DNA of 64,000 nt from Burkholderiales bacterium (lineage in GTDB: Bacteria > Pseudomonadota > Gammaproteobacteria > Burkholderiales > Burkholderiaceae_C): positions 9,850-73,849 of the forward strand of contig JAECRL010000004.1 of NCBI GenBank assembly GCA_016000265.1. Reading direction: 5' to 3'. This document shows positions 1-64,000 of the stretch, one piece after another. How positions within the stretch are numbered: the stretch's first letter is position 1; every line of letters starts with the position of its first letter. Below the pieces are notes generated by a model, which was given only the letters and a program-made list of their open reading frames with translations, was not told where the DNA came from and made no database searches. The position numbers and the translations under genes are program-made.

Positions 1-54
1 GCGGGGGGTGAACAGCGCGCCCCAGCCGGGGCCGGCCACGCCTTGGGCCACGCG
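1..54 (-). pseudogene. Fragment of a second vgrG, cut by the window edge
   Basis: These 54 bases are identical to a stretch inside the intact vgrG near 3949-4002. They encode the same conserved VgrG segment (VAQGVAGPGWGALFTPR) on the minus strand. Identity stops abruptly at about base 55. Upstream of that (to the right) the reading frame stays open for about 12 codons of unrelated sequence and then meets stops, so no normal VgrG N-terminus precedes it. I infer a displaced 3' vgrG piece left by recombination between T6SS modules. Whether a long C-terminal part continues to the left of the window cannot be seen. Confidence 0.6.
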
Positions 55-126
55 CTCAATTGCTCGGCGCGCGGCTAACAAGCGCCACCTCACAGGCGGC
101 CATCACATTCACCCGATCAATGCCGA

Positions 127-1059
127 TCACTGAGGATTGCTCCACTGCCAGATCGTCAAGCCATAGTCACCGCCGAGGCTGGGCATGATCTCGCCTTGTT
201 TGAAATGCCGACGATCTTCGCCGACAGGTGTGAACCACCAGCCTTCGTGCGGACAGGGCTGACCGGCTTCGCAACGCAGGCGTTGTGCAGCATGGGCCCG
301 CCAAGGCTCTTCTCCCGGAACACCGCCGCCTTCGTTGGCCACGCGCTCGACCAGGGTCCACGTGGCAGGCACCTCGTCCATTGCTTGGCTGTCCGGATCT
401 TCAGGATGACTCATCACATTTGCACCCCAGGCATCATGGCCTTCGATCAGCAATTGAGCGCAAGAGTTGCTGATGTCGGGCAGGTAAATGCCGTTGCGCG
501 GCACCCGATCGCCGGTCTTGACACGCACCTGAGGGTTCAGGCGGTATTGAGGCCAAGAGGCGGGTGCATTCAAGGGGCCAAAAGCGCTTTCCTCGTACTC
601 GGTGCTCAAGTAGCTTGGGCGCCACTGAGCTAGAGCAGTTGCATCAATGTTGGAAACAGGTCGTCCGCATGCTCGCCTCGCCGAGTCATAGGCGTCTTCA
701 TAGGGCTGCGGCATCCAATCGAAAGGGTAGTCACGACTGATCGCCGCAAAGGTGCTTTCCACATTGCCCGCCTGTCTCAAGGCATTGAGGTTGCCGTGCG
801 ACAGGTGCACGTACCCCTTGTTCAACCCATCCAGCACCCACTGCATGTTGGGGATGACGCGCTCACCCCAAACAACATCGGGCTGCTCGCTCTGATGCCT
901 GCTGCGGTAATCAGGTGGCAAGTGCCGCATGAACTCGGCCAGCGCGTCGTTGGCCGCTTTGACCATGGCCGCAAAGTGATCGCGCATGGCGCCAAAGTAA
1001 TCCAGCGAGCTGTAGCGTTCAAGCAAGTAGATTTCTTGAGGGATCAGAGGCGCACTCAT
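127..1059 (-). CDS. Imm71/Imm72-like immunity protein of the T6SS island
   Basis: A 310-residue soluble protein with no signal peptide or membrane segment. Its start overlaps the stop of the upstream effector gene (ATGA overlap at 1056-1059), so the two are probably translationally coupled. The C-terminus holds a GWWFTP...FKQGE..P..GGDYG.TIWQW pattern that I associate with the Imm71/Imm72 families found beside VgrG effectors in Burkholderiales. The gene order vgrG, effector, immunity fits a protein that neutralises the effector encoded at 1056-2525. The family assignment is from memory of the motif; the immunity role is inferred from position. Confidence 0.65.
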   Translation of the reverse strand: MSAPLIPQEIYLLERYSSLDYFGAMRDHFAAMVKAANDALAEFMRHLPPDYRSRHQSEQPDVVWGERVIPNMQWVLDGLNKGYVHLSHGNLNALRQAGNVESTFAAISRDYPFDWMPQPYEDAYDSARRACGRPVSNIDATALAQWRPSYLSTEYEESAFGPLNAPASWPQYRLNPQVRVKTGDRVPRNGIYLPDISNSCAQLLIEGHDAWGANVMSHPEDPDSQAMDEVPATWTLVERVANEGGGVPGEEPWRAHAAQRLRCEAGQPCPHEGWWFTPVGEDRRHFKQGEIMPSLGGDYGLTIWQWSNPQ

Positions 1060-2525
1060 TTGGATCCAAACCAGTTGTGTTGAAGGATGGGCACGCCCAC
1101 CAGGTTGACTTCGATGTTGCCTTCGTCATAGCCCCAGCCTGTGAACTCGCGCTTGCCCAGTTGGGATCGCTGTAAATCTGCTGGGTTGACCACGATCTGC
1201 TCAGAACCGCCTTGTAGCCAAAACCCATCGCCCTTGTCGTTGGCTTTGACGACGTTGCCTGCACCATCCTTGAGGGGCTGAGAAGCAGCCTTGCCACGCC
1301 AAACCTTCAACCCATCCCCTGGAGGCACGGTGTAGGTGACAACTTCGCCATTGTGATTCCAGTGCCGCCATACCGCGAAGCAGTCGCGCCATTGCGCCTT
1401 GTTGTGCAGCTTGTCGAACTCGGCCTTGGTCATCCAGCAGATGCTGTTGTCGTAGCTGTTGGGGTCGAGCACACGGTAGAGCACCGTGCCGGGAGTCAGC
1501 ACGTCGGGACTGGCGTTGTGGAAAGTCTTGTGTGCTTTCCACAGCGGTCCCTTCGCATCGTCGCCAATATCGAAATGCCCAGGAGGAACCTTCGGTGGTT
1601 TTGGCATCGCCATGAACTCCCCCCGCTTCGCCACCTTCACATGCTCAGGCGGATTCCTGCGCAACGCCTCGACCTCAGCCTCCAGGCTGAAGCGCTGGAA
1701 GCTGTGCGGGTTGACCGCATTGGTTTGGGCGCGATTCATCAGCCGATGCTCGACATCCAGCCTCTGCGCCAGTTTGTTGAGCCAGTCTTGCGCAGGCTTG
1801 AGCACCGTCGCCAACCCCTCATTGAGCCCTTGCCTGACTTTTTGAACCGTCTGCAACAGTTGCCCGGCGCGGGTTTTCATGGTGGCATTGCCCCATCGCT
1901 GCACCAGGTCCAGCAACTTTTGCAAGGCCTGGATCGCTGAATCAAATGCCTTGGTCAGTTGCCCCACATTGAGTGACGCGGACAACTTGCGCAACTCCGT
2001 GGCCAGATAGGTGTACGGGTTGTCAATGCGAAGCGTGGCCAGCGTTTTGCGCACCTCCGGTCGCGCCAGGAAGTCATTGAGCTTGCGGATGCCCGCCTCC
2101 ACATAGGGTGTGGTCGCCTTCCACAAGTCCGCATCCATCGCGGCCTTGCCCGCGCTGAAGACGCCCTTACGTCCATAGGCAAACAGGATCTTGAAGCAGC
2201 CCTTGACCAGGCTGCCCAGGGTCGGGAACAAGCCGATGAGCGTGAGCACCAGTGCAAACCAGGCCCAGCGATTGGTGGTGTCCTGGTTGATCTTTTTGCA
2301 GTTGGCAACCACGTCTCGCACGTCGCAGATTTGATCCACCAACGGGATCATCGAAATCACCGTGCCCGTGACAGCTTGCGCCGTGGTCTGGTCGTCGGCA
2401 AAGTCACCCTGCAAGACCACCCAGATCCACTCGGCTGCTGCGCTCATGTCCTGCTTGGCGCTTTGCACCCATCGCGCAGGCGCGGCTGCGAACCACGCAA
2501 GCGCGTTCTCAAATTCGGCTTGCAT
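1056..2525 (-). CDS. Polymorphic T6SS effector with an unrecognised C-terminal toxin domain
   Basis: A 489-residue protein starting 3 bases after the vgrG stop, so it is probably VgrG-delivered cargo. Residues 1-60 form an acidic/amphipathic head with a TGTVISMIPLVDQICDVRD motif that recurs in Burkholderiales polymorphic toxins. A hydrophobic stretch follows at about residues 85-125 (WAWFALVLTLIGLFPTLG), then a long helical region to about 300. The last 150 or so residues look like a separate domain: a VLYRVLDP entry, several conserved-looking Trp residues (WRDCFAVWRHW) and a VPPGDGLKVWRGKAA block. I cannot name the toxin activity. An ADP-ribosyltransferase-like fold is one weak possibility from the YRV opening. 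No PAAR or MIX motif was seen. Confidence 0.7.
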   Translation of the reverse strand: MQAEFENALAWFAAAPARWVQSAKQDMSAAAEWIWVVLQGDFADDQTTAQAVTGTVISMIPLVDQICDVRDVVANCKKINQDTTNRWAWFALVLTLIGLFPTLGSLVKGCFKILFAYGRKGVFSAGKAAMDADLWKATTPYVEAGIRKLNDFLARPEVRKTLATLRIDNPYTYLATELRKLSASLNVGQLTKAFDSAIQALQKLLDLVQRWGNATMKTRAGQLLQTVQKVRQGLNEGLATVLKPAQDWLNKLAQRLDVEHRLMNRAQTNAVNPHSFQRFSLEAEVEALRRNPPEHVKVAKRGEFMAMPKPPKVPPGHFDIGDDAKGPLWKAHKTFHNASPDVLTPGTVLYRVLDPNSYDNSICWMTKAEFDKLHNKAQWRDCFAVWRHWNHNGEVVTYTVPPGDGLKVWRGKAASQPLKDGAGNVVKANDKGDGFWLQGGSEQIVVNPADLQRSQLGKREFTGWGYDEGNIEVNLVGVPILQHNWFGSK

Positions 2526-2528
2526 GGA

Positions 2529-5483
2529 TCACCCCAAAGATTGTTCTGCGGAATTGAGCATGGCGTCGAGCCCTGTCCAAGGCTTCTCAGCCAATGGATC
2601 GCGAGGTTCGTACTCGACACGTTGCGCTTGCTTGGGAACGCTCTCGTGCCTGGCTTGGCCTCCTGCGTTGAGCACGCCAGAAACAACCACGCCACCTTCG
2701 AAGTGGATGTGGTATTTCCGACCCGCCATGGGCATGCCTTCGGCATCGGTTCGGTTGATGTCGATCCAGTTGGCAGGCTCTGTCAGCCGCTGATCTGGCA
2801 GATGCATCAGCCCAGCAGCTTGACTCCCGCCACCCAACCAATCGTGACTTGCCCCCTTCACCGTCCACGTCCCCGGGCAGGTGAAGGTGATGTTGCCGCC
2901 CTCGATGACGACCTGGCTTTGCCCCGCCGTCAGCGTGAGGCTTTTGGACGCCTGGATGCGCACCTCGTCGGTGGTGCTTTGCACCGTCAGGTCTTGCTCG
3001 GACCAGATCTGCTGCGCGTCGGTGTGGGCGCGCAGGCTCAGCGCGGCTTGGGCGGTGATGGCCTGGATGCCGCCGGCGTGCGTGTACAGGCTGGTGGTCT
3101 GGCCGCTGACGGCGCTGACGCTGTGGGCGGCCGCGAGGTGGGCGTCGCCCTGCGCGGCCACGCTGCTGTCCTGGCCGCTGTAGAGGCTGATGCTGGCGGG
3201 TGTGACCCACACGGCGCTGGCCGGGGTGTCGAGGTGCAGCAGGGGCTTGGCGAAGCGCTCGACTGGCTCGGCCAGTTCGCGGCCACCGGGGCCGCGTCCC
3301 CCTCGTGCCTTGCGGGCGTCCTGGCCGCCCACGGCACCTTCGTGGCGGCCTTGGGCGCGCGGGTCCATGGCGTCGGCGTGGGCCTGCCAGGCTTGTCCGC
3401 TTTCGTGGCTGTGCAGGCCGTGGGCGCCTTGCTGGCGCGCGCTCTGGCCCAGGGCCTCGCCGAGTTGGCGCGCGGCGTGCAGCTGGCCCACGGCTTCGGC
3501 GGCGTCCATCTGCGTGCTGGCCACGCTGGCGCCTTGGGCGGGGCGAGCGGAGGTGCTCAGCAGCAGGCCTTCACCGGCGCGCACCACGGCCCAGCCTTCG
3601 GTGTGGCCGTAGAAGCCTTCGCCCAGCCACTGGCCGCGCTGCGAGGCGCCGCCGTGGGCGCCTTGCTGGATGAGGCGGCCCAGCGTGAGCTCGCTGTGGC
3701 CGGTGGCGCTGGAGTGGCTGGCCAGGCGCATGCGCAGCTGGCCGGTCGCGTCGTCGATGACCCACTGGTTGGCGCCCTGGTCGTCGAGGTGCGGGTGGTG
3801 CCAGCCCGAGAGGGTGCCGGGGTGGTTGGCGCTGGCGTCCTGGCCGGCGGGCCAGGGCAGCGGCTGGGGGCCGTTGTGCAGCTGGCCGATGATCAGCGGG
3901 CGGTCGATGTCGCCGTCGATGAAGTCCACCAGCACCTCGGTGCCGGGGCGGGGGGTGAACAGCGCGCCCCAGCCGGGGCCGGCCACGCCTTGGGCCACGC
4001 GCACCCAGGTGCCGCTGGTGGCGTCTGCGGGGGCGTGTCCGGTGGGTGCCCCCGTGGGGGTCAGCGGCGCGCTCAGGCCACCGGCCAAGGGCGACTCGCC
4101 TCGCTGCCAGGCGAACTGGATGCGGATGCGGCCGTCGCGGTCGCAGTGGATGGGCTCGCCGGGCGGGGCCATGACGACGGCGGTTTGCGGGCCCGGCGCA
4201 GTGGGTGCGACGAAACCGCTGGCCGGGTCCGTGGGCAAGGGCAACAGGCGCAAGGCCTCAGGTGCGGCCTCGAAGTGGTTGCGGTAGCTGCCCTGCTCCA
4301 CGTCGGTGGCGCGCAGGATGGCCGCGGCCTGGGCGCCCAGGTTGTTGGCCATGTCGTGGGTGACGCTCAGGACGCAGAAGCGGCGCGCGCGCCCGGGGGT
4401 GGGGTGGGCGCTGTGGTCGAGCAGCTCGAAGGTGACGCCTTCGTGCAGGGTGCGCACGGCGCCTTGAGCCTGGATGCGCTGCTGCTGCAGGCGGTGGGCG
4501 TCGAGCCGGGCCTGGGCGCGGGCCTCGGCGACGGCGGGGCTGCCGTGCTGGGCGTCGCTGACGCGGCCGGCGGCGTGCTGCCGCTCGCCATGGCCGCGGT
4601 AGAACTCCAGCGGGGGCACGGCCGCGGGGGCGTCGGGCGAATGGGCGCCGAGGTGGGCGCTCGCGCCGACCCCGGCGAGCTGGCGCTCGTCCCAGGCGGC
4701 CAGGGTGATGGCGTTGGGGCCGACGTGGCGGGCGGTTGCCCAGGCCGTGAGGGTGTCTTGCGAGAAGCCCCCGAAGGCGTCGCCGGCCAGGGCGCCGAGT
4801 GCCCCGGCCAGGCCGCTGGCGGCGCCGTGGCGGCCCGGCTGGCTGAAGCGCAGCCCGCCGAGGTCGGGGCGGCTGGCGTGTTGATCGAAGACGACGAGCG
4901 TGGGGCCGCTCTCGGCGTTGGGGTGGTGGTCCAGGCGCCAGCTCCACCCCTCGGCGGCCATGAGGCGGCAGGCGAAGGCCCAGTCGGTCTCCCGGTACTG
5001 GGTGGTGTGGGCGCGCACGGGTCCGGGCTCGGTCAGCTCCAGGCGCAGGGGCAGTTGGGGCCAGGCGCTCACGACCTGGGTGACGATGTCGGCGGCGGTG
5101 AGGTCCTGGAAGATGCGGGTGTCGCGGCGCAGGCTGAGCCAGCAGCTGCCGTCGCGCAGGGTCAGGCGGTAGCGGCCAAGGCCGCCGTCGCTGCCCAGCT
5201 GGGCGGCCTCGGCCACCCAGCCGCGCCAGGTTCGCCGGCTGCCGTCTGCGCACAGCAGGCGCAGGCTGGCGGGGGTGCCCATGAGGGACTTGAGCGGCAG
5301 GTCGGCCTGGGTGCTGACGCAGTCGATGTGCGCGTGCAGCGGCTGCCCGGCGTGCACGGCTTCGCGCACGGTGGCGCGCTCGACCAGCAGGGTGTCCGCG
5401 GGCCAGGCCGTGTCGATCTGCAAGAGACGCGTGGCCTGGCCCAGCGTCAGGGCGGCCGTGAGGCGCGACGCCAGTGAATTCAT
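2529..5483 (-). CDS. vgrG: T6SS spike protein VgrG with DUF2345 extension
   Basis: A 984-residue VgrG (TssI), the trimeric spike at the tip of the T6SS tube. The N-terminal phage-baseplate-like half includes FYRGHGER and a region resembling gpD. The middle holds the conserved IQFAWQRGE...GTWVRVAQGVAGPGWG and PRPGTEVLVDFIDGDIDRPLI blocks of the gp5-like OB fold. The C-terminal third is a DUF2345-type extension with repeated short beta segments, ending in a KYHIHFEGG tail that may dock the cargo. An AGGTGGAG ribosome site precedes the ATG. The effector and immunity genes follow immediately on the same strand. No other T6SS sheath or baseplate genes are in the window, so this is an orphan vgrG island. 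Confidence 0.93.
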   Translation of the reverse strand: MNSLASRLTAALTLGQATRLLQIDTAWPADTLLVERATVREAVHAGQPLHAHIDCVSTQADLPLKSLMGTPASLRLLCADGSRRTWRGWVAEAAQLGSDGGLGRYRLTLRDGSCWLSLRRDTRIFQDLTAADIVTQVVSAWPQLPLRLELTEPGPVRAHTTQYRETDWAFACRLMAAEGWSWRLDHHPNAESGPTLVVFDQHASRPDLGGLRFSQPGRHGAASGLAGALGALAGDAFGGFSQDTLTAWATARHVGPNAITLAAWDERQLAGVGASAHLGAHSPDAPAAVPPLEFYRGHGERQHAAGRVSDAQHGSPAVAEARAQARLDAHRLQQQRIQAQGAVRTLHEGVTFELLDHSAHPTPGRARRFCVLSVTHDMANNLGAQAAAILRATDVEQGSYRNHFEAAPEALRLLPLPTDPASGFVAPTAPGPQTAVVMAPPGEPIHCDRDGRIRIQFAWQRGESPLAGGLSAPLTPTGAPTGHAPADATSGTWVRVAQGVAGPGWGALFTPRPGTEVLVDFIDGDIDRPLIIGQLHNGPQPLPWPAGQDASANHPGTLSGWHHPHLDDQGANQWVIDDATGQLRMRLASHSSATGHSELTLGRLIQQGAHGGASQRGQWLGEGFYGHTEGWAVVRAGEGLLLSTSARPAQGASVASTQMDAAEAVGQLHAARQLGEALGQSARQQGAHGLHSHESGQAWQAHADAMDPRAQGRHEGAVGGQDARKARGGRGPGGRELAEPVERFAKPLLHLDTPASAVWVTPASISLYSGQDSSVAAQGDAHLAAAHSVSAVSGQTTSLYTHAGGIQAITAQAALSLRAHTDAQQIWSEQDLTVQSTTDEVRIQASKSLTLTAGQSQVVIEGGNITFTCPGTWTVKGASHDWLGGGSQAAGLMHLPDQRLTEPANWIDINRTDAEGMPMAGRKYHIHFEGGVVVSGVLNAGGQARHESVPKQAQRVEYEPRDPLAEKPWTGLDAMLNSAEQSLG

Positions 5484-5648
5484 GACTCCACCTGAGGTTG
5501 TATTCTGTTCAGACTGCCCTTTTTGGACAGCCTCGCATCATCAAACGTCGGCACTTGTCGGCTGGCCCCCACCCTGGGGGAAAGTTGCAAGAAGTTGTAT
5601 CGTCCGCATGCGCCCTCCCCCTGGCGCGGACACGAACCGGATTCGCCT

Positions 5649-6542
5649 TTGAACGCCCCCCCAAGTTCGCCTGCGGCACGGGCCGCCACCCAACCCGATC
5701 GGTCGCTGGGCAAGCCCCTGACGGGCTGGCGCCTGCGGCTCTACACCATCATCTTCGAGGCCGACACGGTGGCCGGTCGGCGCTTCGATCAGGCGCTGCT
5801 GCTGCTGATCGTGCTGAGCGTGGTCATGGTGATCATCGACAGCGTGCCCACCTTGCCGACGTCGGTGAGCCGGGTCTTTGACGTGGCCGAGTGGGGGTTC
5901 ACCGCCTTGTTCACGCTGGAGTACGTGCTGCGTTTGCTGTGCGTGCAAAAGCCGCTGGTCTACGCGCGCAGCTTCTTCGGCGTCATCGACTTGTTGTCCA
6001 TCTTGCCGACCTGGCTGGCGCTGCTGGTGCCGGAGCTGCACGTCTTCATCGACGTGCGGGTGCTGCGCCTGCTGCGCATGTTCCGCGTGCTCAAGCTGAC
6101 GGGCTACGTGGCGGAGTACACGCAGCTGGGGCTGGCGCTCAAGGCCAGTCGGCGCAAGATCCTGGTGTTCCTGTCCTTCGTGCTGATGGTGGCGCTCATC
6201 ATGGCCACGGTGATGTACGTGGTGGAAGGCCCGGCCAACGGCTTCACCAGCATCCCCACGGCGATGTACTGGGCGGTGACGACGATGACGACGGTGGGGT
6301 TTGGCGACATCACGCCCAAGACGGACCTGGGGCGCCTGGTCTCGTCGGTGATGATGCTGCTGGGCTGGGGCATCCTGGCGGTGCCTACGGGCATCGTGAC
6401 GACGGAGATGGCCAACCTGCGCGGGCGCCCGCCCACCCCGACCACGCGCACCTGCCAGAACTGCCTGACCGAAGGGCACAGCCCCGCGGCGCGCTATTGC
6501 CTGCACTGCGGCAGCGCGCTGCCCGAGTACCTGCGGGACTGA
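5649..6542 (+). CDS. Voltage-gated-type potassium channel with C-terminal zinc ribbon
   Basis: An integral membrane ion channel of the six-helix voltage-gated superfamily. Hydrophobic segments start at LLLLIVLSVVMVII. An S4-like helix carries regularly spaced arginines (VRVLRLLRMFRVLK). The pore loop has the K+ selectivity filter TVGFGD, followed by the last helix MMLLGWGILAVPTGIVTTEM. The C-terminus is unusual: two CxxC pairs (CQNC and CLHCG) make a small zinc ribbon in place of a cyclic-nucleotide or RCK domain. The TTG start at 5649 gives MNAPPSSPAA and is chosen because longer starts run into the divergent vgrG promoter area; the start is uncertain. It ends 18 bases from the convergent gene. 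Confidence 0.85.
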   Translation: MNAPPSSPAARAATQPDRSLGKPLTGWRLRLYTIIFEADTVAGRRFDQALLLLIVLSVVMVIIDSVPTLPTSVSRVFDVAEWGFTALFTLEYVLRLLCVQKPLVYARSFFGVIDLLSILPTWLALLVPELHVFIDVRVLRLLRMFRVLKLTGYVAEYTQLGLALKASRRKILVFLSFVLMVALIMATVMYVVEGPANGFTSIPTAMYWAVTTMTTVGFGDITPKTDLGRLVSSVMMLLGWGILAVPTGIVTTEMANLRGRPPTPTTRTCQNCLTEGHSPAARYCLHCGSALPEYLRD

Positions 6543-6560
6543 GCCTGGGCGTCCGAGCGC

Positions 6561-8120
6561 TCAGCGGGTGGGCGAGCGCCGGGCGATGGCCTGCCCCGAC
6601 TCGCGCACCCAGTCCTGCAGGCGGTCGGCGGGCATGGGGCGGGCGAACAGGAAGCCCTGCAGCTCGTCGCAGCCCATGTCTTGCAGCATGCGCTGCTGGG
6701 CCTGCGTCTCCACGCCCTCGGCGACGACGGACAGGCCCAAGGCGTGTGCGAGTTTGATGACGGCGCCGACGATGGCCTCGGCGTCTTTCTCGCGGTCCAC
6801 GTCCTGCACGAAGCTGCGGTCGATCTTGAGCTCGCTGGCGGGCAGCTTGCGCAGGTGGCTCAGCGAGGAGTAGCCGGTGCCGAAGTCGTCGATGGACAGC
6901 TGCACGCCGACCTGGGCGAGGCGCTCGAACAGGCGCAGGCAGGCTTGCGCGTCTTCCATGGCAGCCGACTCGGTGACCTCGAAGGTGAGCTGGCGGGCGT
7001 CCACGCCGTGACGCTGCAGCGCGCCTTGCACGCGCTCGACGAGGTCGCTTTGGCGCAGCTGGTGCACCGACAGGTTGAGGGCCACGTGCAGGCTCAGGCC
7101 GGCGTCTTGCCAGGCGCGCATCTGACGGCAGGCGTCTTCGATGACCCATTGGCCCAGCGTGCCGATCAGGCCGAAGCGCTCGGCCACGGGCACGAAGATG
7201 GCGGGGCTGACCATGCCGCGCTCGGGGTGGTGCCAGCGCAGCAGGGCCTCGACGCCGGTGACCTGCCCGCTGGCGCCGTCGACCTTGGGTTGGTAGTGCA
7301 GCTCCAGGCCGGTGCGGGCCTCGATGGCGCCGCGCAGGTCGCGCTGCAGGTCGATGACGTCCTGGGCGTCGTGCTCCATGGCGGCATCGAAGAAGCAGTG
7401 CATGTTGCCCCCGGCGCGCTTGGCCGCGACGCGCGCGGCGTCGGCGCGGGCGATGAGGCGGGCGCGCGAGCCGTGGTCGGGGTAGAGCACGATGCCGATG
7501 GAGCACGACAGGCGCACCTCGTGGCCGTGAATGCGGTAGGGGCGCTGCAGGTTGTGGCGGATGCGCTCGGCCACCAGCGCGGCGGAGGCGCTGTCGGGGT
7601 CGCCTTCCACGAGCATGAGGAACTCGTCCGCACCCATGCGGGCGAGCGTGTCGGTGGAGCGCCCCAGGGTCATCAAGCGGGAGGCGACCTCTCGCAGCAG
7701 GCCGTCACCCGCGGCGTGGCCGTGCGAGTCGTTGATGGCCTTGAAGCCGTCGAGGTCGATGCACAGCAGGGCCAGGCGGCGCTGCTGGGTTTCGGCGCGC
7801 AGGGACGCGGACGCGAGTTGGTCTTCGAGCAGCAGGCGGCTGGGCAGGCCGGTGAGCGGGTCGCGCAGGGCGCGTCGGGTGTGCGGGGGCTCGGGCTCAG
7901 GCGTGGGGCGCGCGTCCGCAGCGGCATCCGGGTCGGCATCCAGGTCGGCATCCAGCGAGGCATCGGGTGAGGCGGCCGGTGAGATAGGCGGTGAGGTGGG
8001 CGGTGAGGTGGGCGGACGGCGGCGCGCCTGGACCCACAGGCGCAGAGCAGACGTCAGCGTGGCCACGGCCAGCAAGGCCAGCAGCAACCACCACCAGGGT
8101 TCGAGCTCGCCGGGCGTCAT
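6561..8120 (-). CDS. Membrane GGDEF-EAL protein, predicted c-di-GMP phosphodiesterase
   Basis: A 519-residue protein with one N-terminal membrane helix (WWWLLLALLAVATL) and a low-complexity linker rich in SP and DAD repeats (residues 37-75), coded by short tandem repeats. The GGDEF domain has the signature changed to GADEF (residues 163-167), so cyclase activity is doubtful. The EAL domain looks intact: EALLRW, the NLSVHQ asparagine, the FEVTES glutamate, IDDFGTGYS, KIDRSF, AEGVET and the QGFLFARPMP glutamine are all present. I predict hydrolysis of c-di-GMP, with the GGDEF domain perhaps sensing GTP. It sits 7 bases downstream of a homologous gene, in the same orientation. Confidence 0.88.
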   Translation of the reverse strand: MTPGELEPWWWLLLALLAVATLTSALRLWVQARRRPPTSPPTSPPISPAASPDASLDADLDADPDAAADARPTPEPEPPHTRRALRDPLTGLPSRLLLEDQLASASLRAETQQRRLALLCIDLDGFKAINDSHGHAAGDGLLREVASRLMTLGRSTDTLARMGADEFLMLVEGDPDSASAALVAERIRHNLQRPYRIHGHEVRLSCSIGIVLYPDHGSRARLIARADAARVAAKRAGGNMHCFFDAAMEHDAQDVIDLQRDLRGAIEARTGLELHYQPKVDGASGQVTGVEALLRWHHPERGMVSPAIFVPVAERFGLIGTLGQWVIEDACRQMRAWQDAGLSLHVALNLSVHQLRQSDLVERVQGALQRHGVDARQLTFEVTESAAMEDAQACLRLFERLAQVGVQLSIDDFGTGYSSLSHLRKLPASELKIDRSFVQDVDREKDAEAIVGAVIKLAHALGLSVVAEGVETQAQQRMLQDMGCDELQGFLFARPMPADRLQDWVRESGQAIARRSPTR

Positions 8121-8127
8121 GGTCCGC

Positions 8128-10323
8128 TCACGCGTGGCCGGGCAGGCCCCCGGCTTCGATGTCGGACCAGGCGGTGGCGCGGTCGTGCGCCTCGCGAACG
8201 TCTTCCTCGGCCGGGGCGACTTGCGCGCCGGTGGCCGACGACAGGGGCGAGGGGTTGCCGCGCTGGCCGAGCCAGTTCATGAGGGTGTGCTCGGACATGG
8301 GGCGGGCGAAGAGGAAGCCTTGCAGCTCGTCGCAATGCAGCTGCGCGAGGATGTCGGCCTGGTCTTGCGTCTCGACGCCTTCGGCCACCACCTTCAGGCC
8401 CAGCGCATGCGCCAGGCGCACCACGGCTTCGACGATGGCTTGCGCGTCGAGGCTGCTGTCGAGGTCGCGCACGAAGCTGCGGTCGATCTTGAGCTGACGC
8501 GCGGGCAGGCGGCGCAGGTAGCTCAGCGAGGAGTAGCCGGTGCCGAAGTCGTCGATGGACAGGCGCACGCCGATCTGGTCGAGCATGTCGAAGACGCGCA
8601 GCGAGGCCTCGATGTCTTCCATGGCCACCGACTCGGTGATCTCCATGATCAGCATGCGGGCGGGCACGCGGTGGCGCAGCAGGGCCTCGCGCACGCGCTG
8701 CTCGAGGTCGGGCTGGCGCAGCTGGTGCACCGAGAGGTTCACTGCCACGGGGATGTCCAGGCCCAGGTCGTGCCACAGGCGCAGGTGCCGGCAGGCCTCT
8801 TCGATGACCCACTGGCCCAGCTCGCCGATGAGGCCGAAGCGCTCGGCCACGGGGATGAACTCGGCCGGGCTGACCATGCCGCGCGTCGGGTGCTGCCAGC
8901 GCAGCAGGGCTTCGACGCCGGCGAGCTCGCCGGTGGTGGCGCGCAGCTTGGGCTGAAAGTGCAGCACCAGTTCGTTGCGGGCGACGGCGTGGCGCAGGTC
9001 GCGCTGCATCTCGACCTGGGAGGCGCCGATGCGGTCCATGCCGCGCTCGAAGAAGCAGTAGACGCCGCCGCCCGCGCGTCGGGCGGTGAGCATGGCGTCG
9101 TTGGAGTGCGAGATGAGTTGCTCGGGCGTGGCGCTGTCGGGGTAGCTGGAGATGCCGATGGAGCAGCTGACGATGATCTCCTGGTCCTGCACCAGGCAAG
9201 GCTCGTGCACGGCGTCTTGCAGGCGCTGGGCCAGCACGGCGGCGGTGTGCTCGTCGGGCAGGCCGCGGCAGGCCAGCAGGAACTCGTCGGTGTCGGAGCG
9301 CGCCACGACGTCGCCCTCGCGCACCAGGCCTTGCAGGCGCAGGGCCAGGGTGTGGATGAGGCCGTCGCCCACGCCGTGGCCGTAGGTCGCCATGAAGGCG
9401 TGGAAGCCGTCGATGTTCAGGCGCAGCACGTTGAGGTTCAGGGCCACGTCGGAGGGGGTGTCGATGATGTGGCGAAGCTGTTGCTCGAAACCCAGGCGGT
9501 TGGGCAGGCCGGTGGCGCCGTCGCGGTGCGAGGCCTCTTCCAGCGCGGTCTGCGCGGCCTTGAGGGACTCCGACAGGACCTGGTTGCGGGCCACCGAGCG
9601 CGCGTCCTGCAAGGTGCCCATGTGGGCCATGACCAGCAGGATGAGCACGGTGGCGGTGAGCACGAATTCCAGCGAGTCACCGGAGAGCTGGTCGGCGCTC
9701 AGGCAGACCGCGTTGAGCGCCACGCCGATGCCTTGCACCTGCACCGACATGCCCGCCCAGATGATGCTGCCCACCAGCACGGCGATGCCGAGGTGGCGGG
9801 CCTGGTGTGGATCGCGCTCCAGGTCGCTGTCCATGAGCAGGGAGCCCAGGAAGCAGCCCAGCAGCAGCACGAGGGCCGCGCCCAGGGTGGCGCTGCCATC
9901 CCAGATCATGGCAGGCTGCAGCATGACCGAGGAGGCGTTGACGAAGATGAGCATGAGCACGCCCACGGCCACCAGCAGCACGCCCAGGATGCGTGCGCGC
10001 GTGGCGAGCTGGTGATGGGTCTGCATCCAGATGGCGGCGGCGGCGATGACCACGGCGGGCAGCCACGAGGCCAGCACGACGTCTTGCACGTAACCGATCT
10101 TGATGGGCAGGCGCAAGGCCACGAGGCTGAGGAAGCTGGCGGCCCAGATGCCGGTGCCCACCACGAGGGCGCCGCCCAGGACCCAGGCCACGGCGGCATC
10201 GCGCTCGTTGGCTCGCACGCGCCGGATCACCATGCTCTGCAATGAGATGGCGTACACGGTCAGCAGCCAGGCGGCCGCGAGGGCCGACCCGTTCAGCTGT
10301 GTCGCCATGAGAGAGAAAGACAT
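8128..10323 (-). CDS. MHYT-like membrane sensor with degenerate GGDEF and EAL domain
   Basis: A 731-residue protein. The N-terminal 250 residues hold about seven hydrophobic helices resembling the MHYT integral-membrane sensor, but the MHYT signature is not preserved (GIWAASFL instead of a His-containing motif), so metal or gas binding is unsure. The GGDEF site reads SDTDEF and is probably inactive. The EAL domain keeps its catalytic set (EALLRW, NLSVHQ, MEITES, IDDFGTGYS, KIDRSF, AEGVET, QGFLFARPM). I expect c-di-GMP phosphodiesterase activity controlled by the membrane domain. The start at 10323 (MSFSLMATQ) has a GGGAG ribosome site; a longer reading to 10419 lacks one. It is likely co-transcribed with the 6561-8120 gene. 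Confidence 0.87.
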   Translation of the reverse strand: MSFSLMATQLNGSALAAAWLLTVYAISLQSMVIRRVRANERDAAVAWVLGGALVVGTGIWAASFLSLVALRLPIKIGYVQDVVLASWLPAVVIAAAAIWMQTHHQLATRARILGVLLVAVGVLMLIFVNASSVMLQPAMIWDGSATLGAALVLLLGCFLGSLLMDSDLERDPHQARHLGIAVLVGSIIWAGMSVQVQGIGVALNAVCLSADQLSGDSLEFVLTATVLILLVMAHMGTLQDARSVARNQVLSESLKAAQTALEEASHRDGATGLPNRLGFEQQLRHIIDTPSDVALNLNVLRLNIDGFHAFMATYGHGVGDGLIHTLALRLQGLVREGDVVARSDTDEFLLACRGLPDEHTAAVLAQRLQDAVHEPCLVQDQEIIVSCSIGISSYPDSATPEQLISHSNDAMLTARRAGGGVYCFFERGMDRIGASQVEMQRDLRHAVARNELVLHFQPKLRATTGELAGVEALLRWQHPTRGMVSPAEFIPVAERFGLIGELGQWVIEEACRHLRLWHDLGLDIPVAVNLSVHQLRQPDLEQRVREALLRHRVPARMLIMEITESVAMEDIEASLRVFDMLDQIGVRLSIDDFGTGYSSLSYLRRLPARQLKIDRSFVRDLDSSLDAQAIVEAVVRLAHALGLKVVAEGVETQDQADILAQLHCDELQGFLFARPMSEHTLMNWLGQRGNPSPLSSATGAQVAPAEEDVREAHDRATAWSDIEAGGLPGHA

Positions 10324-10441
10324 GCGAGCTCCCGGAATCCGAATACCCCTTGGGGTGTGATCGGTTATCGGCAGGAACTCGCGTTTTCTTGAGGAGACCA
10401 GGCGCCCTGAAAGCGCCAATGCGTCACGCCCGCGGGCGCGG

Positions 10442-10723
10442 TCAGTGCATGACCACGGGCTGCAGGGCCATGCCGGCGTAGCGCTCGAGGTAGGCGTCGA
10501 ACTCCTCGACGCTGGGGGAGGACTCGATGAGGGCCTCGACGCCTTCCTTGAAGGTCTGGGCCAGGGCGCCTTCGATGAACAGCTCCTTGCGGGCGAACTT
10601 GTCGACGATCTCGTAGCCGCCGCGGGTGAGGGCCTCGGCCGTGCCGACGATGGGCACCTGCCCGTCGGCTTGCAGCTCGATCTGCACCACCGCGTAGCTG
10701 TCCGAGTTGTAAAGCATGTGCAT
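10442..10723 (-). CDS. DUF3567 family small protein
   Basis: A 93-residue cytoplasmic protein beginning MHMLYNSDSY and ending ALQPVVMH, with the central GGYEIVDKFARKELFIEGALA block. This matches DUF3567, a small family I know only from Betaproteobacteria, with no assigned function. The ATG at 10723 is preceded by a CTGGAG ribosome site. An open frame extends further upstream but loses any sensible composition, so the short form is chosen. It stands alone between the EAL gene and the DUF3833 gene. Confidence 0.85.
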   Translation of the reverse strand: MHMLYNSDSYAVVQIELQADGQVPIVGTAEALTRGGYEIVDKFARKELFIEGALAQTFKEGVEALIESSPSVEEFDAYLERYAGMALQPVVMH

Positions 10724-10899
10724 GGACGACACTCCAGGGTCTTTGAGACTGACTTCAGTCAAGGTCGTGAGCCGATCAACCAATCCCATCATGGCGATTG
10801 CATCGGCCCCGTCACCCCCCGACTTGAGGGCGGCGCCCTGGAGCACAAGCCTGCGCGTGCCGAAATGCACGTTTGCCCCCGCGTTCGGGGGACTTTGGC

Positions 10900-11457
10900 T
10901 CAGGGCTTGCTGAAGCTCAGGGTGACGTCGCCCAGGTGCACGCCGAACTTGCTCATGGCCGCGCGGTTGAGGACGATGCGGTCGTCGACGCGGTACATCC
11001 AGTCGTCGAACTGGAACTCGAAGACGCGCCCGTCGACCGGCACCTGCATGGTGTATCGAAAGCGCAGGGCGTTGCCGGCCTGCTCGCCGAGTGCGACCCC
11101 GACGATGTCGTCGGCGCGGCCCTCGAAGCGCCCGCCGCCCAGGTCGACGAGCTTCCAGATGCGGCGCTGCCTGGTGCCGTCGCTGTAGGCGAAGTCCTCT
11201 TCCAGCACGCCCGTGTTGCCGCTCCACTTGCCCACCAGGTCCACGGTGAAGCGCTTGACGACGCGACCGGATCGGTCGGTGAACAGGCCGTGCGCCTTGA
11301 CGGGGCCGGTGAAGTAGCCGCGGAAGTCCATGGCGGGCTGCTGCTGGGCGTAGTCGGCCGGGGTGGGCGCGCTGGCGCAGCCTGAGATGACGAGGGCCGA
11401 GCAGGCCAGGGCGGTGGCCGCAGCGATGCGGCGCAAGGAGGGGGCGAGCGAAGGCAT
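10900..11457 (-). CDS. DUF3833 family lipoprotein
   Basis: A 185-residue precursor with a positively charged start, a hydrophobic stretch and a lipobox (LVISGC), so it is a predicted outer-membrane or periplasmic lipoprotein. The mature part shows the DUF3833 pattern: a DFRGYFTGPVKAHGLFTDRSG block, two charged beta-rich repeats, and DDWMYRVDDRIVLNRAAMSKFG. It is the last gene of the minus-strand operon that starts with glutathione peroxidase at 16855. In many proteobacteria DUF3833 sits beside DUF1365 and cyclopropane-synthase genes, which supports a shared role in modifying or protecting membrane lipids. Its exact function is unknown. Confidence 0.85.
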   Translation of the reverse strand: MPSLAPSLRRIAAATALACSALVISGCASAPTPADYAQQQPAMDFRGYFTGPVKAHGLFTDRSGRVVKRFTVDLVGKWSGNTGVLEEDFAYSDGTRQRRIWKLVDLGGGRFEGRADDIVGVALGEQAGNALRFRYTMQVPVDGRVFEFQFDDWMYRVDDRIVLNRAAMSKFGVHLGDVTLSFSKP

Positions 11458-11491
11458 GAGGGGCTCCTGAGTCGGTTGCGAACGAGGGAAA

Positions 11492-12772
11492 TCAGCCCAG
11501 CGCGGGGTGGTGACGCCAGCGCCAGCAGGCCACCAGCGCGATCGACTTGAACAGCAGCGGCAGCCCGCCGTAGGCCAGCGTGAGGGCGGTGAGGGCCGGC
11601 TCGCTGCGCGCGCCCGGCGTGTAGCCCAGGGCCTCCAGGGCAGGCAGGGCCAGGCCCGCGGCCAAGGCGAGGTTGAGCTTGGTGGCCCACTGCCACCAGC
11701 CGGCGTAGGCCCCTTCGGCCTGCCCGGCGTGGCCGCTGCGTTGCACCACGCCGGTCAGCAAGGTGCCGGGGGCGGTGAGGTCGGCGCCGAGGGCGAAGCC
11801 CCCGGTCAGGCAGATGACGAGGTAGGCGGCTCGATCGCCCTCGCCCAGGGCCAGCACGCCCACGAAACTCAGCAGGCTCAGCAGCATGCCCAGGGCCCAG
11901 GCGCGCATGGGGCCGATGCGGCCGATCAGGCGCACCCACCAGGGCACGCCGAGCGCGGCCAGCAGGAAGTACAGGCCCAGGAACAGCGGGGCGGCGTCTT
12001 GCGCCACCAGGCGGTCCTGGATGAAGAACAGCACCAGCGTGGCCGGGATGGCGCTGGCGATGCCGTTGACCAGGAACAGGGCGATGAGGCGGCGAAAGCC
12101 CTCACCGCGCCAGGGCAGCGTGAGGGTGACGGCCTGGGTGGCGGCCGGGTTGGCGGCCCGCGGGGTCACGGGGGCGGTGGCAGGGGCCGGCCGCGGCCCG
12201 GTCAGCAAAGCCCACGCGCCCAGGGCCAGGGCGCCCCACAGGACGCCGGTGGTCCAGTGCAGGCCGGCCTGGGTGGCCAGCACGTTGGCCATCAGCACGC
12301 CAAAGAGCCCGAAGCCTTCGCGCCAGGCCACCAGGCGCGAGCGTTGCCCCACGTCACCGCCCAGGCGCGTGCCCCAGGCCAGGTGCAGCACGCTGGCCAG
12401 GCTGTAGGCCAGGAAGGTCAGCACCATGGCGGCGGCGCACCAGGCCAGCAAGGCCGACTGCCCCTGCCCCCTCACCGGGGGAAAGAACAGCAGCGCGAAA
12501 CCCAGGCCCAGCAGCAGCACCGCGCCGACGGCGGCCCAGGCAGCCGAGCGAGGGCGCTGCAGCAGGCGGTCGGCCCAGCGGCCGAGCACCGGGTCGATGA
12601 AGGCGTCGGCCAGGCGGGTCAGCAGCAGCACCGCGCCCAGGGCGGAGAGGGACACCCCCAGCGTCTGGCCATAGTGCTGGGGCAGCACCACGTAGAGCGG
12701 CATCGCCACGAAGGCCAGCGGCAAGCCCAGCAGGCCGTAGCGGGCGCAGGCCGCGTGCGCGAGGGCGTTCAT
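11492..12772 (-). CDS. MFS transporter of the GPH/MelB-like type
   Basis: A 426-residue, twelve-helix inner-membrane carrier. The first loop has LADAFIDPVLGRWADR, the typical cation-symporter signature of the glycoside-pentoside-hexuronide branch of the major facilitator superfamily. Its ATG overlaps the stop of the methyltransferase gene (ATGA, 12769-12772), so it belongs to the same operon. The true substrate is not visible. Similar carriers commonly follow DUF1365/cyclopropane-synthase genes, so a lipid, glycerophospholipid or precursor substrate is possible by context only. A longer open frame reaching 13024 runs into the upstream gene and is not used. Confidence 0.85.
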   Translation of the reverse strand: MNALAHAACARYGLLGLPLAFVAMPLYVVLPQHYGQTLGVSLSALGAVLLLTRLADAFIDPVLGRWADRLLQRPRSAAWAAVGAVLLLGLGFALLFFPPVRGQGQSALLAWCAAAMVLTFLAYSLASVLHLAWGTRLGGDVGQRSRLVAWREGFGLFGVLMANVLATQAGLHWTTGVLWGALALGAWALLTGPRPAPATAPVTPRAANPAATQAVTLTLPWRGEGFRRLIALFLVNGIASAIPATLVLFFIQDRLVAQDAAPLFLGLYFLLAALGVPWWVRLIGRIGPMRAWALGMLLSLLSFVGVLALGEGDRAAYLVICLTGGFALGADLTAPGTLLTGVVQRSGHAGQAEGAYAGWWQWATKLNLALAAGLALPALEALGYTPGARSEPALTALTLAYGGLPLLFKSIALVACWRWRHHPALG

Positions 12773-14085
12773 CCGGGCTTGCGCAGGGTGTACTGCACCA
12801 CGTCCGTGTTGCCCATGTCGAAAGCGGCCTCGCAGTACGAGAGGTAGAACTCCCAGATGTGCTGGAAGCGCTGGTCGAAGCCCAGGCCCTGGACCTGGTG
12901 AAGGTGGGCGTGGAAGTCGGTGCGCCAGCGGCGCAGCGTCTCGGCGTAATCGGGCCCGAAGGCCAGCGCGTTGACCACCTCCAGGCCGGCCTTGCGGGCC
13001 TCCTCGCGGAAGGCGCGGTCGCAAGGCAGCAGGCCGCCGGGGAAGATGTATTGCTGGATGAAGTCGGTGGACTTCACGTAGCGGTCGAACAAGTCATCGT
13101 GGATGGTGATGGTCTGGATGCAGGCCTGACCGCCCGGCTTGAGGCAGCGGTTGAGCGTGGCGAAGTAGCCCGCCCAGTACTCGCGGCCCACGGCCTCGAA
13201 CATCTCGATGGAGACGATGGCGTCGAAGGGCTCGTCGCGGATGTCGCGGTAGTCCTGCAGGCGCAGGTCGGCGCGGTCGGCCAGGTTGGCGCCTTCCATG
13301 CGCTCGCGGGCCCAGGCCAGTTGCTCGGTCGACAAGGTCACGCCGGTGACGTGGGCCCCGTGCTCGCGGGCGGCGATCTCGGCCAGGCCGCCCCAGCCGC
13401 AGCCGATCTCCAGCACGCGGCGCGAGCGCCCGTCGGCCACCACACCGGCCTCGGTCAGCGCCCGCTTGACCTTGGCTCGCTGGGCCTCGACCATCGGCTT
13501 GCCCAGGTCGCCCTCGAACCAGGCGGCCGAGTAGCTCATGGTCGCATCCAGCCAGAGGCGATAGAAGGCGTTGCCCAGGTCGTAGTGGGCCTGGATGTTC
13601 TTGCGGCTGTTGGCCTTGGAGTTGCGGTTGAGCAGGTGGCGGATGCGGTAGGCCAGGCGGCCCCACCAGTGGCCGTAGATGGCGCCCTCGATGAGTTCGC
13701 GGTTGGCGATGAACAGCTTGAGCAGGGCCGTCAGGTCGGGCGTGCTCCAGTGACCGTCGATGTAGCCTTCTGCGAAGCCGATGTCGCCCGACTTGAGCAC
13801 CGCCGCGCACACGCCCCAGTCGTGCAGGCGCAGGCCGGCGCGCAGCGTGCCGTGACCGGCTTCACCCGACTGGGCTGGGTGACCAGGGTGGCCTGACTGG
13901 CCAAACTGAGCGGTGCTGCCGTCGGGCAGCTGCAAGTCGAGCGTGCCGACTTGCAGGCGCCGCAGCAGCCCCAGCACCACGCGAGCCGCGGCGGGGGCGC
14001 CCGCGGGCAAGCTCAGGCCTTCATCCGAAGACAGCGACGAAGCGGAGGTCATGCGATTCATGGTGTGTGCGGACCGGGGGGTCAT
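12769..14085 (-). CDS. Cyclopropane-fatty-acid-synthase-like SAM methyltransferase
   Basis: A 438-residue cytosolic enzyme of the CFAS family, which methylates or cyclopropanates unsaturated acyl chains of phospholipids using S-adenosylmethionine. Visible marks are the substrate-side QAHYDLGNAFYRLWLD motif, the SAM-binding loop VLEIGCGWGGLAE, VTGVTLSTEQLAWA and the C-terminal FPGGLLPC. Length is slightly above the usual 380-420. The start at 14085 overlaps the DUF1365 stop by ATGA. With the FAD oxidoreductase and DUF1365 neighbours it could act in cyclopropane or in methyl/furan fatty acid synthesis (UfaM-like); the sequence alone does not separate these. Confidence 0.9.
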   Translation of the reverse strand: MTPRSAHTMNRMTSASSLSSDEGLSLPAGAPAAARVVLGLLRRLQVGTLDLQLPDGSTAQFGQSGHPGHPAQSGEAGHGTLRAGLRLHDWGVCAAVLKSGDIGFAEGYIDGHWSTPDLTALLKLFIANRELIEGAIYGHWWGRLAYRIRHLLNRNSKANSRKNIQAHYDLGNAFYRLWLDATMSYSAAWFEGDLGKPMVEAQRAKVKRALTEAGVVADGRSRRVLEIGCGWGGLAEIAAREHGAHVTGVTLSTEQLAWARERMEGANLADRADLRLQDYRDIRDEPFDAIVSIEMFEAVGREYWAGYFATLNRCLKPGGQACIQTITIHDDLFDRYVKSTDFIQQYIFPGGLLPCDRAFREEARKAGLEVVNALAFGPDYAETLRRWRTDFHAHLHQVQGLGFDQRFQHIWEFYLSYCEAAFDMGNTDVVQYTLRKPG

Positions 14086-14873
14086 TTCGGGCCGGTGAAG
14101 GACACCGGCGGGGGCTCGGGTTTGCTGAAGAAGGGCACGCGCTTGAGCCACAAGCGCAACGCCTGCCAGTGGATGCGCGCCACGACGCCCCACGTCATCA
14201 GGGGCCAGCCCCAGACGGCGCGGCGCACGCTGTCGGCGTCAAGCGGCACGAGGTCACCGCTGATGGAGGTCTCCAGCAGGGCGCCGGACTCGTCGTCGTG
14301 GTCGACCCGGGCGATCAGCCGCTGGGCCGTGCGCATGAAGCGAAAGCGGTAGCGGCCTTCGACGCGGCAAAACGGCGACACATGAAAGACCTTGTCGGCG
14401 AGTTGCTCGCGGCCCCAGCCAAGCTGCGGGCCTTGCAGCACGTAGCAGTGCCGTTCACCGAAGGTGTTGTTGACCTCGGCGACCACCGCGTGCAGGCGAC
14501 CATCGGCGCGGTGAACGTACCAGAAGCTCACGGGCTTGAAGGCGTGGCCCAGCACGCGCGGGTAGGTCTGCAGCCACACCTCGCCCGGGGGCAGGTCGTC
14601 GCGCCAGGCGCCGGCCGAGCGCAAGACGCCGTCGAGCCAGGCCAGCGCATCGGGGCCACCGTCGCCGTGGTCGGCGTCGTGAAAACTCAGCCAGCCCGAG
14701 GCGTTGCGGCGCACCGCCGCCACCGGCTGGCGCGCCAGCGAACGCATCGGCAGCAGCCAGAAGTAGTTGCCGTACTGAAAGGCGTGGTGAGCCGGGCGCA
14801 GCCGGGTGTGGCGCACCTGACCGAAGCCGATCAGGGCGACCGGGGCGGCGCCGGGTTGAGGCGATGCGCTCAC
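14082..14873 (-). CDS. DUF1365 family protein
   Basis: A 263-residue protein. Diagnostic pieces are the N-terminal VRHTRLRPAHHAFQY, the FGRVRHT-like opening, PVSFWYVHRADG and NNTFGERHCYVL, and KVFHVSPFC. These match DUF1365, a family almost always found next to a FAD-dependent oxidoreductase and a cyclopropane-synthase-like methyltransferase, as here. Its start overlaps the oxidoreductase stop (14870-14873), and its stop overlaps the methyltransferase start, so the three are tightly coupled. No biochemical role is firmly known to me; action on fatty acyl chains is inferred from context. Confidence 0.9.
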   Translation of the reverse strand: MSASPQPGAAPVALIGFGQVRHTRLRPAHHAFQYGNYFWLLPMRSLARQPVAAVRRNASGWLSFHDADHGDGGPDALAWLDGVLRSAGAWRDDLPPGEVWLQTYPRVLGHAFKPVSFWYVHRADGRLHAVVAEVNNTFGERHCYVLQGPQLGWGREQLADKVFHVSPFCRVEGRYRFRFMRTAQRLIARVDHDDESGALLETSISGDLVPLDADSVRRAVWGWPLMTWGVVARIHWQALRLWLKRVPFFSKPEPPPVSFTGPK

Positions 14874-16231
14874 GCCGCCATCCCGTCACTGGCGCGGGCG
14901 CCCTGGGTGTCGCGCGCCAGCAGGCCCTGGGCGGCCGCCAGCCCGGACTTCAGGCCGTCCTCGTGGAAGCCATAGCCCGCCCAGGCCCCGGCGAACCAGA
15001 CGTGGCGCTGGCCTTGCAGCCCGGGCAGGCGGGCCTGCGCCTCGATGGCGGCCTGGTCGAAGACCGGGTGGTCGTAGTCGAACTCGGCGAGCACCTGGCG
15101 CGGGTCGGGCTGGCGCAGCGGGTTGAGCGAGACCACCACCGGCTGGGCCCAGGGCAGGGGCTGCAGTCGGTTGATGAGGTAGTGCAGGCAGACGTGGCGG
15201 TCTTCCTGGCTGACTTCGCTGGCGCGCTCGTAGTTCCACGCCGCCCACGCCCGCTCGCGCCGCGGCAGCAGGGCCGTGTCGGTGTGCAGCACGGCGCGGT
15301 TGGCGTGGTAGCGGATGGCGCCCAACACGGCCCGCTCGTCCGCCGAGGCGCTCTCGCCCAGCAGGCGCAGGGCCTGGTCGGGGTGGCAGGCCAGCACGAC
15401 CTCGTCGAAGCGCTCGGCGCCGCGCGCGCTGTGCACCATCACGCCCGCCTGGCCTTGTCCACCCAGGGGCACGATGCGCTCGACCGGGCAATTCAGGCGG
15501 GCGTCCGGCAGGCGCTCGACGATGCGGCGCACGTACTCGCGCGAGCCGCCGGCCACCGTGTACCACTGCGGCCGGTTGGCCACCTGCAGCAGGCCGTGGT
15601 TGTGGCAGAAGCGGATGAGCGTGGCGATGGGAAAGCGCAGCATCTGCTGCACCGGGCACGACCAGATGCACGCCACCATGGGCAGCAGGTAGCCCTCTTG
15701 AAACGCCGCCCCGAAGCCCCGCTGAGCCAGGAACTCGCCGATGGGCTGGCGCAACTCGGCCTCGTCACCGCGCTCGGCCATGTCGGTGGCCAGGCGGTTG
15801 AAGCGCATCAGGTCCGCCAGCATGCGCCAGAAGGCGGGCGAGATCAGGTTGGCGCGTTGCGCGAACACCGTGTCCAGCGACGACCCGCACCACTCCAGGC
15901 CGGGGCGCAGGCCCGACAGGCCGCGGGCGTCGTCGGGCACCTGCACGGAAAACGACATGTCGGAGGCCGCCGTGCGCACGCCCAGCTCGCCGAACAGGCG
16001 GATGAGGTGGGGGTAGGTGCGCTCGTTGAACACCAGGAAGCCGGTGTCGACCCCGTGGCGCACCGGGCGACCGCTGGCGTCGGGCAGGGTGACGTCCACC
16101 GTGTTGGCGTGCCCCCCGAAGTACGAGCCCGACTCGAACAGGGTGACGCGGCGCAAGCCGGGGGCCGCGCTCAGTTGGTGGGCGGCGCCCAGGCCGCTGA
16201 TGCCCGCCCCGATGACGGCGATTCGTTTCAT
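14870..16231 (-). CDS. FAD-dependent amine-oxidase-like oxidoreductase
   Basis: A 453-residue flavoprotein starting MKRIAVIGAGISGLGAAHQL, a classical Rossmann dinucleotide-binding GxGxxG. The FAD-binding second motif follows (SGSYFGGHANTVDV), and the C-terminus has the FAGAWAGYGFHEDGLKSG block of this amine-oxidase/desaturase-like group. Relatives are encoded in operons with DUF1365 and CFAS-like genes. One relative, UfaD of Rhodobacter, participates in furan fatty acid formation as I recall it, so a role in oxidising methylated acyl chains is possible. The start at 16231 has an AGGGAGA ribosome site and lies 27 bases after the peroxidase stop. Confidence 0.88.
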   Translation of the reverse strand: MKRIAVIGAGISGLGAAHQLSAAPGLRRVTLFESGSYFGGHANTVDVTLPDASGRPVRHGVDTGFLVFNERTYPHLIRLFGELGVRTAASDMSFSVQVPDDARGLSGLRPGLEWCGSSLDTVFAQRANLISPAFWRMLADLMRFNRLATDMAERGDEAELRQPIGEFLAQRGFGAAFQEGYLLPMVACIWSCPVQQMLRFPIATLIRFCHNHGLLQVANRPQWYTVAGGSREYVRRIVERLPDARLNCPVERIVPLGGQGQAGVMVHSARGAERFDEVVLACHPDQALRLLGESASADERAVLGAIRYHANRAVLHTDTALLPRRERAWAAWNYERASEVSQEDRHVCLHYLINRLQPLPWAQPVVVSLNPLRQPDPRQVLAEFDYDHPVFDQAAIEAQARLPGLQGQRHVWFAGAWAGYGFHEDGLKSGLAAAQGLLARDTQGARASDGMAA

Positions 16232-16258
16232 GGCGATCTCCCTTGCGGATGCGGGCAC

Positions 16259-16855
16259 TCAGGGACCCAGGGCCTTTTCGATGTCCCGCACCAAGTCCCG
16301 GTCATCGGGGGCCGTCATGCTGCTGTAGGCGTCGAGCACCTTGCCGTCGCGTCCCACGAGGTACTTGTAGAAATTCCACTTGGGCCGGGTGCCCGAGGCC
16401 TTGATCAACTCGGCAAACAGCGGGTTGGCCGCGTCGCCCTTGACGCTGCTCTTGGCGAACATGGGGAACTTGACGCCGTAGGTGCTGGAGCAGAAGTCGG
16501 CGATCTGCTTGGCCGAGCCCGGCTCCTGGCCACCGAAGTCGTTGGACGGGAAACCCAGCACGACCAGGCCCCGGTCCTTGTACTTGGCGTTGAGCGCCTC
16601 CAGGCCCTTGTACTGGTCGGTGAAGCCGCAGTAGCTGGCCGTGTTGACCACCAGCAGCACCTTGCCGCTGTACTGACACAGCGACTGGGGCTTTTCATCC
16701 TGCAGGCGCGGGAAGGTCTTGTTGAGCAGCGCCGGGCAAGCCGCCTCGGGGGCGGCCACCGAAGCGGCCGGCGCGGCGGCCAGGGCGTGCCCAGCCCCTG
16801 TTACGCAGAGGGCACCCAGGCTGAGCAGCGCCAGCCATTGAACTCGCTTTGTCAT
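16259..16855 (-). CDS. Exported glutathione-peroxidase family protein
   Basis: A 198-residue thiol peroxidase with a cleavable signal peptide (ALLSLGALCVTGAGHALA), so it acts in the periplasm. The catalytic block NTASYCGFTDQYKGLEAL contains the peroxidatic cysteine in place of selenocysteine. FPSNDFGGQEPG follows with the conserved Gln, and the WNFYKYLVG motif supplies the Trp and Asn of the active site. It is the first gene of the lipid operon and would reduce lipid or organic hydroperoxides. The ATG at 16855 has an AGAGGA ribosome site. A SigK-like promoter lies about 150 bases upstream. Confidence 0.9.
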   Translation of the reverse strand: MTKRVQWLALLSLGALCVTGAGHALAAAPAASVAAPEAACPALLNKTFPRLQDEKPQSLCQYSGKVLLVVNTASYCGFTDQYKGLEALNAKYKDRGLVVLGFPSNDFGGQEPGSAKQIADFCSSTYGVKFPMFAKSSVKGDAANPLFAELIKASGTRPKWNFYKYLVGRDGKVLDAYSSMTAPDDRDLVRDIEKALGP

Positions 16856-16876
16856 CACGGCATCCTCTTTTGTCTT

Positions 16877-16950
16877 GGTCAAAATAAGCTCATCTACCGA
16901 TATATTAGGGACAACATCGACTCGAAGCAACGATTTGTCCAGGTCAAAAT
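16877..16950. promoter_or_regulatory. Pair of GGTCAAAAT direct repeats in a divergent promoter region
   Basis: The 9-mer GGTCAAAAT occurs at 16877-16885 and again at 16942-16950, in the space between the divergent peroxidase and CarH/LitR-like genes. A third GTCAA lies at 16954. The first copy is very close to the peroxidase start. Direct repeats in such a position fit an operator for the adjacent MerR-type regulator, which in this family controls its own intergenic region. I cannot confirm the binding sequence. Confidence 0.4.
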
Positions 16951-17000
16951 GGCGTCAACCTGAACATCACCCTCCAGCGGGCTTCCCGCCTGTTAACCTC

Positions 17001-17027
17001 ATACGCACTTCTCACGTCGTTGGATGC
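17001..17027 (-). promoter_or_regulatory. SigK-like ECF promoter for the peroxidase/lipid operon
   Basis: Read on the minus strand, GCATCC is followed after 15 bases by GCGTAT. The same layout (CATCC, 15-16 bases, C/G-CGTA) is found upstream of three other genes in this window. It resembles the CCATCC/CCGAAT promoter of mycobacterial SigK. The predicted start would leave a leader of about 140 bases before the peroxidase ATG. Confidence 0.55.
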
Positions 17028-17037
17028 AACCCAATCC

Positions 17038-18033
17038 ATGAACCGCTCCCTGATGATGTCCATCGCCGCCGTCGAGCGTGACACGGGGCTGAGCAAAGAC
17101 ACCTTGCGCGTCTGGGAAAAACGTTATGGCTTTCCCGACCCGGTTCGCGATCCGCAAGGCGAGCGTTGCTACCCGATGGCGCAAATCGAGCGGCTGCGCC
17201 TGATCAAGCGCCTGCTCGACGTCGGCCACCGACCGGGGCGCGTGGTGCCCCTCCCCTTGAGCGACCTGCAGGCCCTGGCCGGGCACAGCGCCGACGCGCA
17301 AGGCCTGGCGGGCCCGGTCTCGCGCAAGGCCGCCCCGCCCCCCACCGTCGCCGTCCTCACGCCCCCACCCGACGCCCCCTCCTGGCTGGCGGAAGCGCTG
17401 GCCTGCGTGGACGCCAACGACGTGCTGGGGCTCAAGCGCCTGCTGGCCCAGGCCGCGCCCTCGCTGGGGCTGGCTCGCTTCATCACCGACGTGGTCGCCC
17501 CCTTGCTGGGCGCCATGGGGGAAGGCTGGCTGCGCGGGCGCTTCCAGGTGCCCCAGGAACACTGGGTCAGCCACTGCCTGCAGCAAAGCCTGCACGCCGC
17601 CATCCACAGCCTGCCGCTGCCCGACGCGGGCCAGGCCCCTCGGGTGCTGCTGAGCACCTTCCCCGGCGAGCCCCACAGCCTGGGCCTGCTCATGGTGGAG
17701 GGCTGGCTCGCCCTGCAGCGGGCCCAGCCGATCAACCTGGGCCCGCAAACCCCTTTGTGGGACCTGGTGCACGCCGCCGCCCACCACCAGGCCGACGTCG
17801 TCGCCCTGAGCTTTTCGGCCTCGGCCCCGGCCACGCTGGTGCAAGACACCCTGGGTGAATTCCGCGCCAAGCTCCCGGCCCACGTCGCCCTGTGGGCCGG
17901 CGGGCGCAACCCCCTGCTGCAGCGGCGCCCCCCCACCGGCGTGCTGCCGCTCGACGACATGACCTCGCTGAGCGCCGCCGTGCAAGCCTGGCGCGCCAGC
18001 GCCCGTCGCCCCCTGCCCGACACCCCTGATTGA
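17038..18033 (+). CDS. CarH/LitR-type B12-dependent photoreceptor regulator (MerR family)
   Basis: A 331-residue transcription factor. Residues 1-70 are a MerR-type winged helix (IAAVERDTGLSKDTLRVWEKRYGFP). After a linker there is a four-helix region with W164 followed exactly nine residues later by E174-H175, the W-x9-EH signature that caps adenosylcobalamin in CarH. The cobalamin-binding fold then shows E211-P-H213-S-L-G, the E-x-H-x-x-G motif that supplies the lower axial histidine. In CarH/LitR proteins the dark, AdoCbl-bound tetramer represses and light disassembles it. The gene is divergent from the peroxidase/lipid operon, a typical LitR target. The ATG at 17038 is preferred, because an earlier TTG at 17020 overlaps the SigK-like site. 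Confidence 0.85.
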   Translation: MNRSLMMSIAAVERDTGLSKDTLRVWEKRYGFPDPVRDPQGERCYPMAQIERLRLIKRLLDVGHRPGRVVPLPLSDLQALAGHSADAQGLAGPVSRKAAPPPTVAVLTPPPDAPSWLAEALACVDANDVLGLKRLLAQAAPSLGLARFITDVVAPLLGAMGEGWLRGRFQVPQEHWVSHCLQQSLHAAIHSLPLPDAGQAPRVLLSTFPGEPHSLGLLMVEGWLALQRAQPINLGPQTPLWDLVHAAAHHQADVVALSFSASAPATLVQDTLGEFRAKLPAHVALWAGGRNPLLQRRPPTGVLPLDDMTSLSAAVQAWRASARRPLPDTPD

Positions 18034-18064
18034 GTGACGCTGTCACGGATCTGCAAACCGCCTG

Positions 18065-18091
18065 ACATCCAATTCGTCACGAAATCCGTAT
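18065..18091 (+). promoter_or_regulatory. SigK-like ECF promoter for the ferritin-like gene
   Basis: ACATCC at 18065-18070 and CCGTAT at 18086-18091, separated by 15 bases and ending 30 bases before the ATG at 18122. This is the best match among the four related sites in the window. A GTCACGGAT string just upstream (about 18053) may be part of another control element. Confidence 0.6.
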
Positions 18092-18121
18092 AGCCTTGTC
18101 GGATCACGCAGGAGAACGCCC

Positions 18122-19006
18122 ATGCTCTACCCCGAACTGTTCAAGCAACTGGAGTCCGCCCGCTGGAACATGGACTCAGACATCCCCTGGGACCGATTCG
18201 ACGCCAGCCAGCTCAGCGATGAGCAGGCGCAGACCATCAAGATGAACGCCATCACGGAATGGGCGGCCCTGCCGGCCACCGAGATGTTCCTGCGCGACAA
18301 CCGCGACGACAGCGACTTCTCCGCCTTCATGAGCGTGTGGTTCTTTGAAGAGCAGAAGCACTCGCTGGTGATGATGGAGTACCTGCGCCGCTTCCGCCCG
18401 GACCTGATGCCGACCGAGGAAGAGCTGCACGAGGTGCGCTTCGAGTTCGACCCGGCCCCGGCGCTGGAGACGCTGATGCTGCACTTCTGCGGCGAGATCC
18501 GGCTGCACCACTGGTACCGCCGCGCCGCCGAATGGCACACCGAGCCCGTCATCAAGGCCATCTACGAAACGCTCGCGCGCGACGAGGCCCGCCACGGCGG
18601 CGCCTACCTGCGCTACATGAAGCGCGCCATGAACAAGTTCGGCGACGAAGCCCGCGCGGCGTTTGCCAAGGTGGGCGTGCTGATGGCGAGTGCGCGTCGC
18701 ACGGCCCAGGCCCTGCACCCCACCAACCTGCACGTCAACGAGAAGCTGTTCCCGCGTGACACGGTGCAGTCGCGCGTGCCCAACCCCGAGTGGCTGGAGA
18801 AGTGGCTGGACACCCAGATCCAGTTCGACGCCGTGTGGGAAAGCAAGGTGGTCGAGCGCATCCTGCACAACCTCGGCTCCCTGATGGGGCGCAGCTTCGC
18901 CAGCGTGCAGGAGCTCAACCGCTTCCGCAAGGAGATGATGCGGTCGGTGGAGCAGGCGGCTGGGGGTGTTGCTGCTGCTTCTGAGGTGAAGACGGCTGGG
19001 GTTTGA
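18122..19006 (+). CDS. Ferritin-like diiron protein, acyl-ACP-desaturase-like
   Basis: A 294-residue all-helical soluble protein. It carries the ligand order expected for a diiron carboxylate centre: a Glu in ITEWAALPATEMF, the first ExxH in FFEEQKH, a Glu in FCGEIRLHHWY, and a second ExxH in ARDEARH. This E...ExxH...E...ExxH layout is shared by soluble acyl-ACP desaturases and related ferritin-like oxygenases. The upstream AGGAGA ribosome site sets the start. A SigK-like promoter precedes it, and the CarH/LitR regulator lies just before it on the same strand. I infer an oxidative step on fatty acyl groups or a protective iron role; the substrate is not visible. Confidence 0.8.
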   Translation: MLYPELFKQLESARWNMDSDIPWDRFDASQLSDEQAQTIKMNAITEWAALPATEMFLRDNRDDSDFSAFMSVWFFEEQKHSLVMMEYLRRFRPDLMPTEEELHEVRFEFDPAPALETLMLHFCGEIRLHHWYRRAAEWHTEPVIKAIYETLARDEARHGGAYLRYMKRAMNKFGDEARAAFAKVGVLMASARRTAQALHPTNLHVNEKLFPRDTVQSRVPNPEWLEKWLDTQIQFDAVWESKVVERILHNLGSLMGRSFASVQELNRFRKEMMRSVEQAAGGVAAASEVKTAGV

Positions 19007-19120
19007 GGCCTCTTGGCATGCGGTGGTTTTGACTTGGCCGCGTGCGCAGGGTTGCGCGCTTTGTCGTGAGAACGCGAGGCGGGGGCTGCGGCGATGTGCG
19101 GTCGGGCTTCAAGGGTGGTG

Positions 19121-19290
19121 GTCCTGCCTTTGGCAGGACTGCCCTGCGGTGCTCGCGGCAAGGTGAGGCCCTCGAACTCACTCCGCGCCCGCTGGGCGCT
19201 GCGCTCAAACAACTCGGGCCAGTCAGATGAGGAAGCGCGCTGACGCGCGCCCACCTTGCCGCTGCGCTCCTCGGCACCACCCAGGCGCCC
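19121..19290 (+). repeat. Multi-hairpin repeat, left copy of an inverted pair
   Basis: About 170 bases, roughly 85 per cent identical by eye to the reverse complement of 19771-19941. It begins with a hairpin GTCCTGCC-TTT-GGCAGGAC and continues through GCGGTGCTCGCGGCAAGGTG, a second hairpin GCGCCC-gct-GGGCGC, CTCAAACAACTCGGGCC, a GC-only hairpin near 19235 and CCACCTTGCCGCTGCGCTCC. In the right copy the first stem has changed bases on both sides and still pairs. It may be a dispersed extragenic element of this genome. Confidence 0.65.
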
Positions 19291-19384
19291 GCCCGCACAG
19301 CGCCTTCGCCCCTTTTCGCCTCGCTGGTGGCGTGCAACGGGTGTTGGCTTGCGTGGGTTGGGTGGCTTGATCGCGACCCTGCTT

Positions 19385-19560
19385 GGCCTGCGATGGTTTT
19401 TGGGCGGCTCACCGAGCTTTTTGGGCGACACGCCGAGCTGTTTGAGCGGTGCGCCGAGCAATTTGGGTGGCGCGCGGAGATCTCGGCTCGGCACCCCGGG
19501 TGTTTTGCTCGGGGCGCGGGGCTTTTTGCTCGGCGGGCCGAGCTCGGAGCTCGGTGAATG
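19385..19560. repeat. Degenerate 24-base tandem repeat
   Basis: A run of imperfect 24-base units of the type (g)ccgagctttttgggcg... In one plus-strand frame it reads as an eight-residue pattern (ELFGRHAE, ELFERCAE); in a minus-strand frame it reads LGAPLKQL, LGVSPKKL. It sits between the two inverted multi-hairpin elements. All frames stay partly open only because the unit length is a multiple of three, so I do not call a gene. Confidence 0.55.
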
Positions 19561-19770
19561 CACCTCGGTGGGGCGTGCGCGGGTGCTGGAGCTCGGCATT
19601 TGTCCGAAATCACTCGCCTCATGTCTGGAAAAGACTGGCGCGTGGGTGTCGGAGCCCGGGAGACGTCGTGAATTGAGAGCTGGCCGGTCAATTCCAGCGA
19701 GGTGACTGACTCACGCATCGCTCCCCCCGCACGCAACAAGCGGGGCACCAGGAGCGAAGCCGGCCTGGGC

Positions 19771-19941
19771 TCGGGCGCCTTGTGGGCGCCGAGGAGCGCA
19801 GCGGCAAGGTGGGCGCGCGCAGCGCGCTTGCGTATCCAGCTGGCCTGAGTTGTTTGAGCGGAGCGCCCACAGGGCGCGCAGCGAGTTCGAAGGCCCCACC
19901 TTGCCGCGAGCACCGCAGGGGAGTCACGCCAAGGGCGTGAC
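19771..19941 (-). repeat. Multi-hairpin repeat, right copy of an inverted pair
   Basis: The inverted partner of 19121-19290. Its terminal hairpin is GTCACGCC-AAG-GGCGTGAC at 19923-19941, versus GTCCTGCC/GGCAGGAC in the left copy: two base-pair changes in the stem are each compensated on the other side. The internal GCGCCC/GGGCGC hairpin and the TTGTTTGAGCG and CACCTTGCCGCGAGCACCGC blocks are also shared. Compensation suggests that the folded structure is kept by selection or by mobility requirements. Confidence 0.65.
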
Positions 19942-20100
19942 CGCCCACTTGGCGCCCGAGCCCAGGCCGGCGCAGCACCGCCCCGCGCTGCACCGACAAA
20001 TCGAGCCACCCCAGGCAGGCAAAGAAAAAACGCCCGACACCGTGGCACAGACCCGAATCGCCTTCAAACCCGAGCCGATTTGTGAAGGCATGCAAAGCAT

Positions 20101-20127
20101 GCATCCCCTCACGCTGAGGCGGCGTAA
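20101..20127 (+). promoter_or_regulatory. SigK-like ECF promoter for the fasciclin gene
   Basis: GCATCC at 20101-20106 and GCGTAA at 20122-20127 with a 15-base spacer, 60 bases before the fasciclin ATG. A GCATGC-aaa-GCATGC inverted repeat overlaps the upstream box. The link between a SigK-type sigma factor and a fasciclin gene parallels mycobacterial SigK control of the fasciclin proteins MPT70 and MPT83. Confidence 0.55.
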
Positions 20128-20187
20128 GGGACACCACGCACATCGATCGGTGTGCGAACCCTGATCAACGCAACCCAAGGAAACAGC

Positions 20188-20739
20188 ATGAAAGCCTTCG
20201 CCCTCGCCTCCGCCATCCTGGCCGCCTCGATGACCCTGGCCGCAGGCGCCGCCCGCGCCGAAGTCATGGTGGGAGGCGCCGCGATGCACCCCACCAAGGA
20301 CATCGTGGACAACGCCGTGAATTCCAAGGACCACACCACCCTGGTGGCCGCGGTCAAGGCCGCCGGCCTGGTCGACACCCTCAAGGGCAAGGGCCCGTTC
20401 ACGGTGTTCGCCCCGGTGAACGCCGGCTTCGCGGCCCTGCCCCCTGGCACCGTCGACAACCTGCTCAAGCCCGAGAACAAGCCCGCCTTGACCAAGGTGC
20501 TGACCTACCACGTGGTGGCCGGCAAGTTCGACGCCAAGGCCGTGACCCAGGCCATCCAGGCCGGTGGCGGCAAGGCTTCGCTGAAGACGGTGTCCGGCGG
20601 CACCCTGACCGCCTCGACAGCGGGCGGCAAGGTCATCGTCACCGATGAGAACGGCGGCCAGGCCACCGTCACCATCGCCGACGTGATGCAGTCCAACGGC
20701 GTGATCCACGTCGTCGACAAGGTGCTGCTGCCGAAGTGA
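20188..20739 (+). CDS. Exported fasciclin (FAS1) domain protein
   Basis: A 183-residue protein with a signal peptide ending near AAGAARA, so it is secreted or periplasmic. The mature part is one complete FAS1 domain: IVDNAVNSKDHTTLVAAVKAAGLVD, the FTVFAPVNAGFAALP H1 box, the LTYHVVAGKFDA central motif and the VIHVVDKVLLPK H2 box. FAS1 domains mediate adhesion or bind small hydrophobic ligands. The ATG at 20188 has an AAGGAAA ribosome site; an earlier in-frame start would spoil the signal peptide. Its promoter matches the SigK-like consensus seen here, and SigK/RskA-like genes lie about 7.5 kb away. Confidence 0.93.
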   Translation: MKAFALASAILAASMTLAAGAARAEVMVGGAAMHPTKDIVDNAVNSKDHTTLVAAVKAAGLVDTLKGKGPFTVFAPVNAGFAALPPGTVDNLLKPENKPALTKVLTYHVVAGKFDAKAVTQAIQAGGGKASLKTVSGGTLTASTAGGKVIVTDENGGQATVTIADVMQSNGVIHVVDKVLLPK

Positions 20740-20744
20740 TGAAG

Positions 20745-20762
20745 GGGCGCCTGCCAGCGCCC
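20745..20762. terminator. GC hairpin between convergent genes
   Basis: GGGCGC-ctgcca-GCGCCC directly after the fasciclin stop and before the end of the convergent CoA-transferase gene. It lacks a clear T-tract on either side, so its strength as a terminator is uncertain. Confidence 0.4.
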
Positions 20763-20792
20763 GCTTGAGGCCGACTCGGACGCCGAGCGGCG

Positions 20793-21839
20793 TCAGGCGA
20801 CCTGCTGCCAGGCCTGCACCGAGGCCTGGCCGGCGAACAGCGGGTGGGCCTGCGCCTCCTCCAGCGTCAGCACCGGCGTGACGCACGCGTCGGCCCCTTC
20901 AAACCGGTGCGCCCAGAACGCCAGCGGCTGTGAAGCCACCAGCGCGGCCACCTCGGCCTTGAGCGATGCGCAGTCTGGCGTGCCCGGCAACGCACCGCGC
21001 TGCCAGTGGCGGTTGACCCAGTCGGGTCGCTCGAACACCTCGCACGCGGCCTTCCAGAACTTGAACTCCAGCGCGCCGACCGCCAGGTGGCGGCCATCGG
21101 CCGTGGCGTACAGGTTGTAGCAAGGCAGGCCCCCGTTGAGCATGTCCTCGCCCGCCCTCGGCCGGCGCCCCAGGATGGGCGCCAGCAAGGTGGCCGTCGA
21201 CTTGGGCATGACCAGGTGGGCGTGCAGCCCGTGCGTCATGCTCACGTCGATGTGACGGCCCTTGCCCGTGCGCCGAGACTCGATCACCGCCGCCAGGATG
21301 GCGATGGTGGCCATCGAACTGCCCGCGGCCAGGTCGCCCCACTGCACGTTGGACAAGGCCAGCTCGCCCGTGGGGGCGCGCACCTGATCCAGCACGCCCG
21401 ACAGCGCCATGAAGTTCAGGTCATGCCCGGCCTTGTTGGCCCACGCCCCCGTCTGCCCGTAACCCGTGATGGAGACCATCACCAGCTTCGGGTTGAGCGC
21501 GTGCAGGGTTGCTGCGTCCAGCCCCATGCCTTGCAGCACGCCGGGGCGGAAGCTGTCGACCATCACGTCGGCGGTGGCCAGCCAGTCGCGCAGGGTGGCG
21601 AGGTCGGCCTCGTTGCGGAAGTCGACCTTGCGGCACTCCTTGCCGTGGTTGAGCGCCTCGAACAGCGTGCCCAGCGGGCGCGCGGGGTCGCCCTCGGGCG
21701 GCTCGACCTTGACGATCTCGGCACCCAGGTCGGCCAGCATGCGCGTGCTGAACGGCCCCGGCAGGTTGCGCGTGAGGTCGATCACGCGCAGGCCTGAGAG
21801 CAAGCCGCTCAAAGGCCCCGCGGCTGCGCCCCCGCTCAC
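20793..21839 (-). CDS. CaiB/BaiF family III CoA-transferase (racemase-like)
   Basis: A 348-residue enzyme of the class III CoA-transferase / alpha-methylacyl-CoA racemase family. Marks include [33 protein letters not shown] at the N-terminus and [13 protein letters not shown], whose Asp is the usual catalytic position, followed by [11 protein letters not shown]. The start overlaps the stop of the FadJ-like gene (21836-21839), so it is the last gene of the beta-oxidation operon. An epimerase role on 2-methyl-branched acyl-CoA, or a CoA-activation role, would both suit that pathway. No choice can be made from sequence alone. Confidence 0.88.
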
Positions 21840-23986
21840 ACCGCGTCCTCGAAGCGGCCGCCTTCTTGCGCCATCTTCACGACGATGGCGGCGGGCTCGA
21901 AGCGCGGGCCGTAGGCTTGGGCCAGCTCACGCGCACGCTCGACGAACTTCTTGGCGCCCACGGCGTTGATGAACTGCAGCGCACCACCCTGGTTGGGCGC
22001 GAAGCCCCAGCCGAAGATCGAGCCGATGTTGGTGTCGGCCACCGAACGCACGACCTTCTCTTCATAGCAGCGCGCGGCCTCGTTGGCTTGCACGTACAGC
22101 AGGCGGTCCACCAGCTCTTGCTGGGTGGGCTGGTTCGCCACCGGCGGGTAGAGCTGGGTCAGCTCGGGCCACAGGGTCTTTTCCTTGCCGTTGTAGTCGT
22201 ACAGGCCCTTGCCGGTCTTCTTGCCGATGCGGTTGTGCGTGCCACCGATGTTCTGCAGCACGGCGGCGGCGGGGTGCTCGGGCAGCACCTTGCCTTCGGC
22301 GGCCATGTCCTTCTTGGTCTGCTCGGCGATGTGCAGCGACAGGCCCAGCGAGACCTCGTCTTGCAGCGCCATCGGGGGCATGGGCATGCCCGCCTTCAGG
22401 CCGGCCACTTCGATGGAGCGCGGGTGCACGCCCTCGCCCAGCATGGCCAGGCCTTCCATGATGTAGGTGGCGAACACGCGCGAGGTGTAGAAGCCGCGGC
22501 TGTCGTTGACCACGATCGGGGTCTTGCCGATCTGCAGCACGTAGTCGAAACCACGCGCCAGGGTCTCATCAGACGTCTTCTCGCCCACGATGATCTCGAC
22601 CAGCGGCATCTTGTCCACGGGCGAGAAGAAGTGCAGGCCGATGAAGTTGGCCGGGCGCTCGCTGGCCGTGGCCAGGCCGGTGATGGGCAGCGTCGAGGTG
22701 TTCGAGGCGTACACCGCGTCGGCGGCGATGACGGCCTCCGACTTCTGCGTGCACACCGCCTTGATGGCGCGGTCTTCGAACACTGCCTCGATGACGAGGT
22801 CGCATCCCTTCAGGTCGTCATAGGACGTGGTGGGCTGGATGCGGGCCAGCAGCGCGTCGCGCTTGTCGGCCGTGCTGCGGCCACGCGAGATGGCCTTGTC
22901 CAGGATGCCCTGCGAATAGGCCTTGCCCTTCTCGGCATTCTCTTGCGTCGTGTCCAGCAGCACGACGTCGATGCCGACCTTGGCCGACACGTACGCGATG
23001 CCCGCGCCCATCATGCCGGCGCCCAGGATGCCGACCTTCTTGACCTTGGATTCAGCAAAGCCCTTGGGACGCGACTGGCCCTTCTTGATGGCGTTGAGCT
23101 GGTGCCACAGCGTGCCGATCATGTTCTTGCTGGTCTGCGAGACCACGCACGCGGCGAAGTAACGCGACTCGACCTGCGAGCCCGCGTCGAAGTCCAGCAG
23201 GCAGCCTTCAAACAGGCAGCTCATGATGTGGGTGAGCGCCGGGTAGTTGCCGTGCGCCTTGGCGTTGGCCATCGAGGGCGCGATGGCGAGCACCTGCACC
23301 ACGGCCGGGCTCTTGCTGTCGCCACCGGGGATGCGGAAGCCCTTGTTGTCCCAGGGCTGCGAGGCCTTGGGGTTGGCCTTGCACCAGGCCTTGGCCTTGG
23401 CCAGCATGTCTTCGCGGTTGGCGGCCAGCTCGGTCACCAGGCCCATGTCCTTGGCTTTGGCCGCGGTCAGTTCCTTGCCTTGCGTGATCAGCTCGAAGCT
23501 CTTCTGGATGCCGATCATGCGGGGCACGCGCTGGGTGCCGCCACCGCCGGGCAGCAGGCCCAGCTTGACCTCAGGCAGGCCGAACTTGGCCTTGGGGTCG
23601 TCGATGGCGATGCGGGCGTGGCAAGCCAGGGCCAGCTCCAGGCCACCGCCCAGGGCCGTGCCGTTGAGCGCGGCCACCACGGGCTTGCCGCACTTTTCCA
23701 TGCGGCGCATCATGCCCTTGAGGTCTTCACACAGCTTGTAGGCCTCTTCGGCCGAGGTGATCTGCGTGAGCTGGTCGATGTCGGCGCCGACGATGAAGGT
23801 CGACTTGGCCGAGGTGATGACCAGGCCCTTGAGGTTCGCGTCGGTTTCCAGTTGCTCGACCAGGCCGGCGAAGGGCACGACGAGCGTCGGGTTGAGCACG
23901 TTCATCGCGCGACCCGGCATGTCGATGGTGACCAGGCCGATGCCGTCGGCGTCGATGTCCAGGCTGAATGCTTGAGTTTGAGTCAT
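21836..23986 (-). CDS. FadJ/FadB-like enoyl-CoA hydratase / 3-hydroxyacyl-CoA dehydrogenase
   Basis: A 716-residue bifunctional beta-oxidation enzyme. The N-terminal crotonase domain (about 1-190) has [13 protein letters not shown] and [15 protein letters not shown] with the catalytic Glu region [15 protein letters not shown]. The central domain starts with the NAD-binding [16 protein letters not shown] and continues through [13 protein letters not shown] and the [14 protein letters not shown] histidine region. The C-terminal dehydrogenase repeats follow. The ATG at 23986 has a GGGAGG ribosome site; the frame is open further upstream inside the thiolase gene but that part is out of character. 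It works with the thiolase upstream. Confidence 0.92.
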
Positions 23987-24003
23987 GGTGTGTGCCTCCC
24001 GGA

Positions 24004-25209
24004 TCAGACGCGTTCGATGATGGTGGCGATGCCCATGCCGGCACCGATGCACAGCGTGGCCAAGGCGGTGGACTTGCCCGTGCGCTCCAGCTCGTCCAGG
24101 GCCGTGCCCAGGATGATGGCGCCGGTGGCACCCAGCGGGTGGCCCATGGCGATGGAGCCGCCGTTGACGTTGACGCGGTCCATCGACACGCCGAGGTCCT
24201 TGGCGGTCTTCATGGGCACGGTGGCAAACGCCTCGTTGATTTCCCACAGGTCGATGTCGCCCGGGGTCATGCCCAGCTTGTTGAGCGCCTTCTTGCAGGC
24301 CGGCGTCGGGCCGGTCAGCATGATGGTGGGCTCGGAGCCGCACTCGGCCGTCATCAGCACGCGGGCGCGGGGCTTCAGACCTGCCTTGAGGCCGGCTTCC
24401 TTGCTGCCCAGCAGCACCAGGGCGGCGCCGTCGACGATGCCCGAGGAGTTGCCGGCGTGGTGCGCGTGGATGACCTTTTCGATGGTCGTGTACTTGTCGA
24501 GCGCGGTGGCGTCGAAGCCCATGGTGCCCATCATCTCGAACGAGGGCATCAGCTTGGACAGCGACTCGACCGAGGTGCCGGGGCGGATGGTCTCGTCGCG
24601 GCCCAGCATCAGCATGCCGTTGATGTCACGCACGCCGATGACCGACTTGTCGAAGCGACCCTCGGCCTGCGCGGCGGCGGCACGGCGGTGCGACTCGGCG
24701 GCGTAGGCGTCGAGGTCAGCGCGAGAGAAGCCTTCCAGCGTGGCGATCAGGTCGGCGCTGATGCCCTGGGGCACGAAGGCCGTGCCGCTGTTGATGCGGG
24801 GGTCCATCACCCAGGCGCCACCGTCGGAGCCCATGGGCCAGCGGCTCATGCTTTCCACGCCACCGGCGACGACCATGTCATCGAGGCCGGCGCGGATCTT
24901 GGCCGTGGCCATGTTGATGGCTTCCAGGCCCGAGGCACAGAAGCGCGACAGCGTCACACCGGCGACGGACTCGGCCCAGCCGGCGTCCAGCACGGCGGTG
25001 CGGGCGATGTCGGCGCCCTGCTCGCCCACCGGGGTCACGCAGCCGAGGATGACGTCGTCGACCAGCGAGGTGTCGAGGTGGTGACGCTGTTGCAGGCCTT
25101 GCAGCAGGGTGCGCAGCAGCCACACGGGCGTGGCCTGGTGCAGGCTGCCGTCTTTCTTGCCCTTGCCGCGCGGGGTGCGAACGGCGTCGAAAATGTAGGC
25201 TTCGATCAT
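24004..25209 (-). CDS. Acetyl-CoA C-acyltransferase (FadA-like thiolase)
   Basis: A 401-residue degradative thiolase that splits 3-ketoacyl-CoA with CoA to acetyl-CoA and a shortened acyl-CoA. The acyl-accepting cysteine sits in [12 protein letters not shown], the C-terminal active-site His in [18 protein letters not shown], and the second Cys in LCIGAGMG. Length is usual for the family. It lies 17 bases upstream of the FadJ-like gene and 63 bases downstream of the acyl-CoA dehydrogenase on the same strand. Confidence 0.93.
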
Positions 25210-25272
25210 GGGAAGCTCCTTCGTTGAATGGGGTTCTGGGAGGGCCCGTGAGCAGGGCTCAGGGCCGCTGGA

Positions 25273-26433
25273 TCACAGGAAGCGCGAGGCCAGTTCCTTC
25301 ATGATCTCGTTGGTGCCGCCGTAGATGCGCTGCACGCGCGAGTCGGCCCACAGGCGGGCGATCGGGTATTCCTTCATGTAGCCGTAGCCACCGAAGAGCT
25401 GCAGGCATTCGTCGATCAGCTTGCACTGGTTGTCGGTGATCCAGTACTTGATGAGTGCTGCGCGGTCCACGCCCAGCTCGCCCTTGAGGTGGGCGACCAT
25501 GGCGGCGTCCACCAGGGCGCGCGAGGCCAGCAGCAGGGCCTGGCACTCGGCCAGCTTGAAGCGCGTGTTCTGGAAGCTGAAGATGGGCTTGCCGAAGGCC
25601 TTGCGCTCCTTCGTGTACTCCAGCGTGACCTTCATGGCGTACTCCATGGCGGCGATGCCGGCCAGGGCCACCAGCAGGCGCTCTTGCGGCAGCTCCTGCA
25701 TCAGCTGGAAGAAGCCCATGCCCTCTTGCTCGCCGATCAGGTTGTGCTTGCTGACCACCACGTCGTCGAAGAACAGCTCGGAGGTGTCTTGCGCCTCCAT
25801 GCCGATCTTGTCGAGGTTGCGGCCACGGCGGAAGCCCGGGGCTTCGTCCGTCTCGACCACGAACAGCGAGATGCCTTGCGCGCCGGCGTCCTTGCTGGTC
25901 TTGCAGACGACGATGACCAGGTTGGCCAGCTGGCCGTTGGTGATGAAGGTCTTGCTGCCGTTGATGGTGTAGGACTCGCCATCGGCGGACTTCTGCGCGT
26001 GGGTGCGCACGCCCTGCAGGTCGCTGCCGGTGCCGGGCTCGGTCATGGCGATGGCGCTGATGAGCTCGCCGGTGGCCAGCTTGGGCAGCCAGCGCTTCTT
26101 CTGCTCTTCGGTGCCGTAGTGCAGGATGTAGGGCGCGACGATGCCAGAGTGCAGCGAGCCGCCGAAGCCGCCGATGCCGGCTTCGCCCTGGGCCAGCACC
26201 AGCGCGGCTTCGTGGCCGAAGTCACCGCCGCCACCGCCGTACTGCTCGGGCATCGAGGCGCACAGGAAGCCGTTGGCGCCAGCGTCTTCCCAGGCCTGGC
26301 GGTCCATCATGCCCTGGGCGCGCCAGGCTTCGTCTTTCGGCTGCCATTGCTCGGTCATGAAGCGCTTGGCCGACTCGAACACCATGGTGTGTTCTTCGGT
26401 CATCCAGGCGGGGGCAAAGTTTTGAATGGGCAT
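25273..26433 (-). CDS. Acyl-CoA dehydrogenase
   Basis: A 386-residue FAD enzyme for the first step of beta-oxidation. It shows AMTEPGTGSDLQG (FAD/substrate loop), TFITNGQLANLVIV, the FGKPIFSFQNTRFKLAE segment and the C-terminal QIYGGTNEI-type motif (RIYGGTNEIMKEL). The position holding the catalytic Glu of medium-chain enzymes (YEGT) is Gly here, so the base probably sits elsewhere, as in long-chain and isovaleryl-type members. The ATG at 26433 with a GAGGAGA ribosome site is chosen over an upstream start at 26514. It is the first gene of the operon, divergent from a TetR regulator. Confidence 0.9.
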   Translation of the reverse strand: MPIQNFAPAWMTEEHTMVFESAKRFMTEQWQPKDEAWRAQGMMDRQAWEDAGANGFLCASMPEQYGGGGGDFGHEAALVLAQGEAGIGGFGGSLHSGIVAPYILHYGTEEQKKRWLPKLATGELISAIAMTEPGTGSDLQGVRTHAQKSADGESYTINGSKTFITNGQLANLVIVVCKTSKDAGAQGISLFVVETDEAPGFRRGRNLDKIGMEAQDTSELFFDDVVVSKHNLIGEQEGMGFFQLMQELPQERLLVALAGIAAMEYAMKVTLEYTKERKAFGKPIFSFQNTRFKLAECQALLLASRALVDAAMVAHLKGELGVDRAALIKYWITDNQCKLIDECLQLFGGYGYMKEYPIARLWADSRVQRIYGGTNEIMKELASRFL

Positions 26434-26502
26434 GGGGGTGTCTCCTCGATCCGTGTCGGGTTGGGTTCGTTTTCGGGCACCACGACATCGGCCACCGCCA
26501 TT

Positions 26503-26520
26503 CGGTAATTTCAATTACCG
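26503..26520. promoter_or_regulatory. Palindromic operator candidate upstream of the acyl-CoA dehydrogenase
   Basis: CGGTAAT-TTCA-ATTACCG, a perfect 7-base inverted repeat with a 4-base centre, 70 bases before the dehydrogenase ATG. It is AT-rich against a GC-rich background and lies where promoter elements are expected. The binding protein is unknown; the nearby TetR regulator is one candidate. Confidence 0.5.
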
Positions 26521-26618
26521 TTGGTGTAAACCCTGAATTCCAGCGAGGAATCGGCTGCGACAAGCGCCTGACGCCCTGGGAACCAGCCATGCATCGTGGT
26601 GCACAACGGGTGCTGATG

Positions 26619-26634
26619 TTGACGTTAACGTCAC
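26619..26634. promoter_or_regulatory. LiuR-type operator in the beta-oxidation/TetR intergenic region
   Basis: TTGACGTTAACGTCAC differs at one base from the perfect palindrome TTGACGTTAACGTCAA found at 44161-44176 in front of the carboxylase operon next to liuR. It lies about 95 bases before the TetR start and 186 bases before the dehydrogenase start. I infer that LiuR also binds here. Confidence 0.6.
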
Positions 26635-26665
26635 AGAAGGGCAAGGGGGCTTCACCAAAATTTGC

Positions 26666-26677
26666 GAACGACCGTTC
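26666..26677. promoter_or_regulatory. TetR-type operator candidate
   Basis: GAACGACCGTTC, a 12-base inverted repeat with a 2-base non-pairing centre, 50 bases before the TetR gene start, in the AT-rich part of the divergent region. The size and position suit autoregulation by the adjacent TetR protein and control of the divergent beta-oxidation operon. A second half-site-like CGTTCCGAAC follows at about 26692. Confidence 0.5.
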
Positions 26678-26727
26678 ATTTGGTACGATTTCGTTCCGAA
26701 CCGGAAAGCCCCACTGCCCTGCGCTGC

Positions 26728-27375
26728 ATGCAAGCCCCCAGCCCCCGAACCACCCCACCCACGACCTCCGACGAGCGCCGCGCCGCGCTCGGCAGCATGC
26801 GAGCCGACACACTCCACCGCATCGAGCAGGCGGTGCTGACGCTGTTCTCCAGCCGGGACTTCCACGAGGTCACGCTGCTGGACGTGGCCAAGCAGGCGCG
26901 CGTGTCCCTGCAGACCATCTACAAGTACTTCGGCAGCAAGGAGGTGCTGGTCTACGCCATGCTCGACGTGATGCTGGGCCGCCTGGCCGAGCGCATGATC
27001 GACCACCTGCAGGGCATCGACGACGCGCGCGAGCGGCTGCGCAAAACCTTCTGGGTCACGCTGGACTACATGGACAAGCACCCGGCGGTGATGCTGCTGC
27101 TGTTCACCGCGGTGCCGGTGTCGCGCCACCAGAACATCCGCATCTACGAGAGCCCGGAGCTGATGCAGGCCTTCATGGGCGTCTTCAAGGACGGCCAGGC
27201 GCGCGGCGTGCTCAACCGGCGCGTGTCGGCCAAGATCCTGCTGGACGTGTTCATGGGCATCATCGGCCGGGTGGTGCTCATGCACATCGTGCGACGCGAG
27301 AAGCAAACGCTCATCGACCAGTTCGACGAGCTTTTCCACATCGTGTGGCGGGCGCTGTCAGCCGACGAGGGCTGA
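26728..27375 (+). CDS. TetR family regulator, probably of fatty acid catabolism
   Basis: A 215-residue repressor. The N-terminal helix-turn-helix is typical (LTLFSSRDFHEVTLLDVAKQARVSLQTIYKYFGSKEVL). The rest is a helical ligand-binding domain without recognisable signature. It is transcribed away from the acyl-CoA dehydrogenase/thiolase/FadJ operon, with three palindromes between. The layout suits an acyl-CoA-responsive repressor comparable to PsrA or FadP of other proteobacteria, though identity with either is not established. The ATG at 26728 is preferred; an in-frame start at 26662 would cover the operator. Confidence 0.85.
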   Translation: MQAPSPRTTPPTTSDERRAALGSMRADTLHRIEQAVLTLFSSRDFHEVTLLDVAKQARVSLQTIYKYFGSKEVLVYAMLDVMLGRLAERMIDHLQGIDDARERLRKTFWVTLDYMDKHPAVMLLLFTAVPVSRHQNIRIYESPELMQAFMGVFKDGQARGVLNRRVSAKILLDVFMGIIGRVVLMHIVRREKQTLIDQFDELFHIVWRALSADEG

Positions 27376-27395
27376 GGCGCCCTCGCCGGCGGCGG

Positions 27396-28151
27396 TCACA
27401 GCCGAACGGCCTTGCCCACGAAGAGGATGGGGCCCGAGGGGCGGTTGTACGGCGAGCCGCCTTCGGGCTCCAGGGTCAGCTCGAACAGGGTGCGGTCGGC
27501 CAGGCCCGGCAGCTGCTTGACGGGCACGACCACCACCTGGCCGGGTTTGACCAGGCCCAGCGAGGTCGGGCCCTGGGCGCCTTCCGGCTTGGTCCAGAAC
27601 TGCATGGTCTTGCCCGCGGGGATGACGGCGCCCTCGCCGACCTGAACCAGGCGGATGGCGTCGGTGCCCACCGTCTCGACCACCCAACCGGCGGACTTGT
27701 CGGGCGATTGCAGCACGGCCAGGTAGCGCGGGGCCTGGGCGACCACCTCCCCCGAGCTCGCGCCCGGCAGGGGCCCGCGCAGGAGCAGCACCGCCATCAC
27801 CACCGCCGCGGCCAGGGCGCCGCCGCTGAGCAGGCGCCAGAAGCGCACGCTCGACCACACGGCGTCGTTGGCCGCTTCCTGGGCGACGTCGCCGTCCCCC
27901 CGTGGCGGGGCCGCCGCCACCGGGGTCGACAGCCGAGCGGCGATGCGCGGCCACAAGCCGGGCGGCACGGCCACGGGCGGCAGGCGCCGGGTCAGCCCCA
28001 GCAGGCGGTCCTGCCAGGCGTAGACCTCGCCGCGCAGGGCGGTGTCGGTGGCCAGGGCGGCGTCCATGGTGCGTTTTTCTTCGGCACCCAGGGTGCCCAG
28101 GACGTATTCACCCGCGTTGGCGGTGCGTTCCTGAGGGTCTTGCAAATTCAT
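27396..28151 (-). CDS. RskA-like anti-sigma factor
   Basis: A 251-residue membrane anti-sigma factor. The cytoplasmic N-terminus has the zinc-independent anti-sigma domain (ANAGEYVLGTLGAEEKRTMDAAL...VYAWQDRLLGL). One membrane helix follows (LLSGGALAAAVVMAVLLL). The periplasmic RskA C-terminal domain has LVQVGEGAVIPAGKTMQFW and ends EPEGGSPYNRPSGPILFVG. The start overlaps the sigma stop by ATGA (28148-28151), so the pair is coupled. It would hold the SigK-like sigma factor inactive until a signal triggers regulated proteolysis. Confidence 0.92.
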   Translation of the reverse strand: MNLQDPQERTANAGEYVLGTLGAEEKRTMDAALATDTALRGEVYAWQDRLLGLTRRLPPVAVPPGLWPRIAARLSTPVAAAPPRGDGDVAQEAANDAVWSSVRFWRLLSGGALAAAVVMAVLLLRGPLPGASSGEVVAQAPRYLAVLQSPDKSAGWVVETVGTDAIRLVQVGEGAVIPAGKTMQFWTKPEGAQGPTSLGLVKPGQVVVVPVKQLPGLADRTLFELTLEPEGGSPYNRPSGPILFVGKAVRL

Positions 28152-28720
28152 GAGAGGCACTCCTTCAGCGCCAGCAGGCCGCGTCGGATCCAGGACTTCA
28201 CCGTGCCGATGGGTTTGCTCAATCGGGCGGCGATCTGGTCGTGCGTGTAGCCTTCGACGTAAGCGTCGATCACGCACTGGCGTTTGGGGTCGTCCAGCTG
28301 GGCCAGGCAATGGGCCAGCGCGGCTTCGTCGTGGGGCAGGTCCTCGGCCTGGGGGGCCGCCACCGCTTCGGCCACGGCCTGAAAGTCGTCACCCAGCGAG
28401 ACCTCGTGGCGCACCTTGCGGACCTCGTCGAGCGCGCGGTGGCGCGCGACGGTGTAGATCCAGCCCCGGCCCGAGCCCAGCTCACGCTGGAAGCTGCCGG
28501 CGCGCTGCCAGACCTGCATGAAGGCCTCTTGCAGCACGTCTTCGGCCTGTTCGCGGTCGCGCACGATGCGCAGGATCACGGCCAGCAACCAGCGCGATTC
28601 ACGCTCGTACAGGGCCTTGAGGGCGAATCGCTCGCCCCGCGCGCAGGCCTCCAGGGCCGCTTCGTAATCGAAGTCATCCGGGCGCCGCTCGGGGGGCGCG
28701 GCAGAGGTCAACTGGTCCAT
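28148..28720 (-). CDS. ECF sigma factor, SigK-like
   Basis: A 190-residue extracytoplasmic-function sigma factor. Region 2 has DREQAEDVLQEAFMQVWQRAGSF and WIYTVARHRALDEVRK; region 4 has VIDAYVEGYTHDQIAARL and the helix-turn-helix KPIGTVKSWIRRGL. It is followed at once by an RskA-like anti-sigma gene, the arrangement of SigK/RskA. Four CATCC-N15/16-(C/G)CGTA sites in the window, one before a fasciclin gene, are candidate targets. A weak CATCC box lies upstream of the gene itself (about 28769) but lacks a good second box. Confidence 0.92.
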   Translation of the reverse strand: MDQLTSAAPPERRPDDFDYEAALEACARGERFALKALYERESRWLLAVILRIVRDREQAEDVLQEAFMQVWQRAGSFQRELGSGRGWIYTVARHRALDEVRKVRHEVSLGDDFQAVAEAVAAPQAEDLPHDEAALAHCLAQLDDPKRQCVIDAYVEGYTHDQIAARLSKPIGTVKSWIRRGLLALKECLS

Positions 28721-28771
28721 CGTTTGTGATCAGGCTGGGATCGAGGGGGCCGTCCACCTCGACCCGCTGGA

Positions 28772-28787
28772 TGTGCCACGTGTCACA
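28772..28787. promoter_or_regulatory. Near-palindrome upstream of the sigma gene
   Basis: TGTGCCACGTGTCACA, symmetric at 14 of 16 positions, about 50 bases upstream of the sigma start and between it and the end of the DUF4394 gene. No T-tract follows, so it looks more like a protein-binding site than a terminator. The binding protein is unknown. Confidence 0.4.
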
Positions 28788-28821
28788 CATCACATCGGGT
28801 CGGGGCTTGCAGTGCGACGGA

Positions 28822-29763
28822 TCAGTCCTGGTACAGGGGCACCGCGATGTCGATGACGACTATACCGGCGGGCAGCGCACCGCGGGGGGTGGCCTTGCCC
28901 GTCAGGAGGTCAAGCTTGTGCAGGATGGCCACCCCATCGGCGCCCACGGTGGTCACCAGCGCGCGGTTGCCTCGGGTCACGCCATCGCGCACGCTGCTGT
29001 GGATGTCGAATCCGCTGAGGGCCGAGGCATCCAGCGTGAGCTTGCCGGTGGACACCAGCGAGCCGGCGTTGGGGGGCGATTGCAGCGCGACCTGGTCGAG
29101 CGCGGCGTCCAGCACGAACAGGGTCGTGGCCGTGGTCGTCGCGCTCAGGTCGTTGTTGGTGTAGGCCGCGCCCACCACGCCCAGCGCGGGCGTGCCGGCG
29201 GTGTAGTTCAGGGCGCCATCGGTGAGGGTCACGCCCCCGGCGTTGACGTTGTGGCGCAGGTTCTGGCCGGTGTTGCTGACGATGCGCAGGCGGTCGGCCG
29301 CCGGGTTGAAGTCGACACCAAAACGCGTGCCCTCCAGGGCCGGCCCGATGCGGTTGACCAGGGTGGCCACGGCCGAGGTGGTGTCCAGGGTGTAGACGCC
29401 GCCGGCGTCGCCCACGCCATACAACAGGCCGTCCTGCACGCGGTAGTCGATGCCCACGAGGCGGGTGTCGACCTGCAGGCCGTTGACGGCCCCGATGACG
29501 CGGGCCTTGCGGGGCTGCTTTTCGTTGAAGCAGACCAGTCGGCCGTCGTCGGTCAGGGCGGCCACGGACAGGGCGCGATCGGCTTCGTCATGGTGATCGT
29601 GATCACGCGGGGAGGCCGCGGGCTGGCCGCTGGCGCACAGAGGCGTGTGGGGCGCGCGGGACGCGTCGGCCTGTGCCGACAGGGCGCAGCCCGCCAGGAT
29701 GAGGGCGGCGGCCAGGCGAGGCAAGGACGGGCGGGGACGGGGCGAGGCGGTGAGCGGGTTCAT
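28822..29763 (-). CDS. Exported DUF4394 domain protein
   Basis: A 313-residue secreted protein with an N-terminal signal (LAAALILAGCALSAQA). The mature region is a repeated beta-propeller-like domain (DUF4394): LVGIDYRVQDGLLYGVGDAGGVYTLD, RFGVDFNPAADRLRIVSNTGQNLRHN, and YTAGTPALGVVGAAYTNND. A His/Asp-rich stretch (DHDHHDE) near the mature N-terminus could bind metal. Its function is unknown. It lies directly upstream of the sigma/anti-sigma pair and has a SigK-like promoter. The ATG at 29763 carries an AGGAGA ribosome site. Confidence 0.88.
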   Translation of the reverse strand: MNPLTASPRPRPSLPRLAAALILAGCALSAQADASRAPHTPLCASGQPAASPRDHDHHDEADRALSVAALTDDGRLVCFNEKQPRKARVIGAVNGLQVDTRLVGIDYRVQDGLLYGVGDAGGVYTLDTTSAVATLVNRIGPALEGTRFGVDFNPAADRLRIVSNTGQNLRHNVNAGGVTLTDGALNYTAGTPALGVVGAAYTNNDLSATTTATTLFVLDAALDQVALQSPPNAGSLVSTGKLTLDASALSGFDIHSSVRDGVTRGNRALVTTVGADGVAILHKLDLLTGKATPRGALPAGIVVIDIAVPLYQD

Positions 29764-29803
29764 GCGGGTCTCCTGGGTGGGTGCACGATGGGATGCCCCT
29801 TCA

Positions 29804-29831
29804 CTACGGCGCGAGGGGCCCAAACGGATGC
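29804..29831 (-). promoter_or_regulatory. SigK-like ECF promoter for the DUF4394 gene
   Basis: On the minus strand GCATCC is followed after 16 bases by CCGTAG, ending 40 bases before the DUF4394 ATG. The spacer is one base longer than in the other three sites. Both boxes otherwise fit the shared pattern. Confidence 0.5.
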
Positions 29832-29894
29832 AGCGGGCGCCACATCCGTGACGAAACCCTCAAGTCACGCCGCACAGCGACCGAAATCCCGGAC

Positions 29895-31124
29895 GTGATC
29901 TCCGAAGCCCCCTCTTCCCTGCCCATCGACGCGCCCGCCGCCCACAGCGGGCCGGATCGCGGCGCACGCAGCCTGCACACCCTGCGCTCCAAAGCCCCGG
30001 TCAGCGACACGGAGCTGGCCACGCAATGCGTGCTCGACACCGCGGCGCGGGCGTCCACGGCCACCTTCATCTACCCGGGCGTGTGGCTCGCCATCACCCT
30101 GGCCACGGGGGCATCAAGCCAGTGGCCCTGGCTGGTGTGGGGCAACGCCGCGGGCCTGTTCGCCCTGTCGCTGATGCGCTTCCTCTTCAACCGCGACCTG
30201 GCCCAGCGCCTGGCGCGGCGGCCGCAAACGGCCAAGCGGGTGTTCCACTCGCTGTCGCTGGTCAGCGCGCTGTACTGGGGCACGCTGACCGCGACCACGT
30301 TGGTGCTGGCGCCGGCGGCGCCCGTGTCGTGGGCGATGCTGTCGATGACGGCCACGATGTGCGCGGCCGGCAACACCATGCTGGGCTTCAACCCGGTGCT
30401 GCGCTACCCCTACCCGCTCATGCTCATGCTGCCGGTCGTCGTCGTGCAGGCGCTGCAGCCCACGCGCGAGAACCTGCTGATGCTCGGGCTGGAGCTGGTG
30501 TTCATGGGCTTCCTGGTGCGCTCCTCCGCGCTGGTCAAGGCCGACTACTGGAATGGGCGCCAGGCCCAGCGCCTGGCGGAGTTGCAAGCGCGCGAGCTGG
30601 AACTCGCCAGCCTGACCGACGGCCTCACGCAGATCCCCAATCGCATCCACTTCGACCGACAGGTCAAGTACGAATGGTCAAGGCAGTGCCGCCACGGCGG
30701 GCACCTGTCGCTGCTGGTCGTGGACCTGGATCACTTCAAGAACATCAACGACTCCTTCGGCCACCCCTTCGGCGACACCTGCCTCAAGCGGGTGGCGCAG
30801 GCGCTGCAAGGCGCATTCGGGCGCTCCACCGACTTCGCGGCGCGCTACGGGGGGGAGGAGTTCGTGGTGCTGCTGCCCGACACCGACGAGGCGGGGGCAC
30901 AAGCGGTGGCCAAGCACCTGCTGGACGCCGTGCGCGCCCTGAGCCTGGACGCCGAAGGCATGGAGGTGCGGGTGACCTGCAGCATCGGCCTGGCCAGCAC
31001 GCGGCCACGCCACGATCAAAGCCCGCATGCCCTGATCCGGCGCGCCGATGTGGCGCTCTACGATGCCAAACGAGGCGGTCGCAACCGCGTCGAAGTGGCC
31101 CCTGCCGACCTCACAGCAGGATGA
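29895..31124 (+). CDS. Membrane diguanylate cyclase
   Basis: About 409 residues from the GTG at 29895. The first part has around five or six hydrophobic helices (TFIYPGVWLAITLATG through LMLMLPVVVVQAL), then a short linker helix and a full GGDEF domain: DLDHFKNINDSFGHPFGD and the active site GGEEF. It should make c-di-GMP from two GTP. Start choice is uncertain: ATG codons at 29781 and 29793 are in frame but lie almost on the divergent DUF4394 start. It is separate from the two EAL proteins at 6-10 kb. Confidence 0.85.
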   Translation: MISEAPSSLPIDAPAAHSGPDRGARSLHTLRSKAPVSDTELATQCVLDTAARASTATFIYPGVWLAITLATGASSQWPWLVWGNAAGLFALSLMRFLFNRDLAQRLARRPQTAKRVFHSLSLVSALYWGTLTATTLVLAPAAPVSWAMLSMTATMCAAGNTMLGFNPVLRYPYPLMLMLPVVVVQALQPTRENLLMLGLELVFMGFLVRSSALVKADYWNGRQAQRLAELQARELELASLTDGLTQIPNRIHFDRQVKYEWSRQCRHGGHLSLLVVDLDHFKNINDSFGHPFGDTCLKRVAQALQGAFGRSTDFAARYGGEEFVVLLPDTDEAGAQAVAKHLLDAVRALSLDAEGMEVRVTCSIGLASTRPRHDQSPHALIRRADVALYDAKRGGRNRVEVAPADLTAG

Positions 31125-31251
31125 TGTCGTCGTAGCAGGTCATCGCGTCGTCGGCGTCGTCCTGGCTCTGCCAGCCCAGCTTGGGCCAGCCCCCTGCGTG
31201 CATGCAGGCAGCGAAGAGTTGCTCGGGTTGGGTGCATTGAGACGGGTTCAT
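31111..31251 (-). CDS. Small 46-residue protein, unknown
   Basis: A short frame starting MNPSQCTQPEQLFAACMHAGGWPKLGWQ and ending in an acidic tail (DDADDAMTCYDDIILL), with three cysteines. An AGGAG ribosome site lies at the right distance. Its last 14 bases overlap the convergent cyclase gene. The clean start and unusual composition favour a real small gene; I know no family for it. Confidence 0.45.
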   Translation of the reverse strand: MNPSQCTQPEQLFAACMHAGGWPKLGWQSQDDADDAMTCYDDIILL

Positions 31252-31467
31252 GTCGTGCTCCTGGCCGGTTTCTCGTGGACATCCACGCACACCCATGGTG
31301 ACGAACACGCGCCGCGGCGCACGCAGGGCATTCACCGGGGTGCGGGCCAGGGCGTGAATTTTCGGCCCGCTTGAATGCGGGGGTGGGCGCGGATCGGCAC
31401 CGGGTATACGCCCGAAAAGGGGGCAAACCACCCTGTTGTTGCGCGGCGCGCTGCCGATAAACAGCAC

Positions 31468-32208
31468 GTGACCACCTCGCCCCCCACCGACGCCATGCAA
31501 GCTGACGTCCACCTCGCCCCCGACACCGTGCTCGACACCGTGCTCGACCCCGCGCTCGACGCCCTGGCGCGCCTGTCCGCGCTCGCCCTGAGCGCCTGCG
31601 CCCAGCGCCCCCCGGAGGCGCAGCAACAAACCCAGGCCGACCTGCACACCGTGGAGCAGGCCTTGCTCGAGAACCAGCAGCGCGGCCACCGCCTGCAGAC
31701 CCTGGCCCTGAGCGACGCCCTCACCGGCCTGAGCAACCGCGTGCACTTCGAGCGCGCGCTGGCGGCCGAACTGGGCCACGCCATGCGCATGGACAGCCCC
31801 TTCACCCTGCTGCTGCTCGACCTCGATGGCTTCAAGGCCATCAACGACGGTTTCGGCCACGCCGCGGGCGACGAGGTGCTGCGCGAAGTCTCACAGCGCA
31901 TCACCCAGCAGATGCGCCAGGGCGACGTGCTGGCCCGCCTGGGTGGCGACGAGTTCGGCATCGTCATGCGAGACGGCAGCGACGACGAGGCCAAGGCGCT
32001 GGCGCGGCGCATCGTCAAAGCGGTGTCGCACCCGATCACGCTGAGCAGCGGCGACGTGGTGGGGGTGGGCGTGTCGATCGGGCTGGCCGCCTACGCCGAC
32101 AGCATCACCAGCGTGCGGACCTTGATGGGCCACGCCGACCAGGCCCTGTACCAGGCCAAGAAACAGAACGAACACCGCTGGAAGATGTTCGTGGGGATGC
32201 GGGCCTGA
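31468..32208 (+). CDS. Soluble diguanylate cyclase
   Basis: About 246 residues from a GTG at 31468 (an ATG at 31495 is also possible). A short N-terminal helical segment with a DTVLDTVLDPALD repeat is followed by a coiled-coil-like linker and a complete GGDEF domain: DALTGLSNRVHFE, LDLDGFKAINDGFGHAAGD and the intact LGGDEF site. No sensor domain or membrane helix is visible. It is predicted to synthesise c-di-GMP in the cytosol. The upstream 200 bases contain no gene other than the small convergent-side frame at 31111-31251. Confidence 0.85.
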   Translation: MTTSPPTDAMQADVHLAPDTVLDTVLDPALDALARLSALALSACAQRPPEAQQQTQADLHTVEQALLENQQRGHRLQTLALSDALTGLSNRVHFERALAAELGHAMRMDSPFTLLLLDLDGFKAINDGFGHAAGDEVLREVSQRITQQMRQGDVLARLGGDEFGIVMRDGSDDEAKALARRIVKAVSHPITLSSGDVVGVGVSIGLAAYADSITSVRTLMGHADQALYQAKKQNEHRWKMFVGMRA

Positions 32209-32228
32209 ATGGCCGCCCCCACCCTGGG

Positions 32229-32516
32229 TTAACGCTCCGCCTTGCCTGACTTGTCTTGCTTGGCTGGCTGCACCATGGCCGGGCGAACGGCCTGACCTGG
32301 CGCCAGCTTCGCCGCGGCGCTGGCGGCGTACACCGGCGGCTTGGCGTCACGCGGCGCCTTCAGGCAAGAGCGCATGAACTCGGCATAGGCGTCACCGGAC
32401 AAAGCCTGGTCCGTTGCCTGGCGCGTGCACGCCTGCAGCGTCTCCTGGCGGAAGTTGCTGGCCGAGGCGCACAGCGCCCAGCCGCCCAGAACGATGGCCA
32501 TCAGCGCACGTTTCAT
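32229..32516 (-). CDS. Small exported protein with a PsiF-like repeat
   Basis: A 95-residue protein with a signal peptide (ALMAIVLGGWALCASAS). The mature part begins with one QACTRQATDQALSGDAYAEFMRSCLK unit, close to the PsiF repeat (paired Cys about 20 residues apart with G-x-x-Y/R-x-x-FM), then an Ala/Lys-rich tail. PsiF proteins of enteric bacteria are phosphate-starvation induced and of unknown function. Whether that regulation holds here cannot be seen. Confidence 0.7.
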   Translation of the reverse strand: MKRALMAIVLGGWALCASASNFRQETLQACTRQATDQALSGDAYAEFMRSCLKAPRDAKPPVYAASAAAKLAPGQAVRPAMVQPAKQDKSGKAER

Positions 32517-32623
32517 GGTGGGTCCCCGATTGATTGGTTGTGAGCCGCATTGGGCCCGCGGTTCATGACAAGTCGCTACGTGCCCAGGTGAGCTGCCCCC
32601 CCCGCTCCATCCATGCCCTGCCA

Positions 32624-33103
32624 TCAACCCGGCGCGGGGTCAGCGTGGGTCAAAAGCTCAACACCCGGATTCAGTTCAGCGTCTGCCCTGAGCACGGCGA
32701 ACCGAGCCGCCTCACCTTTGGCAAAGGTCATCGCAACACGTTCGCCCTCGGTGCCGGGTGGATGCAAGAACTCGCAGCGCAACACAAAGGCGCCGGCAGG
32801 CAACGAGACAGGCACCGTTTCAGCGATGCCGCCGATCTCCACGGCGCCATCCGGAGGAACCTCGAAGGGCACCTCCACCACCCTGATGGCGTCGTCGCGA
32901 ATGGGGCCCATCCGATCCGCCACGCTCACCTCAACCACATGCGCCCCCGCCTCCACCAGGGTTCGGAACGACACACTGCCTGGCCGCCAGGCAAAGCCCT
33001 GGTCGACATGCCTGTCCGTCCAATCGTTGAACGGTTGCTTGATGGACGAAACGAAGACGGCAAGCTGCGAATAAGCAACATCAAAACCCATTCTGGCTGC
33101 CAT
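32624..33103 (-). CDS. ComJ-like immunity protein of the Rhs nuclease
   Basis: A 159-residue cytosolic protein two bases after the rhs stop, with a TTGGAG ribosome site before the ATG at 33103. Features such as FDVAYSQLAVF near the start, QGFAWRPGSVSFRTL, and the beta-rich IRVVEVPFEVP and VSLPAGAFVLRCEFL match my memory of ComJ, the inhibitor of the NucA nuclease in Bacillus. The preceding Rhs protein ends in a NucA/NucB domain, so toxin and immunity families fit each other. I take it as the specific antidote. Confidence 0.8.
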   Translation of the reverse strand: MAARMGFDVAYSQLAVFVSSIKQPFNDWTDRHVDQGFAWRPGSVSFRTLVEAGAHVVEVSVADRMGPIRDDAIRVVEVPFEVPPDGAVEIGGIAETVPVSLPAGAFVLRCEFLHPPGTEGERVAMTFAKGEAARFAVLRADAELNPGVELLTHADPAPG

Positions 33104-33105
33104 CG

Positions 33106-36100
33106 TCAATCTCCAATCTTGATGCGGACCTGGGTGCCATCGGGCAGACCGCGACAGGCATTGCCAACACAGGCACCGGCCGACATATTGTCACGCGGAT
33201 TGATCGGACGAACACTCGCACCCGCGCCACCTTCGCGGAACATGGCGGGGGGATATTCATCCAAGTGTTTGCCTGACACCTTGTCCAACCCTCCCAGGGA
33301 TGCGTTGCGGTTGGCAGCGGCGCCCGCCCGGTCGATGGTCAAGAGACTGGGTTGACCCGACCTGATGGCATCGGCCGCATGCGATGCCGCCTCTCCGTGT
33401 ATGGAGCGAGACAGTGTGATTTCCTTGACAGCCCGGCCCTCAATTCCCCCAGGGGTCATCAAAGAGGCGCCGATGGCCAGACCTGCGGCAAGCTGCCCGT
33501 TTGAGCTGCGCCCGCCGTCGTAACCTTGGGCGTATGGTGCCAGCTTGTTTGCCAACCAAGGATTGGTGACGAGATACCCTGATCCTGGCTGGTTGTTGTT
33601 CACAAAGTCATATGCCAGTTTGCGACCGAACTGATCTGCGGCGCCCAATGGATCCAAACCTGAGGCGAAGCTCTTGATGGAGTTGCCAATTTGCCCAGCG
33701 TACTGGGTGGCCGCGTCGTAATAACTGCTGGCCTTGTTGCTGATCAGCGCAGGCAACATCCCACTCGGATCCGTGAAGTTCGTCGGGTTGTTGTCCACGT
33801 AGGCATACACGTTGATGCCGGCGTTCATGCCCATCGGGTCGCGGCTGATGAAGCGGCCCAGGCTGGCGTCGTAGTAGCGCGCGCGGTAGTACGTCAGGCC
33901 GGTGCTCAGGTCAGGCTCGCGGCCCGTGTAGCCGTACACCGGCAGCGTGCCGCCCGAGCCGATGGTGCGGCCCCAGGGGTCGAAGCGGCGGTAGGCCTGC
34001 AGGTTGCCTGCAGCGTCCGTCAACAGCGTGGGGCTGCCCAGGCCGTCGGCGTGGTAGTAGCGGCTGCCAGATCCGTTCTGGTGGATCAGCGGGTCGTCGT
34101 CACCCGGGCCGTGGGTGAAGGCCGAGACGGGGCTCAGCCATTGCACGCCGTACTCTTTGTGGATGTCGGGGCCGTTGTACAGGTACATGCTCTGGTAGAG
34201 CGTGCTGCCCGTGACCATCTGGCGTGCGATGCGGCGGCCTTCGTGGTCGTAGTCGAACACTTCGTTGTAGGAGGTGTTCGTGGTCACGCCGTTGACGGTA
34301 TTGCTCACCTGGGTGATGACCTGGCGCAAGGCGTTGTTCGCATCCCAGCCCATGGACTGGGTGGTGTTGCCGGCCGACTTGCTGATCAGGTTGCCCAGTG
34401 CGTCATAGCCCAGCGTGGCTTGCGTCGATTGTTTGACGCCCGCCGCGTTGTACAGGTCGATCTGGTTGAGCTGGTGGGCGCCGGTGTTGGCCGGCACGCC
34501 TGCCACGGTGTCGTACACGTACTGCAGGTAGTTGCCGTCCTTGTCGGTCAGGCGGGTGCGGTTGTTGAGGATGTCGTAGCGGTACTGCCCGATGAGCGTC
34601 GTCGTCGGCACGGCGTTGACCACCTGCGTGTACTGCGCCTTGATCAGGCGGTTGAGTTCGTCGTACTCGTAGCCGTACTTGAGCTCGGTGCCCGCCAGGT
34701 TCTCGGCGTGCTCCTTGCGATTGCCCCAGGCGTCATAGGCATAGGTGTGCTTGGCCTTCTCAACGCCCGCCACCTCATGGCGGATGCTGCCCAGCGTGCC
34801 ATCCTCGTTGTAGGCATACGCCGACTTGACGCCGTTGGGCCACCAGCGTTCGGTGAGCCGACCGCCCTTGTCGTAGCCAAAGGTGACGAAGTCGTAGTTG
34901 GCCGCCCACAGGCCGACCAGGCGGCCCAGCGGGTCATAGACGTAGTTGGTCTCGGCGCCCTCGTTGTCGCGCATCGCTAGCAGTCGGCCGGCGGGGCTGT
35001 ACTCGTAGTACAGGGTCTTACCGCCGCGGCTGTCGCGCACGCTTTCCAGGCGACGCTGGCCGTTGTAGGTGAAGTCCTGCGTGTACGCGGGGTTGGTGTT
35101 GCTCACCCGGGTCACCAGGCCCAGGGCATCGCGGGTGTAGGTGATGGTGCCCACCTCGTTGGCGCGCGTCTTGAGCGTGCCGTCGGCGTTCCAGGTCTGG
35201 GTGGTGGCCTTGTTGCGCGGGTCGGTGACGGTGATCACGTCACCTGCGGTGTTGTAGGCATAGACCCAGGCGCGGCCCGCGCCGTCGATGTCCTTGAGCT
35301 TGCGGCCGAAGTCGTCGAAGGCGTAGCTGGCCTGGGTGGTGACGACGTCGGCCGCGGCGTTGGTGCCGGTGGCGTCGGTGCGCCCGGCGTCCACGCGGGT
35401 CAGGCGGCCCAGGTTGTCGTAGATGTACTTGGTGACGCGGCGGATGCTGCCGTTGGCCGGGTCGGCGAGCACGGGGCCCACGACGCGCACCGGGCGGCCG
35501 AACTCGTCGTAGGTGCTCAGCGTTTCGCGCGCTGCGCCACCATCGGCAGGGAACACCTTCGTGGAGGTGACGTTGCCGACTTCGTCGTAGTCGTACTCCA
35601 CCGCGCGGCCGGCCGTGAAACCCGCCACCTTCGGCTGGGTCACGCGCTTGACGCGGAAGTCTCGGCTGGCGTCCCAGTGGGTGTAGCTGGTGGTCAGGCC
35701 GTTGGGGTCCGTCTGGCTCAAGGTGCGGCCGTCGACATCGAGGGCCTTGACGACGCGGTTGCCCTCCTTGTCGGAGGCGGCCACGACGCGGTTCATCTCG
35801 TCATAGACGTACCTGAGCGTCTTGCCGTCGGGGTCGGTCTGGGAGGTGACGTTGCCCGCTTCGTCGTACTCGAAGGCCACGGTCAAGCCGTTGGCCAGGG
35901 TGCGCGTGCGGCGGTCCGACTGATCGTACTCGTGGGCCGTGGCCTGGAGTTGTCGCACCACCCCGTTGACCGTGTTCTGAAGCTTCTCTTGCTTGACGTT
36001 GCCGTTGGCGTCGTACTCGATGCGCTGGGTGATGCCCGCCGCGTTGGTGGTGCTGATCAGGCGGCCTTGGCTGTCGTAGTCGTAGCTGACTTGCTGCCAG

Positions 36101-39100
36101 CGGTTGTCCACGCCCTTCTTGATCTGCCCGACCGCGTCGGGCTCGAGCGCAATGGTGTCGAGCTCATCGGCCGCGATGGTGCCGTCGCCGTTCTTGTCGC
36201 CACGGCGCGTGAGCTTGTTGCGGAAGGTGTTGGTGGCTTCGTAGCCGTACTCGACGGTCGGGCCCACCTGGGTGGCCATGTCGCGCACGCGCTTGGACGT
36301 CAGCAGGTTGCCATGGCCGTCGTAGGTGTTCTGCGTCCAGCCCGCGAGCTGGGTGGCCGGGCTGTTGGAGGCCGGCACATAGACCGCCGGATCGATGGTG
36401 GCGCCGTAGCCCTTCTTCAACTGCAGCGCTTGCAGCACGTTGCCGTTGGCGTCGAACTTGGCGATCGAGTACACGCCACGCGCGTCCTTGACCTTGCCTG
36501 GCTGGCCAAAGGCGTTGTAGTGGCTGCGCTCTTCGGTGCGACCCGATGGGTAGGTGGTGGTCAGCAGGTTGCCTGAGGCGTCGTACGTGTACTTGGTGCG
36601 GGCACCGCGGGCGTCGACGGACTCCAGCAGCTTGAAGCGGTCGGCCGTGTCGGCCCCGCCGTACACGAACTCTCGGCTGGCCATGTTCTCTTCGATGACC
36701 TTGAGCGGCATGCCGTTCTTGTCGAAGAAGAAGCGGCGCTCCAGCCCCCGTTCGTTGATCTGAACCGTCTCGCGGCGGAAGTCGTTGTACGAGAAGGACA
36801 TGGACTCACCCGAGGCGTTCACGTGGCTTTGCACGCGACCATTGGGGTAGTAGATGAAGTCCATGTAGTTGCCACGCGCCAGCGTGAAGCGCTTCATCGC
36901 GTGGTCCAGGTTCGGACCGTCCGTGGTGGTGAAATAGCTGTAGCTTGCAGAGGGGGCATCGGTGGCGGAATTGAGCCCCGGCTTCCAGACCTTGTTGAGG
37001 TTGCCTGCCGCGTCATAGGCGTAGCTGTGCTTGCGAGAGAGCGGGTCGGTGACATCGCGGATGCGGGTGGACGCACCGTCATAGCCGAAGGTCAGCGTGC
37101 GAACGCCGTCGCTGACGGTGGACAGCCGCTTGCTGGCGTCGTAGCCCAGGTTCAGGGCGTTGCCGTTGCGATCCTTGATGGCGATGAGGTTGGCGCGCTG
37201 GTCCTTGGTGCCAGCCACCGCCTCGAAGGTGTAGGTGACACCGCCCTTGTCGGCGATGGTGTAGGTGCTGTCTGCGTTCTTGCGCAGGGTGAAGTAATGG
37301 CCGTCGGGGGTCTTGAAGGTGGACGTGGTGGCCAAGCCGGACGCACTGGCGCCCGCGGTCACGGCGACGTACTTCTCGCCACCGGTGCCATCCGTCCAAG
37401 TCACCGACGAGGAGATGCTGTCGGTGTCGGCGGCATCGGTGGCCCCGTTGATGTTGTCGTCGCGGAAGCTCAGGAAGTGGTTGAGGCTGTGTGTCCAGCC
37501 GAAACCGAACGGGCCGTCCACGCCCTTGCGGCTGTTGTAGGCGCGTTGCAAGACGATGCGTTGGCCACCCCGCACGGCCAGGTCGATGTCCGTCTCGTTG
37601 TGGTACATGTTGCCGGTCACCATGTTGACCGGGTCACCCGAGTACGTGTTACCCAAGCTGCCGCCGTAGTTCACGGACGAGTTGACGGCAGCCGGTGGCG
37701 CGTAGTTCTGAACGATGCTGTTGAAGGACACCGGCGCAGGGGGCGGTGCGGTGTACAGGAAGCCGGTGTTGAGCGACTGGTTGAAGCTGTTGTTGATGGG
37801 GTTGGACAGCGAGTACCCCCCGTTGTAGCCGCCGGAGATGATGTAGCCGCCGTAGCCCTTGACCGTGTTCTCGGCCATGTAGATCATGCCGGTCCAGTTC
37901 TCGTAGGTGATGCGTGTTTTGGGCACGTGCACCGTCGAGCCTGCGTTCACCTCGGTTTGCAAGGTCGACTTCTCTGCGGCCGAGTAATTGAGGTTGACGC
38001 TCTGAGCCGCCCAGTTGCTGCTGTCGAGCTTCAGCACCGTGTTGCCGGTTTCGTTGGCGAACTGCAAGCCGCGGATCGTGGAGACGGCATCGGTCTTGGC
38101 GTTCTCTTGCCAGATGTACGACTCCAGGGCGGACGCCGATCGGCCAGCCAGGAAGAACAGGTCCATGCGGGAGGCACCCGTCGTGGCGTCGGCGATCGAG
38201 AAGTTGTTGCCCGGCACGTCGATGAGAAAGCCACGACGCGTGATGGCGAAAGGCTGATCGAAGACGTAGGCGATCTTCGATTTGGCCGTGGCCACGCCCA
38301 GTTGAATGGAGTGCATGGACACGGCGCTGGTCATGGCGGCGGTTCGGTCCACGCCGTCTCGAACGTAGCGCCCGTACTTCTGTGCAACGACGTTGAGGAA
38401 CTCCCCTTCGACGTCCTCCAGGTAAGCCGTGGCATTGGGGGTCGAACCGGATGCCTTGATCGACGCCAGCAAGCGCGAAATGCGCTTTTGCAAGAAGGCG
38501 TCGGAGGCCTGCCCGCCTGCGGCCATCAGCGCATACAGGTTGGCCGCTTCGATGCCCTTGAACGTGACCGTGTTGACGCAACCGTCCGAGGTGGAGACGC
38601 CATCGACCAGGCAGGACGAGACGGGCAAGGTCACGCGCATTTCCATGCGCACGTCCTTGGCGCAGAAGTCAACCGGGGTCGCCGTGTTGCCGGAGGCCAG
38701 CTCCACGCCGTCGGCCTTGATCGACGGGATGACCTGAGTGGATCCGCAAGCGGGCTCGGGGGCGTCCATCGTGCTGGCGTTGCGCCAGGTGTCGATGCGG
38801 GCCTGGTGGGTGGCGTCCTTGCCCTTGAAGGACACCGTCAGGCGCTTGAAAAGCGCTTCGGCGACGGGCAAGGTCTTCTCGACCAGCACGGCGGTGTTCG
38901 CCGCGTTCTTGACCACGATCTTGAACGTCATGCGCTGCTGATCCGGCACCGTGGGCGTCTCCGAGCCCCCGCCAAATGACAGGAAGCCGTTGACCTTGTA
39001 CGGCAAGGTGGCCGGGAGGATGTCGAAGGCCTGAGGCGCCACGCGGCCCTTGTAGGGCACGTCATTCAAACCGGAGCCGGGCTTGCTGGAGCGCACCGAG

Positions 39101-40458
39101 GCCTCGATGGCCTTGAAGTAGTTTTCATGCGGCAGGCTGTCCGGCCCGTTGCCTCGCTTGGCCAGGTAACTTGGCAGGTCAAAGACCACGCCGTGGGCGA
39201 TGCCGGGTTGGTAGCTCTTGTCCTTGAAGCTGGGGTCGAGCGGCAGCCAACGGTGGCCGCGGTTGGTCAGGCGAGCGCCGCGGTAGCTCGCGTACGGCAT
39301 GCAGGCCTCCACCCACATGTGGTACTGACGGATGCCGATGGCCTGGCCCGCGGTGTTGTTGACGAGCTCGACCGGGCCGCCGGCGATGTTGAGCTTTTTG
39401 GCGGCCGGGTAGTCCTTGACGCCCAGCCAGCGGTTGGCGCGCCCCTCGGCACCCATGGGCTGCGCATCGGTCACGTCGATGCTGCCAAACACGTAGCGCG
39501 CCGGGATGTTGGAGGCGCGCAGCAACGCGATCAGCAGCGACGCCTGGTCATAGTCGTTGCCTGACTTGGACAGGTAAGCGCCGTAGCCCCCGCGCATGGA
39601 GCCGAAGTAGCCGGCGTTGTACTCGATGTTCTTGTAGACGTAGTCAAAGATCTTGACGGGGTTGTAGTCCAGGCTTTTAGCGAGTTGAGCCAGCTCCGGG
39701 TACTTGACCGAGTTGGTCTCTTCCTGAGCCGCCTTGTCGACGTCGATCGGGTTGTAGGCGCAGCTGCTGGCCTCTGTCGGGGTCGGCAACAAGACCGCAT
39801 TGCCTGCGGCGGCCAAGGCCACGACGGCTTGTCCATCGTGGCCATAACCCACGTAGGCGGGCGCGCGGTCAGCGGGCTTGACTTCCACGGCATTGAACGT
39901 CAAAGGCCGAGGCAAGCTGGAGGTGGGCGTGCTGCCCAGGTTCATCGGCTCGACGACGCCCACGCCGTTGTGGGTCAGGCTGCGACGCAAGATGACGCGA
40001 GCCTCTTCGGCGGCTCGCTGCAAAGCGGCGACGCTGTCGGTGCTTGCGGCGCGCTCCAGGGCCCGCTCCAATTGCCCGATGTCACGCTGCGCGCCAGCCG
40101 CTCGCCCCTTGTCCTGGAACCCCTGCGCCAGCGCCTGGCGCAAGCCTGGCAACACGGCCAGTTGGGCTTGCACGTCGGCATGCGCCACGCGGAGGTACGA
40201 GGCCCGCTGCGGCTCACTCCAGCCCTTGGTCGGCCCCTTGGTGTGCCGCTCCAGCGCCGCGTCCATCTGCACCAGCGACTGGCTGATCTGATCGGCCAGG
40301 ATGGCTTTCGGCGAGGACGGCTTGTTCACCACCGCCTGGATGACGGCCTGCGGCATGGGCGCCACATCAACGTGGGCGGCGACGGCCATCCCGGATGCGA
40401 CTTGCAACATGGCGGCCACGGCGCTGCCGGCCCAACTCGCGAGGTATCGCTTGTTCAT
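33106..40458 (-). CDS. Giant Rhs polymorphic toxin with transglutaminase-like N-terminus and NucA/NucB tip
   Basis: 2450 residues with a signal peptide. About residues 300-430 resemble a transglutaminase-like fold (SLLIALLRASNIPARYV, YHMWVEACMPYASYRG), but the usual catalytic Cys is not evident. A DUF6531-type entry follows (MYHNETDIDLAVRGGQRIVLQRAYNSR), then dozens of YD repeats. The Rhs core is YHADGLGSPTLLTDAAGN...RARYYDASLGRFISRDPMG. After it comes the variable tip, with LDEYPPAMF, PRDNMSAG and CVGNACRGLPDGTQVRI, the NucA/NucB deoxyribonuclease pattern. The immunity gene follows and a toroid/FG-GAP gene precedes by 32 bases. No PAAR domain is seen, so export by a Sec-dependent route is more likely than T6SS. 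Confidence 0.92.
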   Translation of the reverse strand: MNKRYLASWAGSAVAAMLQVASGMAVAAHVDVAPMPQAVIQAVVNKPSSPKAILADQISQSLVQMDAALERHTKGPTKGWSEPQRASYLRVAHADVQAQLAVLPGLRQALAQGFQDKGRAAGAQRDIGQLERALERAASTDSVAALQRAAEEARVILRRSLTHNGVGVVEPMNLGSTPTSSLPRPLTFNAVEVKPADRAPAYVGYGHDGQAVVALAAAGNAVLLPTPTEASSCAYNPIDVDKAAQEETNSVKYPELAQLAKSLDYNPVKIFDYVYKNIEYNAGYFGSMRGGYGAYLSKSGNDYDQASLLIALLRASNIPARYVFGSIDVTDAQPMGAEGRANRWLGVKDYPAAKKLNIAGGPVELVNNTAGQAIGIRQYHMWVEACMPYASYRGARLTNRGHRWLPLDPSFKDKSYQPGIAHGVVFDLPSYLAKRGNGPDSLPHENYFKAIEASVRSSKPGSGLNDVPYKGRVAPQAFDILPATLPYKVNGFLSFGGGSETPTVPDQQRMTFKIVVKNAANTAVLVEKTLPVAEALFKRLTVSFKGKDATHQARIDTWRNASTMDAPEPACGSTQVIPSIKADGVELASGNTATPVDFCAKDVRMEMRVTLPVSSCLVDGVSTSDGCVNTVTFKGIEAANLYALMAAGGQASDAFLQKRISRLLASIKASGSTPNATAYLEDVEGEFLNVVAQKYGRYVRDGVDRTAAMTSAVSMHSIQLGVATAKSKIAYVFDQPFAITRRGFLIDVPGNNFSIADATTGASRMDLFFLAGRSASALESYIWQENAKTDAVSTIRGLQFANETGNTVLKLDSSNWAAQSVNLNYSAAEKSTLQTEVNAGSTVHVPKTRITYENWTGMIYMAENTVKGYGGYIISGGYNGGYSLSNPINNSFNQSLNTGFLYTAPPPAPVSFNSIVQNYAPPAAVNSSVNYGGSLGNTYSGDPVNMVTGNMYHNETDIDLAVRGGQRIVLQRAYNSRKGVDGPFGFGWTHSLNHFLSFRDDNINGATDAADTDSISSSVTWTDGTGGEKYVAVTAGASASGLATTSTFKTPDGHYFTLRKNADSTYTIADKGGVTYTFEAVAGTKDQRANLIAIKDRNGNALNLGYDASKRLSTVSDGVRTLTFGYDGASTRIRDVTDPLSRKHSYAYDAAGNLNKVWKPGLNSATDAPSASYSYFTTTDGPNLDHAMKRFTLARGNYMDFIYYPNGRVQSHVNASGESMSFSYNDFRRETVQINERGLERRFFFDKNGMPLKVIEENMASREFVYGGADTADRFKLLESVDARGARTKYTYDASGNLLTTTYPSGRTEERSHYNAFGQPGKVKDARGVYSIAKFDANGNVLQALQLKKGYGATIDPAVYVPASNSPATQLAGWTQNTYDGHGNLLTSKRVRDMATQVGPTVEYGYEATNTFRNKLTRRGDKNGDGTIAADELDTIALEPDAVGQIKKGVDNRWQQVSYDYDSQGRLISTTNAAGITQRIEYDANGNVKQEKLQNTVNGVVRQLQATAHEYDQSDRRTRTLANGLTVAFEYDEAGNVTSQTDPDGKTLRYVYDEMNRVVAASDKEGNRVVKALDVDGRTLSQTDPNGLTTSYTHWDASRDFRVKRVTQPKVAGFTAGRAVEYDYDEVGNVTSTKVFPADGGAARETLSTYDEFGRPVRVVGPVLADPANGSIRRVTKYIYDNLGRLTRVDAGRTDATGTNAAADVVTTQASYAFDDFGRKLKDIDGAGRAWVYAYNTAGDVITVTDPRNKATTQTWNADGTLKTRANEVGTITYTRDALGLVTRVSNTNPAYTQDFTYNGQRRLESVRDSRGGKTLYYEYSPAGRLLAMRDNEGAETNYVYDPLGRLVGLWAANYDFVTFGYDKGGRLTERWWPNGVKSAYAYNEDGTLGSIRHEVAGVEKAKHTYAYDAWGNRKEHAENLAGTELKYGYEYDELNRLIKAQYTQVVNAVPTTTLIGQYRYDILNNRTRLTDKDGNYLQYVYDTVAGVPANTGAHQLNQIDLYNAAGVKQSTQATLGYDALGNLISKSAGNTTQSMGWDANNALRQVITQVSNTVNGVTTNTSYNEVFDYDHEGRRIARQMVTGSTLYQSMYLYNGPDIHKEYGVQWLSPVSAFTHGPGDDDPLIHQNGSGSRYYHADGLGSPTLLTDAAGNLQAYRRFDPWGRTIGSGGTLPVYGYTGREPDLSTGLTYYRARYYDASLGRFISRDPMGMNAGINVYAYVDNNPTNFTDPSGMLPALISNKASSYYDAATQYAGQIGNSIKSFASGLDPLGAADQFGRKLAYDFVNNNQPGSGYLVTNPWLANKLAPYAQGYDGGRSSNGQLAAGLAIGASLMTPGGIEGRAVKEITLSRSIHGEAASHAADAIRSGQPSLLTIDRAGAAANRNASLGGLDKVSGKHLDEYPPAMFREGGAGASVRPINPRDNMSAGACVGNACRGLPDGTQVRIKIGD

Positions 40459-40490
40459 GGAATTCCCCTGAAATTTTGTCTTGGTTGCTG

Positions 40491-43367
40491 TCACTTCTGG
40501 ACGATGGTGACCGTGCGGTCCACCTGCGTCAGGTCCACAACGCTCTGCGTGCCGTCGGGCCATTTGACGGTGACGTTGGCGCTGGCCTCCTGGCCCAGGC
40601 CAAAGTGCAAGGTGGACGACTGGGCATGCTGGGCCAGCACCTGGCGGTGCTGAGTGACCCCACCTGCCTTGACCAGAACACGGGCGCCGAGTGCCGAGCG
40701 GTTGCTGGCCTTGCCTCGCACGATGACGTCGATGCTGTGGTTCAGGTTGCCCTCGTTGAGCAACAGGTAGCCCGTGGCCATGCTGGTCGTCCAGAGCAGG
40801 TCTGACTTGCCGTCGCCATCGAGGTCGGTGTAGACCGGAGAGTCGTGCACCACGGCCCCGGCGGTGAAGCCCGCCTCGGCCTTGAGCTTGATGAAAGAGC
40901 CATCCGGGTGCTGCCGGAAGATGGCGTTTTCCTGCTGTGCGGCAGACACGTCTCGGGCCGCCAGCAAGATGTCGAGGCGACCGTCGTCATCGAAGTCCCC
41001 CACCACGCCACCGCGAGCCACCGCATCGAGCAGGTTGCTGCTGGCCGACAGCGTGGCATCGCTGCGCAGGGTGTAGCGCGGCTGCCCGCTGGCGTTCATG
41101 CCGTTGTGGTTGAGCACCGCGACGCGCGCGCCGGCGTGGCCCAACGTGGCCCCCGCACCTTGGGTTGCCGTCTCGAAGAGAACGAGGTCCTGCAGGCCAT
41201 CGCCATTGATGTCAGCGGGGGCGATGCGGCTGATGCGGCGCGTGGCCAACTCAGGCAGGCTGGTTTCATTGGCCACGCTGGTGAAGGTGCCGTTGCCGTT
41301 GTTCTTGTAGGCGCGCAATCCCGTCGTGGCGTCGAGTGTGACGATGTCGATGGTCTGCGCGGCGTCGGCATCGACGTCCAGGCCCACCGGCCAGCTCAAG
41401 GCGCCCAGGCCCGAGGTGGCGCTCTTGTCTTCGTAGGCACCCAGCGCCGGGTTGAAGACGTAGAGCTTGGCCGCCGAGGCGCCGTTGCTGACGACGAAAT
41501 CGGGGGCGCCGTCCCGGTTGGCGTCCAGCACGACGACGCGGCCTTCCGGCACCGCGTTGAGTTTGACCGCCGTGGTGACGTCGGTGAAGTTGAGGACGTT
41601 GCCGGGCAGCGGGTCGCTGCGCAGCAAAACCAGGGAGGTGAAGGGCAGGGCGGACTTGTCAGCCGGGTCTGCGCTGGTGGTCGTGACCTTGCTCAGGTTG
41701 AGCAGCAGGTCCTTGCGCCCATCGTTGTTGTAGTCCACGGCGATCATGTTGAGCACGTCACCGGGGAGCTTGGTGTTCGTGACCAGGGGCAGGATGCGCA
41801 ACCAGGTGCCATTGACCTGCTGAAGGCCGAAGAGCTGGCCGAAGTCCGGGCCGGCATACGCCGTGCACGGCGCACAGTTCAGCCGATTGAACAACTCGTT
41901 GGCGCCGTTGAAGTAGCTGACGACGTCGGGACGGCCGTTGCCAGAGAAATCATCGACCGCGACTTGCCAGCCGGTGCGCAGCTTGTTGAGCGTGGCATCG
42001 GCGGCGAATGCGCTGACGAAGTTGTGCGGGTCGAGGCCGGCGCGGAACAGGGTGGGCTCCACCTCCAGCCGGAGCTGGAGCGCCTTTTCCACGCCGGCTG
42101 CGGTCTTGTAATACACGCGCTGGTCAAAGGACCCCACCTCGGTCGGCACGCCGGTGAGCTTGAGGCTCAAGGGGCTGCCCGCAGCACTCAGGGTGACGCC
42201 CGCAGGCAAGCTGCCCGAGGTGGTTGTGCAGCAGGTGGCCGCATCCGAGATGGGCAGGTTGATGTGGAGGGCGGCACCCCGCACCGCGGCGTAAGCCAGG
42301 GGGAGGGTGTCCGGGCCGCCCGGCGCGTTGCCGGCCTCGTTGCCCAGCGCCAGCTGTTTGGCATCGGCGCGATGGGGGTCGGTGCCCAGGTGAGCCTCGA
42401 GCGCATCGCTGATGCCATCGCCATCGGTGTCGGGCTGCGCACTGGACGCGGTGCCCACGAGCTTCAAAGCCAGGGCCGTGGACAAGGCGTCGCTGGACCA
42501 GGAGCCGCCGACGTCCTGCGTGCGACGCAGGTAGTCGAGGGCCGACTGCACCGCGGCATCCGCCCGCCCCGTGGCGGCGGTGGCGACCAACGCCTCACCC
42601 GCCACCGCGGTGTCCATGGCTGTGACCTGCCCGTCGGCCCCCGCGAAGGCCCCCAGGTTCGCACCGGTGGCCGCACCCTGGCGGGCTTTCAGGTAGGCCA
42701 CGCCCTCGTTCATCGCCGTGGCGGCGATGGCCTGTCCCTTGAGCGCCAGCACCGTCAGGGCCGTCGACAGCACCGGCTCGCCCCTGCTGCGATCTTGCGG
42801 GGTGGCGTCCGTGCCCAGCACATGCAGCCAATGGCGCTGCCCTGCGGCTGACGACACACTGGAGGTGTTGAACGCCGACTCCAGCGTGGCGAGGTCCGTC
42901 AGGGTCTGACCCGTGAGCTTGAGCGCCGACAGGGCCATGGGCGTGTCCGGCACGCTGGCGCTGAATCCCGGGTAAGCCCCCCAGCCCTTGTCGACCCCAT
43001 TGCGTCGAGCCAGCAAGAGCTGCGCGAGGCGGTTGGCCGCCACGTCCACACCTGCCCGTTTGAGCGCGATCACCTGACGAGCCAAGGCGTCGTTGCTGGA
43101 TGCTTCGGCGTTTTGCAGCCACGCCACGGCCGAGACGAAACGCGGCAAACGCGTCTGACCCGCCGACACCATGGCCTCCACCACCGCGGCGGTGGTTTGG
43201 ATGTCCAGCCCGGGGGCAGACACCCATCGCCCATCAGCCTGCTGGTTGAGCACCAGCCAAGCCACCGCTTTGTCTCTGGCTGTGTCCAGCTCAGCCTGCG
43301 TGGCCGCCCACGAAACAGACGTCAGCGCGAACGAAGACAGCACCACCCCAACGGCAAAATTCCGCAT
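40491..43367 (-). CDS. Exported alpha-toroid / FG-GAP repeat / ASPIC-UnbV protein
   Basis: A 958-residue secreted protein with a signal peptide (VVLSSFALTSVSWAA). Residues 30-280 contain repeats of the type AWLVLNQQADGRW, as in squalene-cyclase/TED-like alpha-alpha toroids. A thrombospondin-3-like calcium loop follows (DTDGDGISDALEAHLGTDP). A long FG-GAP/VCBS region has many DxNxDGxxD loops (DYNNDGRKDLLL, DINGDGLQDLVL, DFDDDGRLDIL). The C-terminus is an ASPIC/UnbV domain (ALGARVLVKAGG, VKWPDGTQS). It probably binds calcium and acts at the cell surface. It lies 32 bases upstream of the Rhs gene and may be a partner in its display or secretion. Confidence 0.85.
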   Translation of the reverse strand: MRNFAVGVVLSSFALTSVSWAATQAELDTARDKAVAWLVLNQQADGRWVSAPGLDIQTTAAVVEAMVSAGQTRLPRFVSAVAWLQNAEASSNDALARQVIALKRAGVDVAANRLAQLLLARRNGVDKGWGAYPGFSASVPDTPMALSALKLTGQTLTDLATLESAFNTSSVSSAAGQRHWLHVLGTDATPQDRSRGEPVLSTALTVLALKGQAIAATAMNEGVAYLKARQGAATGANLGAFAGADGQVTAMDTAVAGEALVATAATGRADAAVQSALDYLRRTQDVGGSWSSDALSTALALKLVGTASSAQPDTDGDGISDALEAHLGTDPHRADAKQLALGNEAGNAPGGPDTLPLAYAAVRGAALHINLPISDAATCCTTTSGSLPAGVTLSAAGSPLSLKLTGVPTEVGSFDQRVYYKTAAGVEKALQLRLEVEPTLFRAGLDPHNFVSAFAADATLNKLRTGWQVAVDDFSGNGRPDVVSYFNGANELFNRLNCAPCTAYAGPDFGQLFGLQQVNGTWLRILPLVTNTKLPGDVLNMIAVDYNNDGRKDLLLNLSKVTTTSADPADKSALPFTSLVLLRSDPLPGNVLNFTDVTTAVKLNAVPEGRVVVLDANRDGAPDFVVSNGASAAKLYVFNPALGAYEDKSATSGLGALSWPVGLDVDADAAQTIDIVTLDATTGLRAYKNNGNGTFTSVANETSLPELATRRISRIAPADINGDGLQDLVLFETATQGAGATLGHAGARVAVLNHNGMNASGQPRYTLRSDATLSASSNLLDAVARGGVVGDFDDDGRLDILLAARDVSAAQQENAIFRQHPDGSFIKLKAEAGFTAGAVVHDSPVYTDLDGDGKSDLLWTTSMATGYLLLNEGNLNHSIDVIVRGKASNRSALGARVLVKAGGVTQHRQVLAQHAQSSTLHFGLGQEASANVTVKWPDGTQSVVDLTQVDRTVTIVQK

Positions 43368-43495
43368 GGCCACTCCCTGACTGGTTCATTTATTTGATGA
43401 ACCCCAGTGGACAGGCCGAGGATGTCGTCCTCGTGTTGGGCTATGCAGACTTTCGGATCATGAAACCGTCAGGCGTCGCCCATTGCACCGACCGT

Positions 43496-44089
43496 TCAGG
43501 CCACCTTGCCCGGCGCCTTCTTGGCCAGCAGCGTCTGGCGGGTGCGCTCGTTGATGAAGCGCAGCTCGTTGAGCGAGGCCTCGATCTGGGCGCGCTTGGC
43601 CTCCAGCTCGGCGATCGCCGCGTCCGTCTTCTCGACGACCCACGTCAGCTGCTGGATGCGGCCTTCGCCATGCTGGCCATACATGTCGAGGTAGTGCTTG
43701 ATCTCGGCCAGCGGCGTGCCCAGCGACTTGGCGCGCAGGATGCGCATGAGGCGGGCGCGATCCACCTGGTTGTAGACGCGCGTGCCGTTGATGCGGCGCG
43801 GCGCCAGCAGGCCCTTGGTCTCGTAGAAACGCAGCGCGCGCGGGGAGACGTGATACAGCTCGCAGACCTCGGCGATGCCCATGAGGGCGTCGGTGTCGCG
43901 CTCGTCGTGGTCGTCCAGGGCCCAGGTGGGCGGCACGCCGGACACACCCGGCACGTCGCCGGCCTCGGAGGGGGCCTGACCTTGTTCTGCCTTGGATTTC
44001 ACGGGACGTCCCACTGCTTTCACCTTGCGCGCTCGATGGAGACGGCGATGGTACGACAAGCGCGACATGCCCCTGCCGTCTGCCGTCAT
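43496..44089 (-). CDS. liuR: MerR family regulator LiuR
   Basis: A 197-residue regulator. After a poorly conserved 65-residue leader there is a MerR helix-turn-helix (MGIAEVCELYHVSPRALRFYETKGLLAP...GTRVYNQVDRARL) and a C-terminal coiled coil (EKTDAAIAELEAKRAQIEASL). It is divergent from an acyl-CoA carboxylase operon whose promoter overlaps a perfect TTGACGTT/AACGTCAA palindrome, the known LiuR operator type. LiuR represses branched-chain amino acid breakdown genes in proteobacteria. The start may be as late as 43883, because the first 65 residues are unusual for the family. Confidence 0.85.
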   Translation of the reverse strand: MTADGRGMSRLSYHRRLHRARKVKAVGRPVKSKAEQGQAPSEAGDVPGVSGVPPTWALDDHDERDTDALMGIAEVCELYHVSPRALRFYETKGLLAPRRINGTRVYNQVDRARLMRILRAKSLGTPLAEIKHYLDMYGQHGEGRIQQLTWVVEKTDAAIAELEAKRAQIEASLNELRFINERTRQTLLAKKAPGKVA

Positions 44090-44160
44090 GGCTTGACCCG
44101 GAAAAGACTAACGGCACCCCCCGCCCCTTCACATAGGTAGTTCACCCGATCAGCATTTGG

Positions 44161-44189
44161 TTGACGTTAACGTCAAGCACCCGTACATT
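44161..44189 (+). promoter_or_regulatory. LiuR operator overlapping the carboxylase operon promoter
   Basis: TTGACGTTAACGTCAA at 44161-44176 is a perfect 16-base palindrome. Its first six bases double as a -35 box (TTGACG), with TACATT 17 bases later as a -10 box. Binding here would block polymerase, as expected for a repressor. The carboxylase gene starts 31 bases after the -10 box. Confidence 0.82.
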
Positions 44190-44219
44190 GGCAGGGACTC
44201 ATCAAGGATCCAGCTCAAG

Positions 44220-45845
<1,626 letters not shown>

Positions 45846-45893
45846 GCCCAGCCCCAAACATCACAAGACCACCGACACCCGAGGAGACCCCCC

Positions 45894-47048
45894 ATGCAAT
45901 TCACCGCCGAACACCGCGCCCTGGCCGAGACCGTCAAGCGCTTTTGCGAGCAGGAGATCAACCCCCACGTCAAGGAATGGGAGGCCGCCGAGACCTTCCC
46001 CGCGCACGAGGTCTTCAAGAAGATGGGCGCCCTCGGCCTGCTCGGCGTCAAGTACGACACCGCTTACGGCGGCATGGGCCTGGACTTCTCCTACTCGATG
46101 GTGGTGGCCGAAGAGCTGGGCGCCATCCCCTGCGGCGGCGTGCCCATGGCCATTGGCGTGCAGACCGACATGTGCACCCCCGCCCTGCACCGCTTCGGCT
46201 CCGACGAGCTCAAGAAGGAATACCTGGCCCCGGCCATCGCGGGCGACATGGTGGGCTGCATCGGCGTGTCTGAGGCCGGTGGTGGCTCCGACGTGGCCGC
46301 GCTGAAAACATCGGCTCGCACCGAAGGCGACGACTACGTCATCAACGGCAGCAAGATGTGGATCACCAACGCCACGCAAGCCGACTGGTGCTGCCTGCTG
46401 GCCAACACCTCGGAAGGCCCGGTGCACAGCAACAAGTCGCTGATCATCGTGCCGATGGACGCCAAGGGCATCACCACGCAGAAGATCAAGAAGATCGGCA
46501 TGAACTCGTCGGACACGGCGCAGATCTTCTTCGACAACGTGCGCGTGCCCCGCCGCAACCTGATCGGCACCGAAGGCGCGGGCTTCATGATGCAGATGAT
46601 CCAGTTCCAGGAAGAGCGCCTGTATGGCGCGGCCAACTCCCTGAAGATGCTGGACAAGCTGATCGACGTGACCATCGAGTACTGCAAGGAGCGCCACACC
46701 TTCGGCCAGCCCCTGATCAACAACCAGGTCATCCACTTCCGCCTGGCCGAGCTGCGCACCGAGGTCGAGCTGCTGCGCTCGCTGGTCTACCGCTCTGTTG
46801 ACGAATACGTGCAGGGAAAGGACGTCACCAAGATGGCCTCGATGGCCAAGCTCAAATGTGGCCGCCTGATCCGCGAAGTCGCCGACAGCTGCCTGCAGTA
46901 CTGGGGCGGCATGGGCTTCACCTATGACAACCCCGTCTCGCAGGCCTACCGCGACGGCCGCCTGGTCTCGATCGGCGGTGGCGCCGACGAAATCATGCTG
47001 GGCATCATCTGCAAGTTCGAGGGCACGCTGCCCAAGAAGGCTCGTTGA
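45894..47048 (+). CDS. Branched acyl-CoA dehydrogenase, citronellyl-/isovaleryl-CoA type
   Basis: A 384-residue acyl-CoA dehydrogenase. It opens MQFTAEHRALAETVKRFCEQEINPHV and has GVSEAGGGSDVAALKT and a C-terminal SIGGGADEIMLG. The usual catalytic Glu position near the C-terminus is Gly. A Glu in FQEERLYGA lies where isovaleryl-CoA dehydrogenase carries its base, so branched substrates are likely. The N-terminal wording is closer to citronellyl-CoA dehydrogenase AtuD as I remember it than to isovaleryl-CoA dehydrogenase. It lies 48 bases after the carboxyltransferase gene. Confidence 0.88.
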   Translation: MQFTAEHRALAETVKRFCEQEINPHVKEWEAAETFPAHEVFKKMGALGLLGVKYDTAYGGMGLDFSYSMVVAEELGAIPCGGVPMAIGVQTDMCTPALHRFGSDELKKEYLAPAIAGDMVGCIGVSEAGGGSDVAALKTSARTEGDDYVINGSKMWITNATQADWCCLLANTSEGPVHSNKSLIIVPMDAKGITTQKIKKIGMNSSDTAQIFFDNVRVPRRNLIGTEGAGFMMQMIQFQEERLYGAANSLKMLDKLIDVTIEYCKERHTFGQPLINNQVIHFRLAELRTEVELLRSLVYRSVDEYVQGKDVTKMASMAKLKCGRLIREVADSCLQYWGGMGFTYDNPVSQAYRDGRLVSIGGGADEIMLGIICKFEGTLPKKAR

Positions 47049-47063
47049 GAGAGGCCCGCTGAG

Positions 47064-47894
47064 ATGAGTTACGCCACGATCCAGGCGCAGACCACGCAAG
47101 GCGTCTGCACCCTCACGCTCAACCGCCCCGAGGTGCGCAACGCCATGTCGCTGGCCATGGTCAGCGAGTTGCTGACCGCACTGCAAGCCGCCGAACAAGA
47201 CCCAAGCGTGCGAGCCATCGTCGTGCGGGGCCAGGGCGGCCACTTCTGCGCAGGTGGCGACATCTCCGACATGGCGCAGGCGCGCATGAAGCTGGCGCAG
47301 ATGCAAGCGATGCCCGACCAAGTCGAGGGCATGAACCCCGTCGCCGAGACCAACGCCGCCTTCGGCCGCCTGTGCCTGGCCTACGCACACTCGCCCCTGC
47401 CCATCGTCACGGTGCTCGAAGGCACGGTGATGGGCGGCGGGTTCGGCCTGGCCTGCGTGTCCGACGTCAGCCTGGCGCTGGACACCGTCTCCTTCCGCCT
47501 GCCCGAGACCTCGCTGGGCATCATCCCCGCGCAGATCGCGCCCTTCCTGGTCGAGCGCCTGGGTTACGCCGAGGCCAAGCGCCTGGCGGTGACGGGCGCC
47601 AAGGTCAACGCGGCCGAGGCGCTCACGCTGCGCCTGGTGCACGAGGTGCACGCCAACACCGACGAGCTCGAAGGCGCGCTGCAGCGCACGCTCGCCGGCA
47701 TCCTGGCCTGCGGCCCGCAAGCGATTGCCACGACCAAGGGCCTGCTGGCCCGCGCCCGACTGACCCCGCCCGACCAACTGGTGGACGACGCCGCGCGGCT
47801 GTTCGCCCAAGCCGTGCTCAGCGACGAAGGCCAGGAAGGCACCGGCGCCTTCATGCAAAAGCGCAAACCCAAGTGGGTTCCCCAACAAGGCTGA
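47064..47894 (+). CDS. Enoyl-CoA hydratase/isomerase family protein
   Basis: A 276-residue crotonase-fold enzyme. It shows RPEVRNAMSLAMVSEL, the oxyanion loop GQGGHFCAGGDISDM, VTVLEGTVMGGGFGLACV and LPETSLGIIPAQIAPFLV with the catalytic Glu. In this operon it would hydrate the carboxylated glutaconyl-type intermediate (3-methylglutaconyl-CoA in leucine breakdown, isohexenylglutaconyl-CoA in terpene breakdown). It lies 15 bases downstream of the dehydrogenase and 7 bases before the biotin carboxylase gene. Confidence 0.88.
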   Translation: MSYATIQAQTTQGVCTLTLNRPEVRNAMSLAMVSELLTALQAAEQDPSVRAIVVRGQGGHFCAGGDISDMAQARMKLAQMQAMPDQVEGMNPVAETNAAFGRLCLAYAHSPLPIVTVLEGTVMGGGFGLACVSDVSLALDTVSFRLPETSLGIIPAQIAPFLVERLGYAEAKRLAVTGAKVNAAEALTLRLVHEVHANTDELEGALQRTLAGILACGPQAIATTKGLLARARLTPPDQLVDDAARLFAQAVLSDEGQEGTGAFMQKRKPKWVPQQG

Positions 47895-47901
47895 TCGACA
47901 C

Positions 47902-49878
47902 ATGATCAAGAAGATCCTCATCGCCAATCGCGGGGAAATCGCCTGCCGCGTCATCCGCACCGCCCGCCAGCTCGGTTACCGCACGGTGGCCGTCTACAGC
48001 GAGGCCGACGCGCAAGCCCCGCACGTGTCGCTGGCCGACGAGGCCGTCTGCATCGGCCCCGCCGCGGCGTCGCAGTCCTACCTCAACGTGGACGCGCTGC
48101 TGGCTGCCTGCCGCAAGACGGGCGCCAACGCGCTGCACCCGGGCTACGGCTTCCTGTCCGAGAACGCCGACTTCGCGCAAGCCTGCGTCGACGCGGGCGT
48201 GACCTTCATCGGCCCGGGCGCCGAAGCCATCCGCGTGATGGGCGACAAGGCCGGCGCCAAGCGCGCCATGATCGAAGCGGGCGTGCCTTGTGCGCCCGGC
48301 TACCTGGGCGACAAGCAGGACGACGCCACCCTGATCGAACAGGCCGAACGCATGGGCTACCCGCTGCTGGTCAAAGCCGTGAGCGGTGGTGGCGGGCGCG
48401 GCATGCGCCTGGTGCACGAAAAGGCCGAGCTCGCGCAAGCCATCACCAGCGCGCGCCGCGAAGCGCAGAGCGCCTTCGGCGACGGCACGCTGATGCTCGA
48501 GCGCCTGATCCTGGACGGGCGCCACATCGAGATCCAGGTGTTCGCCGACGCGCACGGCAACGCCGTCTACATCGGTGAGCGCGACTGCACGGCCCAGCGC
48601 CGCCGCCAGAAGGTCATCGAAGAATCGCCCTCGCCCGTGGTCAGCCCCCAGATGCGCGAACGCATGGGCCGCGACGCCGTGCTGGCCGCGCAGGCCATCG
48701 GCTACCGCGGCGCCGGCACCATCGAATACATCGTCGACCAGGACCTGAACCACCACTTCCTGGAGATGAACACCCGCCTGCAGGTCGAGCACCCGGTCAC
48801 CGAAATGGTCTCGGGCTTCGACCTGGTGGAGTGGCAGATCCGCGTGGCCGAAGGCCAGCCGCTGCCGGTCAAGCAGGAAGACATCACCCTCACCGGCCAC
48901 GCCATCGAGGCCCGCCTGTACGCCGAAGACCCGTACGCCGGCTTCGCACCGCAGACCGGCCCCGTGCAGTGGTGGCGCCCGGCGCTCGCGCTGTTTGACG
49001 GCGTGCGCATCGACGACGGCATCCGCGAAGGGGGTGAAGTCACCCCGCACTACGACCCGATGGTGGCCAAGCTCATCGTGCACGGCCGCGACCGCGCCGA
49101 CGCCATCCGCCGCCTCATGGCCACGCTGGACGACGCACCGCTGCTGGGTCTGAAGCACAACGCCCGCTTCCTGCGCGACCTGGTCGACCACCCACGCTTT
49201 CGCGCCGGCAGCATGACCACCACGCTGATCGACCAGTGGCAGGCCGATGGCGATGCGATCCTGCAAGCGCCGGTGGCCTCCGACGAAACATGGCTGATGG
49301 CTGGCGCACTGTTCGGTGCACGTCAGCAAGGCAGGGCCAAGCTGCTTCGCGCGGACAGCGTCAGCGGCTGGGACCTGCCGTTGCAGCAAGACAGCGTCAA
49401 GCACACGCTGCGCGTGACCGCCGCATCCGATGGGGTCTACCGCGTGGCCATGAGCCCGCAAGCCGCACCCGTCACCCTGCACCTGCTGAGCGAAAACGCC
49501 GAACGTGGCGAGGCCCGCATCGAGTTCGACGGCGTGCAGCGCCGCGTGCGGGCCGTGTGGCTGGGTGACACCCTGCACCTCGTCATCGACGCGGCCGTCT
49601 TCAACTTCACCGAGGTCTCGGCCTGGCCGGACGCGGGCAACGCGCTCGACCCCAGCCGCGCCCTGGCGCCCGTGGCCGGCACCGTCACGCAGGTGCTGGT
49701 GCAAGCGGGCGACGTGGTCACCGCAGGCCAGCCCCTGCTCGCCATCGAGGCCATGAAGATGGAAATGTGGCTCAACGCCCAAGCGCCGGGCGTGGTGAAG
49801 GCCGTGTACGCGAAAGCCGGCGACCAGGTGCAGGCCAAGACCCTGCTGATCGACATCGAACTGAACAAGGAAGACTGA
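47902..49878 (+). CDS. Acyl-CoA carboxylase biotin carboxylase / biotin carrier (alpha) subunit
   Basis: A 658-residue subunit in three parts. The biotin carboxylase N-domain starts KKILIANRGEIACRVIRTA. The ATP-grasp domain has the ATP loop SGGGGRGMRLV and the EMNTRLQVEHPVTEM metal-binding strand. The C-terminal biotin domain carries the biotinylated Lys in AIEAMKMEMWL, about 38 residues from the end. It works with the carboxyltransferase encoded at 44220. Length and layout equal those of methylcrotonyl- and geranyl-CoA carboxylase alpha subunits. Confidence 0.93.
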   Translation: MIKKILIANRGEIACRVIRTARQLGYRTVAVYSEADAQAPHVSLADEAVCIGPAAASQSYLNVDALLAACRKTGANALHPGYGFLSENADFAQACVDAGVTFIGPGAEAIRVMGDKAGAKRAMIEAGVPCAPGYLGDKQDDATLIEQAERMGYPLLVKAVSGGGGRGMRLVHEKAELAQAITSARREAQSAFGDGTLMLERLILDGRHIEIQVFADAHGNAVYIGERDCTAQRRRQKVIEESPSPVVSPQMRERMGRDAVLAAQAIGYRGAGTIEYIVDQDLNHHFLEMNTRLQVEHPVTEMVSGFDLVEWQIRVAEGQPLPVKQEDITLTGHAIEARLYAEDPYAGFAPQTGPVQWWRPALALFDGVRIDDGIREGGEVTPHYDPMVAKLIVHGRDRADAIRRLMATLDDAPLLGLKHNARFLRDLVDHPRFRAGSMTTTLIDQWQADGDAILQAPVASDETWLMAGALFGARQQGRAKLLRADSVSGWDLPLQQDSVKHTLRVTAASDGVYRVAMSPQAAPVTLHLLSENAERGEARIEFDGVQRRVRAVWLGDTLHLVIDAAVFNFTEVSAWPDAGNALDPSRALAPVAGTVTQVLVQAGDVVTAGQPLLAIEAMKMEMWLNAQAPGVVKAVYAKAGDQVQAKTLLIDIELNKED

Positions 49879-49879
49879 C

Positions 49880-50779
49880 ATGGACAAGGCCATCCTGACC
49901 TGCGCGCTGACCGGCGTGCTCACCGACCCGGCGCAGCACCCCGTGCCCGTCACCGCTCAACAAATGGCCGCCGCCGCGCGCGAGGCCTATGACGCCGGCG
50001 CCTCGATCATGCACGTGCACCTGCGCCGGCAAGAGCCCGGCATGGGGCGCTTCCCGAGCTGGGACCCGGCCGTTGCTGGTGAGATCGACACCGCCATCCG
50101 CGCGGCCTGCCCGGGCGTCATCATCAACCTGACCACCGGCGTGGTCGGCCCCGACATCAGCGGCCCGGCGGCCTGCATCCGCGCCGTGCGCCCCGAGATC
50201 GCCGCCTGCAACGCGGGCAGCCTGAACTACCTCAAGATCAAGGACAACGGCCAGTGGGCCTGGCCGCCCATGCTGTTCGACAACACGGTCGACAAGGTCA
50301 AGGCCATGATCGACGTGATGAACGAGGCCGGCACCCGCCCCGAGTTCGAGTGCTTCGACGTGGGCATCGTGCGCTCGGTGGGCATGTTCCGCAAGGCTGG
50401 CATGGCCGACGTGCTGGAGTACAACTTCGTCATGGGCGTGGCCTCGGGCATGCCCGCCGACGTGGACCTGCTCAAGCTGCTGGTCAAGTACCGCGAGCCC
50501 GGCACCGTGTGGCAGACCACCTTGATCGGGCGCGAAGAGATCTGGGCCGTTCACCAGGCCACGGCCGAACTCGGCGGCATGCTGCGCACAGGCGTGGAAG
50601 ACACCTTCTACCTGCCGGGTGGCGAGAAGACCACGGGCAACGGGCAGCTCATCGAGGCCCTGGCCGGGTGCGCGCGGCGCGCGGGTCGCGAGGTGGCCTC
50701 GCCAGCTGAAGCGCGGCAGATGTTGGGCTTGCGTGAGGCGAAGTACCACGGGGTGGGGGCGGTGGCGCTGGCGGCTTGA
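49880..50779 (+). CDS. Beta-keto acid cleavage enzyme (BKACE, DUF849)
   Basis: A 299-residue TIM-barrel zinc enzyme. The MHVHLRRQEPG segment supplies the His-x-His zinc ligands, and NLTTGVVGPD, RPEFECFDVGIV and a late Glu fit the 3-keto-5-aminohexanoate cleavage family. Members condense a beta-keto acid with acetyl-CoA and release acetoacetate and a new CoA ester. The start lies one base after the carboxylase stop, so it is firmly in the operon. In leucine breakdown operons this last place is normally held by HMG-CoA lyase, which is absent here; the real substrate is unknown. Confidence 0.88.
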   Translation: MDKAILTCALTGVLTDPAQHPVPVTAQQMAAAAREAYDAGASIMHVHLRRQEPGMGRFPSWDPAVAGEIDTAIRAACPGVIINLTTGVVGPDISGPAACIRAVRPEIAACNAGSLNYLKIKDNGQWAWPPMLFDNTVDKVKAMIDVMNEAGTRPEFECFDVGIVRSVGMFRKAGMADVLEYNFVMGVASGMPADVDLLKLLVKYREPGTVWQTTLIGREEIWAVHQATAELGGMLRTGVEDTFYLPGGEKTTGNGQLIEALAGCARRAGREVASPAEARQMLGLREAKYHGVGAVALAA

Positions 50780-50784
50780 TCGGC

Positions 50785-50820
50785 CACGCCCCCCGACGGG
50801 GTGGGCGTGTCTCTCTTTTG
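50785..50820 (+). terminator. Rho-independent terminator of the carboxylase operon
   Basis: A strong GC stem (CACGCCC paired with GGGCGTG) around 50785-50809, followed at once by the T-rich TCTCTCTTTT. It lies six bases after the BKACE stop. Confidence 0.8.
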
Positions 50821-50894
50821 AAGAACCTGGGGGCAAACCGGGCGCAACTTGTGCCAGAGTCCTGCCCTCAAACATCATTCAAACGGGAGTTTCC

Positions 50895-52001
50895 ATGAAC
50901 CGACTGGCCCTTGCGCGCCTGTCTCGGCTGGGCCTTGCTGCCTCGCTCGTCACCTTCACACTGTCGGCCCACGCCGTGAGCCGATACGAGGTCCAACTCA
51001 TCGACGTCGGCAGCAACGCCTACTTCACCCCCCAAGCGCTCAACGACCAAGGGCTCATCATCGGTGCGGTGAATTCGGGGCAGCAAGGCAGCACCACGCG
51101 AACCGCTGCTGTCTGGAGTGGCGGGGCATGGCAGGCCATCCCGCACGTCGATGGTGGCTTCCACATCGAACCGCACGGCGTGAACAACGCTGGCCAAGTG
51201 GTTGGCAGCGATGGGGGCCAGGCCTTCATCTGGCAAGCCGGTAGCACGCAGAAGCTGAGCGCATTCGGCCCACCCTCGGGCGCCCGCGCCATCAACGACT
51301 CAGGCGTTGCCGTGGGCCTGGACGGCAGCCAAGCCATCCAGTGGACGAACGGGACCGCACAAGCCCTCCAACGGCCGGCGCACCTTTCCTCTGTCCAGGC
51401 ACGGGGCATCAACGAGTCGGGTGTGATCGTGGGCGTCGGTCGCCTGCCTGGTCCAGCTGAGGCCCCCACGGTGGCGCTGCGCTGGCAAGGGGAGCAAGTC
51501 AGCCAGCTCGCGCAGGGCGATGCCGTCCACGCACAAGCCACGGCGGTGAACGAGGCGGGCACGGTGATCGGCCACGCTCAGTTCGCGGACGGCCGCGAAC
51601 AAGCCGCGCGCTGGGATGGCGACAGCCTGAGCTGGTTGGCACAGCTCTCGCCAAAAGCCACTTCGCGCGCGCTGGGCATCAACGATGCCGGCCTGATCGT
51701 CGGTCAGTCCAAGATCTGGCAAGACCTGGCTCAAGGCACCTTCTTGAGCCGCGCCACGCTGTGGGAAGGCACCCTGGCCCATGACCTGAGCGATTGGGTG
51801 GACAACGGTGAGGGCTGGACCCTGAGTGCGGCCATGGGCATCAATGCATCCGGGCAGATCGTCGGCGTGGGCCTCTACCAGGGCAAACGTGCTGGGTTCA
51901 TCCTGTCGCCCGTTCCCGAGCCCACCAGCCTGTGGATGCTCGGCATTGGCATTGCAGTCGTGGGCATGGCTGGCAGGCATCGGGCAAGCCGCCAGCACTG
52001 A
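50895..52001 (+). CDS. Exported HAF-repeat protein with PEP-CTERM anchor
   Basis: A 368-residue protein with a signal peptide (LAASLVTFTLSAHA). The body has about seven repeats of the type GINDAGLIVG / GVNNAGQVVGS / AVNEAGTVIGHA, the HAF family of extracellular beta-propeller repeats. It ends with PVPEPTSLWMLGIGIAVVGMAGRHR, a classical PEP-CTERM sorting signal: Pro-Glu-Pro, a membrane helix and basic residues. It should be cut and released or attached by an exosortase encoded elsewhere. The ATG at 50895 has a GGGAG ribosome site; upstream open sequence overlaps the BKACE gene and is not used. Confidence 0.9.
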   Translation: MNRLALARLSRLGLAASLVTFTLSAHAVSRYEVQLIDVGSNAYFTPQALNDQGLIIGAVNSGQQGSTTRTAAVWSGGAWQAIPHVDGGFHIEPHGVNNAGQVVGSDGGQAFIWQAGSTQKLSAFGPPSGARAINDSGVAVGLDGSQAIQWTNGTAQALQRPAHLSSVQARGINESGVIVGVGRLPGPAEAPTVALRWQGEQVSQLAQGDAVHAQATAVNEAGTVIGHAQFADGREQAARWDGDSLSWLAQLSPKATSRALGINDAGLIVGQSKIWQDLAQGTFLSRATLWEGTLAHDLSDWVDNGEGWTLSAAMGINASGQIVGVGLYQGKRAGFILSPVPEPTSLWMLGIGIAVVGMAGRHRASRQH

Positions 52002-52024
52002 TCGCTTGATCGGCAAGTACCCAA

Positions 52025-52117
52025 GCAAATGACAGAAGGCCGCATGTAGCGGCCTTCTCATTTGGTGCATCTTTCAGCTTGTTAGCGGACAGAGCGCATA
52101 TCCCGGTGATCGGAACA
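52025..52117 (-). ncRNA. tracrRNA of the type II-C CRISPR system
   Basis: The 17 bases CGCATATCCCGGTGATC at 52095-52111 are identical to the inner part of the CRISPR repeat (minus-strand reading), so a minus-strand transcript would pair with the crRNA repeat. Pairing continues past a mismatch with 6 of 8 positions at 52087-52094, giving the usual interrupted anti-repeat duplex. Downstream come CTGAAAGATGCACC, similar to the CUGAAAAGAUGUGCC element of the Neisseria tracrRNA, and a strong hairpin at 52034-52058. The transcript is about 90 nt, divergent from cas9. Ends are estimated from the promoter and hairpin. Confidence 0.85.
52034..52058 (-). terminator. Terminal hairpin of the tracrRNA
   Basis: AGAAGGCCGC-taca(t)-GCGGCCTTCT, a perfect 10-base stem with a 5-base loop, followed on the minus strand by GTCATTTGCTT. 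It may also stop transcripts coming from the PEP-CTERM gene on the plus strand. Confidence 0.7.
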
Positions 52118-52122
52118 ACGTT

Positions 52123-52152
52123 AGGATACGAACAGATACGAGCATCTGTCAA
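52123..52152 (-). promoter_or_regulatory. Promoter of the tracrRNA
   Basis: On the minus strand a perfect -35 box TTGACA (52152-52147) is followed after 18 bases by TATCCT (52128-52123). The expected start, at about 52117, is just before the anti-repeat. A CAGAT/ATCTG inverted repeat and two GATACGA copies lie between the boxes. Confidence 0.72.
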
Positions 52153-52178
52153 CACAAAACGCAACCTGGGAGGGCTGC

Positions 52179-55100
52179 ATGCAGCAAAAGATGCGTTATC
52201 GACTGGGCCTGGACATGGGCGCCACGTCGATCGGCTGGGCCATGATCCGCCTTGACTCGTCTGATTGCCCCTGCGCGGTCATTCGGGCCGGTGCCCGAAT
52301 CTTTTCTGACGGACGCAACCCAAAAGACGGCAGCTCACTCGCCGTCACACGCCGAGCCGCGCGACAGATGCGCCGCCGCCGCGACCGACTGCTCAAGCGC
52401 AAGCAACGCATGCTTGACGCACTGATCCGTTGGGGCTTCTTCCCAGCCGACGAGGCTGCACGCAAGGCCCTGGCGCAACTCGACCCCTACGCCTTGCGTG
52501 CCAAAGGCCTGAGCGCGCCCCTGAGCGGCCCCGAATTCGCCCGCGCCCTGTTCCACCTCAACCAACGTCGCGGCTTTCAGAGCAACCGCAAAACCGACCG
52601 GCAGGACAGCGAGAGTGGCGCGCTCAAAAGGGCCATCTCAACCCTGCGCACCCGCCTGGAAGACGAGCAATGCCAGACGCTGGGCCAATGGCTGGCCAAA
52701 CGACACGACCAGCGGCTCAGTGTGCGAGCCCGCCTGCGAGGCAAGACACAAAAAGACAAGGCTTACGACTTCTATGCAGACAGGGGCATGGTCGCGCACG
52801 AATTCGATGCCCTGTGGTCCGCCCAAGCCGGCTTCAATCCCATTCTGTTCACAGAGGCCGCGCGCAGTGACCTGCGCGACATCCTGCTCTTTCAGCGCCC
52901 ACTCAAGCCGGTGAAGCCCGGCCGGTGCACCTTGTTGCCAGACGAAGAGCGCGCGCCGCTGGCCTTGCCCAGCACCCAGCGCTTTCGCATCCTCCAGGAA
53001 CTCAACAACCTGCGGGTGCTGAACGCCGACCTGACCGAGCTGCCACCACTCAGCAAGGCGCAGCGAGACGCCCTGGCGGCGCGCATGGAACGCAAGGAAC
53101 GCCTGACCTTCGCCGACATGGTCAAGACTTTGAAGCTGCCGGGCACCACCAAGTTCAACTTGCAAGATGCCAAACGCGATGCCCTGAAAGGCAACTCGAC
53201 ATCGGTTCAACTCAGCAAGAAGCAGCATTTCGGCGACCCGTGGCACGACTTCACCCTGGCGCAGCAAGATGCCATCGTGCTGCAACTGCTCAACGAGCCC
53301 CACGAAGGCAAGCTCATTGAATGGCTGAAGGAACACACCGGCGTGAGCGATGAGCGAGCAAGCGCCATCGCTATTGCTGGCCTGCCAGAGGGGTACGGAC
53401 GCCTGAGCATCGTCGCATTGGGGCGCATCCTGCCGCCGCTGGCAAGCGATGTCGTCACCTACTCGGACGCCGTCCAGCTTGCAGGCTTCGACAGCCACAG
53501 CGAGCTCGGTCACGCACAAACCACAGGCGAGTTGCTGGACGAACTGCCCTATTACGGCCAGTACCTGCAACGCCACGTCGCCTTCGCCAAAGACAACCCA
53601 CGCAACGACGAAGAGCGGTACGGCAAGATCGCCAACCCGACCGTCCACATCGCGCTCAACGAACTGCGCAAGGTGATCAATGCATTGATCAAGCGCTACG
53701 GCAAACCTGCGGAAGTGATCGTCGAGGTGGCGCGGGAGTTGAAGCTGGGACAGCAGCGCAAGCTGGAAATACAGCGGGAGCAAAAGGAACGGCAAGACCT
53801 GAACGACAAGCTCGTTGCCGATGCCTGCGACATCCTCCACCTGACGCCAGCCCACCTGGACAGGGCCAAACGACGCGAGCTGTCTCAGAAGATGCAGCTC
53901 TGGTGTGAGCTCAACAAGGGCGATATCACGGATCGGCGCTGCCCCTACACCGGTGAGCAAATCAGCATCCGCCGCTTGTTGTCCGCCGAAGTCGAGATCG
54001 AACACATCCTGCCGTATTCGATCACCCTGGACGACAGCCTCAATAACAAGACCGTGGCCCTTCGCCGGGCCAACCGTGACAAAGGCAATAGAACGCCATA
54101 CGACGCCTTTGGTAAGCAGGCACAAGATGGCTACGACTACGAAGCCATCCTGCAACGCGCGGCCAAGATGCCACGCGAAAAGGCCAAGCGCTTTGCGCCA
54201 GATGGCCATACCCGCTGGCTCAAGGAAGACAAAGACTTCCTTGCGCGTGCGCTAAACGACACGGCTTACCTGTCACGCGTGGCCAAGGAATACCTGTCGC
54301 TTCTGTACCCGGACGCCAACACGCACAAGGTTCGCGTCATTCCTGGCCGAATGACCGCCCTACTGCGCGGCAAATTCGGCCTGAACCAATTGCTCTCGGG
54401 TGACAGCAGCAAGAACCGACATGACCACCGACACCACGCGCTGGATGCAGTCGTCATCGGCATCACCGATCAGGCTTTGCTGCAACGATTCGCGCAGGCC
54501 AGTGCATCGGCACGTGAGCGACAGCTCGACAGACTGGTGGATGAGATGCCATTTCCCTGGCCATCGTTCAGGGAGCATATGGCACGAGCACTCCAAAGCA
54601 TTGTCGTGAGTCACAAACCAGATCACAGCTTTGAGGCGTCCATGTTCAAGGACACTGCCTACGGCATTCGACCTGACGGAAGCATCGTTCAGAAGAAGCA
54701 GGAAGATGGCAAGAAGGCCCGCGTGGTCGAATACATCGTTCCTTTGAGCGCCCCGACTCAAGGTGATCGTCACGGGCTGGATGCCAACGGACTGCCCCGC
54801 GCCTACAAAGGCTACGCACCTGATGGCAACTACTGCCTTGAGATCATCGCATCAGCCGATGGCAAGTGGTTGATGGACGTGATTCCTACGTTCAAGGCTT
54901 ATCGAATTGCAGCCCAGATGGGCTTCAAAAAAGACAGCGAACAGGAAGTGCTGAAGCGAATGAGGACGCAGAAGCTATCAGACAAGGATGGAAGCTTGGT
55001 GATGAAGCTGATGCCTGGGGACGCCATCAAAGTCAACTTCAAAGAGCGATCCAGACTTTTAATGGTGGTGAAAATGAGCGTCGACGGCGGCGCCACATTC

Positions 55101-55331
55101 ACCGAGTTGAATGAGGCGAACACCAATGATCGGTACGTGCGAAAGCTCGCAGCAAAAAAACGCGCCAAAGAGCTTGAGCATGCAGATGGCCTAAGTGATG
55201 AAGATAGAAGTGCCATGGAAGATGAGTTCATCCTCTCCCAGATCAGTGTGGCAAGCCTCCAGGCGGGAGGGGCCGTGCGAGTTGCTGTGTCTGCCATCGG
55301 TGATGTCAGGCCGGTGAGCAACAAGGTCTGA
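52179..55331 (+). CDS. cas9: CRISPR-associated endonuclease Cas9, type II-C
   Basis: A 1050-residue RNA-guided DNA endonuclease, of compact type II-C size. RuvC-I is LGLDMGATSIGWA with D12. An arginine-rich bridge helix follows (RRAARQMRRRRDRLLKRKQR). RuvC-II is VIVEVARELKLG near residue 517. The HNH domain is EVEIEHILPYSITLDDSLNNK near 605-625: the first metal-side residue before the catalytic His is Glu where Neisseria Cas9 has Asp. RuvC-III is HDHRHHALDAVVIG near 747-760. The C-terminal 250 residues form the PAM-interacting region. A GGGAGGG ribosome site precedes the ATG. cas1 starts 4 bases after the stop. No csn2 or cas4 is present, as expected for II-C. Confidence 0.97.
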   Translation: MQQKMRYRLGLDMGATSIGWAMIRLDSSDCPCAVIRAGARIFSDGRNPKDGSSLAVTRRAARQMRRRRDRLLKRKQRMLDALIRWGFFPADEAARKALAQLDPYALRAKGLSAPLSGPEFARALFHLNQRRGFQSNRKTDRQDSESGALKRAISTLRTRLEDEQCQTLGQWLAKRHDQRLSVRARLRGKTQKDKAYDFYADRGMVAHEFDALWSAQAGFNPILFTEAARSDLRDILLFQRPLKPVKPGRCTLLPDEERAPLALPSTQRFRILQELNNLRVLNADLTELPPLSKAQRDALAARMERKERLTFADMVKTLKLPGTTKFNLQDAKRDALKGNSTSVQLSKKQHFGDPWHDFTLAQQDAIVLQLLNEPHEGKLIEWLKEHTGVSDERASAIAIAGLPEGYGRLSIVALGRILPPLASDVVTYSDAVQLAGFDSHSELGHAQTTGELLDELPYYGQYLQRHVAFAKDNPRNDEERYGKIANPTVHIALNELRKVINALIKRYGKPAEVIVEVARELKLGQQRKLEIQREQKERQDLNDKLVADACDILHLTPAHLDRAKRRELSQKMQLWCELNKGDITDRRCPYTGEQISIRRLLSAEVEIEHILPYSITLDDSLNNKTVALRRANRDKGNRTPYDAFGKQAQDGYDYEAILQRAAKMPREKAKRFAPDGHTRWLKEDKDFLARALNDTAYLSRVAKEYLSLLYPDANTHKVRVIPGRMTALLRGKFGLNQLLSGDSSKNRHDHRHHALDAVVIGITDQALLQRFAQASASARERQLDRLVDEMPFPWPSFREHMARALQSIVVSHKPDHSFEASMFKDTAYGIRPDGSIVQKKQEDGKKARVVEYIVPLSAPTQGDRHGLDANGLPRAYKGYAPDGNYCLEIIASADGKWLMDVIPTFKAYRIAAQMGFKKDSEQEVLKRMRTQKLSDKDGSLVMKLMPGDAIKVNFKERSRLLMVVKMSVDGGATFTELNEANTNDRYVRKLAAKKRAKELEHADGLSDEDRSAMEDEFILSQISVASLQAGGAVRVAVSAIGDVRPVSNKV

Positions 55332-55335
55332 AGCC

Positions 55336-56268
55336 ATGATCGGCCGCATCGTCGAAGTGGCCGATGACCGCAGACACCTGTTTGTCTCGCGCGGCTTTCT
55401 GGTGGTTCAAGACACAGAAGGCGCGCGCAAAGAGCTCGGTCAGGTGCCTCTGGATGACATTGCCGCCGTGATCGCCAATGCCCACGGCCTGAGCTACACC
55501 AACAACCTGTTGGTGGCGCTGGCCGAGCGAGGCGCGCCGTTCGTGCTCTGTGGCCCCAACCACAACGCGGTCGGCATGCTCCTGTCCATCGATGGCCACT
55601 TCCTTCAGGCCAAACGGTTGGATGCACAGATCGCAGCCAGCAAGCCAACTCACAAGCGCTTGTGGGCCGAAGTTGTAAAAGCCAAGCTCACGCAACAGGC
55701 GGCCGCATTGGAAGCCTCAGGCGCCCCAACTGCCCCCTTGAGCGCGCTCGTCAACAAAGTGCGTTCAGGCGACCCGGACAACCTGGAAGCACAAGGTGCC
55801 CGCCGCTACTGGGGCCTGTTGTTTGGCGAAAGTTTTCGCAGAGACCAGGATGGCGATGGCCTCAATGGCTTGCTCAACTACGGCTACACCGTTCTGCGCG
55901 CGGCCACCGCGCGATCTGTCGTCGCAGCAGGCTTGCACCCCACGTTGGGCATGTTTCATCGCAACGAGGGTAACGCCATGCGCTTGGTCGATGACGTAAT
56001 GGAACCGTTCCGGCCAGTGATCGATCTGCGCGTATGGCAACTTAACAAGAAGGGCGAGAGTCGCGTCACGCCCGACACCAAGCGCGCACTGGTCAGGACG
56101 CTGTACGACGACATGCAAACCGACTTGGGGGCCACGCCAGTGATGACCTGCATCCATCGGCTCTGCACATCGCTGGCTCAGATATACCTGGGCGAGAAAG
56201 AGCGGCTGGACCTGCCACTGGCCGGGTTGCCCTTGGCTCTGGCCAACAGCCTCGATGCCGACGAGTGA
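55336..56268 (+). CDS. cas1: CRISPR integrase subunit Cas1
   Basis: A 310-residue type II Cas1, the catalytic subunit of the Cas1-Cas2 spacer integrase. The metal-binding residues are visible: Glu in DNLEAQGARRYW, His in GLHPTLGMFHRNEGN and the acidic RLVDDVMEPFRPVIDL segment. The N-terminal beta domain has DDIAAVIANAHGLSYTNNLL. It starts four bases after cas9 and ends 15 bases before cas2, so one transcript is likely. Confidence 0.97.
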   Translation: MIGRIVEVADDRRHLFVSRGFLVVQDTEGARKELGQVPLDDIAAVIANAHGLSYTNNLLVALAERGAPFVLCGPNHNAVGMLLSIDGHFLQAKRLDAQIAASKPTHKRLWAEVVKAKLTQQAAALEASGAPTAPLSALVNKVRSGDPDNLEAQGARRYWGLLFGESFRRDQDGDGLNGLLNYGYTVLRAATARSVVAAGLHPTLGMFHRNEGNAMRLVDDVMEPFRPVIDLRVWQLNKKGESRVTPDTKRALVRTLYDDMQTDLGATPVMTCIHRLCTSLAQIYLGEKERLDLPLAGLPLALANSLDADE

Positions 56269-56283
56269 TCGGCTCAGATCGAC

Positions 56284-56610
56284 ATGCTGAGTGGGTACCG
56301 GCTCATGTGGATGATCGTCATGTTCGACTTGCCCGTGGTGGAGAAGGCAGAGCGCAAGGCCGCCACGGACTTTCGCAATGGGCTGCTGGACATGGGCTTC
56401 GAGATGGCCCAGTTCTCGGTCTACTGCCGCTTCTGCACGGGGCAATCTCAGGTGGACACCCTGAGCAAGCGGGTCGAGTACGCCTTGCCCGAAGGGGGCA
56501 AAGTCAATATCCTCACGTTCACCGACAAGCAGTACGAGCGGATCGTCACCTTCCACGGGAAGGCCAAGCAAGCGCCGCAAAAAGCGCCTGATCAGTTCGA
56601 TCTCTTCTAG
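56284..56610 (+). CDS. cas2: CRISPR integrase subunit Cas2
   Basis: A 108-residue ferredoxin-fold protein that bridges two Cas1 dimers. It opens MLSGYRLMWMIVMFDLPV with the conserved Asp after the first beta strand, then FRNGLLDMGFEMAQFSVYCR, and ends KAPDQFDLF. It is followed after 70 bases by the CRISPR array. An overlapping frame at 56265-56591 is a shadow. Confidence 0.95.
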   Translation: MLSGYRLMWMIVMFDLPVVEKAERKAATDFRNGLLDMGFEMAQFSVYCRFCTGQSQVDTLSKRVEYALPEGGKVNILTFTDKQYERIVTFHGKAKQAPQKAPDQFDLF

Positions 56611-56637
56611 CAATCCTGATGCTTTTTCAGCCCCAGA

Positions 56638-56669
56638 AAGAGAAAAACCCCCTGACGAATCAAGGGGTT
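56638..56669 (-). terminator. Minus-strand terminator next to the first CRISPR repeat
   Basis: On the minus strand AACCCC-t-TGA-TTCG-TCA-g-GGGGTT folds into a stem closed by a TTCG (UUCG) tetraloop with one mismatch, and five T in a row follow (TTTTTCTC). It lies 12 bases beyond the repeat at 56681 and would end transcripts that run through the array from right to left. The plus-strand reading lacks a T-tract. Confidence 0.8.
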
Positions 56670-56680
56670 ATCTCATTGCT

Positions 56681-57973
56681 AGTCTAGATCACCGGGATAT
56701 GCGATCTGGCCGGAACTCGTTGAGGTACTGAATCGCACGCTCAAGCCCAGTCTAGATCACCGGGATATGCGATCTGGCCGGAACGAATGAAAAAAGCCAC
56801 CCGGTGGGTGGCTGAGTCTAGATCACCGGGATATGCGATCTGGCCGGAACCTCCCGTTTCTTCGGATCGTACCTCGCTCAAGTCTAGATCACCGGGATAT
56901 GCGATCTGGCCGGAACCCAGGCCTTGCATGAGGCCCAGCGCGAGGCAGTCTAGATCACCGGGATATGCGATCTGGCCGGAACGGTTCGGTGACCATCGCC
57001 AACGGTACGGGGAGTCTAGATCACCGGGATATGCGATCTGGCCGGAACTCTGCCGACGGTTGACATAATATACATCGCAGTCTAGATCACCGGGATATGC
57101 GATCTGGCCGGAACAATGAGCCTGTATCCACATGCGCGGCTCGAAGTCTAGATCACCGGGATATGCGATCTGGCCGGAACTCGTGCACTGCCCGGCTGTA
57201 CACGACGTGCAGTCTAGATCACCGGGATATGCGATCTGGCCGGAACTTCCGTGGCTTGCTCGTCCAGCTTGCGGCCAGTCTAGATCACCGGGATATGCGA
57301 TCTGGCCGGAACCGTCGGCGCGGCTGGCGGTCAGACGCCGAAAGTCTAGATCACCGGGATATGCGATCTGGCCGGAACTGCCCAGCACCTTGGCCGCTGC
57401 CCCTTTGCAGTCTAGATCACCGGGATATGCGATCTGGCCGGAACGAGGGGGTGGAAGAGCTTGCCGAAGGCGCCAGTCTAGATCACCGGGATATGCGATC
57501 TGGCCGGAACGAGGTTCGGGCGAGAGACTGGAAAAGTGCGAGTCTAGATCACCGGGATATGCGATCTGGCCGGAACTGAGCTGGCCGTTGGGGTCGGGCT
57601 TGTCCGAGTCTAGATCACCGGGATATGCGATCTGGCCGGAACGGAACGCGAGCGCATACGTCATGTTTCGGCAGTCTAGATCACCGGGATATGCGATCTG
57701 GCCGGAACTTGGGAAGGGTTGCGGCCTTCGTGGCTTCAAGTCTAGATCACCGGGATATGCGATCTGGCCGGAACTCCAAGGGTGATGCGGCGGGTGCCGC
57801 GGGCAAGTCTAGATCACCGGGATATGCGATCTGGCCGGAACCGGGGACGACCTTGAGGCCGAGATGAGAAAAGTCTAGATCACCGGGATATGCGATCTGG
57901 CCGGAACCGGCGGCTCCATCGCCGTGCTCATGATCGAAGTCTAGATCACCGGGATATGCGATCTGGCCGGGAC
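56681..57973 (-). CRISPR. Type II-C CRISPR array, 20 repeats and 19 spacers
   Basis: Twenty 36-base repeats; in the plus reading each starts AGTCTAGATCACCGGG and ends GATCTGGCCGGAAC. Nineteen are identical by eye. The last (57938-57973) ends GGGAC, one base different. Spacers are 30 bases except the first (32, at 56717-56748) and the seventeenth (31, at 57775-57805). The minus reading begins GTTCC, the usual type II start, and ends TAGACT, which resembles a -10 box at the place where Neisseria repeats hold their internal promoter. A minus-strand terminator flanks the left end, and the tracrRNA anti-repeat fits the minus reading. I therefore assign transcription to the minus strand. Confidence 0.97.
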
Positions 57974-58010
57974 TCAAACTAGGCCCGGGTGGCTTCGTAA
58001 CGCCCTGCCC

Positions 58011-60398
58011 TCACCCCCCGCCCACCCCGTGAAACCGCCAAGCCCCGCGCCCGGCGGCCTTGGCGCGGTACAGGGCGGCGTCGGCGTGGCGCAGCAGGGT
58101 CTCGCCGTCTGAGCCGTCGTCGGGGTGCAGCGCGATGCCCACGCTGCAGCCGATGTTCACCGCGCGCCCGCCCGAGAGCTCGAAGGGCTGCTGCATGCGC
58201 TCGATGATGGCGCGCGCCACCAGCTCCGCGCCGTCGGCGCTGGCCAGGTCCTCCAGCACGATGACGAACTCGTCGCCGCCAAGGCGGGCCACGGTGTCGT
58301 TCTCGCGCAGGTGCAGCCGCAGGCGTTTGGCCACGCCCTTGAGGAGCTCGTCGCCGGCTTGGTGACCATGGCGGTCGTTGACGGGCTTGAAGTGGTCGAG
58401 GTCCAGGAAGAGCACGGCGCAGGTTCGCCCGCCACGCTGGGCGCGCTCCAGGGTGTGGGCCAGCCGCGATTGCAACAGCAGGCGGTTGGGCAGGTCGGTG
58501 AGCGCGTCGTGGTGGGCGAGCCGGTCCATCTGCGTCTCGGCGTGCGGGATGCGCGTGATGTCGGTGAACACGCCCACGTAGTTGGTGACGCGCTGGCGTT
58601 CGTCTCGCACCACGCTGATGGCCAGCCAGGCGGGGTGCACCTCGCCGCCTTTGCGTCGGTTCCAGATCTCGCCTTGCCAGGCGCCGCTTTCGCGCAGGTC
58701 GCGCCACATGTTCTGGAAGAAGTCGCGGTCGTGCCGGCCCGAGGCGAGCAGGCGCAGGTCCTGGCCTTGCACCTCGGCTTCGCTGTACTCGGTCACGCGC
58801 TCGAAAGCCGGGTTGACGGCGATGACCTTGCCGGCCACGTCGGTGATGGCCACGCCCTCCTGCGTGGAGCGGAAGACGGCGCCGGCCAGGCGCAGCCGCT
58901 CTTCTTGCCGGTGGTGCTCGGAGACGTCGCGGGTGACCTTGGCGAAGCCCTTGATGTGGCCGTCGTCGTCGCGCATGGCCGTGATGAGCACGCTGGCGCG
59001 AAAGACGCTGCCGTCTTTGCGCACGCGCCAGCCGTCTTCGCGGTACTGGCCCTGCACGAGGGCGGTGGCCAGGGCCTGCGCGGGCACGCCCGCCTCGACG
59101 TCTTGCGGGGTGTAGAAGCAGCTGAAGTGCCGCCCGATGGCCTCTTCGGCCTGCCAGCCTTTGATGCGCGCGGCCCCGGCGTTCCAGCTCATGATGGTGC
59201 CGCGCTCGTCGAGCATGAGGATGGCGTAGTCGCGCACGCCTTCGACGAGGAGGCGAAAGCGCTCTTCGCCCTCCGCCACGTTGCTGGCCAGGCGGTGCGC
59301 GATGGCGCGGGCGCGCTCGCGCGTGTTGACCAGGCTCCAGGTGAAGGCGCACAACAAGGCCGCCGCCAGCGCCACGCCCGCCAGGGCCAGGCCGTGTGGC
59401 AGGGTGGAGGTGAGCGCCAGGGCACCGGGCAGGGCCTGGTACTGCACCAGCCATTGGCGCCCGTGCAGGGACAGGGGCCGTTGGGCCCAGGGGGCCTGCT
59501 CATCGGGTTGCCAGGCGGCGCCCTCGCCCTGGCTGTCGAAGAGCACGGTGGGCGGGCGCGGTGGCCCGGAGGCCACGCCCGGGAGGGGGTCGGAGCCGGG
59601 GTCCTGATCCAGCACCCGCACACGCACCTGCTTGAGCTCGCCTTGGAACACGGCCGTCATGAGGTCGCGCAAGCGAAAGGGGGCGTAGACCCAGCCGACC
59701 AGGTTGGCGCGGCGTTGCGCCAGGCTGCGGGGCTGCAGGCCGCCCTGGTAGACGGGCAGGTAGGCCAGGATGCCGGCCTGCACGTCGGTGGCGGTCTCCT
59801 GCATGAGGCGCACGGCGCCGCTGTAGGCGATGTCGGCGCTGTCGCGCGCGCGCAGCATGGCGTCGCGGCGCACCGCCTCGGACATCATGTCGAAGCCGAA
59901 GGCGCGCAGGTTGCGCCCGTGAAAGGGCTCGAGGTAGACGATGGCGCTGTAGGCCGCTCGCGGCCCGGGTGGGATCACCTCGTAATCGGGGAAGCCTTCG
60001 GCGCGCACCGCCTGAACGTGCGCGGGCACCTCGCTGGCCGGGAGGTAGCGCGAGTAGCCCAGGCCCTGGATGCCCACGCCCACCTCGTCGAGCGCCAGCG
60101 CGGCCACGTAGGCACGCCACTCGTCGCGGCTGACGTGACGGGAGGCGGCGTGCAGGCCCGCGGCGCCTCGCAGCAGCTCGTCGTGGGTGTGCAGGCGCTC
60201 GCGCAATCGCTCCTGGAGTTTGGTGGCTTGCGTGGAGAAGGCGGCGGCCTGGGCCGCTCGCTCCTGGCGCGTGAGGGCCCGGTCGGTCAAGGCGAGGGCC
60301 AGCAGGCCCAGCACCAGGGGCAGCAGCACCGGCAGGTGCCGGTAGGTGACCGCGAGCGCCGGGGGGTGGCGAGGAGAGCGCGAGGTGTGCTCGGTCAT
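58011..60398 (-). CDS. CHASE-PAS-PAS diguanylate cyclase
   Basis: A 795-residue sensor protein. A membrane helix (LLPLVLGLLALAL) is followed by a periplasmic CHASE domain (GIQGLGYSRYLP, SAIVYLEPFHGRNLRAFGFDM, VYQGG), a second membrane helix near residue 340, and two PAS domains (YAILMLDERGTIMSWNAGA; GVAITDVAGKVIAVNPAFERVTEYS). A GGDEF domain ends the protein with DLDHFKPVNDRHGHQAGD and the intact GGDEF site; no EAL follows. It should make c-di-GMP in response to an external ligand. It is read toward the CRISPR array and stops 37 bases from it on the strand I predict for the pre-crRNA. The start at 60398 (MTEHTSRS) is clear. Confidence 0.9.
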   Translation of the reverse strand: MTEHTSRSPRHPPALAVTYRHLPVLLPLVLGLLALALTDRALTRQERAAQAAAFSTQATKLQERLRERLHTHDELLRGAAGLHAASRHVSRDEWRAYVAALALDEVGVGIQGLGYSRYLPASEVPAHVQAVRAEGFPDYEVIPPGPRAAYSAIVYLEPFHGRNLRAFGFDMMSEAVRRDAMLRARDSADIAYSGAVRLMQETATDVQAGILAYLPVYQGGLQPRSLAQRRANLVGWVYAPFRLRDLMTAVFQGELKQVRVRVLDQDPGSDPLPGVASGPPRPPTVLFDSQGEGAAWQPDEQAPWAQRPLSLHGRQWLVQYQALPGALALTSTLPHGLALAGVALAAALLCAFTWSLVNTRERARAIAHRLASNVAEGEERFRLLVEGVRDYAILMLDERGTIMSWNAGAARIKGWQAEEAIGRHFSCFYTPQDVEAGVPAQALATALVQGQYREDGWRVRKDGSVFRASVLITAMRDDDGHIKGFAKVTRDVSEHHRQEERLRLAGAVFRSTQEGVAITDVAGKVIAVNPAFERVTEYSEAEVQGQDLRLLASGRHDRDFFQNMWRDLRESGAWQGEIWNRRKGGEVHPAWLAISVVRDERQRVTNYVGVFTDITRIPHAETQMDRLAHHDALTDLPNRLLLQSRLAHTLERAQRGGRTCAVLFLDLDHFKPVNDRHGHQAGDELLKGVAKRLRLHLRENDTVARLGGDEFVIVLEDLASADGAELVARAIIERMQQPFELSGGRAVNIGCSVGIALHPDDGSDGETLLRHADAALYRAKAAGRGAWRFHGVGGG

Positions 60399-60510
60399 GG
60401 CGGGGGTGGGTTGCCTTGCGGTCCACACCTGACGACTTCCGGGCGGGCCCGCAAGATGCCCGCTCCACTCCCATTGTGCGCAATCCGAAGGCGCGGGCTG
60501 CGTGAAAAAA

Positions 60511-60543
60511 CCCGCAGAAACCCCGCAGAAACCCCGCAGAAAC
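60511..60543 (-). terminator. Three 11-base tandem repeats with terminator features
   Basis: CCCGCAGAAAC is repeated three times without gaps. On the minus strand this reads GTTTCTGCGGG three times and is followed by TTTTTT at 60510-60505. CCCG/CGGG pairs give alternative small hairpins before the T-tract. It lies just after the stop of the 60547-62106 gene, so it probably ends that transcript. Confidence 0.6.
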
Positions 60544-60546
60544 GGG

Positions 60547-62106
60547 TCAGACCTCGGCCATCTCGACCCCGGGGGCGTAGCGCACGCGGTTGCGCCCGGC
60601 CTCTTTGGCCGCGTACAGGCCGGCGTCGGCCTGCTCGATGAGCTTGTCCAGCGTGTCGACTCGGCCCTCGGGCAGGGTGCACACCCCGAAGCTGGAGGTG
60701 ATGCGCAGGCCCGGCACGCTGTGCACGCCCGGCCCGGCTTCCTGCTCGATGCGCTCGCGCATGCGCTGCGCCGCGCGCATCGCCTCAGCCAGCGAGGTGG
60801 CGGGCAGGAGGATGCAGAACTCCTCGCCACCATATCGACACAGCAGGTCGCCCTCCCGCATGGAGTCCTGCAACAGGCGCGAGACCTGCTGGATGACCTG
60901 GTCGCCCACGGCGTGGCCATGGGTGTCGTTGAAGTTCTTGAACTTGTCGATGTCGCTCATGACACACGCCAGGTGCAGCCCCTCGCTGCGGGCCTGCGCA
61001 AACAGGCGCTCGGCTCGCGCGTAGAAGGCGCGGCGGTTCATGCAGCCGGTCATGGGGTCGTGATTGGCCAGTTTCTCCAGCTCCAGGTTCTGCTGCTTGA
61101 TCTGCTGGTTGGAGCCCTCCAGCTGGGCCATGGCCTGGCGCAGCCGAGCGTTGGCGCGGTCCAGCTCGGTGACGTCGTCGAGCGTGAGCACGCAGCCGCG
61201 CGCCACGCCTTTGGCGTCGCAGATGGCGGCGCAGTTCATCAGCGCGTGGCGGGGCTCCCGGTCGGCTTGCTCGATGTGGATGCTCACGCCCAGCACGGGT
61301 TGCGCGCGCTGGATGGCCTGCACCCAGGGGGCGGGCCCCTCGACTCGGCTGAGGGCCTGCTGGAGCCAGGCCAGCTCGTGGATGGGCCGCCCCAGCAGCG
61401 GACCTTGCGCGGGGTAGAGGCGGGTGAAGGCCTCGTTGACGAGCATGATGCGGTGCTGGCTGTCGAGCACGAGCAGGCCTTCGGCGAGGGCGTCGAAGGC
61501 GGCGCGGACCCGGTCAGGGATGGCCTGGGACGGGTCCAGGTGCTGCAGCATGCGACGCAGGTAGAAGTAGTACACCAGCCCGCCGATGCCGCTCAGGCCC
61601 AGGACCAGGGTCAGCATCGAGTCGCCCAACCAGCCGCGCCAGCCGGTGGCGGCGGGGTCGTCGCGGTAGCGCACCTCGACGGCGCCCCAGCGACCGTCGG
61701 GCTCGTTGAGCGGCACGATGACCGAGTTCAAGGTGGAGCGCCCATCGGCGCGCTGCACCCAGCCTCGTTCGTGCCCGGCGGTGGCCGCCACCAGCACGCC
61801 GTCGGCCCGGCGCACGCCGATGGAGCCGACGTCGGGCGAGCTGCGCACCAGCTCGTCGAGGGTGCGTTTGAGCACGGCCACGCCACCGGGCTGGGTGAGC
61901 TGGACCTTGACCTGGATGGCCAGGGAGACGGCGGCGCGCTCGCGCACCGCGCGCAGGCGTGCCTGCTCACTGGGGAAGATGCCCAGCAGCAAATCGAGCA
62001 CGAGGATGAGGCTGACCGTGAGAGACAGGATGCCCCAGGCCAGCCGCGTGGTGGCCGAGGGGCGTGGCAGGCGACGCCACCAGGCGTTCAGCTCACCCGT
62101 GTCCAT
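60547..62106 (-). CDS. Membrane PAS-GGDEF diguanylate cyclase
   Basis: A 519-residue protein. The first helix (LAWGILSLTVSLILVLDLLLGIF) and a second near residue 160-185 (SMLTLVLGLSGIGGLVYYFYL) bracket a periplasmic sensor region. A PAS domain follows (AFDALAEGLLVLDSQHRIMLVNEAF), then a coiled linker and a GGDEF domain with DIDKFKNFNDTHGHAVGD and the active GGEEF. It is 16 bases downstream of the membrane-fusion adaptor gene on the same strand and probably in one operon with it. Confidence 0.9.
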   Translation of the reverse strand: MDTGELNAWWRRLPRPSATTRLAWGILSLTVSLILVLDLLLGIFPSEQARLRAVRERAAVSLAIQVKVQLTQPGGVAVLKRTLDELVRSSPDVGSIGVRRADGVLVAATAGHERGWVQRADGRSTLNSVIVPLNEPDGRWGAVEVRYRDDPAATGWRGWLGDSMLTLVLGLSGIGGLVYYFYLRRMLQHLDPSQAIPDRVRAAFDALAEGLLVLDSQHRIMLVNEAFTRLYPAQGPLLGRPIHELAWLQQALSRVEGPAPWVQAIQRAQPVLGVSIHIEQADREPRHALMNCAAICDAKGVARGCVLTLDDVTELDRANARLRQAMAQLEGSNQQIKQQNLELEKLANHDPMTGCMNRRAFYARAERLFAQARSEGLHLACVMSDIDKFKNFNDTHGHAVGDQVIQQVSRLLQDSMREGDLLCRYGGEEFCILLPATSLAEAMRAAQRMRERIEQEAGPGVHSVPGLRITSSFGVCTLPEGRVDTLDKLIEQADAGLYAAKEAGRNRVRYAPGVEMAEV

Positions 62107-62122
62107 GGGCGTGGGGGCCGGC

Positions 62123-62992
62123 TCATCGCGCGGGCCTCGCGGGCGCCCCTGGCGCAGCGGGCGCAGCTGACCTGGGGGGCGCGGCGGGCGCGGGGTCGAA
62201 GTCCACCGTGCAACGCAGGCCGGAGGGGATGCGGTGATCGGGGTTGGGCAGGGTCAGGCGCACGCGAAAGCTGTTGGAGGCCGCGTCGACCACGCGGTCG
62301 ACCACGGTGACGCTGGCCTGCAGGGTGCCGAACTGGGTGAGCTGCGGTCGGACCTGGCCGACCTGCCCACTCTGGATGGTGCCGAACAGGGCGGCGGGCA
62401 CGATGGCCTCGATGCGCAGCGGGTGGATGCGGGCGATCTTGACCACGGGCTCGCGCTCGATGCGCTCGCCCTGGGTGCGGTAGCGCTCGACGACGATGCC
62501 CTCGAACGGCGCGCGGATGAAGCGCTGGCCCAACTGGGCCGACGACAGGTGGAACTCGCGCTGGGCCACGTCGCGCGCGTCGCGGGCCTGCTGGGCGCGT
62601 TGGTCGGCCACGCGGGCTTCGGCTTGCGCCTGCTCCAGGGCCTGGCTGGAGATGAAGTTGGATTTGATGAGGTCGCGGGCGCGGTCGAGCTTGTTGCGCG
62701 CGAGGTCGGCGGCGGCTTGTGCGGCCTTGACCTCGGCGTCGGCGCGGGCGCGGGACTCGGCCACGGCCAGGGAGGCGCGCTCGACGCCGGTGCTCAGTCG
62801 CGCCAGCACCTGGCCGGCGCTGACGAAGTCGCCGCGCTCGGCCTTGACCTCTTCGAGCACGCCCACAGAGGCGCTGCCCACGTCGGCCACGCGATCGGGC
62901 TCGATGAGGCACCCGAAGGGCTCGGCCTGCACCAGGGCGGGCAGGCTGGTCGCCAGCGCGGTCGCCAGCAGGCGCAGACGGGTCAGGGTCAT
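62123..62992 (-). CDS. HlyD/RND-type membrane-fusion (adaptor) protein
   Basis: A 289-residue periplasmic adaptor with a signal peptide (LLATALATSLPALVQA). The lipoyl half-motif (VGVLEEVKAERGDFVSAGQVLARLS) is followed by an alpha-helical hairpin rich in Ala/Arg/Glu (RARADAEVKAAQAAADLARNKL to EARVADQRAQQAR), the second lipoyl half (RFIRAPFEGIVVERYRTQGE), and a beta barrel. It has no inner-membrane helix other than the signal. It may link an export pump to the outer membrane, possibly for the adhesin encoded upstream. The start at 62992 is chosen for its GGAG ribosome site. Confidence 0.85.
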   Translation of the reverse strand: MTLTRLRLLATALATSLPALVQAEPFGCLIEPDRVADVGSASVGVLEEVKAERGDFVSAGQVLARLSTGVERASLAVAESRARADAEVKAAQAAADLARNKLDRARDLIKSNFISSQALEQAQAEARVADQRAQQARDARDVAQREFHLSSAQLGQRFIRAPFEGIVVERYRTQGERIEREPVVKIARIHPLRIEAIVPAALFGTIQSGQVGQVRPQLTQFGTLQASVTVVDRVVDAASNSFRVRLTLPNPDHRIPSGLRCTVDFDPAPAAPPRSAAPAAPGAPARPAR

Positions 62993-63099
62993 GGGGGCTC
63001 CAGAGCGCACACCGCGGCACTCAGCTTGCCTGCATGTTCGCCCAGGTCGGCTGCGGGCATGGTCCGAAAAACCAGGGCACTTCGTGCCTGATTCACGCC

Positions 63100-64000
63100 T
63101 CAGCCGATGTCGCGCCCGACGGTGACGCCGCCAGGTCGATCGAAGAGGGCATCGGCCTGGGCGTCGGCTTGGGCATCGGGGCCGAACTCGTCGCGGTCAT
63201 GCGGCGAGGCGACGCGGCGCGGGCCCGCCTCGCCCGGGGCCTGCCCCAACACAGGCAGGGGGTCGATGCCACGCCAGACGGGCGCCGAGATGGCCATGCT
63301 GGCCAGCAGGCCGCTGGTTCGCGCGGCCCACCAGACCGCCCCGGCCGACAAGGCCGCGCCCCCGGCCTGCATGGCCTGGACGTCGAGCGCGTCGCCCAGC
63401 TCACCGGCCTCGGGCGGCCAGGCCGAGACCTCGCCGAGCTCGATCAGGCGGGGTGCGGCATCGGGTGAGGCGGCTTCGGGCGAGCCCCCGGCGTCGCCTC
63501 GGTCGAGGACGCGAGCGAGGACCTGCAGCGGGGAGGCGGTGTCACCGGCCAGGTTCACGCCCTGCATGTCCCAGCGCAGGGACGCGAGCGGGCCGCCTGA
63601 CGAGGTGGACGCAGGCGCGCCGCCTGGCATGCCATCGGCGCTTCGCCCTGCGGCGCTGGGCTCGCTGGGCAAGATCAGGGCCCCGTCCAGCAAGGCCGGC
63701 AGCGCCACGGGGACAGCGGGGGCCGCCGCGACGCGGGGCGCGGTCGGCTCCGGCGTGGCTTCGGCGACCGGGGTGGGCGCCTCGGGCGGTGGCGCAGGCT
63801 CGGGAGCGGGCGCGGGCTCCGGGCTCGGCGGCAAGGCGGGCAAGGTCGGCTCGGGCGCGGCCGGGACCGACGGGGGCGCGCTCACCTGCACGCGGATGAC
63901 CTGGGCGGGGCCGGTGAGGCCCCCATCGCTGAGCGCCACGGTGAACTCGTCGGGGCCGACGTGACCGCCGGTCGCGGTGTAGACGAAGCTGCCGTCCGCC
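63100..64000 (-). CDS. 3' end of a large cadherin-like/Ig-like repeat adhesin (partial)
   Basis: The frame is open to the window edge, so only the last 300 or so residues are seen. The visible start, DGSFVYTATGGHVGPDEFTVALSDGG, is the end of a bacterial cadherin-like/VCBS-type tandem domain as found in giant adhesins. A Pro/Ala/Glu linker follows (PAPEPAPPPEAPTP), then a unique C-terminal domain of unknown type. No RTX nonapeptides are visible in this part. Together with a downstream adaptor and two diguanylate cyclases it suggests a c-di-GMP-controlled surface adhesin, comparable in logic to LapA; this is inference. Confidence 0.72.
   Translation of the reverse strand, partial: ADGSFVYTATGGHVGPDEFTVALSDGGLTGPAQVIRVQVSAPPSVPAAPEPTLPALPPSPEPAPAPEPAPPPEAPTPVAEATPEPTAPRVAAAPAVPVALPALLDGALILPSEPSAAGRSADGMPGGAPASTSSGGPLASLRWDMQGVNLAGDTASPLQVLARVLDRGDAGGSPEAASPDAAPRLIELGEVSAWPPEAGELGDALDVQAMQAGGAALSAGAVWWAARTSGLLASMAISAPVWRGIDPLPVLGQAPGEAGPRRVASPHDRDEFGPDAQADAQADALFDRPGGVTVGRDIG

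Follow-up and report, generated by a model that had tools for sequence, protein, structure and literature searches.

Genes and promoter-like sites of the locus

The window analysed here, a stretch of 64,000 nucleotides from a Burkholderiales bacterium, carries a lipid-related operon that begins with a glutathione peroxidase gene (gpx), a divergent regulator gene, a diiron and a fasciclin gene and an operon encoding a sigma factor with its anti-sigma factor; gene families were assigned by profile. Four promoter-like sites, numbered 1 to 4, accompany these genes:

10900..11457 (-): DUF3833 protein (PF12915)
11492..12772 (-): GPH-type symporter, RSP1089-like (PF13347 143 bits, cut-off 27; TIGR00792 68 bits, below cut-off)
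12769..14085, start approximate (-): cyclopropane/methyl fatty acid synthase, ufaM-like (PF02353 272.8 bits)
14082..14873 (-): DUF1365 protein (PF07103), ufaO-like by position and size, as deduced from operon order
14870..16231 (-): flavin amine-oxidase-type protein, ufaD-like (PF01593; operon compared with RSP1091-1087)
16259..16855 (-): glutathione peroxidase, gpx (PF00255; apparent signal peptide, judged by eye)
16868..16884 (-): second flanking element, TTTTGACCAAGACAAAA
16902..16930 (-): putative second gpx promoter, sigma70-like, TTGCTT-N17-TAATAT
16934..16949 (-): TTTTGACCTGGACAAA element next to this sigma70-like promoter; candidate operator of LitR or another regulator
17002..17028 (-): site 1, predicted ECF promoter of the second class, TGCATCC-N16-CGTATGAG, 5' of gpx (sequence, relatives)
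17038..18033 (+): LitR/CarH-like MerR regulator carrying B12-binding domains, transcribed divergently from gpx (PF13411, PF02607, PF02310)
18063..18090 (+): site 2, ECF-like promoter with variant -35, TGACATCC-N16-CGTATAGC, 5' of the diiron gene; the weakest of these sites
18122..19006 (+): ferritin-like/AurF-like diiron protein (profile match)
20100..20126 (+): site 3, predicted ECF promoter of the second class, TGCATCC-N16-CGTAAGGG, 5' of the fasciclin gene (sequence, relatives)
20188..20739 (+): fasciclin-domain protein (PF02469 119 bits; apparent signal peptide, judged by eye)
27396..28151 (-): RskA-like membrane anti-sigma factor, RskA1 (PF10099; overlaps sigK1 by 4 bases)
28148..28720 (-): SigK-like ECF sigma factor, SigK1 (profile and structure-database match; placed by the tree in the window clade)
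28822..29763 (-): DUF4394 protein (PF14339 236 bits; N-terminus lipoprotein-signal-like, LAGC, judged by eye)
29805..29832 (-): site 4, predicted ECF promoter of the SigK1 class, TGCATCC-N17-CGTAGTGA, 5' of DUF4394-sigK1-rskA1 (sequence, relatives)

The original prediction placed four copies of CATCC-N15/16-SCGTA here, correctly oriented and 30-150 bases from a start codon, and its coordinates hold to within one base. The four matches in the window lie at 17002-17026 (-), 18066-18090 (+), 20102-20126 (+) and 29805-29830 (-); all are oriented correctly, and the last base of CGTA is separated from the likely start codon by 147 bases at gpx (ATG 16855), 32 at the diiron gene (ATG 18122), 62 at the fasciclin gene (ATG 20188) and 42 at the DUF4394 gene (ATG 29763). 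Chance would give 0.21 matches (sd 0.43), and none of 100 dinucleotide shuffles of the window reached four (maximum 2). At the -35 position three sites read TGCATCC and site 2 reads TGACATCC.

The genome-wide scan that had been proposed gave a divided answer. The short motif shows no enrichment across the genome (13 matches versus 18 for the reversed control) and was rejected as a genome-wide predictor, whereas the longer TGCATCC-N15-SCGTA is enriched, with 13 sites at up to one mismatch versus 2 for the control; seven sites are exact, and each of the seven stands ahead of an ORF that lies on the same strand and matches a family (an uncontrolled count).

The SigK1/RskA1 operon and site 4

The predicted SigK-like ECF factor and RskA-like anti-sigma factor at 27396-28720 are both confirmed. 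RskA1, whose gene adjoins sigK1, contains an RskA_C domain (73.5 bits, cut-off 29.4), and the solved sigma factor nearest to SigK1 is Mycobacterium tuberculosis SigK (4NQW, E 2.9e-22, 82 bits), followed by SigL (70 bits). In the 4NQW alignment, cysteines of SigK1 align with both conserved cysteines of M. tuberculosis SigK (133 and 183), such a pair being described as a SigK feature (PMC7509140). The protein is called SigK-like, not SigK, because it does not reach the cut-off of the NCBIfam SigK model (PRK09646, 131.4 bits versus 226); its best NCBIfam model, PRK12537, also stays below cut-off (215.4 bits versus 261).

In relatives, a sense-strand site with at most one mismatch precedes the operon at 31 of 36 sigK loci (the 31 strongest of 68 RskA-matching family genomes, plus five of 19 named loci), and the sigK loci yield 39 sense versus 9 antisense matches over 650 kb. 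Within the genus, such a site, again at up to one mismatch, stands 5' of the operon in 12 of 17 genomes with SigK1, window included; G214, G217, G229, G230 and G235 lack a box up to 330 bp from sigK or DUF4394. The -10 of site 4, CCGTAGT, agrees with the conserved promoter of the DUF4394-sigK-rskA operon, and site 4 is predicted to be the autoregulatory promoter of the window's copy.

Conservation of sites 1 to 3

By comparison with relatives, at least three of the four window sites are predicted ECF-sigma promoters of the TGCATCC-N16/17-CGTA form. Of the original prediction, the ECF promoters and the oxidative-stress and lipid genes are supported, as is a conserved promoter for the fasciclin gene.

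The gpx box is exact in 11 of the 23 genus genomes with gpx (window included), and it shows no association with SigK1 either in the genus (8 of the 14 SigK1 genomes and 3 of the 9 others; p 0.40) or, at up to one mismatch, in the family set (6 of 29 and 10 of 61). Among the genus genomes that carry gpx, two lack a SigK-like match. In one of them, G223, the gpx box has been lost although the elements around it persist, and the diiron -10 is CGTT; the other, G237 (99% complete), retains a perfect gpx box. Upstream of gpx/ufaD, ATCC-N15-SCGTA occurs in sense at 17 of 89 loci and in antisense at 5, and the sense counts at N13, N14, N16, N17 and N18 are 0, 0, 0, 0 and 3 (90 loci from 156 matching genomes, L262 being removed for the spacing count as a duplicate of L137). 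Matches inside the LitR coding DNA of relatives, antisense to LitR, were taken as conserved coding sequence.

A site 3-type box is conserved 5' of fasciclin orthologues (24 family loci, L144-L167, at about 65% identity and up), also in genomes lacking a window-type SigK; five lower-identity loci and those of the genus genomes G209 and G232, all with no box, were left out as non-orthologues, and the second copies of G020 and G071 were read separately. The box is absent in the SigK1 genomes G105, G088 and G148 and from the first copy of G020, and G206, which has both pairs described below, shows none at up to two mismatches in 195 bp of upstream DNA. The gene lies directly upstream of sigK2 in the congeners G229 and G224, and 1.4 kb (G198) or 2.6 kb (G177) downstream of a type-F sigK. 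Its -35 (TGC or TGA) tracks the presence of type-F SigK (p 0.004) and not of SigK1 (p 0.70) across 26 genomes; this test, on related rows, counted the window, kept the weak sites of G006, G069, G097 and G177 and left out G020, G068, G088, G105, G148 and G206. The fasciclin -35 equals that of the type-F sigK promoter in 11 of 12 genomes, or 11 of 13 with the second G020 copy (TGAATCC, versus TGCATCC at its type-F sigK).

The diiron protein is present in 116 of 200 family genomes. Of the 17 genus genomes in which the diiron gene could be assessed, that of the window included, 5 have an exact GACATCC-N16-CGTA ahead of it, and G200, G223 and G232 have one with a single mismatch; in 37 family loci, ATCC-N15-SCGTA occurs 9 times in sense and 6 in antisense. 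Site 2 may be a third promoter type or not ECF-dependent. A sigma70 reading is disfavoured; in G033, TTGACA lies 21 bases from TATAGC.

A second SigK/RskA pair and two -10 classes

The source genome encodes two SigK/RskA pairs, the second (SigK2/RskA2) on contig C6. The -10 elements of site 1 (GCGTATG) and site 3 (GCGTAAG) belong to a class other than that of site 4; sites of this second class share the TGCATCC -35, N16 spacing and a GCGTA(A/T)G -10. A -10 classifier, whose rows are related and whose classes were defined after inspection of the data, was correct in leave-one-out for 35 of 38 SigK1-type and 35 of 37 other sites; the window's own sites, held out, obtained SigK1-class log2 odds of -8.7 (gpx), -8.2 (fasciclin), -4.0 (diiron) and +3.9 (DUF4394). 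Left out of the classifier were the fasciclin sites of G006, G039 (spacing 17), G068, G069, G097 and G177, the genomes with no fasciclin match (G020, G088, G105, G148 and G206), one near-identical Variovorax row, the duplicate G213 row and L111. By this score, 2 of the 11 gpx sites in the genus fall just on the SigK1 side. For DUF3455, which adjoins the C6-type pair, CGTAGT is the -10 in 7 of 7 SigK1 genomes of the genus and in 1 of 7 that lack SigK1 (p 0.005, kinship ignored); beside sigK2 in the source genome this site is of the SigK1 class, and sigK2 itself has no matching promoter upstream there.

The single regulon originally proposed is only partly right: it stands for a SigK/RskA-type system and probably for site 4, but not for all four sites under SigK1; that assignment is not supported because there are two pairs, sites 1 and 3 have the other -10 class, site 2 has a variant -35 and the fasciclin box occurs in genomes that lack SigK1. 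The four sites probably answer to two related sigma factors, sites 1 and 3 being more likely read by the second pair; some overlap between SigK1 and SigK2 in promoter use is possible.

Proposed regulation and alternatives

The combined reading, in which SigK1 autoregulates through site 4 and sites 1 and 3 form a sister class more likely read by SigK2, is given a probability of about 0.55. RskA1 and RskA2 would be membrane anti-sigma factors that free their sigma factor in response to an oxidative or envelope signal; SigK1 would act at site 4 on its own DUF4394-sigK1-rskA1 operon, and the second pair more likely at site 1 (the gpx-ufaD-ufaO-ufaM-symporter-DUF3833 operon) and site 3 (fasciclin). 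RNA polymerase would then transcribe the genes for exported peroxidases, fasciclin, DUF proteins and furan-fatty-acid enzymes. The loss of the gpx box in G223, which has no SigK-like match, speaks for this two-factor reading. It is weakened by G237, whose perfect gpx box has no SigK-like partner, by G206, with no fasciclin box, by the mismatch at the second G020 copy, by the lack of association between gpx box and SigK1, by the two gpx sites on the SigK1 side, by the five SigK1 genomes with no box near their operon, and by sigK2, which has no matching promoter of its own here and adjoins a DUF3455 site of the SigK1 class.

That SigK1 serves the whole set of four promoters (or sites 1, 3 and 4 at a minimum) while SigK2 does something else is rather unlikely. 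The common TGCATCC -35, the close clustering of the sites, the distance of some 7.5 kb between the fasciclin gene and sigK1 (in the window as in G206, G208 and G213), the exact gpx box in 8 of 14 SigK1 genomes and the lack of a matching sigK2 promoter in the source genome speak for a single regulon, but they are set against the other -10 class of sites 1 and 3, the uncoupling of fasciclin box and SigK1 in both directions, the fasciclin gene adjoining sigK2 in G229 and G224 and the DUF3455 -10 switch that follows SigK1 presence. Less probable still is that another ECF factor (e.g. one encoded on C1, C8 or C18) reads the gpx/ufa and diiron promoters and that SigK1 and SigK2 share only a look-alike -35. 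More than one ECF group shares ATCC-N16-CGTA, and ECF11 uses TGATCC-N16-CGTA (PMC5507510); G237 keeps its gpx box with no SigK-like match, and G069, G105 and G088 have a different ECF gene next to a diverged ufaD that carries (G/A)ATCC-N16-CGTA. Against this, the variable -35 base at gpx/ufaD is that of the sigK promoter in the type-F genomes G099, G047, G057 and G137 (with exceptions in G012 and G109, which have TGACTCC, and G187, which disagrees), and the source genome yielded no ECF gene adjacent to one of ChrR type. Chance matches in GC-rich DNA with no regulon at all would account for the short-motif count genome-wide and for the near-equal strands at diiron genes; such an explanation is very improbable, given the local excess in the window, the enrichment of the longer motif, boxes conserved in relatives while spacers diverged and the fixed spacing 5' of gpx/ufaD, and it is disfavoured for sites 1, 3 and 4, though site 2 may be such a match.

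Relation to known systems

The RpoE-ChrR (ECF11) regulon of Rhodobacter, Shewanella and Pseudomonas syringae constitutes a singlet-oxygen response, and its targets include a furan-fatty-acid operon, a CFA-type methylase, the Shewanella periplasmic glutathione peroxidase pgpD and the fasciclin protein RSP_1409 (PMC4336711, PMC5507510, PMC7074977, PMC7380195). Its target genes resemble those of the window, and the promoters are alike (TGATCC-N16-CGTA there, TGCATCC-N16-CGTA in the window); the window differs in its SigK/RskA-type factors, one extra C in the -35 and two paralogous pairs. No window site has the exact ECF11 promoter (three TGCATCC, one TGACATCC). In the genome (93% complete), no ECF gene beside a cupin (ChrR-type) gene was found, the Cupin_7 matches lying only at C12:122 kb and C2:302-303 kb and none near the listed sigma genes. 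The ufaD-, ufaO-, ufaM- and symporter-like genes match RSP1091-1087 in domain families and order, the two features compared; their operon resembles the furan-fatty-acid operon under RpoE-ChrR control in Rhodobacter and would presumably yield a furan fatty acid.

Mycobacterial SigK/RskA controls fasciclin proteins via a CCATCC/CCGAAT promoter. The parallel originally drawn with this system holds for the sigma factor, the anti-sigma factor and a fasciclin target, but is weaker than that with RpoE-ChrR, whose promoter and targets match better. The mycobacterial and Yersinia SigK-RskA-MPT70/83 systems share with the window a SigK-like sigma, an RskA_C anti-sigma, a fasciclin target and the cysteine pair (PMC7509140); the window differs in a SigK1 below the NCBIfam SigK cut-off, a CGTA -10 in place of the mycobacterial box, and predicted peroxidase and lipid targets. 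A SigK-RskA-fasciclin link in a proteobacterium, Yersinia enterocolitica, is already published (PMC7509140), and two published accounts differ in placing mycobacterial SigK/RskA in ECF18 or ECF19. Rhodobacter capsulatus rpoE-chrR is described as resembling SigK/RskA (identity of 34% to SigK and 25% to RskA) and as induced in the photooxidative response, and the published table gives no homologue of RSP_1091-1087 or fasciclin (PMC7074977); in the source genome, by contrast, SigK/RskA pairs coexist with an RSP_1091-1087-like operon and a fasciclin gene.

SigK-type factors may have taken over an RpoE-ChrR furan-fatty-acid regulon. More tentatively, at somewhat less than even odds, two paralogous SigK/RskA pairs would have taken over the singlet-oxygen/furan-fatty-acid regulon in this betaproteobacterial genus, with one -35 in common, targets split by the -10 (CGTAGT versus CGTA(A/T)G) and genes such as DUF3455 moving between pairs in step with SigK1 gain or loss. 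The locus would offer a natural experiment in how ECF factors with near-identical promoters divide a regulon and in how a sigma/anti-sigma system may be displaced by another that serves the same set of stress genes. It also suggests candidate regulators of the furan-fatty-acid genes and of the DUF4394, DUF3455 and DUF4331 proteins; none of the DUF names sought in the literature occurred among the papers listed.

The LitR-gpx intergenic region

A lipid operon flanked by a divergently transcribed MerR gene that encodes B12 domains recalls LitR/CarH light-responsive operons. The TTTTGACC-N2-GACAAAA elements differ from the Pseudomonas LitR-type site, T(G/A)TACA-N12-TGTA(C/T)A (PMC9758184), and their reading as LitR operators was rejected, there being no match to this published consensus. 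The TAATAT element of the putative sigma70-like gpx promoter also occurs in G206, G208, G213 and G223.

Sites and Sigma Factor in the Window

The original prediction placed four copies of CATCC-N15/16-SCGTA before genes for a glutathione peroxidase (gpx), a diiron protein, a fasciclin protein and a DUF4394 protein; a pattern search of the window recovers all four within one base of the predicted positions, against a chance expectation of 0.21 sites (four sites in 0 of 100 shuffles). The extended -35 element reads TGCATCC at three sites and TGACATCC at the diiron site. The SigK-like ECF factor and RskA-like anti-sigma factor of the same proposal (here SigK1 and RskA1) are also encoded: M. tuberculosis SigK is the nearest solved structure to the sigma factor, with cysteines aligned at both SigK cysteine positions, and in the profile search the protein falls below the NCBIfam SigK cut-off.

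Features in the window
17002-17026, minus strand: site 1, gpx; CGTA to probable start codon, 147 bases
18066-18090, plus strand: site 2, diiron; 32 bases
20102-20126, plus strand: site 3, fasciclin; 62 bases
29805-29830, minus strand: site 4, DUF4394; 42 bases
28148-28720: ECF sigma gene, overlapping the anti-sigma gene by four bases
27396-28151: anti-sigma gene; RskA C-terminal domain (profile match)

Across the 3.56 Mb genome, the short pattern has 13 matches versus 18 for a reversed control and is thus no predictor on its own. The longer TGCATCC-N15-SCGTA occurs 13 times at up to one mismatch (seven exact), versus two for the control. Each of the seven exact sites is followed on its own strand by an ORF with a family match, a count taken at the motif sites alone, and the same sites are also covered by long antisense ORFs in this GC-rich genome. 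The genes that follow encode glutathione peroxidase, fasciclin, a CMAS-type methyltransferase, a BD-FAE hydrolase, DUF4331, an ATP-grasp protein and a catalase-family protein; of the one-mismatch sites, six in all, one stands before a DUF3455 gene next to a second sigma/anti-sigma pair and another before a LuxR-type regulator. Judged by eye, the gpx, fasciclin, DUF4394, DUF3455, catalase and DUF4331 proteins carry N-terminal export signals. The LuxR-type gene, which encodes an autoinducer-binding domain, starts about 26 bases after its site (contig C6, 567126-567152).

Probable SigK1 Autoregulation and a Second SigK Pair

That sites 1, 3 and 4 are ECF promoters is well supported, and autoregulation of SigK1 from site 4 is the best-supported assignment. 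A sense-strand site with at most one mismatch precedes the operon in 31 of 36 sigK loci (31 taken from the 68 family genomes with a match, plus 5 of 19 named loci; one positive locus, L111, falls outside the window clade in the SigK tree), and over all 650 kb of these loci sense matches outnumber antisense ones by 39 to 9. The first gene of the operon is DUF4394 in some relatives and DUF3455 in others. Within the genus, the site lies no more than 330 bp from sigK or DUF4394 in 12 of 17 genomes with SigK1, the window's included. Two Variovorax loci (L066 near 9158, L067 near 9169) have a divergent TGCATCC-N17-CGTA site opposite the DUF3455-sigK operon, facing a gene that is ferritin-like by eye.

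The proposal of one SigK regulon spanning all four sites has its best support at site 4; gpx and fasciclin are more probably targets of the second SigK pair, and the two pairs may overlap. This pair, SigK2/RskA2, lies at about 12.1-14.1 kb of contig C6 and is followed by the DUF3455 gene, which carries a TGCATCT-N16-CGTAGTGA site. In a tree built from 121 SigK-like proteins, whose bootstrap is not fully settled and which has some long branches, the window type (42 rows) stands apart from a clade of the genus that includes the C6 paralogue (24) and from a further clade, type F (18). In G229 and G224 fasciclin shares the strand of the C6-type sigK and lies upstream of it at about 0.6 kb; in G198 and G177 it lies downstream of a type-F sigK, at about 1.4 and 2.6 kb, respectively. 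Type-F sigK carries a promoter site of the form (T/C)G(A/C)ATC(C/T)-N16-CGTA in 17 of 18 loci, and the variable -35 base of this site equals that of the fasciclin promoter in 11 of 12 genomes; the second fasciclin copy of G020 disagrees. Over 26 genomes the fasciclin -35 tracks type-F SigK (p 0.004), not window-type SigK (p 0.70).

The -10 element divides likewise: G follows GTA in 36/38 SigK1-type operon promoters versus 1/17 type-F, 2/20 fasciclin and 1/11 gpx promoters, in a comparison of related rows with classes defined after inspection. Leave-one-out placement was correct for 35/38 and 35/37. On the resulting score (log2 odds, positive for the SigK1 class), the DUF4394 site has +3.9, gpx -8.7 and fasciclin -8.2, and 2 of 11 genus gpx sites are slightly positive. 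The diiron site scores -4.0, but only -0.3 against type-F promoters alone. Next to the C6-type pair, the DUF3455 -10 is CGTAGT in 7/7 genomes with SigK1 (the window's included) and 1/7 without, the latter being G233, 82% complete; DUF3455 is absent from 10 of the 24 loci examined. By -10 class, the catalase and hydrolase sites of the window genome (CGTAGTGG) are predicted to belong to SigK1, and those of CMAS and DUF4331 (CGTAAGT) to the second factor.

Conservation of the gpx, Diiron and Fasciclin Boxes

Of 23 genus genomes with gpx, 11 have an exact gpx box, with no association with SigK1 (8/14 with, 3/9 without; p 0.40); nor does one appear in the family at up to one mismatch (6/29 loci with SigK1, 10/61 without; antisense 1 and 3). 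Upstream of gpx/ufaD in 89 of these family loci, ATCC-N15-SCGTA occurs on the sense strand in 17 and on the antisense strand in 5, and spacings of 13, 14, 16, 17 and 18 give 0, 0, 0, 0 and 3 sense matches. Upstream of diiron genes the counts are 9 and 6 (37 loci), and site 2 is a candidate ECF promoter. The fasciclin box (at most one mismatch) is present in 7 of 8 genus orthologues, the eighth (G206) having none even at two mismatches; in the family, 20 of 24 loci have a sense match at up to two mismatches (5 exact; antisense 2/24), with none in G105, G088, G020 and G148. A long intergenic stretch with apparent inverted repeats (by eye) precedes fasciclin at 19040-20000 of the window.

Two genus genomes have gpx and no SigK-like match at E 1e-12, and on box decay they give one case for and one against. 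G223 has lost the ECF boxes of its gpx-litR intergenic region while keeping the relatives' GGACAAAACGTTGT, TAATATAG and TTTTGACCAAGACAAAA elements, and its diiron -10 is CGTT; G237 (99% complete) retains a perfect gpx box. In the window, two TTTTGACC-N2-GACAAAA-type elements (16868-16884, 16934-16949) flank a sigma70-like gpx promoter; the search pattern was matched in 16 of 122 genomes, in five of them twice, and does not match the published Pseudomonas LitR-type site, an identity that was rejected.

Relation to RpoE-ChrR and Known SigK Systems

The closest known system is the RpoE-ChrR regulon with the sigma pair exchanged. Downstream of gpx follow a flavin oxidoreductase, DUF1365, a CFA-type methylase, a GPH-type symporter and DUF3833, which by domain families and gene order parallel Rhodobacter RSP1091 (UfaD), RSP1090 (UfaO), UfaM and RSP1089, described as furan-fatty-acid genes of that regulon (PMC7380195, PMC7074977). 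In Shewanella, a periplasmic glutathione peroxidase is under RpoE2 control and a cfa operon is a predicted further target, with TGATCC/CGTA promoters (PMC4336711); the P. syringae consensus is TGATCC-N16-CGTA (PMC5507510); the R. sphaeroides RpoE table includes fasciclin (PMC7074977); and Azospirillum fasciclin is under RpoE-ChrR control, as cited in PMC10949492. No listed sigma gene of the window genome (93% complete) adjoins a ChrR-type cupin gene. A SigK/RskA-like pair has been noted in the photooxidative response of R. capsulatus (PMC7074977), and SigK-RskA with a fasciclin target is already known in Yersinia (PMC7509140); the present regulon is therefore a variant and not new in kind. Among the matches listed from open-licence PMC text, no description of it in betaproteobacteria was recognised. 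At three loci (L206, L218 and L222, from G069, G105 and G088) a diverged ufaD has a (G/A)ATCC-N16-CGTA site and a different ECF gene as its neighbour, an arrangement resembling the ECF11 layout.
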